Shown here: in pieces, positions 1 to 64,000 of the stretch | Position numbering within the stretch: position 1 is the first letter of the stretch | Layout: each line of letters starts with the position of its first letter | Assembly (NCBI GenBank): GCA_027919835.1 | Contig: JANVFP010000020.1 | Coordinates: 62,001 to 126,000, forward strand | Direction of reading: 5' to 3' | DNA: 64,000 nt | From: Lentinula raphanica | Taxonomy: Eukaryota; Basidiomycota; Agaricomycetes; Agaricales; Omphalotaceae | The notes under the pieces: model-generated | Database searches by the model: none | The model's input: the letters and a program-made list of their open reading frames with translations, nothing else | Told to the model about the DNA's origin: nothing | Program-made: the position numbers and the translations under genes

Positions 1-374
1 TGGGCCTGCAATAGGCTCTATACCATCCCTAAATATTTTTTGCATTCTTAGTGATTTTTTGGGCTATTTTTAGTACCTACATTGGCCCTACATCATTTTT
101 TATCATATGAGGTCATTTGCTTACATATCCTGATCTGACCTAATCAGGCCATTTTAGGTTTTTTATGAATTTTCGAGTTTTTTTGAAAATGTACTGCTTA
201 TTTAATATCTGAATGATTATTAATTACCCAAAACAGTAAATATAAGCCATATGTGACAGGCATGACCACCCCCTGGGGCCATTTCCGGGACCCTCTTCAG
301 GTTATGACAACTATTTGCAATAGGTACCCAATAACTTATCGGTACTTTTTACAAAAGTTTTACAGTATCAGCTG
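1..374. mobile_element. Right end of a 3-kb foldback element (family A), cut by window edge
   Basis: This stretch matches the right-hand ends of the two full family A elements at 35,516-38,532 and 53,211-56,336 almost base for base (for example the block around 38,130-38,532). It ends with GTTTTACAGTATCAGCTG at 357-374, the same terminus as the copy ending at 38,532. Non-coding; the small ORF starting at 253 crosses the element end and is not a gene. The left part and the target duplication lie outside the window. Confidence 0.85.
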
Positions 375-1207
375 CATTTTGAGAGGCTACTTGTGCATCA
401 ATGTATTCTGGAATTTCATGAAACCATTCCCAGGTTTTTCCCTAAGGTTTGTTTGAACAAATATGTGCGCGACGACAATGAATCAACATACCGCAGGTTT
501 ACCTGGCCACCATTTGTGCCAAAAGTACTGTTCCACTAACCGCAGCGGTGGCCGAACTCCAGTTTGCTTGCCATTCCTGTCTATCTCAGGCTCACCGACA
601 GACTAGCAGTGCCAGAGTTCGCTGAGGCTTTCCCACTGGTCCAATGTCTTTGTTGGCTTGTAGAGATCCCAGAGTTGTTCCGGCTGCTGGACTTGTTTGA
701 AAACATCATCCCAGATGATAGACTTCTGGCCGACATATGGGGGAAGCAAGAAAATTGGTCCGCCTGTGAGAACAAAACATGAGCTTCATAAGGAGTGAAA
801 TGAGTCTCGATATCACTCACCTGGTTTAGTATATACATCAACTGGTGGGAGCTTGAGGTCCACCTGCATTTGAGGTCAGGGTATTTCACGTGATTTTGGA
901 GACAGTGATACGAAAGGTCGATACGACTCATCTTCCAGCTGGTATATGTCCATGTCATCGGTGTTGTGCTCGGCAGGTAGTGCGGTGGTGGTGGTAGGAA
1001 TATGTGAGGTTGTTGGAACGATATTGGCAGCAGGGAGAAGTGCAGAGGAGGAGTCCAGTGGCAGACGATAGGAGATGGTCATTTGAGATTTTGTGACCGG
1101 CTTGTAAGCATGAGGAAAGAGGAGTTGTGTTCGGCAGTCAAGTTGAGCTGAGAGCTTCTGCATTTCGATTTGCATTCCAGTCATGATCATGCGAACCTCC
1201 TCGAGTG

Positions 1208-1489
1208 CATCAGGAAAAATATTTTCATCTCTAGAGTCCCCAGAGATACCCCCCAATTCCTAGGCTGCTGAGAGATTTTTGTGAACTTTGAAAGATCAAA
1301 AAACATCCTAGAGATCCTGAAAGATCCTGAGAGCATCTGAAAGCACCAGAAAGCACCAGAAAGCACCAGAAAGCACCCAGAGAATTTTTAGAAGCCTCAA
1401 AGAACTCAGATACTCTAGGCTCTCTGAGACTACCTAGGAATTGGGGGGTATCTCTAGAGACTCTAGAGATGAGAATATTTTTCCTGATG
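1208..1489. mobile_element. MITE family M, copy 1 (282 bp), inside the Crypton-like gene
   Basis: Starts CATCAGGAAAAATATT and ends AATATTTTTCCTGATG, a terminal inverted repeat, and is flanked by TG on both sides (2-bp target duplication). The subterminal blocks AGAGATACCCCCCAATTCCTAGG and its complement are also inverted, so the unit folds back on itself. On the minus strand, deleting the unit and one CA joins the codons into LHLALEEVR without a frame change. Confidence 0.85.
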
Positions 1490-1647
1490 TGCGAGGTGCA
1501 GTGATTCGTTTTGAATTCGCTGAAGGTCAACGGGACTTCCAGCTTTTGCCTGTATCAGGCTCAGCTGTGTCAGGAACTCAGTCTTCATCCAATTTGTAAC
1601 ATCGTTGTCCATGAATGCTGGTAGTTTGAAAATATTTGAATTGGGCA

Positions 1648-1842
1648 CATTAGGAAAAGTACCCTTGACCTAGGTAACCCAGAGATACCCCCCAAAACCT
1701 AGGCTCTCCCAAAGCATTCAAAGAAATCTGAGGCAAACTCAGGCTTGCTCAGGCAAATTCAGGCAAATTCAAAGTTTTTAAACTGCTGAGGTTTTGGGGG
1801 GTATCTCTAGGCAGCCTAGGCACCAGGTCAGTTTTGCTGATG
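1648..1842. mobile_element. MITE family M, copy 2 (195 bp), inside the Crypton-like gene
   Basis: Starts CATTAGGAAAAGT and ends CAGTTTTGCTGATG, diverged versions of the family terminus, with CA on both sides. Internal ATACCCCCCAAAACC and GGTTTTGGGGGGTAT blocks are the family hallmark. Deleting the unit and one 2-bp repeat gives a continuous minus-strand reading (AAIYQHVPNSNIFKLPAF). Confidence 0.8.
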
Positions 1843-2909
1843 CACATGCTGGTAGATGGCAGCCCCACACTAAAGCACCCATTTGTGAGAGGAACATAAC
1901 ACTCAAAGATGAATAACATACCTGGAAGACATACAGTCGAAGATCCATAACTAGATTCCAGAAATTTGCAGCTCTGCTCAAGTTTTTCTTACCTTGTGTG
2001 CAAAATGAGTGTACGTATATGCAATTGTGCTTTGTCAACTTACCGACTACTGAATCGTGGATAGTCTCAGCCATAGGACACACCAAAAGCAGAAACCTCT
2101 CTGGGACATGTACATGCCTCCAGGGAGGGTCGTAGGTTTCATGTACTTTATAGCCAGCACCACCTAGTACAGCCTACACTACATGAGTAAGAGTCTTCAG
2201 ATCAGGACTCCAAATCATACCGTAACAGGAATTGCGGGAGCGTAAACATCGTGATATGTAGAGCCACGCGCCCACCCAAGTTTCAAAGTTTGATTAGGGT
2301 CAACACTATAAATGCAGAAAGGTTGATGTACAGTTCCTATAGCACAATAAAGAGACGGACCCCATGGTTTCTTGATGGTACCCAAGGCAGTGTCGAGGAA
2401 GATGTACCTTGACTGGCGAATCAAATTCAGCCTTCTTGAACGCCCGCACATACAAGTTGTACATGCTCTGTTCTGAGAATGGTGTAGTGGGAGATTTCGA
2501 ACCATGAAGGACTCAAATGCCTCGCCAGCTCTTGTTCAAGGACCAGTTGATGTCCATCTTCTTGGTGAGACCTTCATTGTAGTCGAACAGATAATGAAAG
2601 TACAGCGCAAAACTGCCGAGCGGACATTACTCAGGATGGAGGTGGGCGATAAACGTCGTGTACGTTGGATTGATAACCTGCATGTCAACGTTCAACTCTA
2701 GCTTAACATCAAAAGTTTGTAAGAACCTACCATGCGTAGACCTTGTTTACCCGCCTTCTCTTCGCCTTGAAGTTCGAGCATTGCAAAAATTGCTGTTTCC
2801 TTGTTTGGATGAAAGAGGGTGTGGGGCTGAAGTTCAGCAAGTTTGAGAGCATGGACATTGTCACTGCAGTTGCCACTCGCATGCTGCGAGGTCCATGAGA
2901 GATGGCCCA

Positions 2910-3133
2910 CATCAGGAAAAATGTATCTAGGCCCAGGTTGCCTGAAGACACCCCCAAAATCACAGGCAGTTTAAAGTCTTTGGAATAATTTTAAGTCAAC
3001 CTTATGTCTTCAGGCTTACCTGAGTTGCTTTGAAAATCTTTGGAAATCTTTGAGAATCTTTGGGAAGCCTGGGAAGCCTGAGCTTTTGGGGGGTGTCTCT
3101 AAGCTCTTTGGGCTGAAGGTATTTTTCTTGATG
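2910..3133. mobile_element. MITE family M, copy 3 (224 bp), inside the Crypton-like gene
   Basis: CATCAGGAAAAATGTATC at the left and a matching inverted end (ATTTTTCTTGATG) at the right, with the GACACCCCCAAAATC and TTTTGGGGGGTGTC internal blocks. The two flanking dinucleotides differ (CA and CT), so the target duplication has mutated or the site was rearranged. Confidence 0.8.
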
Positions 3134-3134
3134 C

Positions 3135-3180
3135 TGCACTGTGGACTGCACTGTGATATGATTAGATTAGGCTGGACATT
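3135..3180. other. Short host segment between MITE copy 3 and the next Crypton-like exon block
   Basis: Belongs to the Crypton-like pseudogene on the minus strand but could not be aligned confidently to the family; it may be intron or decayed exon. Confidence 0.3.
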
Positions 3181-4198
3181 AGATGAAACGATTCACCTTC
3201 GTGATGGAGAAGAAACCCTTTGAGACCAATATGACAAATTTGTTCCTCAGTTATAGAGGATTGTTTGCGATAATGTCTGGGGCATCTTCACCTGGTACTA
3301 GACCACTCCGAGCGCAATGCAAAGCCATGTCCATGTGCGATTTGAGCAGGTCCCATACTGTGACAGAGGTGGCAGGTCGTTTTATGCGCAAGGTTGGGTC
3401 GACTGCTTCCTGCTCCTTGCGAATTCGTAGGGCTGCGAAAAAGAGTTTTTTCTGCTGGGACTGCAAGAGGACGATGAGTGTAATGCACAGCAAGAAATGG
3501 ATATGTAACTCACTGCACCAAGATAGCTGCCCATGATTTTGGCTCCACGACGTGAGTGTTTTGGACGTATTGCGTTATGATCAATGAACTGGAGAAGGAA
3601 GGCCTTGTCGATGATTCAATCCCAAATGGTTTTTGCAAAGAGAGTCTTATTGATATATTCCTATGGAACACATGAGATACAAAAATTGAGAAAGATATAA
3701 GGCAAACCTCAATGAGCTTCACCAGTGCAGCTTGAGTTTTCCGACCCCCAGAACGACGGTTACCCTCAGCAACTTGGGTAGCGTCAATGTGCAGCTTTTG
3801 CTGGTAGGCGTCATAATGCCCATCATCTTCGAGGTCCCATTCCTCTGCCCCTCCGTCATTCATGTCATCTTCATCATATGCCAAAATGTCGTCGCCCCTG
3901 CCATCCTAATCAATACACACCAAAAGTCAAGTAAAGTGTTCCGTAGTTTTTCAAGATTCGACTTCTTTGGTACCTTCACACCAAGGGATTCACAGACTTC
4001 GAACAAAGGCTGCTTGGCCTTGCACAGGTTTCTATTGATTGTAAGTCCAGCAGGTCTTGAGCAAAAGAAGGAGCACATACAGCCGAGATGTCATATCCTC
4101 ATGAGATTCTATGAGCTGCCCATGAGGGCTAACAGTAGGAACAAGACTATGAGATGGAGGTTGAGGTGGAGGTTGAGTCAAAGGAATGCATGTGGGCT

Positions 4199-4475
4199 AA
4201 GGGTCTTCAGCAGGTCAGGTAAGATTCGTGGGAATACCTGCAGGTTTTGTGACCCGCAGGTCCAGGTACCTGTATGCACAGGTCATGACAGGTCACAGGT
4301 CAGACTCAGGAAATTATTTTATAGGGACAGGTCCAGGTAACCTGCAGGTATTGCCAAATTACTTGCAGGTATACCTGGACCCGCAGGTCAGGTACCTGTG
4401 AGCACAGGTCAGCAACAGGTCACAGGTCAGGATGTTGGAGGCAAAATACCTGCAGGTCAGGTCACAGGTATGACT
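4199..4475. repeat. Dense irregular array of CAGGT/ACCTG pentamers
   Basis: Within about 270 bp the pentamer CAGGT or its complement ACCTG recurs more than twenty times, often as ACCTGCAGGT or CACAGGTCAGG. Spacing is irregular, so it is not a simple tandem repeat. It lies just beyond the N-terminal end of the Crypton-like gene. Function unknown. Confidence 0.75.
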
Positions 4476-4671
4476 CGTCCGGGACTTGTGAAGACCTTTG
4501 ATGTGGGCATGTTGAGTTCTCAAGTTGCCGTTGTTGATGCAATGTTGATGGATAGAAGAGCTGAATCAATTGGTATGGAATTGTCGGCCATCAGATATCC
4601 TGCTGAATGTATTACAAGGGAAAGATGCAATTGATTGTTGTAAAAATTATTGTGAAAATGTATACAGTACA

Positions 4672-4692
4672 GGAGAGAGAGAGAGAGAGAGA
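4672..4692. repeat. GA microsatellite
   Basis: About ten GA units in a row followed by a short A run. Simple sequence repeat in a non-coding stretch. Confidence 0.9.
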
Positions 4693-4699
4693 AAAAGGC

Positions 4700-5266
4700 A
4701 CTAACAGAATATCTGAGAGACCTCGCCCTTTGATCACTGCATGCCCTTATCGAAGCCGCCTGAGCTGGTGACCAGCGGCATTCAGCATGCGCTTGGTCGC
4801 CCTCGTTTGGAGACCCACTGTGTGGGAATGGTTAGGGGTCCCTGTGTTCCAAGTGAGCGTTCAGAGTTTCAGTGGCTCTGTTCAAGCAGACATGTCATGA
4901 TTGGTGATCCATACGAGCTGTGAAGATTTCCTGTGATTGGTGATCAGTAGATCTTCAGCCTGATTCTGATAGTATTTGTGTGGTCATAAAGTCTGATCTA
5001 TATGAGTTCTCTCATTCCTTGTAAATTCTTTGAGTGAATCACTCACCCCCTTTGAATTCAGATCAAAAGATCTGTACTTCTATGTCACTTTGCTCTGTTG
5101 ACCTGTATTGCAAATTCAATAAATTTTTTAAGACTATGAATTTATTCTAGAGTATAAGATTGTGCATAATCTCTGACAATGCCTCACACCTCACTTAAAT
5201 ACATTTGACAAATGACATAAGAAATATATTGGTAATCAGTGTTCAGTGATAAAGTCACTAGTTCAT
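4700..5266. other. No gene recognised; GC-richer island then AT-rich DNA
   Basis: The first 200 bases are more GC-rich than the surroundings and contain the near-repeat GTGATTGGTGATC / ATGATTGGTGATCC. A 60-codon ORF at 4,741-4,923 shows no recognisable motif and no splice or start support, so it is not called as a gene. Confidence 0.4.
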
Positions 5267-5474
5267 CATCAGGAAAAATCTATCTAAGCTTAGATTGTCT
5301 GGAGACACCTCCTAAATTCCAGGCAGTTCAAAATCTTTGAAATTATTTTTAAGTCAACTTTATATCTTTAGGCTTACCTGAGTTGCTTTGAAGATCTTTG
5401 AAAATTTTTGAAAATCTTTGAGAAGCCTGAGCGTTTGGAGGGTGTTTCTAGGTTCTCTGGACTTTTTCCTGATG
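5267..5474. mobile_element. MITE family M, copy 4 (208 bp)
   Basis: CATCAGGAAAAATCTATC at the left, TTTTTCCTGATG at the right, AT on both sides as the 2-bp target duplication. More diverged internally than copy 3 but co-linear with it. Confidence 0.85.
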
Positions 5475-5593
5475 ATTAGATCTATCCAACAAAGCAATAA
5501 ATTGCACCTTTTATATCCTTGTTATTTAGAGCTCACTGCAAGGGGTGGAATCTATATTTTGGAACAAATTCAAGAGATCTATCGATAAGATTT

Positions 5594-5797
5594 CATCAGG
5601 AAAAATACCCTGAGCCCAGAGAGCCTAGAGACACTCCTCAAAAGCTCAGGCTTCTCAGAGATCCTCAAAGATTTTCAAAGCAACTCAGGTAAGCCTGAAG
5701 ACATAAGGTTGACTTAAAATCATTTTAAAAACTTCAAACTGCCTAGAATTTGAGAGTGTCTCCAGGAAACCTGGGCCTAGATAGATTTTTCCTGATG
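5594..5797. mobile_element. MITE family M, copy 5 (204 bp), opposite orientation
   Basis: Starts CATCAGGAAAAATACCCTGAG and ends GATAGATTTTTCCTGATG. Its internal order is the reverse complement of copy 4, only 119 bp away. Flanking dinucleotides do not match (TT and CT). Confidence 0.85.
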
Positions 5798-8163
5798 CTT
5801 AGAGGTTCAGTTTAATAAACTGCAAATAAATCATGAATTGAATTGAATTGCATCAAATTTTGAATCACTAAAAATAAACTGATTGAAATTTAAACTGTGA
5901 TTAAATTCAAGATTTATGAGTTCTCCAATGTCTCAATAAATCACAGTTCATTGATTCAAATCATTCTATGCATGAATCAATTTAAACTGAGTTTCAATTG
6001 ATTTAAATCCCATTTAATCAAATTTACCACTCATTTATTAGATATATTTCAAAGGAAACATTATTTTTGAGCTAAATATATGCTTAAAAAATGAATGTAT
6101 AGATATACAAATGATCATGCAACAAGGCTTAACTGTTGAAGTAATATATCAATTATAAATCTCATTGTTTTTTTAATATAAAATGTAATTTATTATAATT
6201 TAAATCAGTTCATGCATAGATTAATTTAAATTGTGAATTGAATCATGAATTGAATCTTTGAACCAATGAACTAATTGAAATTTATTTTTCTGTAATTTAT
6301 CAGAAATTCAATTTATAATTTAATTCATGATTTATTCATTTTCAGGAAAATAAATTGAAATGAATTGGACTTCTAAACCCTATCTATCAATTTCTCAAAC
6401 TATTGCCTTAGGTCGAACTTTGTTTGATTTTAAAAATAGCTTCAAGGAAGTCTTGAACGTCGAAGAATGCAAGTTCTTTAAATTACTTTGATTCAGAGGT
6501 GCAAGTTCTGAATAAAAGAAAATGTATTACAAAAAAACTACGGTTCTTGTTACGTTTTGAAGAACCTCGGATGACATCAGCAACAATGTTTTGTGCTTAG
6601 GACTATCCAACATAAATCTCAAAGAATTTCAGGTTGCCTGGAGTCTTTAAAGTCTTCAGTGTTTTTGGTGTCTCCTGAGACACCCCCCAAAACCTAAAGC
6701 TTTCAGAATTTCTTGAATGTCTTTCAAAATCTCTAAATATTTTTGAATATCTTTAAAAATCTTTAAATATCTCTGAAAATCTTTGAATATTTTTGAGAAT
6801 CTCTGAAAGTTTTTGAAAGATATCTAAATATCTTTCAAAGATTTTCCAAAGTTATTCAATCACTTTTACTTCATCATATAATACTCTATTTATTTTGCTT
6901 ATGTTGACTATATTTATTAACATTCATATATTACGATATACTGTATTTGAACTTAATAATTATTAATTTCAGAACACATTTTAATTATATATATCATAAT
7001 ATATTATTACAACCATTATATATATGTAATGTTAACAAATATAATAGATAACAATGTATATAGTATATGTTATTATAGCTATATTCAGATTTTAACCTGA
7101 TGAAATTCTGTTTGATTGTACACAATCCATGGTGGCAGGTCATGTGACCACCTATATTATTGACAACTGTGAGTTGTACTGTTCTAACTGATATTTACAA
7201 TTTTCTAAATGTTAAGATGCAATAGTATTTTATTTCATATTCAATATCTTAAATTTCAAATTTTTGAAATTATTTAAAGTTTTCAGAGAAGCTCAAAGAT
7301 CTTTTAAAGATATTTCAAAATCTTTCAAAAATATTTAAAGATTTTTCAAAGATATTTAAAAAATATAAAAAATTTCAAAAAATCTTCAGGATATTGAAAA
7401 AAACTTAGGCAGCTCAAAACATTCAAGCTCTCTAGAGTATCTGAAAAGCTCAGGTTATTCCCAAAAGCCTAAAGCATTTTAGAAATTTCTGAGTTACCTT
7501 TAAACAACTCAGAAACAATTCTAAAGAATTTCAAAAAAACTAAATTTTGAGTCCTTTTCCCAAAAGATTTAAAAAGTCTAGATACTTTAAATTATTTGAG
7601 AAACTTTAGACTTTTGGAACTCTGATGTTTTTGAAAGACCTCTAGCCAGGAGTATTTTTTCTGATGGAGCAAAAAGCAATTCAAATAACAGGACTGCTGC
7701 TAGATCTGCTTCTGAAGTTTCAAGAACAAGCAGATTTGCTGTAGTGCAAGGAAGCAGTAGATGTCAGGCAGTTACTGCAGAACCAGTCGGTTTGATTAAT
7801 TTGAATTTTACATTACAAAACTTTATTTCTTTTGACTTGCAACAAATCATGTTGGGAAACAGAATACCAAATATAATGATGAGTACTATATAAAAAATTT
7901 AGACTTGGTTTAAATTGGTTCATGTATAGACTGATTTAAATTGTGAATCAAATTATAAATTGAACCAATGAACTGATTGAAATTTATTTTTCTATGATTT
8001 ATCAATGATTCAATTCATAATTTAATTCATTTCATAAAAATAGATCGCATTGAATTGGACCTTTAAACCTTACTTGTGAATACAATTTGATGATTGTGAT
8101 TTAAATATATACTTATGCCACGAGTACATTCATATAAATAAAACCTCATCTCACAAATTACAA
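5798..8163. repeat. AT-rich gene-free stretch with a pair of ~175-bp direct repeats
   Basis: No ORF of interest. About 175 bp at 6,203-6,378 recurs in the same orientation at 7,905-8,077, sharing segments such as CCAATGAACT.ATTGAAATTTATTTTTCT and ending with GAATTGGAC.T.TAAACC. Between them, 6,640-7,670 contains the MITE hallmark GACACCCCCCAAAACC and a CCTGATG-like end (TTTTTTCTGATGG), suggesting a large decayed relative of family M, with many AAAGATCTTT-type runs. Confidence 0.45.
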
Positions 8164-8378
8164 CATTAGGAAAAATCTATCTAGGCCCAGGTTGCCTGGA
8201 GACACTCCCAAAATTCCAGGCAGTTTAAAGTCTTTGAAATGATTTGAAGTCAACCTTATGTCTTCAGGCTTACCTGAGTTGCTTTGAAAATCTTTAAAAA
8301 TCTTTGAGAATCTCTGGGAAGCCTGGGCTTTTGGGGGGTGTCTCTAGGGTCTCTGGGCTGAAGGTATGTTTCCTGATA
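8164..8378. mobile_element. MITE family M, copy 6 (215 bp)
   Basis: CATTAGGAAAAATCTATC at the left and GTTTCCTGATA at the right, AA on both sides. Internally nearly identical to copies 3, 7 and 8. Confidence 0.8.
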
Positions 8379-8424
8379 AAGTACAAATAAACTCAGAAGT
8401 ACCTGTTAACACTTGCCACTCATG

Positions 8425-9763
8425 AACATATCTAGTTATATTACAAAAGATCACAATATAGCTAGCTCCACAGGTTGTATTTTTGAGTTTTCCGAATTGT
8501 ATTTAAGAGAATATGATATAAACAACAATATGAAGCACACACAAAAACTACTGAGTGTGCTATTAATAAATTTCAACTTAAAAACACCAAATAAGAACTT
8601 ATTGTCATAAATGTATTATAGTATAACAATGAATATATTATATATATTAAATAACATTGTTCCAATTTTTTGATTGTTAAGTGTGTTAAGTATAGTGACT
8701 GATAACACTGTTTTAAGTATTTTCATTGTCAACTATGTTAAATATAACATATATAATTACTATTTTGAATTTTAATGTGTTAGGTATAATAACTACTTAA
8801 TGTATTGAATATATTGTATAATATAAATTGTTCTGAGTTTTTTAAATTATTAAGTATCATGTACATTATATTTATACAATGTTGTCAGTTTGATATGATT
8901 TTTGAATGATATAAATGAATGAGAGTACTAGGAGTGCTATAAATGACATATACATAATATATACTGACTATATAATAAATTTGAAATAATTTGAAGTGAT
9001 AAAAACTTTTACGTTTGTTGCAAATTTTTTTTAAATTTTGTGTTTTGAGAGTCAGCAAAGCACCCCTCAATTTTTTAACTATTTTTAGATTTTTTTTTAG
9101 ATTTTTTGCTACAAAATGAAATCATGATCAATTTTTTTGTCTTTTTTTTGATAGTTTTGATGTGCCTGGACCTGCAATAGGCTCTATACCATTCCTAAAT
9201 ATTTTTCACATTTTTAGTTATTTTTAGTACCTAAATTGACCCTACATCATTTTTTATTATATGAAGTTATTTGCTTATATATTTTGATTTGATTTAATCA
9301 GGTTATTTTGATTTTTTAATGAATTTTTGGGTTTTTTAAAAATGTATTGCTTATTTAATATCTGAATAATTAACAAATATCTAAAATAGTAAATATAAGT
9401 TATATGTAACAGGTGATGATAGACATGACCACCCTCTGGAGCTATTTCTGGGACCCCCTCTGAGTTATCACAACTTTTTGCAATAGATACTCAATAACTC
9501 ATCAGGGCTTTTCACAAAAGTTTTACATCAGGAAAAATCTATCTAGGCCCAGGTTGCCTGGAGACACCCCCAAAATTCCAGGCAGTTTCAAGTTCTTGAA
9601 ATGATTTTAAGTCAACCTTATGTCTTCAGGCTTACCTGAGTTGCTTTGAAAATCTTTGGAAATCTTTGAGAATCTTTGGGAAGCCTGGGAAGCCTAAGCT
9701 TTTGGGAGGTGTCTCTAGGCTCTCTGGACCTAAGGTATTTTTCCTGATGTACAGTATCAGCTG
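8425..9763. mobile_element. Truncated family A foldback element (right arm only)
   Basis: From about 8,425 the sequence follows the right arms of the full copies (37,180-38,532 and 54,940-56,336), though more AT-biased, with many C-to-T or G-to-A differences. It ends with ACAGTATCAGCTG at 9,751-9,763. The left arm is missing. A MITE sits 14 bp from the terminus at 9,526-9,749. Confidence 0.75.
9526..9749. mobile_element. MITE family M, copy 7 (224 bp), nested in the family A end
   Basis: CATCAGG...CCTGATG unit inserted in GTTTTACAGTATC, the family A terminus, which is uninterrupted at 357-369 and 38,515-38,527. The flanks read TTTTTA and TACAGTATC, so TA was duplicated. This is an occupied/empty site pair within the window. 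Confidence 0.92.
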
Positions 9764-11438
9764 AGGATGATGAGGATGAGCCATAGAAAGATATTGTCAG
9801 CACCAGCGATGAAAGGCATCACAAAAAGCAAGATGAGGATGAAAACAAAAAAAAAATAAGACAAAGGAGGTTGACATTCACTCCAAAGGAAGACCTTTTA
9901 CCAAAAAAGCAAAAGTGTTGTTGGATAATGCCTATGCTATAGAAAGAAGTGCAAACAAAGTGAGCAAGAGTGTGCATACTTGCTATGCATATCTGAACTA
10001 AATTTCTGAAGTATCCCATGAGTTGAATGTGTTCAATGCTTTCCAAGCCTATTATGAAGTTCATAAAAAAGTAAAACAGAAATCCAATCATGAGTTCCTC
10101 TGACATTGACTTGTAGATTAGTCACTCAGTGAACATATTGAAAAAATTTTTAGAGCTATAATTAATTTGTCACAAAAGAGTACAGAAAAATGTTGAAGTC
10201 TTGCTTTTCACCTAGAGAAATAAAAAATTTAAAAGTTCATGTGCACGCTATGAAGAAAAAAATTGACTAATATAGGAACCAAGTTAATGACTTTTTAAAA
10301 AATGAAAAGGAGTTCAGTGGGAAAGTGAACATGAATATTAAAAAAATAATGAAGTCTGCATTGGTTCCGATATGTGATATCCTTCATGAATCCTTTTAAA
10401 ATGTTCTTCTGATAAGTTGTGTAGGAACAACATCTTTTTGAAACAGCTGATGTTCACCTAATTGGCTGAATTATTAGCACCAAGTGAAATCACTTAATAT
10501 GCAGTATGAGTGCCTTTTTTGCTGGCAATAAGATTGGGAAAGTTGCCAAGCAACAATTTGGATCAAAGATGGATACTCAATTTAACAATCTCAAAGCAAT
10601 GTTCTGAGTAGTAGAGATGAAAAATTAGCTGAGCTCATCATCACCATCACCAGGCATGCTGGTGAGCAAAAAAGACTGGGAGCTCCAAGCTCTAGGAAAA
10701 AATATTCACCTATGATATTTGTGAGTCTAGCCTATGAATTTGTATCACATAAACTCAATCATTTTGATAGAACAACTCTTTGGAGAGCGGCACAGAATTT
10801 CTTTCAACAATTTTCTTTATAAAGATTTTTTACTCCAAATCTGAATCTGGCTCTCTGGTGCAAAATTCTCCAAGACCAAAAAAATATCCAACTTCAAATC
10901 ATTACTCATTTCTGATGTCTGCTTGATTTTTAAGTCACAAATGACACACCTCTTATATAAATATGATCTAGTTTTGAATTAGGTGAATGAAGATGCTCTG
11001 AAGCTCAAGTTGGTAATGTATCAATTGGAATTTTGAACAAATGATATGCATTTTTTTTATCTAGCATAATTGATATGCTGATACGAGAACATCAACAGAT
11101 GAAGTCACACTGACAATTGAGAAACAGGGAGACATTTTCATTGTAGTAAATGTAGATGAAAAAATAGTTGTCAAGGTTTTTGATATCAAAAAATGGGTGA
11201 AAGCTGTGAGTTTCAATGTGCAGAGTATCAAAAAGAAAACAACAAATTAAATATATTTTTATGACTCAAATGACTCAGATGATGATGAGGAGGCATAGAA
11301 TGCTGAGTACAAGAACACAGAATGGGGATGATAATGATGAATCAGAAGATGAGTTTATTGCACATATAACAAATTTGAAGTATCACACTGATTCCTTGCA
11401 TCTGCCAAAGACAGGCAAGAGGAAGACAAGAAATAACT
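9764..11438. other. AT-rich stretch with decayed coding-like remnants, family unknown
   Basis: Begins in a purine-rich block (GAGGATGATGAGGATGAG) and continues with stretches whose codons look protein-like but are broken by stops in all frames. The best short ORF is 11,216-11,446 (+), acidic at its end. It may be an old transposon gene that has lost its G and C, but no domain was recognised. The element at 11,439 is inserted in it: the flanks join as GACAAGAAATAACTTAAAGG. Confidence 0.35.
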
Positions 11439-11539
11439 CACTTTAGGCAACCACCAAAAGGAATTATATTAGATAGTACAAGACCTGAAAATCCTCTATC
11501 TAATATGCTGAAAATCCCCAGGAATTCCCTAATGAAATG

Positions 11540-11830
11540 TCCCATTCAGCTGGAATGTCCTAGGTGGAATGTCCATATGGCCTGGGAGGTCCCATGTGGG
11601 ATGTCCCTATGGATGTGGGAGGTCCCATGTGGGATGTCCCTATGGATGTAGGATGTCCTTATGGATGTGGAATGTCCCTATGGATGTGGGATGTCCCATG
11701 TGCTGAGATGTCCCTATGACCTAAAATATCCCTATGACCTGAAATGTTCCATGTGGAATATCCTTATGGCCTGAGATGTCTTGCTCCTCATGTCTGGGAT
11801 ATCTCCTCACCTGGTATGTCTCTTTAGCTG
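11540..11830. repeat. Minisatellite of GATGTCCCTATGG-like units in the left arm of family B
   Basis: Irregular tandem units (GGATGTCCCTATGGATGTGG and GGTCCCATGTGGGATGTCCC) repeat about a dozen times. The right arm carries related units in inverted form at 13,540-13,680 (GGGACATCCCAGGCTATAGG), but fewer, so the two arms have expanded unequally. Confidence 0.75.
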
Positions 11831-12426
11831 GCATATCTCTCTGACCTGTTCATGTACTCAATGTTGATTACATAACCTATTAATCAATGAAAAATTTAAA
11901 ACAGTGACATGGTGTGTTATACACAACTATCACTAGGTACACACTCAATACATTTAATATACTCATTATATTTAATAATGAAAAAATTTGGAACAGTCAT
12001 CACTGTGTGATATAATTAACACACTCAATATCCATCATAGTTAAAACATTTGCACAAAAGATACATTGATACACTTGACTGTTCAGAAACAGAGCAGTGT
12101 TATCACTCATGATATTTATTGCACACAGTACTTCATAAGTACATATAGTTGAAACATTGTTATATCATGATACACATATAACAGTGAGTTTTGGGTGCTT
12201 ATGGGTGCTTATGGGTGCTTATTTTGTGTTTTTTGACTTGAAATGCATGAATACCACACTCAATAATTTTTGTGTAGGCTTTATATTGTGTCAGGCTGTT
12301 GTCTATATCATACTCCTTGAGAAACAATTTGGAGAACTCAAAAATACAGCTTGTAGGGCAGGATATATCATGATCTTTTATACTTTAGCAGTGTTTTATG
12401 TAAATGACAATGCATATATCTATGTA

Positions 12427-12650
12427 CATCAGGAAAAATCTATCTAGGCCCAGGTTGCCTGGAGACACCCCCAAAATTCCAGGCAGTTTCAAGTTCTTGA
12501 AATGATTTTAAGTCAACCTTATGTCTTCAGGCTTACCTGAGTTGCTTTGAAAATCTTTGGAAATCTTTGAGAATCTTTGGGAAGCCTGGGAAGCCTAAGC
12601 TTTTGGGGGGTGTCTCTAGGCTCTCTGGACCTAAGGTATTTTTCCTGATG
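12427..12650. mobile_element. MITE family M, copy 8 (224 bp), nested in family B
   Basis: CATCAGGAAAAATCTATC...TTTTTCCTGATG flanked by TA on both sides. The joined flanks (CTATGTAATGCAGGG) match the uninterrupted sequence CCATGTAATGCAAG at about 54,634-54,650 in family A, an occupied/empty site pair. Confidence 0.92.
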
Positions 12651-13807
12651 TAATGCAGGGACATTGAAGCTATTTCATGAGGAGAACACTCCTACAGCTT
12701 AATGACAGTGTTTTCACATAATCCAAATACTCACAATGATCATTGAATTCTTTTAGATACATCTATATATTTCATGTATACTAGTAGTAATATGTAGACT
12801 TGCATGCAACTACAGATGTCATATTCAATAACTCCAATTGTGAATCTCTCAACTGTATGACACAGAGTAAGCATAGGATAGGCTGTAGAATGAATCTTTT
12901 GATGACCCAGTAGTGGTTTGACTTCATAACATGGGTGTATGCATTGTGATTTGAACAATGCACTGTTAAATTATAAAAAATCATGATATAGCCTGTCTCA
13001 CAGGCTGTATTTTTGAGTTCTCCAAATTTTTTCTAAAGGAGTATAATATAGACAACAGCTTGACACAATATAAAGCCCACACAAAAATTATTGAATGTGG
13101 TATTCATGCATTTCAAGTCAAAAAACGCAAAATAAGCACCCATAAGCACCCAAAACTTGTTGTTATATATGTATCATAGTATAACAATATTTCAACCATA
13201 CTTACTTATGAAGTACTGTGTGCAATGAATGTTATGAGTGATAACACTGCTCTGAAGTTTTGCCTGTTCTCTGTACAGTGGATTGTATCAATGTATCTTT
13301 TGTGCAAGTGTTTTAATTATGATGGATGTTGAGTGTGTTAATTATATCACACAGTGATGACTGTTCCAAATTCTTTCATTATTAAATATAATAAGTATAT
13401 TGAGTGTATTGAATGTGTATCTAGTGATAGTTGTGTATATTGAGTATAACACACTATGCCACTGTTCTAAGTTTTTCATTGAATAATAGGTTATGTAATC
13501 AGACAGGTCAGAGAGATATGTCAGCTAAAGAGACATCCCAGATGAGGGGATATCCCAGACATGAGAAACAAGACATCCCAGGCTATAGGGACATCCCAAG
13601 CTATAGGAACATACCACCTGGGACATCCCAGGCTATAGGGAGATTCCACCTGAGATATCCCAGCTGAGTGGGACATTCCATTGAGAAATTTCCGAGAATT
13701 TTTAGCATGTTAGATAGGGGATTTTCAGGTTTTGTCCTATCTAATATGATTATCAACCTTTTGGTAGTTGCCTAAAGTGAATAACTTAAAGGAAGACCAT
13801 CAATGTA

Positions 13808-14031
13808 CATTAGCAAATTCACCCTATCTCTGAAGGCTCCAGAGACACCCCCCAAATCCTAAAGAGATTTTATCTTTTTCAGCTTTCTCAGAGAAATTGA
13901 GGTATTCTCAGAGATCCTCAGAAATATTTAAAGTTGCCCAGAGACTCTAAAGCACTTTTAGTACTCTCAAGCTGCTCAAGATTTGGAGGGTGTCCTTGGA
14001 GTCTCTAGAAACAGGTGTGAATTTCCTGATG
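13808..14031. mobile_element. MITE family M, copy 9 (224 bp), diverged
   Basis: CATTAGCAAATTCACC at the left and GGTGTGAATTTCCTGATG at the right, with the inner hallmark GAGACACCCCCCAAATCC and GATTTGGAGGGTGTCC. Same length as the standard copies but clearly a different subfamily. Flanking dinucleotides TA and CT. Confidence 0.7.
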
Positions 14032-14689
14032 CTAAAGGTTTTTCTGTGTGCTTTTCTGAGTCTTCACGCTTAACAAATAAAGATGTTCATGAGTGGCAAG
14101 TGTTGACAAGTAGTCATGAGTTTATTTGTACTCATGACTTGCAAATTGAGTGTTTTATTTATACAAATGTATACTCGAGTCACGATCATTAAATTATATT
14201 GATAAGTACTTGTGATTGAATATTTGTGCAATTTATTTGCGAATATTCTCCTGTACTTGTGAGTATTTTTACTATTAATCCTGCACATAGTGTGTGTCAC
14301 GGGTGTGCCAGGTGCAGCCGGGTTTTGGATCAGGTACTGTACTACTATGAGTCGGGTTGGTTTAGTTTCCTGCCACCCGGCACCCGTTCCACTTCAGTAG
14401 TGGTGAGCTCCTGAGTCCTCGGCTTCATTGTAGTGACCGGCAATTCATTATGTACAACATTACTATGTACAGAATAGGTAGACACTATTGACGGTGTTTT
14501 GAGTGCAATGAAATTTTTTTTAAAATTTGTGACATTATTTCTTCCTGTCTCTTCGAACTATGCCCAATGAGAGCATGTAAAGAGATGCTGAGGAGAGGAT
14601 GCCCTTACAGCAGTCAAAGAGAATACACTAGATCAAATGCGAGTGGGAGTAAGAGAACTTGCCAAGAGAAAACAAAGTACACTCACTGC
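14032..14689. other. No gene recognised
   Basis: AT-rich to 14,290, then a GC-richer block (CAGCCGGGTTTTGGATCAGG, CACCCGGCACCCGTTCC) at 14,300-14,440 with no recognisable product. The short ORFs here show no motif and no codon bias. Confidence 0.35.
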
Positions 14690-15694
14690 AGGCTGGGAGA
14701 GATGCCTTGGCTAGACTTCTTGCCTCTCCTGTTAAACCTGCTTCAATTGCTTCAATGCTTTCTGCTGCACTTCTTGAAGCTGCTCCTCACTTGGCACATC
14801 TATCAGGCCCCTCATCTTTTCCTGCTCATGTGCAGAAAACTTGGGAACTCAAGAACCTCTTTGCTGCTGAAAGCAATCTTGACCCAGTGGTATCTCTACT
14901 TGCTGCTCAACCTTCCTCTGATCCTCTCCTGCCTTTTGCACTCAGGTGGGACAGGAAGTTAGAGTTAGCCAACACTGGGCCAAAGCCCATAACATTCAGA
15001 GCGGATCATGGAGGGCTACATAATGGTACAGGATAGGTAAGGATGTAGCTACATACCACTACATATATACAAACCCTGAGAACATACATGATATGAGGGA
15101 GAGGAGGGAGGGTGAAGGAAAAACAGGCAGATCAAGGTTAGATCTATGTAGATAAGAGTCAGTACAATGTAGAGGCTTATCAGACATGATCAGAGCGCAC
15201 TGAGACACCAAAAACCCAAGATCTAACAAAGGAATCAACTCCTAGAGTGTCTGATCACCTTAGATCTGTCTGGATGTGCTTTGATATCTGTTCAGTGTCT
15301 TGATGGTGAAAAATGCGAAATTGCATACCAGATTCCTGTATCTGAGACACCTCTGGAAGGCCTGTAGTCTGTACAGATGGAGGAATGTGCTGGATAGTGA
15401 AATCAGATCTCAAACAGAGCCAGGGGACATGCAGGCAGCCTCACCCAGGTCAGAGATGGTGGGGGAAGGAGAGGAAGAATGGGAGATCAAAAACTGATGA
15501 TGAAACTCGCTTTTACAGGCCTCTGCTCAGACCTCTGGCACCTGTAACAGCCACCATCAGGACCAGATCAACCCCATCATGATATGCCTGATGCATGTGA
15601 AGATGGTATCATGTGCAGCTATCAGCTGATGAACTCCAGAGTCCCATGTGATGTGTCTAGGCATGGTCCAGAGTGATCTAGAGACTCTGGGAGT
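14690..15694 (+). mobile_element. DIRS-like retroelement, internally deleted copy 1
   Basis: 14,690-14,928 matches the Gag-like part of the longer copy at 19,755-20,000 (LQAGRDALARLLASPVKP, then APHLAHLSGP). It runs straight into the 3' region (FALRWDRKLELANTGPKP) shared with 16,693 onward, so everything encoding RT is deleted. 14,929-15,627 is nearly identical to 16,693-17,396 and inverted relative to the left terminal repeat at 18,340-18,870. The copy ends at GAGACTCTGGGAGT. Confidence 0.8.
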
Positions 15695-16201
15695 GAAATA
15701 ACACTCAAGTCCGCTTTTTGTGTTTTGAGAGTGCAACTCGAAATGACAATTGCAGGAGAACCAGTGAGCCAAATGCCTTCACATTTGTTCTCATCCTGAA
15801 GAGAACCTGGAGCCGCACATTTTCACTTAAGACACCTAAGGGATCCGTCCAGAACTGCATGGTGTAGAGCGAAATGTAAACCAAAAGCTCTATCAGAAGA
15901 TTCTGAGCACTTTGGTGAAAAAGTGTGCATAACTCCACACAGACTGGGTATCATCACTAGGTCATAGTGGATAACTTGTAGGAGCAATAGAGCTCTGTAT
16001 GCGTGCACAGTATAGTGGCAAAAGCTCTTGAGGGTGGCCAGCAATTAAGTGTATTCATGTACACATTAGGTATGATGAAGGTGAAGACCTTCATGTACAT
16101 ACCTGTTGTGATGAATAGTGCACTATAATTGCTGGGAGATGATCTGTTGTTTGCAGAGGCCTGCAGAAAGGCTCCCTACCCTTGGAATCCGCCTTCATGT
16201 C
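15695..16201. repeat. 507-bp unit U, forward copy (inverted copy at 17,724-18,230)
   Basis: Starts GAAATAACACTCAAGTCCGC directly after the DIRS terminal sequence CTGGGAGT and ends at CCGCCTTCATGTC. The reverse complement, also 507 bp, lies at 17,724-18,230, directly between two DIRS termini. The copies differ by scattered substitutions. Short ORFs on either strand look like shadows. Confidence 0.85.
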
Positions 16202-16254
16202 AATTTAAAATGTGGATTTGAAGCAGATTGGGCAGAGTCCAGAGTATGCTTTGA

Positions 16255-17723
16255 ACAGACACATGTCTACATGGATGACTTCTTTGGATGGGACTTCAAG
16301 AGGAATCTGATCACCTTTCATGGCAAGAAGTATCCCAAGAGACAAGTACAGCTTCTAGTCTTTTGGGACATGATTGACTGCCCCTATGAAGACAGAAAAC
16401 AAGACTGGGGAGTCTGGCTGTTAATTATTGGCTTCTTGACAGATATCATGAAAGGCTCCATCTCTTTGACTCAGGAATCCATCGATGGACTTGTGGAAGC
16501 CATCCACACATTCCTCTCATCTCCCAATCGCAAAGCTGCACTCAGGGACTGGCAGCACCTCACAGGTTCTTTGAACTGGTCACTCAATGTTCTTCCATGG
16601 GCCAGGCCTGCTCTCACAGAAATGTATTGCAAAATGAGTGGCAAAACACTTCAATTTCGTCACATCCCTATCAATGGTGAAGTGCATAGACCTCTGCCTT
16701 TTGCACTCAGGTGGGACAGGAAGTTAGAGTTAGCCAACACTGGGCCAAAGCCCATAACATTCAGAGCGGATCATGGAGGGCTACATAATGGTACAGGATA
16801 AGTGAGGATGTAGCTACATACCACTACATATATACAAACAGTGAAAACATACATGATAGAAGGGAGAGGAGGGAGGGTGAAGGAAAAACAGGCAGATCAA
16901 GGTTAGATCTATGTAGATAAGAGTCAGTACAATGTAGAGGCTTATCAGACATGATCAGAGCGCACTGAGACACCAAAAACCCAAGATCTAACAAAGGAAT
17001 CAACTCCTAGAGTGTCTGATCACCTTAGATCTGTCTGGATGTGCTTTGATATCTGTTCAGTGTCTTGATGGTGAAAAATGCGAAATTTCATACCAGATTC
17101 CTGTATCTGAGACACCTCTGGAAGGCCTGTAGTCTGTACAGATGGAGGAATGTGCTGGATAGTGAAATCAGATCTCAAACAGAGCCAGGGGACATGCAGG
17201 CAGCCTCACCCAGGTCAGAGATGGTGGGGGAAGGAGAGGAAGAATGGGAGATCAAAAACTGATGATGAAACTCGCTTTTACAGGCCTCTGCTCAGACCTC
17301 TGGCACCTGTAACAGCCACCATCAGGACCAGATCAACCCCATCATGATATGCCTGATGCATGTGAAGATGGGACCATGTGCAGCTATCAGCTGATGATCC
17401 ACATCAAGAAAAATACCTTCAGCCCAAAGAGCTTAGAGACACCCCCCAAAAGCTCAGGCTTCCCAGGCTTCCCAAAGATTCTCAAAGATTTCCAAAGATT
17501 TTCAAAGCAACTCAGGTAAGCCTGAAGACATAAGGTTGACTTAAAATTATTCCAAAGACTTTAAACTGCCTGTGATTTTGGGGGTGTCTTCAGGCAACCT
17601 GGGCCTAGATACATTTTGCCTGATGCAAGCGCCCCATAAGCGCTGGAAATGTCCGAAATATATCCAGAGACCCATGTGATGTGTCTAGGCATGGTCCAGA
17701 GTGATCTAGAGACGCTGGGAGTC
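16255..17723 (+). mobile_element. DIRS-like retroelement, 5'-truncated copy 2 (RT end, RNase H-like region, right terminal repeat)
   Basis: 16,260-16,690 is the downstream part of the reverse transcriptase: the catalytic motif YMDDFFGWDFKRN, then a DIRS-type segment LRDWQHLTGSLNWSLNVLPWARP resembling the RT-RNase H connection of that order. It is nearly identical to 21,533-21,745 where they overlap and continues past the point where copy 3 is broken, so it shows what copy 3 lost. It is followed by the right terminal repeat (16,693-17,401 and 17,626-17,723), interrupted by a MITE. No tyrosine recombinase domain was recognised, so the DIRS assignment rests on the inverted termini and RT type. 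Confidence 0.75.
17402..17625. mobile_element. MITE family M, copy 10 (224 bp), nested in the DIRS right repeat
   Basis: CATCAAGAAAAATACC...ATTTTGCCTGATG with CA on both sides. The uninterrupted site is the reverse complement of 18,315-18,345 (GATGATCCAAGCGCCCC), so the insertion and its 2-bp CA duplication are seen directly. It is reverse-oriented relative to copies 3, 7 and 8. Confidence 0.93.
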
Positions 17724-18230
17724 GACATGAAGGCGGATTCCAAGGGTAGGGAGCCTTTCTGCAGGCCTCTGCAAACAACAGATCATCTCCCAGCAATTAT
17801 AGTGCACTATTCATCACAACAGGTATGTACATGAAGGTCTTCACCTTCATCATACCTAATGTGTACATGAATATACTTAATTGCTGGCCACCCTCAAGAG
17901 CTCTTGCCACTATACTGTGCACGCATACAGAGCTCTATTGCCCCCACAAGTTGTCCACTATGACCTAGTGATGATACCCAGTCTGTGTGGAGTTATGCAC
18001 ACTTTTTCACCAAAGTGCTCAGAATCTTCTGATAGAGCTTTTAATTTACATTTCGCTCTACACCATGCAGTTCTGGATGGATCCCTTAGGTGTCTTAAGT
18101 GAAAATGTGCGGCTCCATGTCCTCTTCGGGATGAAACCAAATTTGAAGGCATTTGGTTCACTGGTTCTTCCGCAATCGTCATTTCAAGTTGCACACTCAA
18201 AACACAAAAAGCGGACTTGAGTGTTATTTC
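17724..18230. repeat. 507-bp unit U, inverted copy
   Basis: Reverse complement of 15,695-16,201. It lies exactly between the end of the DIRS copy 2 right repeat (GACGCTGGGAGT) and the start of the copy 3 left repeat (ACTCCCAGAGTCTC). With the flanking DIRS repeats it makes arms of a large imperfect palindrome spanning about 15.3-18.7 kb. Confidence 0.85.
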
Positions 18231-18880
18231 ACTCCCAGAGTCTCTAGATCACTCTGGACCATGTCTAGACACATCACATGGGTCTCTGGATATATTTCGG
18301 ACATTTCCAGCGCTTATGGGGCGCTTGGATCATCAGCTGATAGCTGCACATGGTCCCATCTTCACATGCATCAGGCATATCATGATGGGGTTGATCTGGT
18401 CCTGATGGTGGCTGTTACAGGTGCCAGAGGTCTGAGCAGAGGCCTGTAAAAGCGAGTTTCATCATCAGTTTTTGATCTCCCATTCTTCCTTTCCTTCCCC
18501 CACCATCTCTGACCAGGGTGAGGCTGCCTGCATGTCCCCTTGCTCTATTTGAGCCCTGATTTCACTATCCAGCACATTCCTCCATCTGTACAGACTACAG
18601 GCCTTCCAGAGGTGTCTCAGATACAGGAATCTGGTATGAAATTTCGCATTTTTCACCATCAAGACACTGAACAGATACCAAAGCACATCCAGACAGATCT
18701 AAGGTGATCAGACACTCTAGGAGTTGATTCCTTTGTTAAATCTTGGGTTTTTGGTGTCTCAGTGCGCTCTGATCATGTCTGATAAGCCTCTACATTGTAC
18801 TAACTCTTATCTACATAGATCTAACCTTGATCTGCCTGTTTTTCCTTCATTCTCCTGCTCTCCCTGAGCACCATCTTCAT
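18231..18880 (+). repeat. Left terminal inverted repeat of DIRS-like copy 3
   Basis: About 650 bp, inverted relative to 16,693-17,723 and 14,929-15,694, as expected for DIRS-order termini. It carries on the minus strand a 65-73 codon ORF (18,465-18,686, with MVKNAKFHTRFLYLRHLW) also present at 15,300-15,497 and 17,065-17,262, so this small frame is open in all three copies. Confidence 0.75.
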
Positions 18881-18893
18881 CTCAACACTCTGT

Positions 18894-21745
18894 ATGGCTC
18901 CCCATCGCTCTGAATCACCAGATCCTCTTGCTATCCATGCTGCTACACCCTCCATGTCCAAATCTAGCCAGATCCATGCTGATCAGGCCTCATCTAAGCC
19001 CTTCAGACACCTTGATCTTGCTCAAACTCTCCCCAAGTCCTTAGCCACCAAGATCAGAGCAGATCAGAGTGCTTCTGAGGCCTCTAACTCCCTCAATCCT
19101 GCACAAACTCGCCTCAAACCCTTATCTGATCAGATCAGGCCAGATCAGGCCAGATCAAAGTTGCTCCCTTCCTCTCAAAAGTCCTCTAACATGCCCTCTC
19201 ACTCTCAGATCACCTCTAACTCGCTTCCTGGGCGCTCCATGGGCACTTCTAGCTCCTCTAAACAGGGTAGAGCTCATGTCCACTTCAGGTCTGTGTCTCC
19301 TCATCCCTCTGATGTTCCATCTTCCTCTGCTGCTCCCCACTTGTCACCTCCTCCCTCCCTTGCTGCCAGGCTCTCTGATGACCCTGAGCAAGCTCTGGAG
19401 TTTCAGGCAGTCAGTGAACAAGCCAGGACTATGCAGGAAGTTGTTGAACAGTTCAGAAATGAGGAGCTCAATGCTATGGAAGCCTTTAGGGCTATTAGAG
19501 TTATCTCATCCAATGATCCTGTTGTATCCCAAGATTATGTGTCTCAGATCATGGATATTCAGAGAGAGACCAATCAGTTCAAGAGAGATAAACTCAAAGG
19601 GAAGGAGGCTGCTGTTTCAGCAGAGCAAAATACTGTCTCTCATGAGGATGCTGTCAATGAGGCTGCTTGGGCTAGCATGCAAGCTCAGATTCAGGACCTG
19701 GATGATGAGCAAGCCCAGCTTGACTCTGGTGCTTCTGCTCAAGATTCAGAGCCTATTCTACAGGCTGGGAGAGATGCCTTGGCTAGGCTTCTTGCCTCTC
19801 CTGTCAAACCTGCTCCTACTGCTTCAATGCTTCCTGCTTCACTCCTTGAGGCTGCTCCTCACTTGGCCCATCTGTCAGGGCCTACATCTCTTCCTGCTCA
19901 TGTGCAGAAGACTTGGGAGCTTAAGAATCTATTTGCTGCTGAGAGCAATTTGGACCCTGTTGTATCACTATTGGCTGCTCAGCCTTTCTCTGACCCTCTC
20001 CCTATCTCTCTGTTGCGCCTCATTGTCAAGGATCACTTTGTTGACTTTGACAAAGTCTATGCTGCCTTGGTTAGCTTCTCCTCATCTACTTATGATGATA
20101 GCAGAGACTTTGGTTCAGAGTACAAGCTGGTTCGTAAGGATCAAGTCCTCAAGTCTATGCCTGTCACTTCTGAGTCTCAATGGCTCCGAGTTTTTGATGC
20201 ATGGACTTCTCCATTGCTCAAGGTTTATCCACATAGGAAAATTGAGCTGGAGACATACAAATCTCAAATTATGGAGTACTTCAGATCTTCACCTTATGAT
20301 CCATCTGTGGCAATCAGAGTTGATAAAGAAGCTAGGCAGAAGGCTGCCAACACTCCCTTTGATCTGGGCAATCCAGAAAGCTTCCACACTCTTCTGCTCA
20401 AAGAGCTGTTATCTGCTAGGAAGAGGCCTTCTGGTGGTAGTTCATCATCTTCCTCTCCCAGTTCAAAACGTCGTGACACACCTTGTATCCTCTGGAATGA
20501 GAAGAGGTGTTCAGAGCCCTGTCCTAATACAGGAAGCATGGCTACTGCAGTGAGTGTGGGGAACAGCACAAAGCCATTGACAACCAGTCCTGCTATGACC
20601 AGCTCCAGAAGCGTCGCAGAGAGAGTAGAAAGCGCTCTTCAAGGGCCTAAATCTCTGGCTGGTACAAAGCATACTTTGGACTCCTCTCAATCTGCTTTAA
20701 ATCCACGATTTAGGCGTGGCTATCTATGGTCTTCTTCTAGTTCATCTTGTAACATTATTCCTCCCAGTATCACATCTACTATGACTGCACCTCCTCTACC
20801 TTCACCTCCTGATCATCTCTTGAACAATCCTCAAATTCTTGCTACCTTGCAATCTATGTCTAGTTATATCAAAGTTGAAACTCCTTTCAATGTGGATCGC
20901 TTGGAACTCCTCTTGTCCACTCACCCTAATCAGCCCTTTGTTGCTTCTGTAATCCGCTCTCTGAGAGAAGGATTCTGGCCTTTCTATGATGCAGAGTGGG
21001 AAGAGGAATGCAAGCAGAAAGTAGAGAACTATGTCACTGAGGAAGTGGACATTGCTGCCCTCAAAGCCTACAGAGATCAGGAGGTAGCTGCTGGGAGGTG
21101 GTCAGAAGCACTACCAGAAGACTTTGTACTATTACCTGGCATGAAAGTTTCCCCTATGTTTGTAGTCTGGCAGAAGGGGAAAGCCAGAGTTGTCATGGAC
21201 CAAACTGCATCAGGTCTTAATGATGGTATTCCTAGGGATGAAGCCAAAGTCAAATATGATGACATGCACACTTTTGGCCAGGTGCTTAATGATGTTATCA
21301 AAGAGCACCCTAATGAGGAGCTTGTGCTATTCAAGAGTGATGTAGCCAAAGCTTTCCTCAATCTCCCTGCTCATCCTCTTTGGCAACTGTGTCAAGTTGT
21401 ATCTGTTGAAGGAAGATTTCATATTGTCAGGAGATTGGTTTTTGGAACCAGAACATCTCCTCGCTGCTGGTGCTCTGTGTCTGCACTTCTATGCTGGTTT
21501 GGGACTGAGAAGATAGGAATCCCTAATCTACATGTCTACATGGATGATTTCTTTGGCTGGGACTTCAAGAGGAATCTGATCACCTTTCATGGCAAGAAGT
21601 ATCCCAAGAGACAAGTACAGCTTCTAGTCTTTTGGGACATGATTGACTGCCCTTATGAAGACAGAAAGCAAGACCGGGGAGTCTGGCTGTTAATCATTGG
21701 CTTCTTGACAGACATCATGAAGGGTTCCATTTCTTTGACCCAAGA
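18894..21745 (+). pseudogene. DIRS-like retroelement Gag-RT polyprotein, broken at its 3' end by an LTR element
   Basis: One long frame opens at ATG 18,894. Residues 1-540 are Gag-like: S/T/P-rich start, a coiled region near 190-280, a basic segment KRRDTPCILWNEKRCSEPCP at about 530. At about 20,530 the frame leaves the expected cysteine cluster: the adjacent frame reads HGYCSECGEQHKAIDNQSCYD, so a one-base frameshift separates the Gag end from the RT frame. The RT follows: KARVVMDQTASGLND, LFKSDVAKAFLNLP (first Asp) and YMDDFFGW (catalytic Asp pair) near residue 885. At 21,746 the LTR element begins; the last 19 codons of the open frame come from LTR sequence. RNase H and recombinase regions are missing here; copy 2 holds part of them. 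Confidence 0.8.
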
Positions 21746-22487
21746 TGTTAGGGTCGTGCCAGATAGGGTCGGAGGGGTCCGGAGATTCCGGAGTCGGACC
21801 TAGTAGGTCCTGAGATCGGACTTGGGAAGTACCAAGCAGATAGGAAAGTGTACAAGACCCTACGGATGGTTGCGGGACTTGGTGCTGTTATTGACCAACA
21901 CCTTCTACTTGCTGCGTGTCCCTGAGGGTAGGTGACAAACGTAAGGATCCAATAGGACCGTCGGACCGTGGGAAAGTCGGAGTCGGAGTCGGAGTCGGAC
22001 TAAACAAAGAGTCGAATGGACTAGACGTGAAGGCAGAGGTTGTACTAGAGAGGACTGAAACTAGTACCAGAGGTAACTAGGTCGTACCCAAGTCGATTTC
22101 GAGGTTAAGCCTACAGTACAAACTACTAAGGCTTATATACCAGTCTCGGAGTAATCAAGTTCCGAGGCTGTCAAGTAATTAACAATAACTATTGTAAAGT
22201 CATAACAAAAGAATGAATGTACTTATTGTAAAATAAAAGACAATAAGAGTGATAGGCATAAAGACAATAAGGACTGTGGCTGTGCCTCCGAATCGGATCG
22301 GAGTTATACACTAATAACAAGCAAACATTAAGTACAAGCTCCGGAGTCGGAGCCATCGGAGCCATCGGAGCTATAAAAGCCATCGGAGTAGAAATAACAA
22401 ACATAAAATGAGTGTGAGGGGATTAGGGAGGGGTCTGGATCGGAATCGGATTGGAATCGGATCGGAGTCGGAGGTATGAATATAACA
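21746..22487 (-). repeat. LTR (3' LTR in element orientation) of a small LTR retrotransposon
   Basis: 742 bp, begins TGTTAGGGTCGTGCC and ends GAATATAACA, so bounded by TG and CA on both strands. Nearly identical to 23,786-24,524, implying a fairly recent insertion. Rich in TCGGAG units. On the minus strand it is preceded by the purine-rich AACAAGGAGATAC, a polypurine tract typical of Copia elements, which sets the orientation. Confidence 0.88.
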
Positions 22488-23785
22488 GTATCTCCTTGTT
22501 AGGCTTGAGCCCTCGAAAGCCTATAAGTGAGTCGGAGTGTGTAAGGGCAAAAACAAAACAAGTAGAACAGAAAAATAAAGTTGGGTCCGGAGTATCGGAG
22601 GGATAGGATCCAAGAAGGTGCCAAAGGAAGGAGCAAACATAGAAATCCAAAATCTAAATACCACTGCAAAGGTTTTACTCAAAAATGAGTAACAAAAACT
22701 GTACACTTCCGAAGAATGCACAAAAGGTGATGGAAGTCCATCCAAGAGGTTCCGAAAACTCCGAAATCGGAGCCGTCGGAGTAGCCAAGGCATAAGAAAA
22801 ACAAACAGAAGGGGCCGATCAGTATTTGTTACAAGCTACCGAAGGTCAACGGACCAGAAGTGGGAGTTGAAACTATAATCAAGCCTATAAGTAAGAATTT
22901 CTAACAGAGGGGCAGTGCATATGAAGAAGATGAAAACAAAGGGTGAGTGGCACAGAAAAATCTCGGAACCATCAGACATAAGTGACCCAAATGACAGAAT
23001 GAGCAAATATAACAAACAATGAGTGAACAGGGGGAAAATAACAGAAAAAGGTCGGATTGAATGAACAAAGACATAAGAAATAAAGGACATAACAAACAGA
23101 GGTTAAACAGACAATAAAATCGGAGTAAAGTCGGACTAAAATCGGAGTCGGACCGGAGTAGGACCGGAGCAACATCGGAAACAATAAAACAAACTAAAAC
23201 AAGCAGGAGACAAAAAGAACACAAAAACTTAGCCTGAAAATGCCTCGGAGCAAGTCTAATACCAGTCCGAGTCATTTCCTACATCTCCATCGGAGCCCTC
23301 ATCATCTGATTGCTCAGAGCTCTCCTGATCCGAGGAGTCAGTGGTTTGACCCCGGAGCCTAGGACAATTGGCTCGGAAATGGTCTCCACCACAGTAGAAG
23401 CAAAGAGCCATTCTCCAGCGCCTTTCTCTCTCTTCTGGAAGTAACCTTCCATCGGATCCGAGTATAGGTCTGAATCTGACTCAGAATCCTGGAATCGGAG
23501 GAAACATCGGTCGGAGGACCGGAGTTATTGGAATCAGAGTAGTCTGAGGGTTGATTATTGGAATCGGAGTTGTAGGAGTTGTAATCGGAGGAACCGTCGG
23601 AAATGTCAGAGCCAGCATCGGAGGATGAGTCATTGACATCACCTTCGGAGCTGTCTGATGAGGAATAGGTGTCCGGGAGGGAATGAGCATAGTCATAGAA
23701 AGTTTGAGCATCGGAGAGATCCATGACAGAAGTGAACAAGAACAGAATGTCGAACAGCAAATAGAAAAGGATAACCTCGAAATAC
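22488..23785 (-). mobile_element. Internal region of non-autonomous Copia-like LTR element (Gag remnant only)
   Basis: Only 1,298 bp between the LTRs; no protease, integrase or RT is present. On the minus strand, an acidic Ser/Asp-rich frame starts near 23,760 (MDLSDAQTFYDYAHSLP). A CCHC zinc knuckle lies at about 23,415-23,375 (CFYCGGDHFRANCPRLRG, spacing CX2CX4HX4C) in another frame, followed by an acidic tail. This looks like the C-terminal part of a Copia Gag with a frame break. The element would depend on enzymes from another copy. The rest (22,500-23,270) is non-coding and packed with TCGGA words. Confidence 0.75.
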
Positions 23786-24524
23786 TGTTAGGGTCGTGCC
23801 AGATAGGGTCGGAGGGGTCCGGAGATTCCGGAGTCGGACCTAGTAGGTCCTGAGATCGGACTTGGAAGTACCGAGCAGGATAGGAAAGTGTACAAGACCC
23901 TACGATGGTTGCGGGACTTGGTGCTGTTATTGACCAACACCTTCTACTTGCTGCGTGTCCCTGAGGGTAGGTGACAAACGTAAGGATCCAATAGGACCGT
24001 CGGACCGTGGGAAAGTCGGAGTCGGAGTCGGAGTCGGACTAAACAAAGAGTCGAATGGACTAGACGTGAAGGCAGAGGTTGTACTAGATAGGACTGAAAC
24101 TAGTACCAGAGGTAACTAGGTCGTACCCAAGTCGATTTCGAGGTTAAGCCTACAGTACAAACTACTAAGGCTTATATACCAGTCTCGGAATAATCAAGTT
24201 CCGAGGCTGTCAAGTAATTAACAATAACTATTGTAAAGTCATAACAAAAGAATGAATGTACTTATTGTAAAATAAAGACAATAAGAGTGATAGGCATAAA
24301 GACAATAAGGACTGTGGCTGTGCCTCCGAATCGGATCGGAGTTATCACTAATAACAAGCAAACATTAAGTACAAGCTCCGGAGTCGGAGCCATCGGAGCC
24401 ATCGGAGCTATAAAAGCCATCGGAGTAGAAATAACAAACATAAAATGAGTGTGAGGGGATTAGGGAGGGGTCTGAATCGGAATCGGATCGGAATCGGATC
24501 GGAGTCGGAGGTATGAATATAACA
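23786..24524 (-). repeat. LTR (5' LTR in element orientation)
   Basis: 739 bp, TGTTAGGG...ATAACA, matching 21,746-22,487 with about a dozen small differences. The expected 5-bp target duplication is absent: CAAGA precedes the left LTR and GGGTG follows this one, and the DIRS sequence does not resume. The right flank has therefore been rearranged or replaced. Confidence 0.88.
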
Positions 24525-25050
24525 GGGTGTCCGTATCCTAAGAGCTAGCTGTGATACCCATGTAAGTTGTGGTGAAGGCAGACGAAGAAAGAGTAGTTTG
24601 CGGCGCGAAATCCTCCTTCAACAGAGAGAGACTGTCAGCTGGTGAGAGTAGCTTCAAATGAAGAGAAATTACCAGGTGTTTGTGATCTTATAAGTATTGT
24701 AAACTCCTGTTTGTTGACGATAACGGAGCCCCGACTCGAGTAAGCCACTGGCAAGTTGTTTGAAAAGTCCAAGAGGAGCAGTTTAAAGGCGTGGAGTAGA
24801 GCAGATAACTGGTGTTTGGGTAACGTGGAAGTAGATCCGACTCGCTGTATGAGACTGGTGAAGAACTAGTAAAGTAGTAGTAGTAGTAGGGAGGCAAGAG
24901 GTTGATAGACTCTCACGCCGAAACTTTAGGGGCTTCAACCATCCTTATACTCCATCGGCTTCAAAGAACAATCGAGAACACATACTGCATATATCTTTAC
25001 CGCAAGAAATTGTTTGAACGAGTGAAAATAGTAGTAGTAGTATTAGGCAT
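24525..25050. other. No gene recognised; flank of the Plavaka element
   Basis: Contains GTAGTAGTAGTAGTAGG near 24,873-24,890 and AGTAGTAGTAGTA near 25,030, small trinucleotide runs. It is probably the 3' untranslated part of the Plavaka transposon, whose left terminus was not located. Confidence 0.4.
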
Positions 25051-28000
25051 TCAATATATAGTCTGGTAGGCGTACTTTGTCTGTAAGTTGTTAACGAAAA
25101 ATGAAGAACACTTGTCCAAGATATTGTCCGAATCCCAGTGTTTGTCCCAGGATGTTCTACTTGGTACTAGCATGCAGTTCTGTCTGATATCAGAAAGGGG
25201 GATGATGGCTCCTTGGGGCACACCGTTGGAACCAATAGCAGGCTCTACTTTGTACATACCAGTAGCTGTATCGGGAAAAGATTTGAAACGTGAATACCAA
25301 GTAACGTACACCAAATGTTCTTTAGGCCAGTTAGCAGGAGCCTTTACTAGGGCACCACCATCATGAACCATCGTAGGAAGACGGAAAATAACTCGAAGAC
25401 GAGCAGCTCTACACCCTGCCAGATAGATAGAGTCTGGTGTGAGCATCATGGCGTTAATTCTGAAATAGAAAATCTGTCGGTCACCTTTAACAGCAGTAGA
25501 TTCAGCTTCATCATTCTCTAGTACTAGGACAGTGTCGAATCTTGAGGTTTTGTCCTGAATCGAAAGGGGTTGAGCCTTCATACGAGCCTTTTCTGGTTCA
25601 TCTAAAACTTGCGGCGGAATCAGCCCCACATTGTGCCAAATTTCCAGTGTATTGAAAGGTAATATTCCTTTCAGAGCCTTGGCCTTGCTTCTCTGGTCCG
25701 ACTTTGGCAGGAGTTGGAAGTTCAAGAAAAGCTTCAGAGCTCCCAGGAAACCCGGTGCGTCGTGTAAGAGCGTAATAGCAATCAGGGTTTTTTTGGGTTC
25801 GGAGGGATTTTTGGCCAGGCTTAGCTGAAACTCCACGGTTGAGTTTGGTCCACCCGATTTCCGTCGTTTGCGATTGCGTTTGAGTTGGCAAGTATGCTCT
25901 TCCTGGTCAGAGTTAAGACCTACGGGAGCCTTTGGATCCTCCTGACTATCGGAAACGTCCGGGGGCTTAGGAAAGGCCCAAGATTGGTAAAAGTCAAATG
26001 AAGCGACTTTTTCTTGGCGAGAAATGAAAGTGATCATTTGAGGGAAGAAATCTCTCTTGTTGCTAGCCCTCCAGCCCTCTTTAGCAAAATCGATATGAAG
26101 TCTTTCGAATGCCTCCGTATTCGTGTTGTCAGTGGTTCCTGTCCACCGGATCGAGTCAACGTAGTGAAGAAGGCTATGGAATTTCGGAATGTTGAAATGT
26201 TCACGCGCGCGTTGAGTAATGAAGTAATCGCGGTTTTTGTGCCAGGTATCCAGTTCTTTCTTCATGTATCCTAGAGTGTCCTCATCGTGAGAAGGATATT
26301 GGGCAAGTTGGATGAAGTGAAGAAGGGAACGACAAGCTGTAATCCCTTTAGCGTCCATTTTCCCAACTAGACAACCTAAGAGAATACGAGCTATGTGCTT
26401 TCTTTCTGTTCCTGCCATCTGGGAGAGATTGGAGATCCCTTTGGCAAAATGCCTTACCCCTGGAGTATGGGGTAGCTTGCTAATGCGTTCATCCAGCTCT
26501 TCCTCCCCTACGACACGTTGTACCCATTCTATCAGGTACTTGAAAACTCCCTGGTACAGTTGATGAAGAACGTCAGGAGCTATACACTTGTGTATGTCTG
26601 TGAGAGGAAAACCAGCCCAGAACGGTTCGTAATTCCCCCCGGCTACGTCGTCGACCATAGTCCTAGAGTGTACACTCCGACCTCCACCCTTCGCAGCTAT
26701 CCGAGCGTCGGTAATCTTCTCCTCAGTCCAATGCTGTGTTCGAGGCTCTCCAGGAGTGGGTAGGTTTAGATCGCCAGCCTTTCGCTGGCATTTCGGACAG
26801 GTACCATACTTGGTACAAGTGACGAGACACTGTTCAGGATAATCGCACACATAGGCCGCCAGGATTGGATAGACACGTCGAACAGCCCCGTCGCCTCCTA
26901 CCATTTCTACCCCAGGCCCTGCTGGATCTCTGGCTACTTTCAAAGACTCTAATATCATCGCCATTGATTTATGAAACACTTGATAATTACGAAGTTTGAT
27001 TTGAGTTTTGGAGAGGCCTTTCTTGGAAAGTTTATCGACGGAAAGATAGGCTATCAATACGCAAGCGCGAGATCCAGGCTTTCGACGAAGTTCCTTGGGA
27101 ATATTCCCTATCGTGAGGTAGACCGGATAAGCTGATTTACTTCCGGAGAACTGGGTAAGTTGCGTTTTATCCGTAGCTAGTATGACGGGTGCGACAGTGC
27201 CCCCTCTTGGTATACGTCTCTAGACAACATACTTATAGGCTCTTTCGAGAGGACAATAGATGACGTTAGCTTACCTGTACAGCATGCCAGAAACTTCCTG
27301 TCCACATTTCAGAAAATATCCTTTCGGTTTCTGCACAATTTGATTTCCTAAAGATTTTTTCCGGCTTGTACACCATGTGTTCAGTCAGAGAAGGATCACC
27401 CCAGAGTGCTTTGATAGCTTCTATAGGGTCTCTGTATCTGACCGTGAACTCTTCTTGGGGACGGTCCTTAAAGGACAGTCGTTTTTCGAACCAACGTCCA
27501 CCGCGATCAGGGATTTTATCCACCCTGTTCAACATAGATCGCGCATTTTCGAAAGAGAGACCAAGTTTTTCTTTCATCTAGGAGGGTTGAGTTGTAGTCA
27601 ATGATGGAGCAAGACAACCAGCAAAGACAAGCACCTGAGGGATATCGAGCAAATGATTGAACGTGCTTTGAGACACTTTCTCCTTTACCGCCCACTGAGA
27701 TATCTCCCATTCCAGACGTGAGGCGAATGGACTGTAAGAGTTCTCCTCCTTCCCAGAAGAAATTGCCAACCAACGTTCGTACACATGTTTCTCTACTCTG
27801 TACACTTTCCCAGCCTCGGGGTGCTTTTTCGTCATCCACGGTTCATCTTCTTCAACCAACGATCTAAACATAGGCTGATCGGAAGAAGAGGAACCGTCAC
27901 CACTGCCAGGAGCGTTGTCTTCTTCCTCAGGAAGAAAGTTGAAAAGGCTGTTGATGTCTTCAATGTTGGCACCGTACAGCTCCTGCAGGGAAGTACCCAT

Positions 28001-28433
28001 CTCTTCCTGAAGCAAGTTGTCTTCATCGAACTGCTCTGAAGGTTCCGAGCACAGGATTTCACCCTCCGTATCGTCATCAGGATCGCTTTCGTGGCGGATA
28101 TCCGAGTCTACGTCCATAGCTTCATCAGACGAACCGAAGATGTCGTCGTCATCATAGTTTTCCGGTCCTACGTCGTCTTCTGGACTAGTCGGAGAAGGGC
28201 AACGAGCTTGCACTCGCCTCTGAATATCAGGGAAAATGTCTGCGACATCAGGAGGGGATTGGCCAGTTCGTTTCCTAGTAGCTTCCTTTACAGTATTTTT
28301 GAACAACTGGTTTAGTTTTCGATCTTGGCTGATCCTATGTTGCATATGCAGGTCGTCCTTCTTTTGACTGATGTGAGCAGTCCTGTCCTGGGGGCGAGAG
28401 AAATATTTGTTGCAGACGGGGCACGAATAATCC
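25051..28433 (-). CDS. Plavaka-type (CACTA-like) transposase with N-terminal C2H2 zinc finger
   Basis: Catalyses cut-and-paste DNA transposition. Starts MDYSCPVCNKYFSRPQDRTAHIS at 28,433: CPVC with downstream His residues, a C2H2 finger. An acidic spacer (EDDVGPENYDDDD) follows, then the exon ending LLDIPQ. An intron (about 27,638-27,578, GTGCTTG to CCTAG) leads to MKEKLGLSFENARSML and ALWGDPSLTEHMVY. A second intron (from about 27,273) leads to the catalytic core: APVILATDKTQLTQFSGSKS (first Asp), CTKYGTCPKCQRKAG (zinc ligands), APDVLHQLYQGVFKYLIEWV, TNTEAFERLHIDFAKEGWRAS. The C-terminus ends QTKYAYQTIY. All pieces join in frame across consensus splice sites and no internal stop was seen. 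The Ulp1 gene lies just upstream on the same strand, the usual pairing in this group. Confidence 0.85.
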
Positions 28434-28738
28434 ATGGAACGCAAAGTTTATAGAGATGGTATTTTCTAGAAGGAATGTCTTGAAAGGGAAAGGATTAGCA
28501 GCAACAAGAAGAGTTTCTTAGAGGATGGAAGAGAGGGCAGAAGAGAAAGCGGGAAGGACACTCAGGACACGAGGAGAACACCTGGTAGACACGTTTTGAC
28601 GAGGAGAACACCTGGTAACACGTTTTGGGAAACATAAGCCGGGCTGGCTTGTATACGATTGCAGATAGAGACTGGCGGTGATGAAGATAGTACAAATTTC
28701 GAACAACAGGTACTCAGAACAACAAATACTGTGAAGGT

Positions 28739-30040
28739 TCAGGGAGCAAGATCTTGAAGTATCTCGTGAGCCAATCTTAAGCGTTTGCCCACCATGTTCT
28801 CAGTAAATGACAGACCATCCTTCTCGCTACGTTTTTCAATGGTTACTTCTCTGTATTCCAGGACGTGTTTCAAATGCCATAGAGTATGAATGCTGCAGTC
28901 GAAAGCATTGGGCTGAAATGGAACCTGAGCAGCGGTGAGGAAGAGAAGATAATCTCAATATGACATAGCTCATACCTTGCTATGAGGATCGCAGATCCAA
29001 TCAGACTGAAGATTGTTCGTTAAGCAGACTGACTCTCCCCTGATGGAGCCAAGAATTTCCGTTAACCACATGAGAACCTGCCTAGGTTTGAGACTGAAAC
29101 GAAATTGAGAGAAGCTTAATGCTTACTAGCATGATTTTGGTGTTCTTGCGATTGGCTATTGGCTTCTGGCGGTTGGTGATGCAGGTCTCTTGAAGACTGT
29201 CGTAAATGTCGATCCTTTTCAAGGTAAAATCTATCCTGACGGAATACCAGTGGCTCGAACCCTCATGTATAGGAAAGAAGACTGTATCCCAACTCTCTAG
29301 AGCTAGCATTTTCTGGAGGAAGTTGTAAGCATCGGTGAAAGCGCACGATACAATTTGAATTTTGAAAACTTACCTGTCTTCTCATTACACAGTGTTTCAC
29401 CTTATCCTCATCTTCCGCTGTAAGATATCTCTTGGCCACAAGGCATGAATTTTGGTCCTGGAACAGGCAACTTCCAGCAAAAAAGGTACCAAGACCCAAT
29501 GTGTTACGAGAGCGGAAGCACCACTTGTCGATAAAATAATTGATTATCTCATCATTGAGCCAGTGACCTACTCCCAAGGTCGAAAAATCGCTGTAAGAGA
29601 TATTGCGGATGGATTTCCAGAAGTTGTCCAGGCGACCACAAGTCTATCTGAAATCAGAACATATTCGTAGAGAGTAGACCGCGATTTACCTCGTTCATCA
29701 AATCTGTGAGTAGATTTTCTACCTTAGTGGGACTGTCGTCTAACAGTTTCCACCAAGCGGCTTCAAGCAGGGATTTCTTCCTTTGTACTTCGATTAAAAG
29801 CATATCGAGGTTCCTGAGAACGATCAAGGCTAGATTGTCGGAGGGGAGAATGTCGTGGTGGCCAGTGTGAATGAACGACTTCCTCATTGTAGGTACAGAG
29901 GAGAGCTGTCGAGAGATGTCCTGGAGCTGTTTCATTTGAGAATCGAAGTAAGAATATGCCCTAGTAGTAGGGGAACTGAGCGAAGGAAGGACGGGGTACA
30001 GCTGGTCCAGAGCATTCTGATAATTTGGGTGGCTTGGCAC
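28739..30040 (-). CDS. Ulp1-type (C48) cysteine protease of the Plavaka element
   Basis: Starts MPSHPNYQNALDQLYPVLPS at 30,040. Segments on the minus strand: LGVGHWLNDEIINYFIDKWC (near 29,570, the Ulp1 entry motif WLND), then the exon VFFPIHEGSSHWYSVRIDFT with the catalytic His (SSHW) and IYDSLQ with the catalytic Asp, then FQPNAFDCSIHTLWHLKHVL with the Gln and nucleophile Cys (DCS). It ends at TGA 28,741-28,739 after EILQDLAP. Introns of about 50-60 bp with GT-AG borders separate the parts. The His-Asp-Gln-Cys set is complete, so it is probably active against a SUMO- or ubiquitin-like substrate; its role in transposition is not established. The N-terminal 110 residues are unlike any domain I know. 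Confidence 0.82.
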
Positions 30041-31121
30041 GGTAGATACAAGGCTGAATGTAAGGAAAGGAAGAAAGGCTTGACAATTTTTCAGTAAGGT
30101 GGTTATTTTGAGAAATTGTTGACAATTGCAATGGCAGACGTAGCCAAATGGTCGGAATTGTCGATTATTCCTTTCGCGAGAAGCCCTGCATTTTCAGACG
30201 GTTATTTTAGCCTATGCCTCTAATCTGTACCACTCACCTTGATAACATAGAGAATACAGTTTCAGATATCGAAGCAAGATATACCCTGGGTTCAAAAAAG
30301 AAAGGCGAAGATAAAAACTGAGCGGAACAAAGCGTGGTTGAACTCAAGTTGAACAGGACGTAAAACACATGTCAATTTGTAAGGCAGTCTAGATGCGGCT
30401 ACAGCTATCTTATCTCTTATCTCTTATTCCCTCGTCTTCTCTACAAGATCTGTTTGAGCCCTCCAGGCTCCTGATTGCCATTCTTTTGTCCTCCAGCAGC
30501 ATGACGGGAACAAACTGAAGAGATTGAGCAAGAACGACGATACCAAATGATTAGACGATCGCATCGAGAACGCACTAAGGACACTTACCATCCCAGCCCA
30601 AACTACTCCGACTCGATAAAATTGGTAGATGTGACAAGCCACCCATCCAAGCAGAAGCACAATCTCTCTTGATTATATCTATGGAGGATACTAGCTTTTT
30701 GTGAAGAACCAAGTGTGACCCCAATAAGCTTTTCCCAAGTCCTTGCCGACAGGAGCTGGCCAGGTCTATCGTACGGTACGCCATGCTGCGATTGAAGATA
30801 GAGGAGAATACTGCCTGTGTGATTCTAAAGACCTCGATGATCATATAGATTGAAGAAATCAAACCGAGCTCAGTTTGTTTGAAGTCGTTCAAACAAAGGG
30901 TGCACACATACACGAGGCCCGAGCGAAAGCCAGTCTTCTGCTGAGGGATTAACATCGGGAAGGTCTTTGCTATACAGCTGCTGTGCCGCATGTGTTTTTG
31001 TTGACATAGGCAATAGGTTGACGTGGCTGAAAAGTGAATCAAAATACTTCCACCTAAGGCAATTTTAGCTCTACTTTACCCTTTGGATAGACTGATGACT
31101 TGAGCACGGTCAGCGGAGAGA
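30041..31121. other. No intact gene; decayed minus-strand coding remnant possible
   Basis: Minus-strand ORFs at 30,575-31,042 and 30,424-30,660 look protein-like in places but have no domain I recognise and no clear exon borders. The insertion site of the KDZ element is at its right edge (GGAGAGA, 31,115-31,121). The right terminus of the Plavaka element should lie here but was not identified. Confidence 0.35.
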
Positions 31122-31243
31122 CACCTGTAGCTGTAGAATCTACGCGAAGTAGCTCAATAAGTCTCGAGCGGGGCTTCGCGAAGTGGGTCGATACCCTTTC
31201 GAGGGGTCAAATATTATGTCAGTGCGGGCATACTGGGCTCCGG
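31122..31243. repeat. Left terminal inverted repeat of the KDZ element
   Basis: About 122 bp with some 85-90 percent identity by eye to the reverse complement of 43,754-43,875, ending near TACTGGGCTCCGGA. Confidence 0.9.
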
Positions 31244-31381
31244 ATAGCGCTTATTTCTTTCCTAATATGGTAGCCATGGGACACAGCCGTCGGATACTGT
31301 TTCGAATTATGATTATATATACATGAATACAAAATACGGTGAAAACAACAAATTCTCGGCATGTTCATATCAGTTCGGCAA

Positions 31382-34300
31382 TTATTCTAGGTCATCCATA
31401 TAATCGGGAATATCCTCATCAAATTCCTGCATTTCCTCCAGCTCCTCGTTGTCGTCGTCAGGGAGAATGAAGCCTTCGTGGTCTGAAATATAAGAAGCGT
31501 CGACCCCCTTAGATATTGCCTTCGAACGATTAGCAGCACCGATCTCCCAGAGTAAGAGGAAATGCTGTTTGAGCCGTCGATACACGTTAGCTTGCCTCGC
31601 TGCATAAGCGGCCACACCCTCTTTGTGTGCGTCATCCTTTCCATCCGCCAGTGGCCCCTCGTAGGTATTCCTGCCTTCCCATACCTTTGCTCGAGCCTCG
31701 AGCGACACGACGCAACGTCGCATTTCCTCCTTGAGCAATATTACTTCTTCTTCCCACCGTTTCGCGCGAGCGTAAGTCTTGCAGTATTCGACTCGTATTC
31801 CTGTTCAACGGGTCGTTAGTAAGCGGAAAAGCCTCATAACGATTGTATTTACCTTCCTCAAGCACTGCCTCGTCTTCGAGCGCTCCGTTTCCGCAGGCCA
31901 TCCAGATCCACAAAACTCGTCGTTTTCCCTCCCCGCATACGGCTCGTAGACGCTGCAGTTCGGTCATACGCCGTCCTTGTTCGGTTCCTTGTAGTTCCTG
32001 TATCTGCTGCTCAAATTTTTCCTGCTCCTTCTGCCACTCTAGCTCCTGTTGAGCTTCATCCTCGTCTCTTCTTCTTTTCCCCAACCTCTTCCTCAAATTA
32101 CCCTGGGGCGGCTCTTCCTGCATCATGCACACGTCTTTGGCATGTAACTGATGCCACGAAACGTTCTGTTCCCCGCCGACTATCTTCGTAAGTGCTTTCC
32201 ACGCGTCTTGATATTTCCTCGCCGCCAATTCAATCTGTTGTTGTGTTCGAGCCAATAGAGTTTGGGATTTCGTTACGCGGGCCTGATGAGCGACGTTCGT
32301 GGTGCGATACGTGAGAAGGCGGGATTTGATGTGGAGATTGTTGCGTAATTTGTTGAGTGAACTTGACAGTTGTCCTTCCCGTAGTTTACGTTCGATGGCC
32401 AATATTCCAGCTCGGCAACCCGACTCCCTCTCGGAATCCAACAGGTCAGATGGAAAGACTAGAACAGTGTCTTCGGCGTTTTCCTCAGTGATGTCTTCAG
32501 CCTCGGCAAGTTTTTGAATAGCTGCGGGCATGTAGACCGTTTGAAGTGCGCGAATCTTTGCTATAGCCCGAACCAGTTTGGTACGACGTTGGATAATGCT
32601 GGTCTTTTGTAAAACCGTCTCGGATTTCTGCTTACTCATCTCAAACTTCATAGAACGCCTGTAAATATACATTAGCTCTATGTTTAAACAAAAAGAAATG
32701 AGACGCACATCGTATCTTGAATATCTAACATCTGAGAAATGAAGGCCGATGGGCCTACGTCATGTAAACTGGGAGAACCAGACGAGGCTTCCTCCTCCTC
32801 TTCTTGGGCTAACGCGAGGCGGATATCTTGTTCAGTCATGCCTGAAAAACGGTTAGTCAGAAATACAAAACATTTGAATTGGCGGAAGAACTCACCGGAC
32901 TTGATAGACTCAAATGGGTTGGGAGCGGTGCGATCTTTTGGTGGCTTGAGCAGTTCACCTTCCCAGACAGTGATCATGTTGTCCCACTCTTCGAAGTCAT
33001 CTTGACGTTCCGTTCGGAATTGGAGCAATGCTTTATTGTGGATCTCCTGTTGGTCCAAAGCTTCATCGTAACGTTTGAGAAGAAGTTGTCCTATAAAATT
33101 GTTAATATTCAATAATTCGGAGTTGTAGAGTAGAACAGACGTACCCATTCTGCAGATGCCACGCCAATTCCAATGACCAAAGTGATCGTCAAGGACTTCG
33201 TGCCGATTACCTGGGCCCATATCTCTGGTACTTGTTGCCACCGGGCCCATGTGTGCCCAGTTACGCTCGACTCCCTCACCATCAGTCCTTCCTGCACCCC
33301 ACAACCAGTTCAGAGAGAAAGATAGTTGACAAGAAAGATTGTGGCCATGGATGTGTAACTTCGGTATGACAAAAAAAATATTGCGCTCTGATAGACAGCA
33401 CTTGACTTGCTGAGGTAGTTCCTTCATACGGTGAGCCAGATTCTTTGACCATTGGCAGACGATGTCATACGACTGGACAATGGTCAGGCGTGGATCGAGC
33501 GTACGAAGAATCGATCCGAACGCATAGTCCATGTTGCAATATCTAGATACGATGTCCGTCAATCACGGCAAGAACGAACGACTTGTTTAATTGCTCACCT
33601 TTCGCCTTTCTGCAAATCGACAACCCCATTTTTTTGAATGAGTTCATGACGCGCGCAGACAGCCAGACCGACACCCGTGGTTGCATAACCCCTTGAGAAC
33701 TTTGTGTTGGCATGATCAACAGCTGAGAGACCCGTACACGTATTCATCTGAATATAGACAGAGCTGAGTCCTGAATGAGATAAAATAGAACAAATATCTT
33801 ACCTCGACTTGTTCCCCGCAAGTAGCTATATACTCCCGAAACGCATTATCCTCAACAAAATAGGATGAGCCCGTTCCGACTCCAGGATCCACTGCGTTAG
33901 ATGAGACGAGTCGCCGTTTGAGTCGAAAGCATGCGTCCTCGGCAAGATACAACCAGTACTTGAAGCTGATACCAGTCTGAGTCAACCAATTCTATTGATC
34001 TCAACAAAGAAAAGCGTACCGTGTGTTTGCTGGCTCATCTTCCCAATCTTCAGGTAGATTTTCACTAGGTCTGGGACAAGCAATGCATTCGACAGCGAGC
34101 TCCCCTAATTCTGTCTTGTCAGCGGTTCGTGTAGCATCGTTGCCCATTCCACCACGTTTCAAGATCTTGAGGCCGCGCCATTCCCGAATCATACGTGAGA
34201 ACGCCTTGTAACGATCCTTCGGAATGACGATTGACACTTGCAATGATGATCAGAAAATAGAACTCACCACTTTTATTTCTGTCCCTAAATTATCATATAA

Positions 34301-35337
34301 TTTCTCAAGACCGGCGTAATAGTCATAGGTAGTGACCTTCCCTTGAAGGGTAAGCACATGAAAGTGGTTGAGAACTTCATACGTGGCAGCGGTCTCAGGC
34401 TGCAGATGCGTCGCTGCAAACCAGCGTCTGCGATGGAGTTGTTGCCGCCATTCTCCGGCAGCGTATCTATTCACACAATTGCAAAAGAGAGCAGTAACTT
34501 GATGTATGCCATTTGTATGTATAACCGTGAAGTTTTTAACGATATGAGGGGCCAGGCAGATCGAGTCACAGCTGTGGCCCAACTGAACGGACAAGCCCAT
34601 TTGTTGCAGAGGAATGCGTTCGAAGTAACTACCGTTCCATTTCTGAAAACGACTGGTGAATAGCGGAGCTAGACGAATGAGATGAAAACGTACCTCGATG
34701 ATATCCAATGGACGTTGTAGATGATCCAACAGACAGCATTCGGCACAGACCAACCCATTCGTGAGGCACCCAGAAACGCAACGATACAGGGGGGAATTAT
34801 CGCTCTGACACTTCCAACAACTATCTTTGGGTCCATTGCCTCTGCCTTCACCTCTTATCATCTCTGCGAGATACTCGTCGCGGAACGGTATCCATTCCAT
34901 GAAGGGTCTGTCCTTATGGTGAATAGAATCAGAATGTGTGGACCTTAGAGACGTAGAAAAACTCACAGAAACAGCATATCGACGTTGACGCTTGTTGAAC
35001 TCGTTGAGATGATGATCATATGTGTCAGGAGTTAACTGAGTCGTGTCGGGGACTTCCACAGTCTCGACGTGTCCGCCGTTGACCAAAGCGAATTGAAGAA
35101 GTGAGTCGATTTCTGGATTTCTTCTCTAGAACGATACCTGTTCGAAAACGTAGTCCGCCTTTTCTTGAGAGGCGAAGGAATTTCGGTAGCGATTTGGGTT
35201 TGAACCACGTCCCCGGTGCAGTTGAGTCGTTCAGATCGAAGTTGTGTATGGGTCTGATGCGTTGGAAGCACCTCCGAGAGCTTGACGCGACGAACGTTGG
35301 TAGAATGGTTCTTCTTTTTCGAGGAGGAAGTAGCCAT
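31382..35337 (-). CDS. KDZ transposase with CxC2-like cysteine cluster
   Basis: DNA transposase, presumed nuclear. Starts MATSSSKKKNHSTNVRRVKL at ATG 35,337 (an upstream in-frame ATG is at 35,358). N-terminal half: FMEWIPFRDEYLAEMIRGEG, then CWKCQSDNSPLYRC...CAECCLLDH, a zinc-binding cluster, then the CxC2 signature FERIPLQQMGLSVQLGHSCD and GIHQVTALFCNC. Catalytic half: SAVDHANTKFSRGYATTG, VVDLQKGERYCNMDYAFGS, VQSYDIVCQWSKNLAHRMKE, FFVIPKLHIHGH, then WGAGRTDGEGVERNWAHMG with the late acidic residue. C-terminal third: coiled-coil, Glu/Lys/Arg-rich, ending in an acidic tail (PDYMDDLE). About ten exons with ~50-60 bp introns; the catalytic core joins without stops. The first intron (about 35,130-35,090) is unclear and could hide a frame break. 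It shares a 146-bp divergent promoter interval with the plus-strand gene starting at 35,484. Confidence 0.88.
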
Positions 35338-35483
35338 GAAGAAATGGAGTCGTAACACTGACGGTCAACGAGAGTTTGGAGACACGTGACAGAAACATGC
35401 CACCAGCGCGTGATCCGTCGCGTGGACTTCATCGATTTTATCTCATCTGATCGATTGCAACTCGACCTCAACGCTCAACGTTC
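35338..35483. promoter_or_regulatory. Divergent intergenic interval between the KDZ transposase and the plus-strand gene
   Basis: 146 bp between two start codons facing away from each other, so both promoters must lie here or overlap the genes. No TATA-like box was identified. Function inferred from position only. Confidence 0.4.
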
Positions 35484-35515
35484 ATGTCTTCCTCCCAACG
35501 ACGAGGGATTTGCAC

Positions 35516-38500
35516 CACAGGATACAGTAAAGCTTTTGTAAAAAAGACTGATAAGTTATCGGGTACCTATTGCAAATAGTTGTGATAACCCCGAGGGGGT
35601 CCCGGAAATGGCCCCGGGGGTGGTCATGCCTGTCACCACCTGTCACATATGGCTTATATTTACTGTTTTGGGTAATTAATAATCATCCAGATATTAAATA
35701 AGCAGTACATTTTCAAAAAAACTCGAAAATCCATAAAAATTCATAAAAAAACCTAAAATGGCCTGATTAGGTCAGATCAGGATATGTAAGCAAATGACCT
35801 CATATGATAAAAAATGATGTAGGGCCAATGTAGGTACTAAAAATAGCCCTAAAAATCAATAAAAATGGAAAAAGTATTTAGGGATGGTATAGAGCCTATT
35901 GCAGGCCCAGGCACATCAAAATTACCAAAAAAGGAAAAAATTGATCATGATCTCATCTTGTAGCAAAAAATCTGAAAAAAATCCTAAAAATAGTCAAAAA
36001 ATTCAGGGGTGCTTTGTTGGCCCTGAAAACGCAAAATTAAAAAAATACGCGACAAGTGTAAAAATTTTCATCACTCCAAATCATCTCAAATCCACTATAC
36101 AGTCAGTATATATGATGTATATGCTATATTTAGCATCCTAGTACCTTTATTGGGCTAAAAATAGAACTTGATCTCATCTGATAGCAAAAAATCTGAAAAA
36201 ATCATAAAAATACTCAAAAAATTCAGGGGTGCCTCATTGGCCCTGGAAATGCAAAATAAAAAAATTTACACAACACAATTGAAAAACAACATCACTCCAA
36301 ATCATACCAAATCCACTACACAGTCAGTATATGTCATGTATATGCCATTTATAGCACCCCTAGTACCTTCAATCACTTATATCACTCAAGAATCATACCA
36401 AACTGAATAATTTGGGGAGTAAATATATTGTACATGATATTTTTAGCACACCTAGTACCCTTGATAACTTAGAACAATTTATATTACTCAATATGTCCAG
36501 TACACTTGGCACTTATCACACCTAACACACTAAAACTCATAACAGTACTTATATGTATTATACTTAACACAGTTGACAATGAAAATACTGTAAACAGTGT
36601 TATCAGTCATTATACTTAACATACTTGACAGTCAAAAAGTCGGAACAATTGTTATACTATAACACACTCATAACAACGAGTTTTGGGCGCTTATGGGCGC
36701 TTATTTGGTGTTTTTGAGTCGAAATTCATTAATAGCACACTCAATAATCTTTGTCTGGGCTCTATACTGTGTCAGGATGTTGTCTATATCATATTCTTCT
36801 AGATACAATTCAGGGAACTTGAAAATTGAACCTGTGGGGCTGGCTATATTGTGATCTTTTGAAATATAACAGTGTTTTATGTAAATGTCAGTGCATAGGG
36901 TTATGAGAAGAGTCATCCTACAACCTATTCTATGCTATCTCTATGTGATACAGCCAAGAGATCTGTAATGGGGGTCATTGAATATGACATCTATTGTTAC
37001 ATGTAAGTGTAGACATCTATAGTGTACATGAAACATGTACATGTATATCACAGAGTCCAATAGTCATAGTGAGTATCTGAACCATGTCCAGATAATTCTA
37101 GTAGACTGTAGGAGTGATTCCCTCATCAACCACCATCAGTATACTTGCATTACATGGACATATGCATTGATATTTACATAAAACACTGTTATATTTCAAA
37201 AGATCACAATATACCCAGTCCCACAGGCTGTAATCTTGAGTTCTCCGAACTGTATCAAGTGTATTATGATATAAACAACATCCTTACACAATATAGAGCC
37301 CAGACAAACATTGTTGAGTGTGCTATTAATGAATTTTGACTCAAAAACACCAAATAAGCGCCCATAAGCGCCCAAAACTCGTTGTTATGAGTGTGTTATA
37401 GTATAACAATTGTTCCGACTTTTTGACTGTCAAGTGTGTTAAGTCTAATGACTGATAACACTGTTTACAGTATTTTCATTGTCAACTGTGTTAAGTAAGT
37501 ACTGTTATGAGTTTTAGTGTGTTAGGTGTGATAAGTGCCAAGTGTACTGGACATATTGAGTAATATAAATTGTTCTAAGTTTAAGGGTACTAGGTGTGCT
37601 AAAAATATCATGTACAATATATTTACTCCCCAAATTATTCAGTTTGGTATAATCCTTGAGTGATATAAGTGATTGAGGGTACTAGGGGTGCTATAAATGG
37701 CATATACATGACATATACTGACTGTGTAGTGGATTTGGTATGATTTGGAGTGATGTTGTTTTTCAATTGTGTTGTGTAAATTTTTTTATTTTGCATTTCC
37801 AGGGCCAATGAGGCACCCCTGGATTTTTTGAGTATTTTTATGATTTTTTCAGATTTTTTGCTATCAGATGAGATCAAGTTCTATTTTTAGCCCAATAAAG
37901 GTACTAGGATGCTAAATATAGCATATACATCATATATACTGACTGTATAGTGGATTTGAGATGATTTGGAGTGATGAAAATTTTTACACTTGTCGCGTAT
38001 TTTTTTTTATTTGCGTTTTCAGGGCCAACAAGGCACCCCTGAATTTTTTGACTATTTTTAGGATTTTTTTCAGATTTTTTGCTACAAGATGAGATCATGA
38101 TCAATTTTTTCCTTTTTTGGTAATTTTGATGTGCCTGGGCCTGCAATAGGCTCTATACCATCCCTAAATATTTTTTTTGCATTTTTATTGATTTTTTGGG
38201 CTATTTTTAGTACCTACATTGGCCCTACATCATTTTTTATCATATGAGGTCATTTGCTTACATATCCTGATCTGACCTAATCAGGCCATTTTAGGTTTTT
38301 TTATGAATTTTTATGAATTTTCGAGTTTTTTTGAAAATGTACTGCTTATTTAATATCTGGATGATTATTAATTACCCAAAACAGTAAATATAAGCCATAT
38401 GTGACAGGTGGTGACAGGCATGACCACCCCCCGGGGCCATTTCCGGGACCCCCTCCAGGTTATCACAACTATTTGCAATAGGTACCCGATAACTTATCAG

Positions 38501-38532
38501 TACTTTTTACAAAAGTTTTACAGTATCAGCTG
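35516..38532. mobile_element. Family A foldback element (3,017 bp) nested in the KDZ element
   Basis: Starts CACAGGATACAGTAAAGC and ends GTTTTACAGTATCAGCTG. TTTGCAC is duplicated on both sides (35,509-35,515 and 38,533-38,539). It is nearly all arm: about 1.4 kb at each end are inverted copies of each other around a ~260-bp centre (36,900-37,165). Arms contain the inverted pair GAGTTTTGGGCGCTTATGGG (36,670) and its complement (37,360-37,385). The ORFs inside are arm sequence read in different directions and are not genes. Same family as 53,211-56,336 (insertion opposite in orientation), 1-374 and 8,425-9,763. Confidence 0.92.
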
Positions 38533-39189
38533 TTTGCACGCCGACCTACTACGCCGATAACATCCCAGGTTTCACTCAAGCTCACAGAGGCAAACCCTAC
38601 TATATCATAACGGGTGGACCATATGCTGGCATCTATCGATATTGGTATGTTGAACCATATTGAGACCGATCTGAATATACTGAATGTCTGGAATAGGCGT
38701 CTAGCTAACGAACGTGCCACACACTCTTCTCAAACTGCTCGTGGTGTGGAAAGTATCGAAGCTGCTTGTGATGTCTGGGCATGGACTTGTAGAGAATATC
38801 ACACGCATGACAATCGCAATGAATTAGTTCTCTATTCGGATTCTGTCTGCGAGCCCCGCGAAACCCGCGAAACCCGCGAGGTTGTAGAACAGCCCATTAT
38901 CTCCCACGATGATCAAAGGAATCGTCCCCAAATCAATATAGCCCAGCTCAATATCGAATCGAGGCCCAATCCTGTTATCGATTCCCCTCCATCTCCATCC
39001 AAAAAAACTTCGACAAAAGTTCCCTCTCCAAAGACTTTTTTCAATCCACCTATCGTGCTTCAGACATCGAAGCACCTGTAGCTGTAGGTTTTATGCATAA
39101 TGAGTGGGCAACTGCCTGAGCCCTGTTTTGCATTACTAAGGGGCAGTTGCCCACTCAGCCAATAAATGAATATTTAAACTGGGATTAAG

Positions 39190-39261
39190 CACTGAATCAG
39201 GCCCCTCCCGTTGGGGTTAGCTATGCTAACCCCAACATTAGGGAGGGGTCTGATTCAGTGC
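39190..39261. repeat. Near-perfect hairpin inside the 583-bp element
   Basis: CACTGAATCAGGCCCCTCCC and its complement (GGGAGGGGTCTGATTCAGTG) flank an inner pair GGGGTTAGC/GCTAACCCC around a tiny loop, giving about 32 paired bases with few mismatches. Confidence 0.88.
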
Positions 39262-39277
39262 CAAACATAGGCCAATA

Positions 39278-39372
39278 AGGGTTAGGGGGTTAGGGGTTGG
39301 GTTAGGTTAGGGTTAGGGGTTTGGTTAGGGGTTAGGGTGGTTAGGGGTTGGGTTAGGGGTTAGGGGTTGAGG
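39278..39372 (+). repeat. Telomere-like degenerate (TTAGGG/TTAGGGG) array, interstitial
   Basis: About 95 bp built of GGGTTAGGGG, GGTTAGGTTAGGG and GGGGTTGGG units, close to the TTAGGG telomere repeat of mushrooms but irregular in G count. It lies inside a transposable element with target duplications, 39 kb into the window. Confidence 0.85.
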
Positions 39373-40080
39373 ATATATTGATAGACCTTAAAAAAGACCC
39401 CCTATAGGGGGTGTCAGTTTTTCCCAAAAATGGATATTTCAAAGATACAATTAATTCTTTGTTTCAAAAATATTAAAAAATGTTTTTGCCTATATGTTAT
39501 GCATAACATGTTGCCCAAGTTGTTATGCATTACATCCACTGCTATAGTGAGATATAGTGAGGCTTATTGAGGGGTAGGCAACTGCCCCTTGGTAATGCAA
39601 AACAGGCCTCAGGCAGTTGCCCACTTGTTATGCATAAAAGTTACAGCCTCAGCTGATCGAAGACGTCGAAATCGCGCTCACAAAGTCCCTCGAAAAAGCC
39701 GTCTACATCGAAATCACCATCTTCGAACCAGCTGAAAGGGATCGATATCGATGCTATCTCCTCTCTCCTCTCTGATCAATCTATCAGTACACCCGGTCCA
39801 TCCAAGAAAGGACGTGCAAACCCGTCGCAAAGTTCATCGACGAGTGGAGGTGTCTTTGTCGTCAAATGGGAGGATTCATACGAAATACATTCTACTCTGT
39901 AAGTTGGCTTTCTTGACTCAATTTCTCACTCAGACTAATACCTTCAATACTTAGAGAAAGCGCGAAGCTAGCTTTCGATCGAGCGCAGAGTTTGGATAAC
40001 GAAGTTACATTGCGCTATTCCCGTTCGTGGGATGCGGCTATGGCTTTTGCGATGACTGATTGATTTCTTGCTATCCGATG

Positions 40081-40133
40081 ACACTCTTGCTGACACTCTT
40101 GCTATCCGATGACTCCTTGCTATCCGTTGAACT
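40081..40133. repeat. Short tandem CTTGCTATCCG.TGA units
   Basis: CTTGCTATCCGATGA and variants recur three to four times at 40,065-40,135, directly after the TGA of the plus-strand gene, possibly in its 3' untranslated region. Confidence 0.6.
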
Positions 40134-40353
40134 CAGTACTATGAATAGGCCCTAATGTATATACAATATAATTCTCATAGCGGCTCAATTGTACCTACTC
40201 AAATGAACATTGTTATCAATCTCATGCAAATTTTCGGATATGTTTGACATTCAGAAGGAAAACGCCGAGTTCGTATTGGCGGTTTTGTATATACAGGTTC
40301 AAATATATAGTGGTACGAGTTACGTGAAACGACGGCAGCAAAAAAACATGAAT

Positions 40354-43300
40354 TCAGCCAAGTCTTGCTCTTCTAGTCAGACGTTCGGTAGAGGTGGTGG
40401 AAGAGGGTGGTGCTTTGCGCTTGATACGGCGATCATAACCTCTGTAAAAAATATGTTGAGATAAAGCGTTAGAAATACAACGAACGTTGAACACGTACCC
40501 TTTTTCATATGCCATGTCTTCAATGGCAGCCCGCACGTCAGATAAAAGAAGTAAAACCTGCGAAGTCTGCTCTTCATCATCGCTTACCCTCAAGAACCAC
40601 CAACGAAGATACAGCAGCACGGTCACCATGCCGCACTGTCCTGGTCGGTGGATTCCGTCCCAACTTCCCTCTCCTTGACCTTGTGGCACGATATGCCACT
40701 CAGCGTCCCTCTCCCGCCACGCCGGATTGATGACCGACCACCACTTACGAAGATCTCGACCTAAGCTCTCCACCGTCAATCCGTTGAAGTCATTATTGAG
40801 GGTGGCCTGTACGTTCTTCCGATTTTTGAAGTACCATTCAACTAAGCGAGGACGGACATCCTTGGCCGTAGGAAACGAGGCTTTCTATGTAGAACAAATA
40901 ATTATGAGGCATCAGAATGAATTAAATGAATGAAAGACTGACCCGGCCGCTTGGATCTTCGAAAAGATACGTGCGCTCAAGGATGACCAAACCCTCCAGA
41001 GCTTTCCTCCACTCTGTAGATTGCTGCTCCAACCCCCCGAACGCTTCCACCGCACGAGATAACCAAGCTGGGCAGTCTGCTAGCGTCACCGAATCCTGTG
41101 TCGAGCCCGTTGAATTGTTGCCGGTCCCATCTGTCAGTTCGTTACCCTGAGCCACGACTCCATCAGCGGAAGGTGGCGGAGATGAGTTAGTATGAGAAGA
41201 TAAGGGTCCATTGCCAGAGGGTGCATTTGGTGTGAGAGAAGAATTTTGATGTACATCACCGCCGTTCGTATTGGGCATTGAATCCGTGGAAATGGGGTGT
41301 CCCTTCCCGCTGTCTGTGGGTGTTGCCGAAGTGGTATCCATGGAAAGACGTTGCAATTCTGGAACTGTGGTGCAATTGAACTGGATGGGAAGAGAGCCGG
41401 ATCGAATTGGGGGTTTTGAGGCGATTACAGCACTGGTACGAGGCTCGGATCCCGAACGAATAGACTTTGAGTTGATTGAGGGAATGTGAGGAGAGTGAGA
41501 AGAGTGAGGAGGAGAGTGAGAAGAGTGAGGAGGAGAGTGAGGAGGAGGAGAGTGAGGAGGAGGAGAGTGAGGAGGGGAGCGAGGAGGGGAGTGAGGCTTC
41601 GGGAGTTGGACTTGTTGTGCCTTCCATACCTCCGCATGCTCCATGAGAACGTCAAGATTATGTTGTCGAACGCGACCGGATTGTGAGTTGAGCATTCCGA
41701 TTGAATCTCGGCGAGCGGGTGTGAGCATGCTAGAAAGGTAGGCTTTGAGGTCATCCGGGAGGGGCGGTCCTTCAGGCTCTGGGGTGGATTCAGCATAGAA
41801 GTGGGCCATAACCACATCGTCATCGCGGGTTTCGACGAACTTTCCGCGTAGTTTTCGTAAGTCGACCACTTTGCCGTTTTCATCACGAAAGACTTCCTCC
41901 TCTTCTTCGGACCCTTCCTTTCCGCTTTCTTCTTCGTCCTCCTCTTCTTCATCCTTGTCCTTCCCCTTCCCCTTCCCCTTCGCCTTCCCCTTCGCCTTCT
42001 TGCGTAGCCGTTTGGATTTTCGGCGCGTCTGAGTGTCGATTCCATCCTCGCTCGGCATACGAATAAGGGAGTCATCATTCAATGGAGATGTTGATTTGGA
42101 ACCGCGATTGACGCCTTCTGGATGGATGAGACCGGGCTCCCCGAGCAATTCTTCTAAAAATACATATCAGAGTATGAACGATCAGAAGTGAAGGCGACGT
42201 ACTAGGATCTTTGTCTGATAAAAATAGCATAAACAGAGACATGACGTTCTTCATAAAATATTCTTCATTCCATCGTTCAAACGTTTGAGGGTTGAGTCCG
42301 CCGCTCGTGCCAGAGTTAATCCTATGAGAGATCAGACACAACGACTATTTGCGTAAGGATGGACGACTCACGTAATGAGAAAATAGTCTTCGTCATCATT
42401 CGCTGGGGCAGCTCCCCCCAATAAGCAGAAGTTCAGACCAGTGTAGAGTCGAAGGATATCCAGTAAGGGCTGCAGGAACTTTGTGAGAGCTTCACGACAT
42501 CTAGAAGTATGTCAACATCTCTATAACGAATACAAATCAAATACGTACACTTCACGAACTGAGTCGTCTATCCCGTCCTCGTTGAGCTCCTCTAACGATA
42601 CAGGTTCACCAGACGTAACCCTCGTGAAAAATTCCAGCTTTTGTTGATACACCTCCTCGACAAACTCTTCAACCTCTTTCTTCACCTCGTCTGGCTCCTC
42701 TTCAAACAGTTCTTCGGCAACCTGACATCTAAAATTCAAAAGGTCCGCGCGTTTGACAGGATTGACGGCCACGCGTGCGTCCACCTCTTGTCGAACCTTG
42801 ATTTGATTCTCCGGCCGTTTCATCCACACTTTGTACAGAAGCGCTCGACGAGGTGCTCCGCCAGCGAATCCGAGGGCCTTGCGAAGGACAGGAGCGAGCG
42901 GTGTTTGTTGGATGGGAGCGGTCTTGGCTGCCTTCTTCACACGCCGCCAGAACCAACGCGAAATTTGCTAGTAATAGATATTAATAACAATTCCATAGCT
43001 AACAATGAGTTGAATATGCACTGCTTTTCCGGCTATCTGAACTGCTGCCTGAACTTGTTTTCGATCGGCTTCTAGCTCAGCCCTTGCTTCCTCGGAGAGC
43101 GAGTCATCTTCAGTGTCCAATGGATTGAATTTTTCGGGCTGTTCATCTTGGTCATGCCACGGCCACCTGTCGAACCATTCTTTGCAGATTCGAGACATAC
43201 AAGTATTCTTGGACTTTGTTTTGGTGTATTCGGGTAAGGAATTGCATAGAAATTGAAGACGAGGACCTGAGAAATTCCCCTGGTTACCGCGCCTGGGCTT

Positions 43301-43576
43301 GTTTGGATGTGACTCCTCAGCGACATCATCTTCGCCATCACCGTTCCCTTCGCCTTCAGGATTATGCGTTTGCGGCGCCTTGGACATAGCAGTTTCGGAT
43401 GGCAATCGAGACGTCGAGTTCGAGGCAACATTCGAGGGTGTCGATGATTTCGAGTTACGAACACGGTCTTTCTTGGCTCTAGATTTTCTCTTGGGTTTTA
43501 GAGCAGCCTTTGGGGCAGATTTGGCAGTGCGAGAAGAACGAGCTTGGTCCCCGTCGTCGTCCATGGGTTCGGGCAT
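40354..43576 (-). CDS. Second KDZ-element protein, large and charged, function unknown
   Basis: Starts MPEPMDDDGDQARSSRTAKS at 43,576. Order: basic low-complexity start (AALKPKRKSRAKKDR); a conserved-looking block LPEYTKTKSKNTCMSRICKE and WFDRWPWHDQDE; a coiled, acidic block (EEPDEVKKEVEEFVEEVYQQ); FLQPLLDILRLYTGLNFCLL; NPQTFERWNEEYFMKNVMSL; an acidic/basic linker (KGKGKGKDKDEEEEDEEESG); a repeated HSPP tract at about 41,600-41,490; then KALEGLVILERTYLFEDPSG, VRPRLVEWYFKNRKNVQ and DLRKWWSVINPAWRERDAEW, ending ERLTRRARLG. About seven exons with GT-AG introns of 50-60 bp, the last at about 40,500-40,443. No catalytic domain recognised. Position inside the TIRs and full-length frame suggest a role in transposition or as cargo. 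Confidence 0.8.
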
Positions 43577-43752
43577 GTGGAAGGTGTGGAAGGTGTGAAC
43601 GTAGTGTCAGGTGACGTGGTAGCTGAGTGAAACAGTGAGAGAGAGATGCCGTCTGATGCCGGGTGTCAACGCTGTAGCTGTGCCGAGGAGGTAATAATAC
43701 GGTAAATGATAATTTGTGAAAAATATCCAGATCTGGAAGGGTTACGTAATCG

Positions 43753-43875
43753 TCCGGAGCCCAGTACGCCCGCACTGACATAATATTTGACCCCTTGAAA
43801 GGGTATCGACCCACTTCGCGAAGCCCTGCTCGGGACTTATCGGTCTACTTCGCGTAGATCTTACAGCTACAGCTG
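43753..43875. repeat. Right terminal inverted repeat of the KDZ element
   Basis: Inverted partner of 31,122-31,243, ending CTTACAGCTACAGCTG next to the duplicated GGAGAGA. Confidence 0.9.
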
Positions 43876-43882
43876 GGAGAGA

Positions 43883-44468
43883 CGCGGAGAGACGAAGATG
43901 AGGACAAATGAAGACAAGATGAAGATGCGGAGAGATGAAGATCACACGTAGAGATACCAAGAGATACCACTCCAGGTAGTAGACCAATAAGATGGCTTTG
44001 GACAAGGTTGAAGAATCGTTCACATCAAAAAAGCAGGGTAGAGTCAAGGCCAGGACGTATATGACTCGGAGTGTCAACCATTCAGAATGAGGCTCTAGCA
44101 AGGACGTTTTGAACCCATTGATCTGGAATAAAGACAGGAACCAGAACTTTGTGACCGTGCGACACATTCAACTGAATAACTTACTAGGGGCCCCTCGAGA
44201 AGCACTGCTTGTTGGATATAGGTAATCTTGCTTCTATCCTGCATGCTCTACTTTCCTAAACATTTCCATATCAAAGCGCTATTCATGTCCTATAAATCCT
44301 TGAGAGTTAGAAGAAAGACAGGTATGCATTCATTTAGTAAATTTACTCACCTCGAAAGGCTAACGACAGTGAGTTATTAGTTCAAGCAGTGAAGAAAAGT
44401 CATAAAATATTCCTCAAAAGAGTCAAGGCTAGAAAGATAAGTGAACGTAGAGCTCGACTCGGTAGTCA
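43883..44468. other. No gene recognised between KDZ element and tandem-exon gene
   Basis: Begins with purine-rich GAGAGACGAAGATGAGGAC repeats (43,883-43,950). A minus-strand ORF overlapping the TIR (43,742-44,167) has hydrophobic runs but no motif and crosses the transposon border, so it is not accepted. Confidence 0.4.
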
Positions 44469-45095
44469 ATGTTCTCTCTTGATCTTGCTCAGTTTATTCT
44501 GATACTGGCCTTCTCAGTGGAGATCCCTACAGCACCACCGACACCTACTCCCAAAATACAGGCAAGGGCTCTACGTCGCCACGACACCTTCTACTTTCAA
44601 GCCCCCACAATTCGAGGTTTTATATCTTTTTCTTTGATCTCGTTAAGTCTCTTCTAACGTACTTCAGTAGAGATCCCTACAGCGCCTCCTACCCCTACTC
44701 CTGATATACAGGGAAGGACTCTACGTCGCCACGAAACCTTCTACTTTCAAACTTCAACAGCTCAAGGTAGCATAGGTTTTCTTGATCTCACAGAACCTAT
44801 CTGCTGATTCTAGCCTCCAGTGTTAATCCCTACAGAGTCCCCGACACCTCGGTATATACCGGGGAGGTCTCTACTTCGACACGAAATGATACATTTTCAA
44901 GCTCCAGCCAGCTCCAGTGTTACCCCACTGGAATATGACGGAGAGGTCTCTCTTCAAACCTCGACTCTCCCTGAAGTACCCTCATCGGATCTTTCCCTCG
45001 AACAATTCCTAGGACAAAGAATCAAACTCAGAAGGATAAACCCTTTGTTCGCTCAGTTTCAGGGGAATACCACTAGTATGAATTCTGATGCTTGA
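44469..45095 (+). CDS. Gene with three tandemly repeated exons, function unknown
   Basis: Three exons of about 100 bp start after CAG acceptors near 44,516, 44,667 and 44,818. They encode related segments: VEIPTAPPTPTPKIQARALR, VEIPTAPPTPTPDIQGRTLR and VLIPTESPTPRYIPGRSLLR, each followed by RHD/RHE and FQAP-like residues. Introns between them are ~50 bp. The last exon continues with FLGQRIKLRRINPLFAQFQG and stops at 45,095. The first ATG (44,469) may be intronic and an upstream exon may be missing. It is convergent with the TET/JBP-like gene, 175 bp apart. Could be proline-rich low-complexity or regulatory protein; not recognised. Confidence 0.55.
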
Positions 45096-45270
45096 GGGAC
45101 TTGAGGGGCGGATCGATCTACTCTACACTCTCATGGAAGCCTTCCTTTAATTCAACGCTGTCTCTTTGCTTTGCCGTTACACTATGGTCCACCGATATTT
45201 CGTCGATATTTCGTCTACAGCTTCAATTGCTGAAAGGCTCTGCTGTATATACATGTTTCTAATCATTATA

Positions 45271-48200
45271 TTACATTACCCAGGGATTGCCCTGCCATCC
45301 ATTATCGTCCTTCAAGTAAGCTAGTCCGATTTTATCAGCTTGCACAACCACGGAACATCTATCCCCTTTGTAGTGCAAGTTGAAATGTATGTAGTCTTGG
45401 GATTTGAATGAAACGACGTCTCCATTTCTGGTCTCCACAGCGAGGCGTGGCTGATATAAGCATAACTCTCCTCCTTCGTAAGATCCTAGACTTATGACAA
45501 AACAGCCTCCCAAATCTCCAACATCTTTGTGTGCTGCTGTGGCCGTGTTGACGTTAATGACCAGTCCTGTGAAAGGCCTGACCGGGGTAAAATCATAAAG
45601 AGGCATGATATCTATCATAGCCTCCACATCTTTTCCAAAGAGATCGGGATCCCGCTCGATACGCTTACGGAAAGGTCAACTGAGGCAGCGTTCACGTTAG
45701 CGAAAGCTTTCTTACCTTCTCTACTATGATCTGAAGGATTTCTCCTATGGCCTCAGACAACGCTACAAACTCTCTACCGAACACTTGAAGATCCCTAGAA
45801 GCCCTCACAAAAAACTGGCCGTGGTTGACTTTTGAATTGTCTGATCTCTTGATATGCAACGGATGAAAATCTTTGGGGATAGGTTTTCCCTGATGACACT
45901 GTCAATTTGAGTCTAGGTAGAAGGAACGATTAAAGCATACTGATTGACCGAATCTGGCATAGTAAGAAAGGTGCCAAACCTGGAAAATGGGGGAGATTCC
46001 AGCGCAGAGGTGTCTCTATGAAGAAGATTCACGCTGGTGACATGGCAGAAAGCTGTTATGGCGTTCCACAGACATTTTCGTTGCTCTTCTGGTAGGGTCG
46101 AGTCTACTGTGAGGAGAGTCCTATCTTCTTCATCCACGACCTTAACTTCCCTCCTAATCAACACTTTGAATTTGAGTTGGGTGTAAAGAAAATGAGTAGA
46201 GCTAGCTCACCCTCCTATTGCCTCTTGAGTTAGGAATAACCATTTCTGTTTGGCCTGTATAGCTCCTGTAACCGAATCGTATCGATGTCGAACCTGAAGT
46301 AGCTTTTTCATATGAAGTTATGGCTTATAGATGCTAACTCACCTGCATAGAAAATTCTTGGAGCGTCTGAGGTCTTTCTCTATTAAGAGCGATTTTCCTC
46401 TGACTTTCGGTCCAAGAGTTCCTGTTCTTCGGGGAAAAGGGAGGACGATCTCCGTTTTTCAGTACTATTCGACTGTTGAAGAATGCCTTGACAACATATA
46501 GGGGACCCCATTTCTCTGAATTCGTCTCGAGAATCTCTCCTGCGAAGCCAGCGAAAGTAACGGGAGGTAGGACAGACAAGGAATGAGGGTTTTGGACTGA
46601 GATTGCATCCTCCATTTCCTCATCAGAAAGAGGTCCGTCCTCGAAATCCCAGGCATTTATGTCGGGTAACGTAGAGTTACTGGATGAGTTGAGGTGGCGT
46701 TGATTGAACGAATAGAAGGAGGTAATGTTCTTCTCTGAGGGTCTGATTTCGAGAGCCTCTTTCCAAAGTTCTTTACAGCGAGGAACATTCACCGCTGTCC
46801 TAAGTGAGTGAAACGTTGAGGTAAAGAAGTGATGAAGATAGAAAAACCAGTCACCTGTAATAGAAAAGATCGAAGTACCAATCTGTCTCTTCAATTTGGG
46901 CTATATTCATCACAGGAGGCAGTCGATATATCTCCCGTGTAGTGTGCGAGAATAGAATAGGAATCGTGAAAACTATAGCTTTCTGAAGGTTGACTAGGGT
47001 AGGGATGAGACCATCTCTGACCAATCCAAGAGTGACTAGGGTACAGAATGAGGATAATACCACAAGAGATCCAAGAAGTTCTTACCGTTGTTTGAGGGAG
47101 ATCGCATTTGGTGACAGGCTTCTACCAAAGTTGCAGAAGATATCTCCCGTCCCCAACGGTAAGACAATCGTTTCTCAGCTATCAGGATCAGGGAGTATAT
47201 AGAAGCTAAGGGTATAGGCTTAGTCAAGGGGCTTTTTCAAAACACCGGGACTTACCTGCCCCAGCTACTCTGGCCCAACGAGTTCCAGAACTCATCCATA
47301 TACCCAGCTTTCTTTCACTGAATCCTTCCTGCTTCAATGTGTCTAAGATACCTTTGATGCTGGGTATTTTCGAAGGGAAGGCTCTTCGCTGAGCGTGAAT
47401 GATACTGGTTTCTCTTTCGTAAGTATATTATCTAGCTCAAGGAGAAAGGAGACGACCCTTACCTGTTCACTTTGGCTGCAAACATCAGTTCATTCAACAT
47501 TCTGCAGAACGTTGCGAATGCGTCCATGTTTTTGGAGCGGGAACACCGGAGGGCAAGATTTTTCAAGGATTCCGAAGTTAGAGCGTCAGTTTCGGCCCAA
47601 GGTTCTCCTTGAATGGCCTTGACAAACTCTTCGACCCAGTCAAGACTATTGGGAGAGGAAGACAAAGCGAGAAGAAGAAGAGTGCTCTTCTGCTGAATTT
47701 CTCTGGAGGGAGCAGCTCTATCAGGAGAATAGACGAAGGAATTATCTGAGGAAGTCCCGCCCCCTGCGCCTGTTGAACCATCCGGCCCTACTGTAGAGGG
47801 CGCTCCAGAGATATCAGTGTTATTTTCCAATGCGGCTGATCTTGTCTTTCGACCTGGAGGTCTTCTCAAAACGTTCGCCCCGTTTCTAGAGCAATTTCCT
47901 CCGCTTCCGCTTCCGCCTCTCCTACCCCTGCTTCTACTCCCTTGACCCCTTCGACTAGCCGCATTCCCTAGACCGCCCCGCACTCCCCTACTGCTTGGAC
48001 CACCACGGCTGCCGTTTCCTTTCCCTCCATTGTTGCTTTCAATGTAGTCTCCATCATTTTCATCATCCTCCTCTTCTTCATCGTCTGCAAGGGCATCTTG
48101 CTCGAGGTCGAGTTCTTCTACGTGTTCGTTGTCGTCGTTGTCTATATCGGTGACCGTCGGCCTTTTCCTCTTCAGCTGCTAACTGTTGAGCACTTGGAGC

Positions 48201-49096
48201 AAGGGGTAAAAAACAGCCTGACTTACATTGTTATGGCTATCCATCTGTCCTAAATTCAATACACCTTTCTGTGAAAATCCGCTGTCTCTCGATCCTTGTC
48301 CTGCGGAATCAACCGTCTGGGGTGTATTGTCCAAGCCCAAAATAGTATTGACGAAGACTAACCCGACGGAGGGTGAGGGTGACCTTGTTTCAGGCAAAGA
48401 AAGGGAAGGATTGGGCGAAGAGAAGCCCCACGTCCAATTCGACCTCACTGGAAGGGTAGACGATGCAAGATCATTGGAAACGTCAGGCGCCATCTGAAAA
48501 TTCTCATCCTGTGGAAACGGGCTAGGAGAAGATGAGGCGGCGGTTAAACATGGAGGGGCATCCTTCTGTCTCGTGTTTTCCGAGTTGACCATATCATCAA
48601 ATGATTCGACGGAAGGTAGCTTAGTCCTCCCTGACTGAACCGAATTTATATGTTGGAAAATTCTAGGGAGCGAAGGGGAAGACGTGGGCAAAGAAAATTC
48701 CCCCCTCTGAGTCTGATTCGTGGTAAAGGTTGTCTGGGTTAGACCATTTGGGTATCTCGCCGTCGTCTGGAATCTTCCGTCTTCGGGGAACATTCTAGGT
48801 GGAGAAGGCAAGGGGGTAAGGAGATACGGACGAATCGTCTGAGAAAGGCGCGGAGTATGGAGAGCGTCGTCTGACGTCTTTGTTCGAGGAGTTGTTGATG
48901 ACTGAATATCGGTAGAGGTTATACGTTGAGAGGTCTCTTGAGAAAGATTTCCAGAGCAAGTCTCTTGAGAAACTTGAGATGAAAGTGTTCGAAAAAACGC
49001 GGAAACCAAAGGTGGAAGCTGTGTAGCATTGCAGGAATAGTAGGCTAGAGCAGCCTCAGTCTCCTCTTTGGAAAAGGAGACGATGAGGCGAGACAT
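45271..49096 (-). CDS. TET/JBP-like 2-oxoglutarate/Fe(II) dioxygenase
   Basis: Probably oxidises methylated bases in DNA (or a related substrate), using 2-oxoglutarate, Fe(II) and O2 in the nucleus. The ATG chosen at 49,096 (MSRLIVSFSKEETEAALAYY) has an ACCGCC context; the longer open frame upstream lacks an ATG. Exon 1 is Ser/Pro-rich and disordered. An intron (48,230-48,182) leads to KRKRPTVTDIDNDDNEHVEE, basic RG-rich DNA and LDWVEEFVKAIQGE. Then come KRETSIIHAQRRAFPSKIPS, RKLGIWMSSGTRWARVAGAG, a central block (WGPLYVVKAFFNSRIVLKNG) and the catalytic C-terminus: TATAAHKDVGDLGGCFVISL (His-x-Asp iron ligands), GGELCLYQPRLAVETRNGDV, DYIHFNLHYKGDRCSVVVQA (distal His and 2OG-binding Arg). It ends GWQGNPWVM. 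About ten exons with short introns; no stop was seen. Such genes are known to be expanded beside KDZ elements in mushrooms. Another DSBH hydroxylase type is not excluded. Confidence 0.72.
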
Positions 49097-49192
49097 GGCG
49101 GTATGTTCCTGAAAAGAAAATCCCGAAAAGGAGTAGCCTGAAAGACCATCACGCGATTGCCTATTTGATTCAGCGCTTGTTCCGGGCGCCAA

Positions 49193-51347
49193 AATCTACC
49201 TTGGCAAAGCCAGCACGAGCCGGCACGAGCAGACTTTTAACAGTGCAATGCAATCAGTCAATTTTCAAGACCTCCCTTTTGTTCGTCCATCCTTTGTCGC
49301 TATCAATCCTGGGACAAGTTTGAGCCACTTCGAAGACCCAACATGTCCGACCCCTACGTTTCTGAACTGCTTGTGAGTGGAGTTGAGCCCGAATCTTGAC
49401 TCACCCAAAAGTGTCCCGCTATTACGATTTGTCGAGCAAGGAAGACGCTTTCGCTTTGTGCTCAAGCAGCAGCAATTCATACAGAGGCACTTGGCAGGAG
49501 TACATCAGAGAGGGTGTGTATGCTTCTTAGCTGTTTGAAAAGGCAGACCCTAAGATGTACTCGTTCCAGAAGCCCCTATGGAGACGACAAAAGAGGGAAC
49601 AATGCCTCTTTTCCACAAGATCCAAAAATGCAGCACTCACGCGACTTGTATCATACACTCATTCAACCATCGTTGTACAATGATTTTCTCTGGAATGATG
49701 CTATAATCACTCTTTGGACCTCCAGTTCCTCAAACCATTACCTTGGCCATCGAAATCCAGCATTCTGAACGAATACTGTATTCAGGAGATCAGCAACAAA
49801 CTTCTAGTCGGAGCTAAAATCCTGGTGCATCGCGATCTCCTCTTCGAATCAAACACCATTCTAGATTCGGTCCCAGGGAAAGAGTAGACCTCTACCATCT
49901 GGGCTTGAACCTCGATAGAGGGACAGAGACGCCCAGTTTGTACACGGCTCATAAGTCCCAAGTGTACATCAGCACCTCTGGATGAACATGCACGCGAGGG
50001 GATGGACACATCGATCTATATTTTGCGGTTTTTGAAGAAGAAGCAGCAGCAGAATGCTGAAGACCAGGTTTTCTGAAGGGATCTCAAGATCAGTTGCTGC
50101 CTGCAACTGTCTGGTGGTTGTCCACTAGCCCTACTGCCGAAACCGAAGTGCCTTGCTTGATATCGTTCACCCTGATATTTGTGGGTTCTCCTGCTGTTCC
50201 TTGATGAGAGATGGCGTTTGTTTTTCGGTCGGTCGAAGGAAAAGGTAAGATGCTGTCTTTAATCGCATGTCTCTGGATTTCTCAACATACCTTACTACAA
50301 TTTCAGCATATCAAAACTTCGTCTGGAGATAGCTATACAAGGTTGAACTGCCGTCAGAGTCTGGTCGAGGTCGCAGTGCGAAGATCGTCAACGGAAAAGT
50401 CATGAAGAGACTTTAGCAGTAGAAAGAGTCACATCTTCTTCAGGGTTGAGTCTTGTTTTGTGTCAGGAACAGAGATATTGGACGTGTAGTTTGTCTATCG
50501 AGGAACTCGTTGAATGAAAACTTCCTGTTCAACAAGTTTTGGAGCTTTGGTACGTTCTCGAGAACCGCAATACTCACTGATCCTGATGGATGATCTCTTA
50601 GAACCAAAGATGGGACCCACGAGTGTTGATCACTCTACTTCAATCGTCCTACTGAAATCCCGATAGCTCTCTTGAAGGTTACTGCTATGGAAGTCTTGAA
50701 AAGACTGTTCAAATGTTCATATGATTGCCTCCTATAGATGCTTTTTTTGCTGCTCGCACTCTTGTACGAGAATTCTTTCCTTCGCCAGGTAAGTTGATTA
50801 ACTAAATGAATCTTCACCAGTACTCATATTCATCTTCCCATGTAGCATAAACGAAAACGATTCGAAAACGCAAGTTACCATTCATCGTACTCTCAAGGTT
50901 GCATCTATCAAGACATATGTTGAGTCGCATCGACTTTTGTTGGCTCTGTCAAAAATTCGGACTTGAAATCATTCGTTGAACTCATCAAAGACGAATGTCC
51001 TGTTTCGTCAACTGTCCAGAGAACGGAGCACTGACAGTCCCCAGATGGCATCACAACTTGCCGTCTTCGGGTCGGAGTCATGTAGGAATGGCAGGACCTC
51101 GAGGCCGAATCGTGAGTGAATTGCCTACGCGATCACTGACCGATCACTGATTGCTCGCTGTGATCTTCTCGACTGCGACAATCAGGTTCTCTAATTCCTT
51201 CCACCACGCTCAAGGGCTCAATTCTTTGTACATCATTCACACTATCGCCACAGATATTTGTGGAACAGCAGCATCTTCCCTTCATCACAATAGACTTCAT
51301 CTCTACGCTGTCAGACCTTTTCAATTCATTCAACCTCACCTCAGACA
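49193..51347. other. No gene recognised; possible decayed coding DNA
   Basis: GC content similar to genes, but frames are short. Plus-strand pieces at 49,514-49,768 and 50,211-50,405 and a minus-strand piece at 49,265-49,480 have no motif. The first part should contain the promoter of the dioxygenase gene. Could be a decayed multi-exon gene. Confidence 0.35.
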
Positions 51348-51797
51348 ATGGCAAACCGCCGTTCTTCTCGATTGTTACGTGCGCTCTACGCAATCCGTTG
51401 CTTACGCTCGACGTCTGGTGCGGACGGTCCCGGATACCTGTACGCCTTCAACGATCGCGGAGGCCTATGGAAGATCGGGATGTCGAACAATTTCGTTCGA
51501 CGGAAGGCTGAATGGGATAGGTGGTGCCCATCCTCGACTCGAAGATGGATGCCGCCCATTGCAGTTGCGAGGAGAAGAAGGGCTGGTGAGTGTTTTTGCT
51601 CCTCTATTGAGATATACTGACGATTTTTGTTGTTCTAGAAACCTTGGCGCATCTGCTGTTGGAGATGAGGTGCTCAGACAGACCTCGGATTCGATGTTTT
51701 CGATGTACGTCCTTCACACTTTCAGCGCGCTTCTGATGAACATGAAAGCATCAAGGTCAGAGAACACATATCGAAATCTTCTTGTTTTCTGCAAACC
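51348..51797 (+). pseudogene. GIY-YIG-like (T5orf172-type) domain gene, 3' end cut by a transposon
   Basis: ATG at 51,348 opens MANRRSSRLLRALYAIRCLR, then the domain: GYLYAFNDRGGLWKIGMSNN, FVRRKAEWDRWCPSSTRRWM, resembling GIY-YIG nucleases of the T5orf172 type (G-Y-L-Y then W-K-I-G-M and R..EW). A GTGAGT...TTCTAG intron (about 51,582-51,638) leads to ETLAHLLLEMRCSDRPRIRC, also typical. After about 51,700 that frame stops, while the next frame carries DEHESIKVREHISKSSC, so a frameshift is likely. Coding-like sequence runs up to the terminus of the element at 51,798. It may be a nuclease or a non-catalytic family member. Confidence 0.6.
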
Positions 51798-52958
51798 CAG
51801 CTGTAGCTGTAAGAACTTCATGAAGTAGACTGAGAAGTTTCCATATATGCTTTGCAAAGTAACAGGAGTGGCTTTCCAGGCTTAAAAAACTCTTCCGGGC
51901 AGGCCAGTAGGGCTCCGGGGGGTACCCGGCTATTTATTATATTTATTAATATTTAATAGTTCTTTTATTATTTAATAAATATATTATAATAAATTTACTT
52001 TGCAAAGCTGTGCTGCACTTTGCAAAGTGACTACGTTTATGGCAATTATGAAATCAGGTAAATTAGGGTTACATCATTATGACATGAAAACTTACTGTTT
52101 CAAGGTTTTTCATTGTTAAGTGTGTTAACTGTATTGAGTATAACATACATGAACACTGTTCCAAGGCTTCTTCATTGTTAAATATATTAAGCATAACACA
52201 CATGTTACTGTTACAAGGTTTTTTCTTGTTAACTATGTTAAGTGTAATAAACATTGAGTATAGTAAATATATTGAATGATTTAGGCTATCTGAGTGTTTG
52301 AGGGCACTAGGTGTGCTAAAAATAGCATATAGATCATCTATACATAATGCCTGATGGTTGTGATATCATTTGAAGTAATAAAACTTTTGACACTTGTCGC
52401 ATATTTTTTTTATTTTGTATTTTCAGGGCCAACAAAGCAACCCTGATTTTTTTGAGTATTTTTAATGTTTTTTTCAGATTTTTTGCTACCTGATGAGATC
52501 AAGTTCTATTTTTAGACAAATTACCTTTTTAGGCAATTTTGATGTGCCTGAGGTAACCAGGACATCACTGCAGCTATTTTTGGTTCCCTGTGATTTTTAG
52601 CATTTGAAGATCAATGATGTCATATTATACATTTTTTATCCAACAAGGCAAGAACCAAAAAAGGAAGTTGATGACATAATGATGTAACCCTAATTTACCT
52701 GATTTCATAATTGCCATAAACGTAGTCACTTTGCAAAGTGCAGCACAGCTTCGCAAAGTAAATTTATTATAATATATTTATTAAATAATAAAAGAACTAT
52801 TAAATATTAATAAATATAATAAATAGCCGGGTACCCCCCGGAGCCCTACTGGCCTGCCCGGAAGAGTTTTTTAAGCCTGGAAAGCCACTCCTGTTACTTT
52901 GCAAAGCATATATGGAAACTTCTCAGTCTACTTCATGAAGTTCTTACAGCTACAGCTG
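51798..52958. mobile_element. Inverted-repeat element (1,161 bp) with KDZ-like termini, no matching target duplication
   Basis: Starts CAGCTGTAGCTGTAAGAACT; the same sequence inverted ends it at 52,958. Arms of about 285 bp are nearly identical and include TTTGCAAAGT motifs, GGTACCCGGCTATTTATTA and GGTAAATTAGGGTTACATC. The first 17 bases equal the right end of the KDZ element. The centre (52,100-52,560) resembles the right arm of family A. Flanks GCAAACC and TGGTGGG do not match, and the two sides belong to different genes. Confidence 0.85.
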
Positions 52959-55900
52959 TGGTGGGTCGGCGTCGATAAATGAAGCAAGTGGTTCAACAAC
53001 CGACTTCAGAGCTTGGCATGGATTGTCATTGGTATGCCACTGTTCAACGATAACCTCAGGATTTGCCAGCATTCGACGATATAACCAGACTGGAATCCCA
53101 ACCTAAACAGCGACGAACTTAGTTTTACTGCGATATTTTGCCTCACAGTGGGCTGTTACTTACACGAAGGCAGGACTCGGCAATTTCTGGTCGATCCATA
53201 AGGGCTCCGACAGCTGATACTGTAAAACTTTTGTAAAAAGTACCGATAAGTTATTGGGTACCTATTGCAAATAGTTGTGATAACCCGGAGGGGGTCCCGG
53301 AAATGGCTCCGGGGGGTGGTCATGCCTGTCACCACCTGTCACATATGGCTTATATTTACTGTTTTGGGTAATTAATAATCATCCAGATATTAAATAAGCA
53401 GTACATTTTCAAAAAAAAGCCAAAAATTCATAAAAATTCATAAAAAACCTAAAATGGCCTGATTAGGTCAGATCAGGATATGTAAGCAAATGACCTCATA
53501 TGATAAAAAATGATGTAGGGTCAATCTAGGTACTAAAAATAGCCCAAAAAATCACTAAAAATGCAAAAAATATTTAGGGATGGTATAGAGCCTATTTCAG
53601 GCCCAGGCACATCGCATTCCCAAAAAAGGTAAAAATTGATCATGATCTCATTTTGTAGCAAAAAATCTGAAAAAAATCCTAAAAATAGTCAAAAAATTCA
53701 GGGGTGCCTTGTTGGCCCTGAAAATGCAAAATTAAAAAAAATACACGACAAGTGTAAAAATTTTCATCACTCCAAATCATTCTAAATCCACTATACAGTC
53801 AGTATATATGATGTATATGCTATATTTAGCATCCTAGTACCTGTATTGGGCTAAAAATAGAACTTGATCTCATCTGATAGCAAAAAATCTGAAAAAATCA
53901 TAAAAAATACTCAAAAAATTCAGGGGTGCCTTATTGGCCCTGAAAATGCAAAATAAAAAAATTTACATGACACAATTGAAAAACAACAAACATCACTCCA
54001 AATCATACCAAATCCACTACACAGACACAGTCAGTATATATCATGTATATGCCATTTATAGCACCCCTAGTACCCTCAATCATTTATATCACTCAAGAAT
54101 TATACCAAACTGAATAATTTGGGGAGTAAATATATTGTACATGATATTTTTAGCACACCTAGTACCCTTGATAACTTAAAACAATTTATATTACTCAATA
54201 TGTTCAGTACACTTAGCACTTATCACACCTAACACACTAAAAGTCATAACAGTACTTATATGTATTATACTTAACACAGTTGACAATGAAAATACTCAAA
54301 ACAGGGTTATCAGTCACTATACTTAACACACTTAACAGTCAAAAAGTCGGAACAATGTTACTTGAATAACATAACACACCCATTGTTATACTATAACACA
54401 CTTATAACAACGAGTTTTGGGCGCTTATGGGCGCTTATTTGGTGTTTTTGAGTCGAAAATCATTATAGCACACTCAATAATGTTTGTCTGGGCTCTATAC
54501 TGTGTCAGGATGTTGTCTATATCATATTTTTTCAGACACAATTCAGAGAACTCGAAAATTCAACCTGTGGGGTTGGCTATATTGTGATCTTTTGAAATAT
54601 AACAGTGTTTTATGTAAATGTCAATGCATATGTCCATGTAATGCAAGTATACTGATGGTGGTTCATGAGGGAATCACTCCTACAGTCTACTAGAAGTATC
54701 TGGACATGGTTCAGATACTCACTATGACTATTGGACTCTGTGATATACATGTACATGTTTCATGTACACTATAGATGTCTACACTTACATGTAACAATAG
54801 ATGTCATATTCAATGACCCCCATTACAGATCTCTTTGCTGTATCACATAGGGTTAGCATAGAATAGGTTGTAGGATGACTCTTCTCATGACCCAGTAGCA
54901 GTTTGACTTCATAACATGGGTGTATGCATTGACATTTACATAAAACACTGTTATATCACAAAAGATCACAATATAGCCAGTCCCAAAAGCTGTAATCTTG
55001 CATTCTCCGAATTGTATCAAGTGTAGTATGATATAAACAACATCCTTACACAATATAGAGCCCACACAAAAATTATTGAGTGTGCTATTAATGATTTTTG
55101 ACTTAAAAACACCAAATAAGCGCCCATAAGCGCCCAAAACTCGTTGTTATAAGTGTGTTATAGTATAACAATGGGTGTGTTATGTATATAAAGTAACATT
55201 GTTCTGACTTTTTGACTGTTAAGTGTGTTAAGTATAGTGACTGATAACACTATTTTGAGTATTTATTGTCAACTGTGTTAGACATAATACATATCACTAC
55301 TGTTCCAAGTTTTAGTATGTTAGGTGTGATAAGTACCAAGTGTACTGAATATATTGAGTAATAAAAATTGTTCTGAGTGTTCAAGAATACTAGGTGTGCT
55401 AAAAATATCATGTACATTATATTTACTGAATGTTGTCAGTCTGATATGATTCTCGAGTGATATAAGCTATACTGAGTGATTGAAGGTACTAGAGGTGCTA
55501 AAAATAGTATATACATGATATATACTGACTGTGTAGTGGATTTAGTATAATTTGGAGTGATGTTGTTTTTCAATTGTGTCATGTAAATTTTTTTATTTTG
55601 CATTTTCAGGGCCAATAAGGCACCCCTGAATTTTTTGAGTATTTTTTATGATTTTTTCAGATTTTTTGCTATCAGATGAGATCAAGTGCTATTTTTAGCC
55701 CAATACAGGTACTAGGATGCTAAATATAGCATATACATCATATATACTGACTGTATAGTGGATTTAGAATGATTTGGAGTGATGAAAATTTTTACACTTG
55801 TCGTGTATTTTTTTTAATTTTGCATTTTCAGGGCCAACAAGGCACCCCTGAATTTTTTGATTATTTTTAGGATTTTTTTCAGATTTTTTGCTACTAGATG

Positions 55901-56840
55901 AGATCATGATCAATTTTTACCTTTTTGGTAATGCGATGTGCCTGGGCCTGAAATAGGCTCTATACCATCCCTAAATATTTTTTGCATTTTTAGTGATTTT
56001 TTGGGCTATTTTTAGTACCTAGATTGACCCTACATCATTTTTTATCATATGAGGTCATTTGCTTACATATCCTGATCTGACCTAATCAGGCCATTTTAGG
56101 TTTTTTATGAATTTTTATGAATTTTTGGGTTTTTTTGAAAATGTACTGCTTATTTAATATCTGGATGATTATTAATTACCCAAAACAGTAAATATAAGCC
56201 ATATGTGACAGGTGGTGACAGGCATGACCACCCCCCGGAGCCATTTCTGGGACCCCCTCCGGGTTATCACAACTATTTGCAATAGGTACCCGATAACTTA
56301 TCAGTGTTTTTTACAAAAGCTTTACTGTATCCTGTGGCTCCGATGACCGCTCGCAAGCTTTGTACCTTGTACGCTTGATGTACTCCCCATCGGGGTTCCA
56401 CTGACTGAATCCAAGTGATACGAGCGCGTGATTCCAGACAGGCACGCTGGCAGATTCTCCACGCCATCAAAGTCTCAGAAAAAGTGGATGCTTCATGTTT
56501 AAGATGACCCAGAAGGTATTGAATATGACTGCAGTATATTTTGACTTTGCTATCATTTGGAGCAGTGGATGCAGGTGCAGAAGAGGAGAACAAGGCGGCT
56601 GGAGATAGAGAAGATGGACCCGAAGTATGAATGTCGCGAATGATGGTCATATAGTACTCATTCTCCAATGCTTCAATCATCTCCTTCGGCAGGTGGCCAA
56701 TGGGTTCTGCAGCAAGTTTGAAGCCATCAATTGGTTGAAAAAGTGCTTCATCTGGAAGTAGCCAGAGGATATTGTCTAATTCTGGTAGAGGGATTATGTA
56801 AGGAGTTGGTTAACAACGCCGATCACGGACCCAAAGCTGG
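52959..56840 (-). pseudogene. Agaricomycete-type gene of unknown function, split by a family A element
   Basis: N-terminal half on the minus strand at 56,840-56,344: LPELDNILWLLPDEALFQPI, IYCSHIQYLLGHLKHEASTF, VEPRWGVHQAYKVQSLRAVI. After the 3.1-kb insertion the frame continues at 53,203 with LMDRPEIAESCLR, a GTAAGT donor near 53,163 and a next exon GIPVWLYRRMLANPEVIVEQ ending at the element border 52,959. This order (RAVIGA..MDRP, then a GIPVWLYRR-like exon) is familiar from hypothetical proteins widespread in mushrooms, of unknown function. Removing the insertion and one GCTCCGA restores the frame. The C-terminus is lost at 52,958. Confidence 0.75.
53211..56336. mobile_element. Family A foldback element (3,126 bp) with 7-bp target duplication
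   Basis: Starts CAGCTGATACTGTAAAAC and ends GCTTTACTGTATCCTGTG. GCTCCGA is repeated on both sides (53,204-53,210 and 56,337-56,343). Arms of about 1.4 kb are inverted around a ~290-bp centre near 54,635-54,925. Nearly the same sequence as 35,516-38,532, inserted the other way round. Small ORFs inside (54,484-54,693; 54,853-55,137) are arm sequence. Confidence 0.92.
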
Positions 56841-57200
56841 TTCACCAGGAAGTAGATTATCCTGGGGTTATCACCAATAACGGCTTCTAGAAAAACACAC
56901 AGACCTTTGCTGGAATATTACTTCAGCAAAGTATAAAAGGATGTGGCTACTTTGTCTGGAATATTATGTCAGACAGGTAATCACAGTTGTTGCAAGGCTG
57001 GGATGGACTTCAGGCAATGAACAAAGAGCAATCACAAAGCTGGGTTGGACGTCAGTCGATGGATTGAGTATAAAGGCTTGCTGGGATGGACTTCAGACAA
57101 GAAAAACACAAAGTGCAGTCAAAAGATGTAGAATCAACAGTGGGTAGGTGGGGGTACAAGAATAACTAGTCTGGGATACAAAAAAGTTTCTGGGGTGTCT
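56841..57200. other. No gene recognised; short imperfect repeats
   Basis: GGGATGGACTTCAG and GGTTGGACGTCAG-type units recur at 57,000-57,090 (spacing ~40-50 bp). The 68-codon ORF at 56,941-57,147 simply reads this repeat. Confidence 0.45.
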
Positions 57201-57445
57201 TATATACCAATCTATAATGCCTCATGTATGCCTCGTGTACTCCTTGTGTCCTGCCTCATGTCCTGGATCTGCCTCATGTCCTGCCTCCTGGATATCCTCA
57301 TGTTGTAGATTGCCTCATGGGTTACCTCATGGACTGCCTCATGGGTTGCCTCATGGATTGCCTCATGGGTTGCCTCATGGACTGCCTCATGGGTTACCTC
57401 ATGGACTGCCTCATGGACTGCCTCATGGGTTGCCTCCTGTTGCAT
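57201..57445. repeat. Minisatellite of GCCTCATGGRYT units
   Basis: From 57,304 to 57,440 the 15-bp unit TGCCTCATGGGTTGCC / TGCCTCATGGACTGCC repeats about nine times, preceded by looser GCCTCATGTCCTG units from 57,220. Because the unit is a multiple of 3, all frames stay open through it, creating three artificial ORFs. Confidence 0.88.
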
Positions 57446-58097
57446 CTCCATGTTGGATGAGCTGTATACTTGTTATTGCATTCATGATTGGAAGTATTCC
57501 AGAGTCCTGGCCACTGGGGAACTAAGGTTTAGTGTAGTCAGGTCTGTGAGTTTGTGATTCCTGACAGTATTCCCTCCTTCACCAGGACCGAGCCCTCGAG
57601 GTCTGAGTATAGAGTGTAGTGATGAATCCATGAAATTCACAGTGAGCTGAATAGGGGTAATCAGGTTTGAATATACTGCAAAGATCTTGGGAATGCAGTT
57701 AGGTGTATCAATGATAGTTAATCCATGATATTCACAGTGAGTTGGATCATTAGATGAATGCACTCCAAAGATGATGGGAATGCAGCTGGATGTATCAGTG
57801 AAGGTATAGGATAGGGGTTAGTGTATAGTCAAAGTGGTCAGAGTTGAATGAGTTTTTGAAAGAATCAAGAGAAATAGGGGCTGGAACGCCGGTTTCAGCA
57901 ATATCTTTGATATCTGCCGAAGTGCCGACATGCCGGTTGCCGAAATTTCGCATCGTGTGACCGGCTTTACTTGTACCGGTTCCGCATTTCCACGATTATT
58001 TTCACCTCGTTTCTTTTGCTCTCAACACTTCTTCTATCAACCGTCGGCTTTGGGAATGACCACAGAAGAGAACACAGAGTCCATCGGGATATAGGAG
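57446..58097. other. No gene recognised; two related ~110-bp segments
   Basis: ATCCATGAAATTCACAGTGAG (57,626) and ATCCATGATATTCACAGTGAG (57,720), each followed by TGGGAATGCAG.T..TGTATC, are a local duplication. From 57,880 the sequence becomes GC-richer (GAACGCCGGTTTCAGC, GCCGACATGCCGGTTGCCG). Confidence 0.4.
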
Positions 58098-58930
58098 ATG
58101 GCGTTTGGGAGATTTGACCGCGGAAAGATGCTGGTAAGTGCTTCGTTGAATAATTTTCCTTTCCGGTCTAATGATATAAGGATAGCAACCTCATGCCCTC
58201 CTCTTCCTACCGACCATCTTCTCATCCCAGACCCTTGGCTTCCCATTCTGATCTGGACCTTTCAACTTTTTATTGGACCCTGGACTGATCATGAGCACCC
58301 GGCTAATCGCATATTGGACGAAGATGAAGATCGCATCGCGGAATTGTCGTCTCGCAGCAATGAACGCCACACGAATATGGAATTTGAACGGCGAAAGGGA
58401 CGATGAGGACAACTCGATCAGGAGGACGAGATTATGCGAGGGATACCTGAACTTCTGGGACAACGAGGTGAGTGCTCATTCATCATCTTTTTCTGCCAAT
58501 CTAACGATATGCAGATAGAGACCGTATCACGCCTGACCCCGTGTAGGACCCTGGGTCGTAACTAGATGCTTGGCAGTTCACCGGATATTGAAGCCGAAGA
58601 AATGGAATAGCAAAACCGCCGTAAAGACACGACCATCGGCATTGCCAGAGATATTGGCGACAAGAAGAATGATCTGGAGAACAAGGATGACTCAAGGACG
58701 TGGATGACGCGACGGACGTGGACGACTCGACTGACGTGGACGTGCTCAACCCTGTGCAGGACCAGGACCATCATCAATCGACGCTACGCGAATATAGACA
58801 CGAACGGCAAAAGGGACGAGGACGACTCGACGGCGGTACCAATACGGTCAGAGGACCATGCCGAATCGATAAGGAATGAGACAAATGGACAATCGCATGG
58901 GTTTGTGGCACGACACCTGGTTTTCTAAGG
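58098..58930 (+). other. Possible exons of an unrecognised plus-strand gene
   Basis: ATG 58,098 opens MAFGRFDRGKML with a GTAAGT donor at about 58,133. Later pieces include two related segments, around 58,380-58,470 and 58,795-58,930 (both with CGGCRAAAGGGACGA.GA), suggesting a duplicated exon. Charged, Arg/Asp-rich. No domain seen and splice structure unresolved; it may be noise or part of the gene downstream. Confidence 0.3.
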
Positions 58931-59238
58931 TGTGTGACTGCTAATATTTCTTTATGGTTGCACAAACTGAATTAGTATTGTCCTCATTCCTCCAGCTCCA
59001 AGCTTGTCGAGTACCATCTCTTTTCATTGCCCTCCCACACGTGTCAAGGGTCACCGCGCGTGCTGGCCTGCTAGGTCCATATCAAGTACTTCAAGAACCT
59101 GCATTTGTGCAAGGTACATTGGTGGTTTGACTAGGGCTTTGGTACGCCTCATCTCTTCCTATTCACTCACATTTGCTCACTCAGGTTATAGCTTTTAAAA
59201 GTAGCTGTTTTCCACAAGTGTACTCCCATTCCACTTCC

Positions 59239-61055
59239 ATGTCTTTGTCTGCCACCACACTTCCTTCCTCTGGATTGCCCTTACAGGGTCCGCCAAATTC
59301 GCCGTCAACCTCCGCACTCTCCGTATCATCTCCGAACGTTGTTGCCAATACGTCGTCTGGAAAGGCCGTAATGGTTCCCACAAACACTTCTATGTCTCCG
59401 CTCTCTGGACTGCCGATTCAGGATCTGCTTGATCCTCATTCGACCTCTCCACGCTTGTCCATGACTATCGACACCACTATGAGTGCGTCGTCGGAAACGA
59501 ATGTAATAGTTTCTGCGAATACGCCGGCGTTTCCGGTCTCATCATCCATCCTTGATGTCGCTACAAAAGTGTCGGACAGGACGGAGGTAACTGCTTCTAT
59601 GAACGCATTGGAAACCTCGCTCTCGTCGCCGGTTAACAACATTGATTCGAATGTTTTGTCCGGAACCAACGTCACCGTGGACTCGATCCGTTCTGCCTTT
59701 CTCCATTTCATGGCAGCCAACCACTTATTAGACTTGGCGGCTATCGCGTCTGGTTTTTCAGACAGTTTTGTGGACGGTCTGGTGTACTGTTTGCTTGGGC
59801 ATGGAATCGGTATCCGTCAGTTAACCGGGTAAGTCTACTGTGTTCCCTCCACTATGCATTCACAGCTGACTCTTCATTGCTTGGTATACTAGGACACATG
59901 ATCTTGAGCGGACCATTATTATGCAGCAACTGGACGAGGCTCAAGTCGCTCAAGCAGCAGCCGAAACGTAAGTAGCGTTTCCGTAAATTTTTTCTGGCAC
60001 CGCTGACCCATGTATATTTTCTAGGGCTCGGGACAGTATGCAGTCCTTTGTGGATGCTGCTGCAGCCCATCAAGATCAGTGCGAGCAAGAGCTGCAGGAA
60101 CTCCGCCTAAAGTATCATCAGTTGGAGGAACAGCTGGATGATGCAAACATGCAGTTGGCAGCTGCTCGCGGTGAGGTAGACTTTACGACTGCCCAGAACA
60201 CTTTGATGGAAGATGAGAATACCAGGCTCGAGAATGACAATGATCGACTGGTTGAAGACCGTAAGGTTTTAACTTCGCAAAATGAGGTGCTTTTCAAGTA
60301 AGTGATTGCAGTTTTGTTTGAGGCTGTGGTTGACCTTGTCCTTTAACAGGAGTCTCCTTTCCCATCAGGAGACACTAGAGTATCTCCTGAAGAAGGACAG
60401 CCCTGCTGAGGTTCTTCATGAGCTTGGTCGATCCAAGGAGGAGCTGGAACGAGTGCAACGGGACTTGGAACTTTCCCGTTCCTCTGTTCAGACCCTCCAG
60501 GAGACCATCTCCTTGCACCTGGATACTATCTCCGTTAAGGATGAGCAGATCTATGTTCTGAACACCCTTATCAACACTTTGGAGAATCGAGTTTCCACAG
60601 TGCAGGCTTCTAGCCTTGTTGTCTCTCAGCAACACACCGACTTGGTTCTTGCCCACAATGCCACCAATACCACTCTCAATGGTGCCGTTTCCTTTATTCG
60701 GAAACTATCCCATGCATTACTGCTTCAGCGTTCACTTGATTTGCAGCCATTCCTGGTCGCCATTCGTCGTGACCTTGTGACTCTTTCCAAACACTGCAGG
60801 GATGCTGATTGGACCCAGACCATGGGTATGTTTCATCACATTGTCCAGTCCCTCCAAACCATCAGGGATATCACTACCTCGGCTGCCTATGCTCGTGCAC
60901 GCCAGACCGAGTTGATAGACCTCGACGGTATGGTGGAGAGTGCCCAGCACATCATTGCAGAGGCTCATGGTGATGCTTCTATTCCTGCTATGGATTTATC
61001 TGTTCACCGTTTGGATCCTGAACTTCCCGTGGCCCTTCGAAACACTCCAGACTAG
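59239..61055 (+). CDS. Spliced coiled-coil protein, function unknown; possible premature stop
   Basis: ATG 59,239 (MSLSATTLPSSGLPLQGPPN). Four exons with consensus GTAAGT donors: 59,239-59,828, 59,893-59,967, 60,025-60,297 and 60,350-61,055; the codons join in frame at all three junctions. Residues 1-170 are Ser/Thr-rich; then IRSAFLHFMAANHLLDLAAI; then long coiled coil (QLDEAQVAQAAAET; QELRLKYHQLEEQLDDANMQ; ELERVQRDLELSRSSVQTLQ; NTLINTLENRVSTV). The TAG at 61,053 is followed in the same frame by 74 codons with protein-like acidic sequence (QYQPYSPEVDIDDYDGDEDF) to TAA 61,276-61,278, so the stop may be recent. It runs convergent to the Ty3 pol, whose stop lies 130 bp further. Not recognised; could be a host structural protein. 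Confidence 0.75.
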
Positions 61056-61407
61056 AGCTGGGCAGCTCCTGATTCAGTTTCCTTTCCCCATGCCTCTTCC
61101 GATGCTAGTACTAGTATCTTTGGTGATGACTACTCCATGGCTACTCCTGAAACTGAAGTAGTTTCCCATCGTTCCTCTCCCCAATATCAGCCCTACTCTC
61201 CAGAGGTTGATATAGATGATTATGATGGTGATGAAGACTTCCGAGGTGACCTTGCATATCCCCATCTTGAAGACTAAGCTATCTTTTCTTTCTATAACCC
61301 AATTACATACTTGTTATGACTTGTGCATGATTTACGATTTCTTTGGTGTTGATTTTGGAAATAAGATAGGTGTTGTTACATGAATACAATGATTTGTTGC
61401 CATGAAA

Positions 61408-64000
61408 TTATTGGGTTTCCCGTTCCCATTCTCCTTGTCGGAGTGGAGCTTTTCGGGAATGAGACCTGTAGAATTCTTCAATAGCTTCTTTTGCTCGAGG
61501 AAGATGTGCCAAGGGTTCCCATGTATCATCTTCAGGCCCATATCCTTCCCATCTAACCAAGTACCTTAGCTTTCCAGCTACTCGTTTACAATCTAAGATT
61601 TCCTGTACTTCAAACTCTTGTTCGCCCTCAATCTCAATTGGAGGTTGTGGAGCAGGTTTTTGCTGAGGGTAGAATTCAGGTGGATGTGGACTAAGGAGAT
61701 CAACATGGAAGACATTATGAATCCTTCCCATGGTTACAGGAAGCTCGAGTTGATATGCATGACTAGAGATCTTCTCCTTGATTTTAAATGGTCCCAATTT
61801 ACGGTAATCCAATTTCTTTGATGGCCGTTTTGTTTGTATATTTTTAGTGTTTAACCAAACTTTGGTTCCTTTTACCCAATCTGTACTCTCTTTTCTCCGA
61901 TGTCTATTGGTCTTCTGTTCATAAGACTGATTGGTGCGTGCAATCTCTTCTTTGAGATATGCATGTACTTCCTTCAACTCCTTGGCTTTCAAATGAGCAG
62001 AGTGACTAGGAACATTTTTAAGGTTGAGTGTGATGCATGGGTGATACCCTTTGTTTGCAAAGAATGGGGACATCCCTGTTGCATCACTTGGTGTATTGTT
62101 GTACACAAACTCTGCCAATGGCAACCATTCAGCCCAGTCATCCTGATCATAATTCACAAAGATGCGAAGGTACTGTTCCAATGTCTGGTTTGTACGCTCT
62201 GTTTGTCCATCTGTCTGAGGATGATATGCTGTAGAGAAATTCTGCTTGATTGACAGAATTTCACATAGTGATTTCCAGAATGCAGAGACAAATAGACTTC
62301 CCCGATCAGATACTATATCTGCAGGTAATCCATGTTTGGAAAAGATGTCTCGAATGAATAATCGTGCAAGATCCGTGGCTTTGTCAGTGGTGTGACATGG
62401 AACAAAGACTGCCTGCTTGGTGAGTCTGTCAACTACCACCATGATAGCGTCATATCTATCTGACAGAGGTAATTCCACAATATGGTCCACTGAGATTGAA
62501 CTCCATGGTCTGTCACCAATTGGTAGAGGTTTGAGCAGTCCCAACTTCTTCTGTCGAGCTGCTTTTCCTCTTTGACACTCATGACAGGAGCGTACATATC
62601 GTTTAACATCACGATGAATTCCTTTCCAATAGTAATTCTGCATTATAAGTTTCTGAGTTTTTCGTATTCCTGGGTGTCCTCGTAATTTGTGATCATGATG
62701 AGTTTGTAGGATTTGTAATCGAAGTCCATTCTCATCTGGGACATATATCTTTCCATCTTGCAGCAGCAGTCCATCCTCTGATCTGTATGGTCCTGGATCA
62801 TCTGACTCTGCTTTTTCCAGCATAGTCTTCCAGTAACTATCTTTGGGTGCTTTTCGGATTTTTGAAATGTCTGCTTCATCATTTAAAACCAGAGAGGCAA
62901 GTAGCTGTTCAGGTTTTAAGAAAACCTTGTGATTGGGATCATCTGCCTCTTTTATTCCCCCCTTTTTTGGGTAAACGTCCGCCCGTCGGGTGAGTGCATC
63001 TGGTTTCATTCCTAATCGACCTGGACGGTAGTTGATATGGAAGTTAAATCCGGAGAGGAATTCTGACCATCTTGCCTGTCGGCGAGTAAGAGCCTTTGTG
63101 GTTGTGAACCACTGCAAGTTATTATGATCTGTGAAAACCTCCACTTTATATTTAGAACCTTCCAAATATGCCCTCCACTGCTTGAAAGACTCTACAATGG
63201 CTAACATTTCCTTGTCATATATGTCATAATTGAGTTCTGCAGCAAGGAGGCTCCGAGCAAAGAATGCAATGGGATGGAATTCTCCCGTTTCAGGATCAAA
63301 TTGTGAGATGATGGAAGCAATGGCAAAGTCTGAAGCATCGGATTCCAAGATAACAGGAAGATCTGGTTGAAAATGTTTCAGAATGGGAGCCTCAGTGAAT
63401 GCTTTCTTCAGCAATTCAAACACTGATTGACACTGATCTGTCCAATTCCATGCAGAATTCTTTGATAACAGCTTGGTGAGGGGTTTCGTAATTCCTGAGA
63501 AGTTATCAATGAAACGCCGGTAAAAATTTGCAAATCCCAAAAATGACTGAAGTTCCTTGATTGTAGCTGGTGTAGGGCAGTTCTGGATGATTTCCACCTT
63601 TTTAGGATCCATTTTTATTCCTCTAGGAGAAATAATTACTCCCAGGTACTCCACTTCATCCCTGTGAAATTCACACTTCTCTGGCTTCACATGTAAATCA
63701 TGTTTCTCCAACCATTTAAGAACCTCCTGAACATGCTGTTCATGTTCTTCCTCATTTTGGAATATATCAGGATATCATCCAAGTATATGATGACATAGTT
63801 ATCCGTGAGATCATGAAAGATGTCGTTCATAAAGAATTGGAAATATGAGGGTGCATTTGTCAATCCAAAAGGCATAACCAAGTATTCATATAAACCATAA
63901 CGTGTCCGGAATGCAGTTTTCCATTCATGTCCTTCAGCAACACGAATGTTATTGTAACCAGCACGTAGATCCAACTTGGTAAAAATTTTTGCCTCTTTTA
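61408..64000 (-). pseudogene. Ty3-type chromovirus pol (RT-RNase H-integrase-chromodomain), frameshifted and cut by window edge
   Basis: Domain order on the minus strand: RT ([20 protein letters not shown], then the catalytic YLDDILIYS at about 63,790), thumb (KCEFHRDEVEYLGVIISPRG), RNase H (ELNYDIYDKEMLAIVESFKQ, TDHNNLQW), integrase zinc finger (HKLRGHPGIRKTQ...CHECQRGK), catalytic core (VDHIVELPLSDRYDAIMVVV, DIVSDRGSLF, HPQTDGQTERTNQTL) and a C-terminal chromodomain (FEVQEILDCKR, YLVRWEGYGPEDDTWEP). The last 25 window bases continue the RT frame, so protease and Gag are outside. The RT frame breaks in an A run at 63,755-63,758: upstream and downstream parts are one base out of phase. Otherwise the 767-codon frame is open. 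No 3' LTR was located with confidence; TGTAACAACACC on the minus strand at about 61,380 is a candidate start. Confidence 0.88.

Follow-up and report, generated by a model that had tools for sequence, protein, structure and literature searches.

Several non-coding element families of Lentinula raphanica are most likely moved by two lineages of KDZ transposons

Introduction

KDZ transposons of the Kyakuja type leave 7-bp target duplications and have 5'-CA..TG-3' termini, and the Kyakuja elements of Laccaria are reported to lack terminal inverted repeats (Kojima 2025, PMC12730594). In Cryptococcus neoformans, KDZ1-KDZ3 are CxC1-KDZ elements with terminal inverted repeats and duplications of 8 or 4-8 bp; the accessible part of that study found no mobilisation of clearly non-autonomous copies (PMC12810828). 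Galileo and the Foldback-like elements of Drosophila, of the P superfamily, combine long mirror-image arms with 7-bp duplications and the target consensus GTAGTAC; Galileo subfamilies have their terminal 40 bp in common, one transposase is presumed for them, and ectopic recombination exchanges their duplications (PMC2775673, accessible part). As far as the accessible text of the open-licence literature goes, we found no description of a non-autonomous family linked to KDZ transposons through its ends, and our literature search returned nothing useful on KDZ elements of Lentinula. Cross-mobilised MITEs are known from plants (mPing/Ping, Stowaway with mariner-like elements), where the helper's own element shares mainly terminal sequence with them.

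Here we analyse a 64,000-nucleotide stretch of the L. raphanica genome (GCA_027919835.1, contig JANVFP010000020.1, positions 62,001 to 126,000; hereafter the window) together with copies of its elements elsewhere in the assembly. The KDZ element of the window resembles Kyakuja in its KDZ transposase, 7-bp duplication and CA..TG termini; it differs from the Laccaria elements, as the accessible text presents them, in that its ends form an inverted repeat (123 bp at 92%) and that non-coding families have similar ends, and because of the inverted repeat we do not file it as Kyakuja. A second lineage resembles KDZ1-KDZ3, as far as those are described in the accessible part, in combining KDZ with a CxC1-like cluster and in having duplications and terminal inverted repeats, although here CACTTC/CACTTT ends also flank the non-coding families B and B-prime. 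The mirror-image elements recall what is accessible on Galileo in their arms, 7-bp duplications, subfamilies with common termini and exchanged duplications; unlike Galileo, they end in KDZ-type sequences, their targets reveal no clear consensus, and the arms of most family A copies are joined without a spacer. Plant MITEs (mPing/Ping, Stowaway) belong to other superfamilies, whereas family A is 3 kb long and mostly a full palindrome. Several non-coding families are, in our reading, most likely moved by two lineages of the KDZ superfamily.

Results

A KDZ element and the elements around it

The largest element of the window (Table 1) carries a KDZ transposase domain (PF18758, 1.1e-40) and a CxC cysteine cluster (PF18803, 1e-35), with reading frames at 32684-33562 for the KDZ domain and 34250-35086 for CxC2; its ends are CACCTGTAGCTGTAG (left) and CAGCTGTAGCTGTAA (right), and its 7-bp duplication falls within the 7-8 bp of the KDZ superfamily. 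A 7-bp duplication was found in six of seven KDZ-bearing CxC2-KDZ (K-type) elements with both ends read, that of the window counted (C2 has none). Four of five K-type pairs have an exact 7-bp duplication and the remaining one does not; two further KDZ elements with both ends located have one each, and for a third the second end was sought and not found.

Table 1. Transposable elements and coding region located in the window.
Feature	Position	Strand	Target duplication and remarks
Terminal part of another family A copy	1-374	.	continues outside the window
Fragment resembling family A	8435-9527	.	
Family B element, 2,341 bp	11439-13779	.	AATAACT at 11432/13780; ends CACTTTAGGCAAC
KDZ element with CxC2 + KDZ transposase gene	31122-43875	-	GGAGAGA at 31115/43876; two nested elements
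CxC2-KDZ transposase coding region	32121-34912	-	extent is coverage by related proteins
Family A element, 3,017 bp, mirror-image	35516-38532	.	TTTGCAC at 35509/38533; nested in KDZ element
583-bp family element	39073-39655	+	ATCGAAG at 39066/39656; nested in KDZ element
Family E element, 1,161 bp	51798-52958	.	none at the flanks, where one was looked for; CAGCTGTAGCTGTAA at each end, arms 291-303 bp
Family A element, 3,126 bp	53211-56336	.	GCTCCGA at 53204/56337; mirror-image along entire length

Shared ends and duplications

A first-pass annotation of the window had proposed a single KDZ transposase for all five elements with 7-bp duplications, which would share just about 16 terminal bases. 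Its observations were accurate in all but one detail, the interiors, taken up below: the five duplications (GGAGAGA, TTTGCAC, ATCGAAG, GCTCCGA, AATAACT) are all exact, the left end of the 583-bp element matches the KDZ left end for 15 bases, and the ends of the 1,161-bp element, for which the annotation had claimed no duplication, match the KDZ right end for 17. The tips of the K-type, 583-bp, E and A elements are also alike. The homologous end common to the CxC2-KDZ elements, the 583-bp family, E and family A is, however, about 60 bp long and subfamily-specific. Wherever these four have duplications, the length is 7 bp. The family B element at 11,439, discussed below, falls outside, and the proposal of one transposase for all five is very improbable.

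Genome-wide copies bear out the 7-bp repeats at the two nested families. In the 583-bp family, exact 7-bp duplications flank 18 of the 20 copies taken (the best-scoring after the window's own), and in family A they flank 27 of 40 pairs, which were chosen among the first 100 sites listed for each tip by a spacing of 2.3-3.8 kb (a few more pairs were noticed and left unfetched). The other 13 A pairs have no exact duplication, two of them being one mismatch off. Among the same 40 pairs and 20 copies there were no exact duplications of 5, 6, 8 or 9 bp, and with no exact 8-bp duplication at K-type, A or 583-bp copies these elements lack the 8-bp duplication that characterises Zisupton. When flanks were mixed from different copies of one family, the rate of 7-base agreement was 0 in the five families compared. 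The 49-Mb genome contains 224 (A CAG end), 124 (A CAC end) and 133 (K-type) occurrences of the terminal 15-mers; the control, in which they were read backwards, gave 0, 0 and 4.

The 583-bp family has ends agreeing at 54/60 and 51/60 positions with those of a 4,038-bp element with a KDZ domain inside (C17:301987-306024), and on end match and duplication length it is classed as a derivative of one CxC2-KDZ subfamily. Family E comes closest to the ends of another group of KDZ elements, though more loosely (a fetched copy agrees at 46/60 positions and that of the window at 45/60), and it too is probably a derivative of a particular CxC2-KDZ subfamily; 5 of its 15 pairs, chosen like those of family B by spacing, have an exact 7-bp duplication and 10 do not.

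One may postulate that the mirror-image elements resemble KDZ elements at their ends through convergence and are instead moved by another superfamily leaving 7 bp, for example that of hAT7 or of the P-type Galileo foldback elements. Their long inverted arms and 7-bp duplications, one of them half-exchanged, recall the accessible text on Galileo (PMC2775673), and 7 bp are also left by hAT7 according to the accessible text of PMC12730594. Over 60 positions, however, A agrees with KDZ ends at 25-33 and E at 26-46, while the CAGCTG and CACTT sets agree with each other at 10-19; KDZ genes are bounded by K-type ends with the same duplication length; and 61 duplications of the CAGCTG set have no evident target-site consensus, as opposed to the GTAGTAC given for Galileo in the accessible part of PMC2775673. 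On these ends and duplications we regard this scenario as highly unlikely.

A second KDZ lineage and family B

The ends of the family B element, which contains an unrelated insert of ~224 bp at about 12427-12651, agree with CxC2-KDZ ends at 13-19 of 60 positions, where 15 are expected at random, and with CACTTC-ended KDZ elements at 43 of 60. The transposases of the two lineages, one with a CxC2 and the other with a CxC1-like cluster, are ~28% identical over 116 residues; the CxC1 label is based on L008, above Pfam's cut-off, and L022, just below it. Eight family B pairs yielded four 7-bp and three 8-bp duplications; a further, ninth pair with B ends (C11, 12.75 kb) has none. The 8 bp of Zisupton is found unevenly in this lineage, the CACTTC-ended KDZ elements having 7 bp in 3/3, B 8 bp in 3/8 and B-prime 8 bp in 4/4 pairs (three being one multiplied locus). 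By its ends, the family B element is placed with the CACTTC-ended KDZ elements and outside the CAGCTG set to which the first-pass annotation had joined it. If it is what that annotation called family B, two observations named there as contrary to a single transposase have to be considered: other duplication lengths do occur, and an unrelated autonomous element with exactly the same termini is nearly at hand, the termini on the unrelated KDZ element being similar, not identical.

The interiors were said to differ greatly. This holds for the 583-bp and KDZ elements against family A, with which they share no interior sequence at E <= 1e-4; it does not hold for A, E and B, which have a mirror-image core in common (77% identity between A and B over 541 bp; between A and E as much as 87% in the most similar stretch). 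One non-coding core is therefore found inside the ends of two KDZ lineages.

Family A

Family A ends in CAGCTGATACTGTAA and CACAGGATACAGTAA; the latter, which the first-pass annotation did not mention, has 7 of 15 bases different from those of the KDZ left end. The arms can be aligned except for their terminal five bases, CAGCT at one tip and CACAG at the other; the longest reading frame of the copy at 35516-38532 is <=82 aa. Four pairs of copies are 99.84-99.97% identical, lie 4-11 kb apart and have their own duplication at each copy, which indicates that a working transposase was active recently. The best match of a family A end to a KDZ-bearing element is 33/60, homologous and yet not that of a close partner. 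The commonest kind of non-coding element that we saw, the 3-kb, mirror-image and recently mobile family A, apparently lacks a relative that carries a transposase.

We compared the placement of KDZ domains at CAC ends. A domain faces the end at a distance of 2.0-3.6 kb at 15 of 140 K-type ends (8/46 and 7/94) and 6 of 28 CACTTC ends, and at only 1 of 121 family A ends (121 of the 124 exact ones), that one inside a CACTTC-ended element with its own duplication (Fisher p = 7e-5 with family A taken as 0, 6e-4 taken as 1). As a control, domains on the outer side of the end numbered 2, 3, 0 and 8 in the K-type 46, K-type 94, CACTTC and A sets, respectively. These counts are lower bounds, as the 110 of 158 KDZ matches used exclude most second exons and unlisted matches. 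The 46 K-type ends are the 72 CAC-tipped among 100 listed of the 133 sites, minus 26 ends of 583-bp copies; the CACCCG end pattern was selected after it had been sighted on two KDZ elements, and those two are among its 7 matches.

Two candidates for an autonomous family A were rejected. At C7:1057876-1069729 a KDZ gene lies between A-type ends, but the outer flanks have no duplication and the A match on the right spans only 56 bp; the gene belongs to a CACTTC-ended element, C7:1053206-1068340, which has a 7-bp duplication of its own. At C1:504544/510667 a duplication of its own, ACTTGGG, flanks the A pair 504544-509047, and the KDZ gene carries an CACCCGTAGCTGTAG end.

An alternative is that a KDZ element with matching ends accompanies each non-coding family, or did so until recently, that of family A being missing from the assembly or lost, and that no cross-mobilisation took place. 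KDZ elements with similar ends do exist for the 583-bp and B families, and with a median identity of 91.6% (559 copy pairs) family A is old enough to have outlived a partner. The near-identical copies with different duplications point instead to recent transposase action, no A-ended KDZ element appeared at the CAC ends examined, and 223 of 224 exact A CAG ends have the same next base, so that no clearly different family using those 15 bases is seen. An A-specific KDZ element could have been lost, be missing from the assembly or have diverged ends; we nevertheless consider the alternative rather unlikely. Family A is the real candidate for cross-mobilisation, and the only one for which that is the best reading: a CxC2-KDZ transposase tolerant of diverged ends most likely moves it in trans.

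Discussion

The explanation that we favour, and find probable, is that the genome holds two lineages of cut-and-paste KDZ transposons, each with its own end signal, on which several non-coding families ride, family A in trans. The CxC2-KDZ protein would bind an end of ~60 bp, consisting of a tip, CA[C/G]..G..RC.GTA[A/G], and a subterminal part; usually one tip would be CAC and the other CAG, and the ends would join to staggered cuts, giving 7-bp duplications. The 583-bp family and E would derive from particular CxC2-KDZ subfamilies, and the second, CxC1-like lineage would use CACTTYAGGCAAC ends, leave 7 or 8 bp and carry family B. The mirror-image core of A, E and B would have been fitted with ends of both lineages, in an order that we can only infer, and family A, for which we found no KDZ-bearing relative, would depend on a CxC2-KDZ transposase that tolerates its ends.

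More tentatively, family A may be an orphan, a non-coding 3-kb palindrome spreading locally by means of a foreign CxC2-KDZ transposase, and its core, having acquired ends from two separate KDZ lineages, may exemplify modular end capture. If this is true, one non-coding core could switch transposase, and the exchange of ends suggests a route by which such a core could outlast its helper. The genome offers a ready test set for end specificity in a little-studied superfamily: some ends are matched and others mismatched, the transposases fall into two lineages, and an orphan family is abundant.

Two smaller points concern family E and the tips. An E-ended stretch of 12.9 kb (C20:820022-832916) was considered as the autonomous partner of E and rejected: no KDZ domain lies there among the listed KDZ matches, and of the seven reading frames compared two match reverse transcriptase and five nothing. 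A CAC/CAG pair of tips is not a universal requirement, given that E has duplications at 5 of 15 pairs with CAG/CAG tips; it holds so far for family A, where the duplication is exact in 27 of 38 mixed-tip pairs compared with 0 of 4 same-tip pairs.

Elements within the window

The window (G000:C20:62001-126000) belongs to an assembly of 49.06 Mb in 75 contigs. The five 7-bp target duplications named in the first-pass annotation are all exact, and the 1,161-bp element (family E) has perfect ends and lacks a duplication. The minus-strand gene of the KDZ element matches CxC2 (PF18803) and KDZ (PF18758), and related proteins cover it between about 34912 and 32121. Its KDZ exon has its four best relatives in Lentinula raphanica. 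CxC2 also precedes KDZ in the intact KDZ genes of Pleurotus, in the text available from that study (PMC7641404). Kyakuja of Laccaria, according to the accessible part of its description, has a 7-bp duplication, CA..TG termini and no inverted repeats (PMC12730594); the window element differs in this last feature and is therefore filed only as a CxC2-type KDZ element, classed no further.

Features of the window, in window coordinates
Feature	Position	Remarks
KDZ element	31122-43875	12,754 bp; two other elements nested, 35516-38532 and 39073-39655
Family A copies	35516-38532; 53211-56336	
583-bp element	39073-39655	
Family E copy	51798-52958	
Family B copy (11,439 element)	11439-13779	right boundary 13779
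Repeat family, ~224-228 bp	2908; 8162; 9524; 12425; 17401	one copy mid-B element
Plavaka transposase match	25051-27057	PF18759, 8.1e-51
C2H2-finger match	27578-28444	weak, below Pfam's cut-off
Tandem array, 12-bp unit	57284-57451	
Partial retrotransposon polyprotein	61408-63711	domain matches: reverse-transcriptase RNase H, integrase, Tf2-1-like SH3, chromo domain

Ends and interiors of the non-coding families

Likeness among K-type ends (those of CxC2-KDZ elements, usually one CAC and one CAG tip) and the ends of the 583-bp family, E and A is not restricted to 15–17 terminal bases: ungapped, it spans about 60 bp. Of 60 positions, the 583-bp ends share 54 and 51 with the ends of the KDZ-bearing element C17:301987-306024. 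One fetched E end agrees with the C39 and window KDZ elements at 46/60 and 45/60, and the window E copy at 45/60 and 44/60. A ends are more distant (25–33/60 against KDZ ends, up to 37/60 against E). A B end matches a CACTTC-ended KDZ element at 43/60, and end pairs between the CAGCTG set, which includes the K-type ends, and the CACTT set, which includes B, agree at 10–19/60.

Interiors had been described as greatly different, which stands for the 583-bp and KDZ elements (neither gave a match when compared with A) and fails for A, E and B, which have a common mirror-image core. Positions 1210-1750 of B match A at 77% identity (E-value 4e-118); A matches 71% of the first 2,164 bases of one E element, L175 (best stretch 87%), and one 149-bp stretch reaches 93%. 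Aligned with their own reverse complement, 30 of 42 A copies gave one whole-length alignment with arms 90–98% identical; in mixed-tip copies self-alignment halts five bases before either end, where the tips differ. Galileo, from the available portion of its description, is the closest structural parallel (PMC2775673).

Duplication length across the genome

Of the A pairs, 40 were fetched: the duplication is exact at 7 bp in 27 and one mismatch off at 7 in two, and no pair is exact at 5, 6, 8 or 9 bp. In the 583-bp family (20 fetched copies) 18 are exact at 7 bp, one has one mismatch and one is without. Mixed K-type end pairs are exact at 7 bp in four of five, the C2 pair being without; one of these four, a 17.2-kb pair on C5, has no KDZ domain among the matches listed. 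Two more KDZ elements carry duplications, CATTATC at C39:383417-392994 (right end computed) and ATCGTCT at C20:552849-562237; a second end was sought for the KDZ element at C17:270931 and not found. In family E five of 15 pairs are exact at 7 bp, one fits 8 bp with a mismatch and nine are without. Pairing flanks across different copies within a family never gave 7-base agreement.

A second KDZ lineage and family B

Eight B pairs have duplications of 7 bp (four), 8 bp (three) or none (one); a ninth B-ended pair, on C11, lacks one. The window copy has 7 bp. The B-related terminus CACTTCAGGCAACC occurs 28 times genome-wide, with a KDZ domain 1.9–3.2 kb inside at six. KDZ elements bounded by B-related CACTTC ends have a 7-bp duplication (3/3), and small elements with B-related ends (B-prime) an 8-bp one (4/4, representing two independent cases because three have identical flanks). 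Three B-prime elements at C48:274206-298825, 10–12 kb apart, share their flanks (10 bases shown) and 8-bp duplication, so that an insertion-bearing segment seems to have been multiplied there.

Of the KDZ genes with CACTTC ends, L008 matches CxC1 above Pfam's cut-off and L022 just below it. L008 is 28% identical to the window KDZ exon over 116 residues, and its identity to a further 23 loci of the same kind is 66–90%; the two types are separate lineages. KDZ1-3 of Cryptococcus are also CxC1-bearing, with duplications of 4–8 bp, and movement of clearly non-autonomous copies was not seen, as far as the accessible text of that report extends (PMC12810828). The open-licence literature searched, as available, yielded no description of non-autonomous KDZ families.

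Search for a transposase of family A's own

K-type elements carry the KDZ domain about 2.0–2.4 kb inside the CAC end (one at 3.6 kb). A domain lay at the expected inner place for 8/46 CACCTG and 7/94 CACCCG ends, the latter pattern having been picked after it was observed on two of its seven KDZ-positive ends; these genome matches are lower bounds from the one assembly examined, with the KDZ gene split by introns. For family A, whose exact CAC ends number 124, the same test covered 121 and gave 1/100 and 0/21, and we rejected the single case as A's own transposase: the KDZ element there has CACTTC ends and its own duplication. K-type 15/140 versus A 0/121 gives p = 7e-5 (6e-4 with that case counted). 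On the outer side, taken as a control, hits numbered 2 (CACCTG) and 3 (CACCCG) for K-type ends, 7 and 1 for A, and 0/28 for CACTTC ends; KDZ genes adjoin A copies, but outside them. The next base is identical at 223 of 224 exact A CAG ends, so that these ends gave no sign of a clearly distinct family sharing the tip.

The best explanation would be two KDZ lineages, each with a separate end code, to which the non-coding families would be assigned by ends rather than interiors. Family A would then be the orphan, and the case for cross-mobilisation would rest on it; its end similarity and equal duplication length suggest that the CxC2-KDZ protein acts on it.

Recent movement and possible rearrangements

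Family A moved recently, as four pairs 99.84–99.97% identical lie about 4–11 kb apart, every copy with a separate duplication; this is the pattern left by local cut-and-paste reinsertion. At C7:828300-832600 (L055) the two halves of a KDZ domain are separated by an A copy whose duplication is ATTAGTT, and matches at C1:623299-627186 and C3:337834-341687 suggest A copies likewise within a KDZ domain; genes of A's presumed helper seem to be broken by A.

Inverted duplications lie on both sides of a CAG/CAG-tipped A copy (C16:248200-253313; L184, L185) and of a B-ended 12.75-kb copy (C11:1370273-1385022; L186, L187). The portions read, the first 0.8 and 1.0 kb, are 99.9% identical, and the duplications are either genuinely palindromic or artefacts of the assembly. 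On C2, two oppositely oriented A copies separated by 5 kb (L042, C2:418994-422224; L043, C2:427489-430687) are without their own duplications; their left-hand 7-mers misfit, and the right-hand ones are mutual reverse complements (CCAGAAC / GTTCTGG), as after ectopic recombination.
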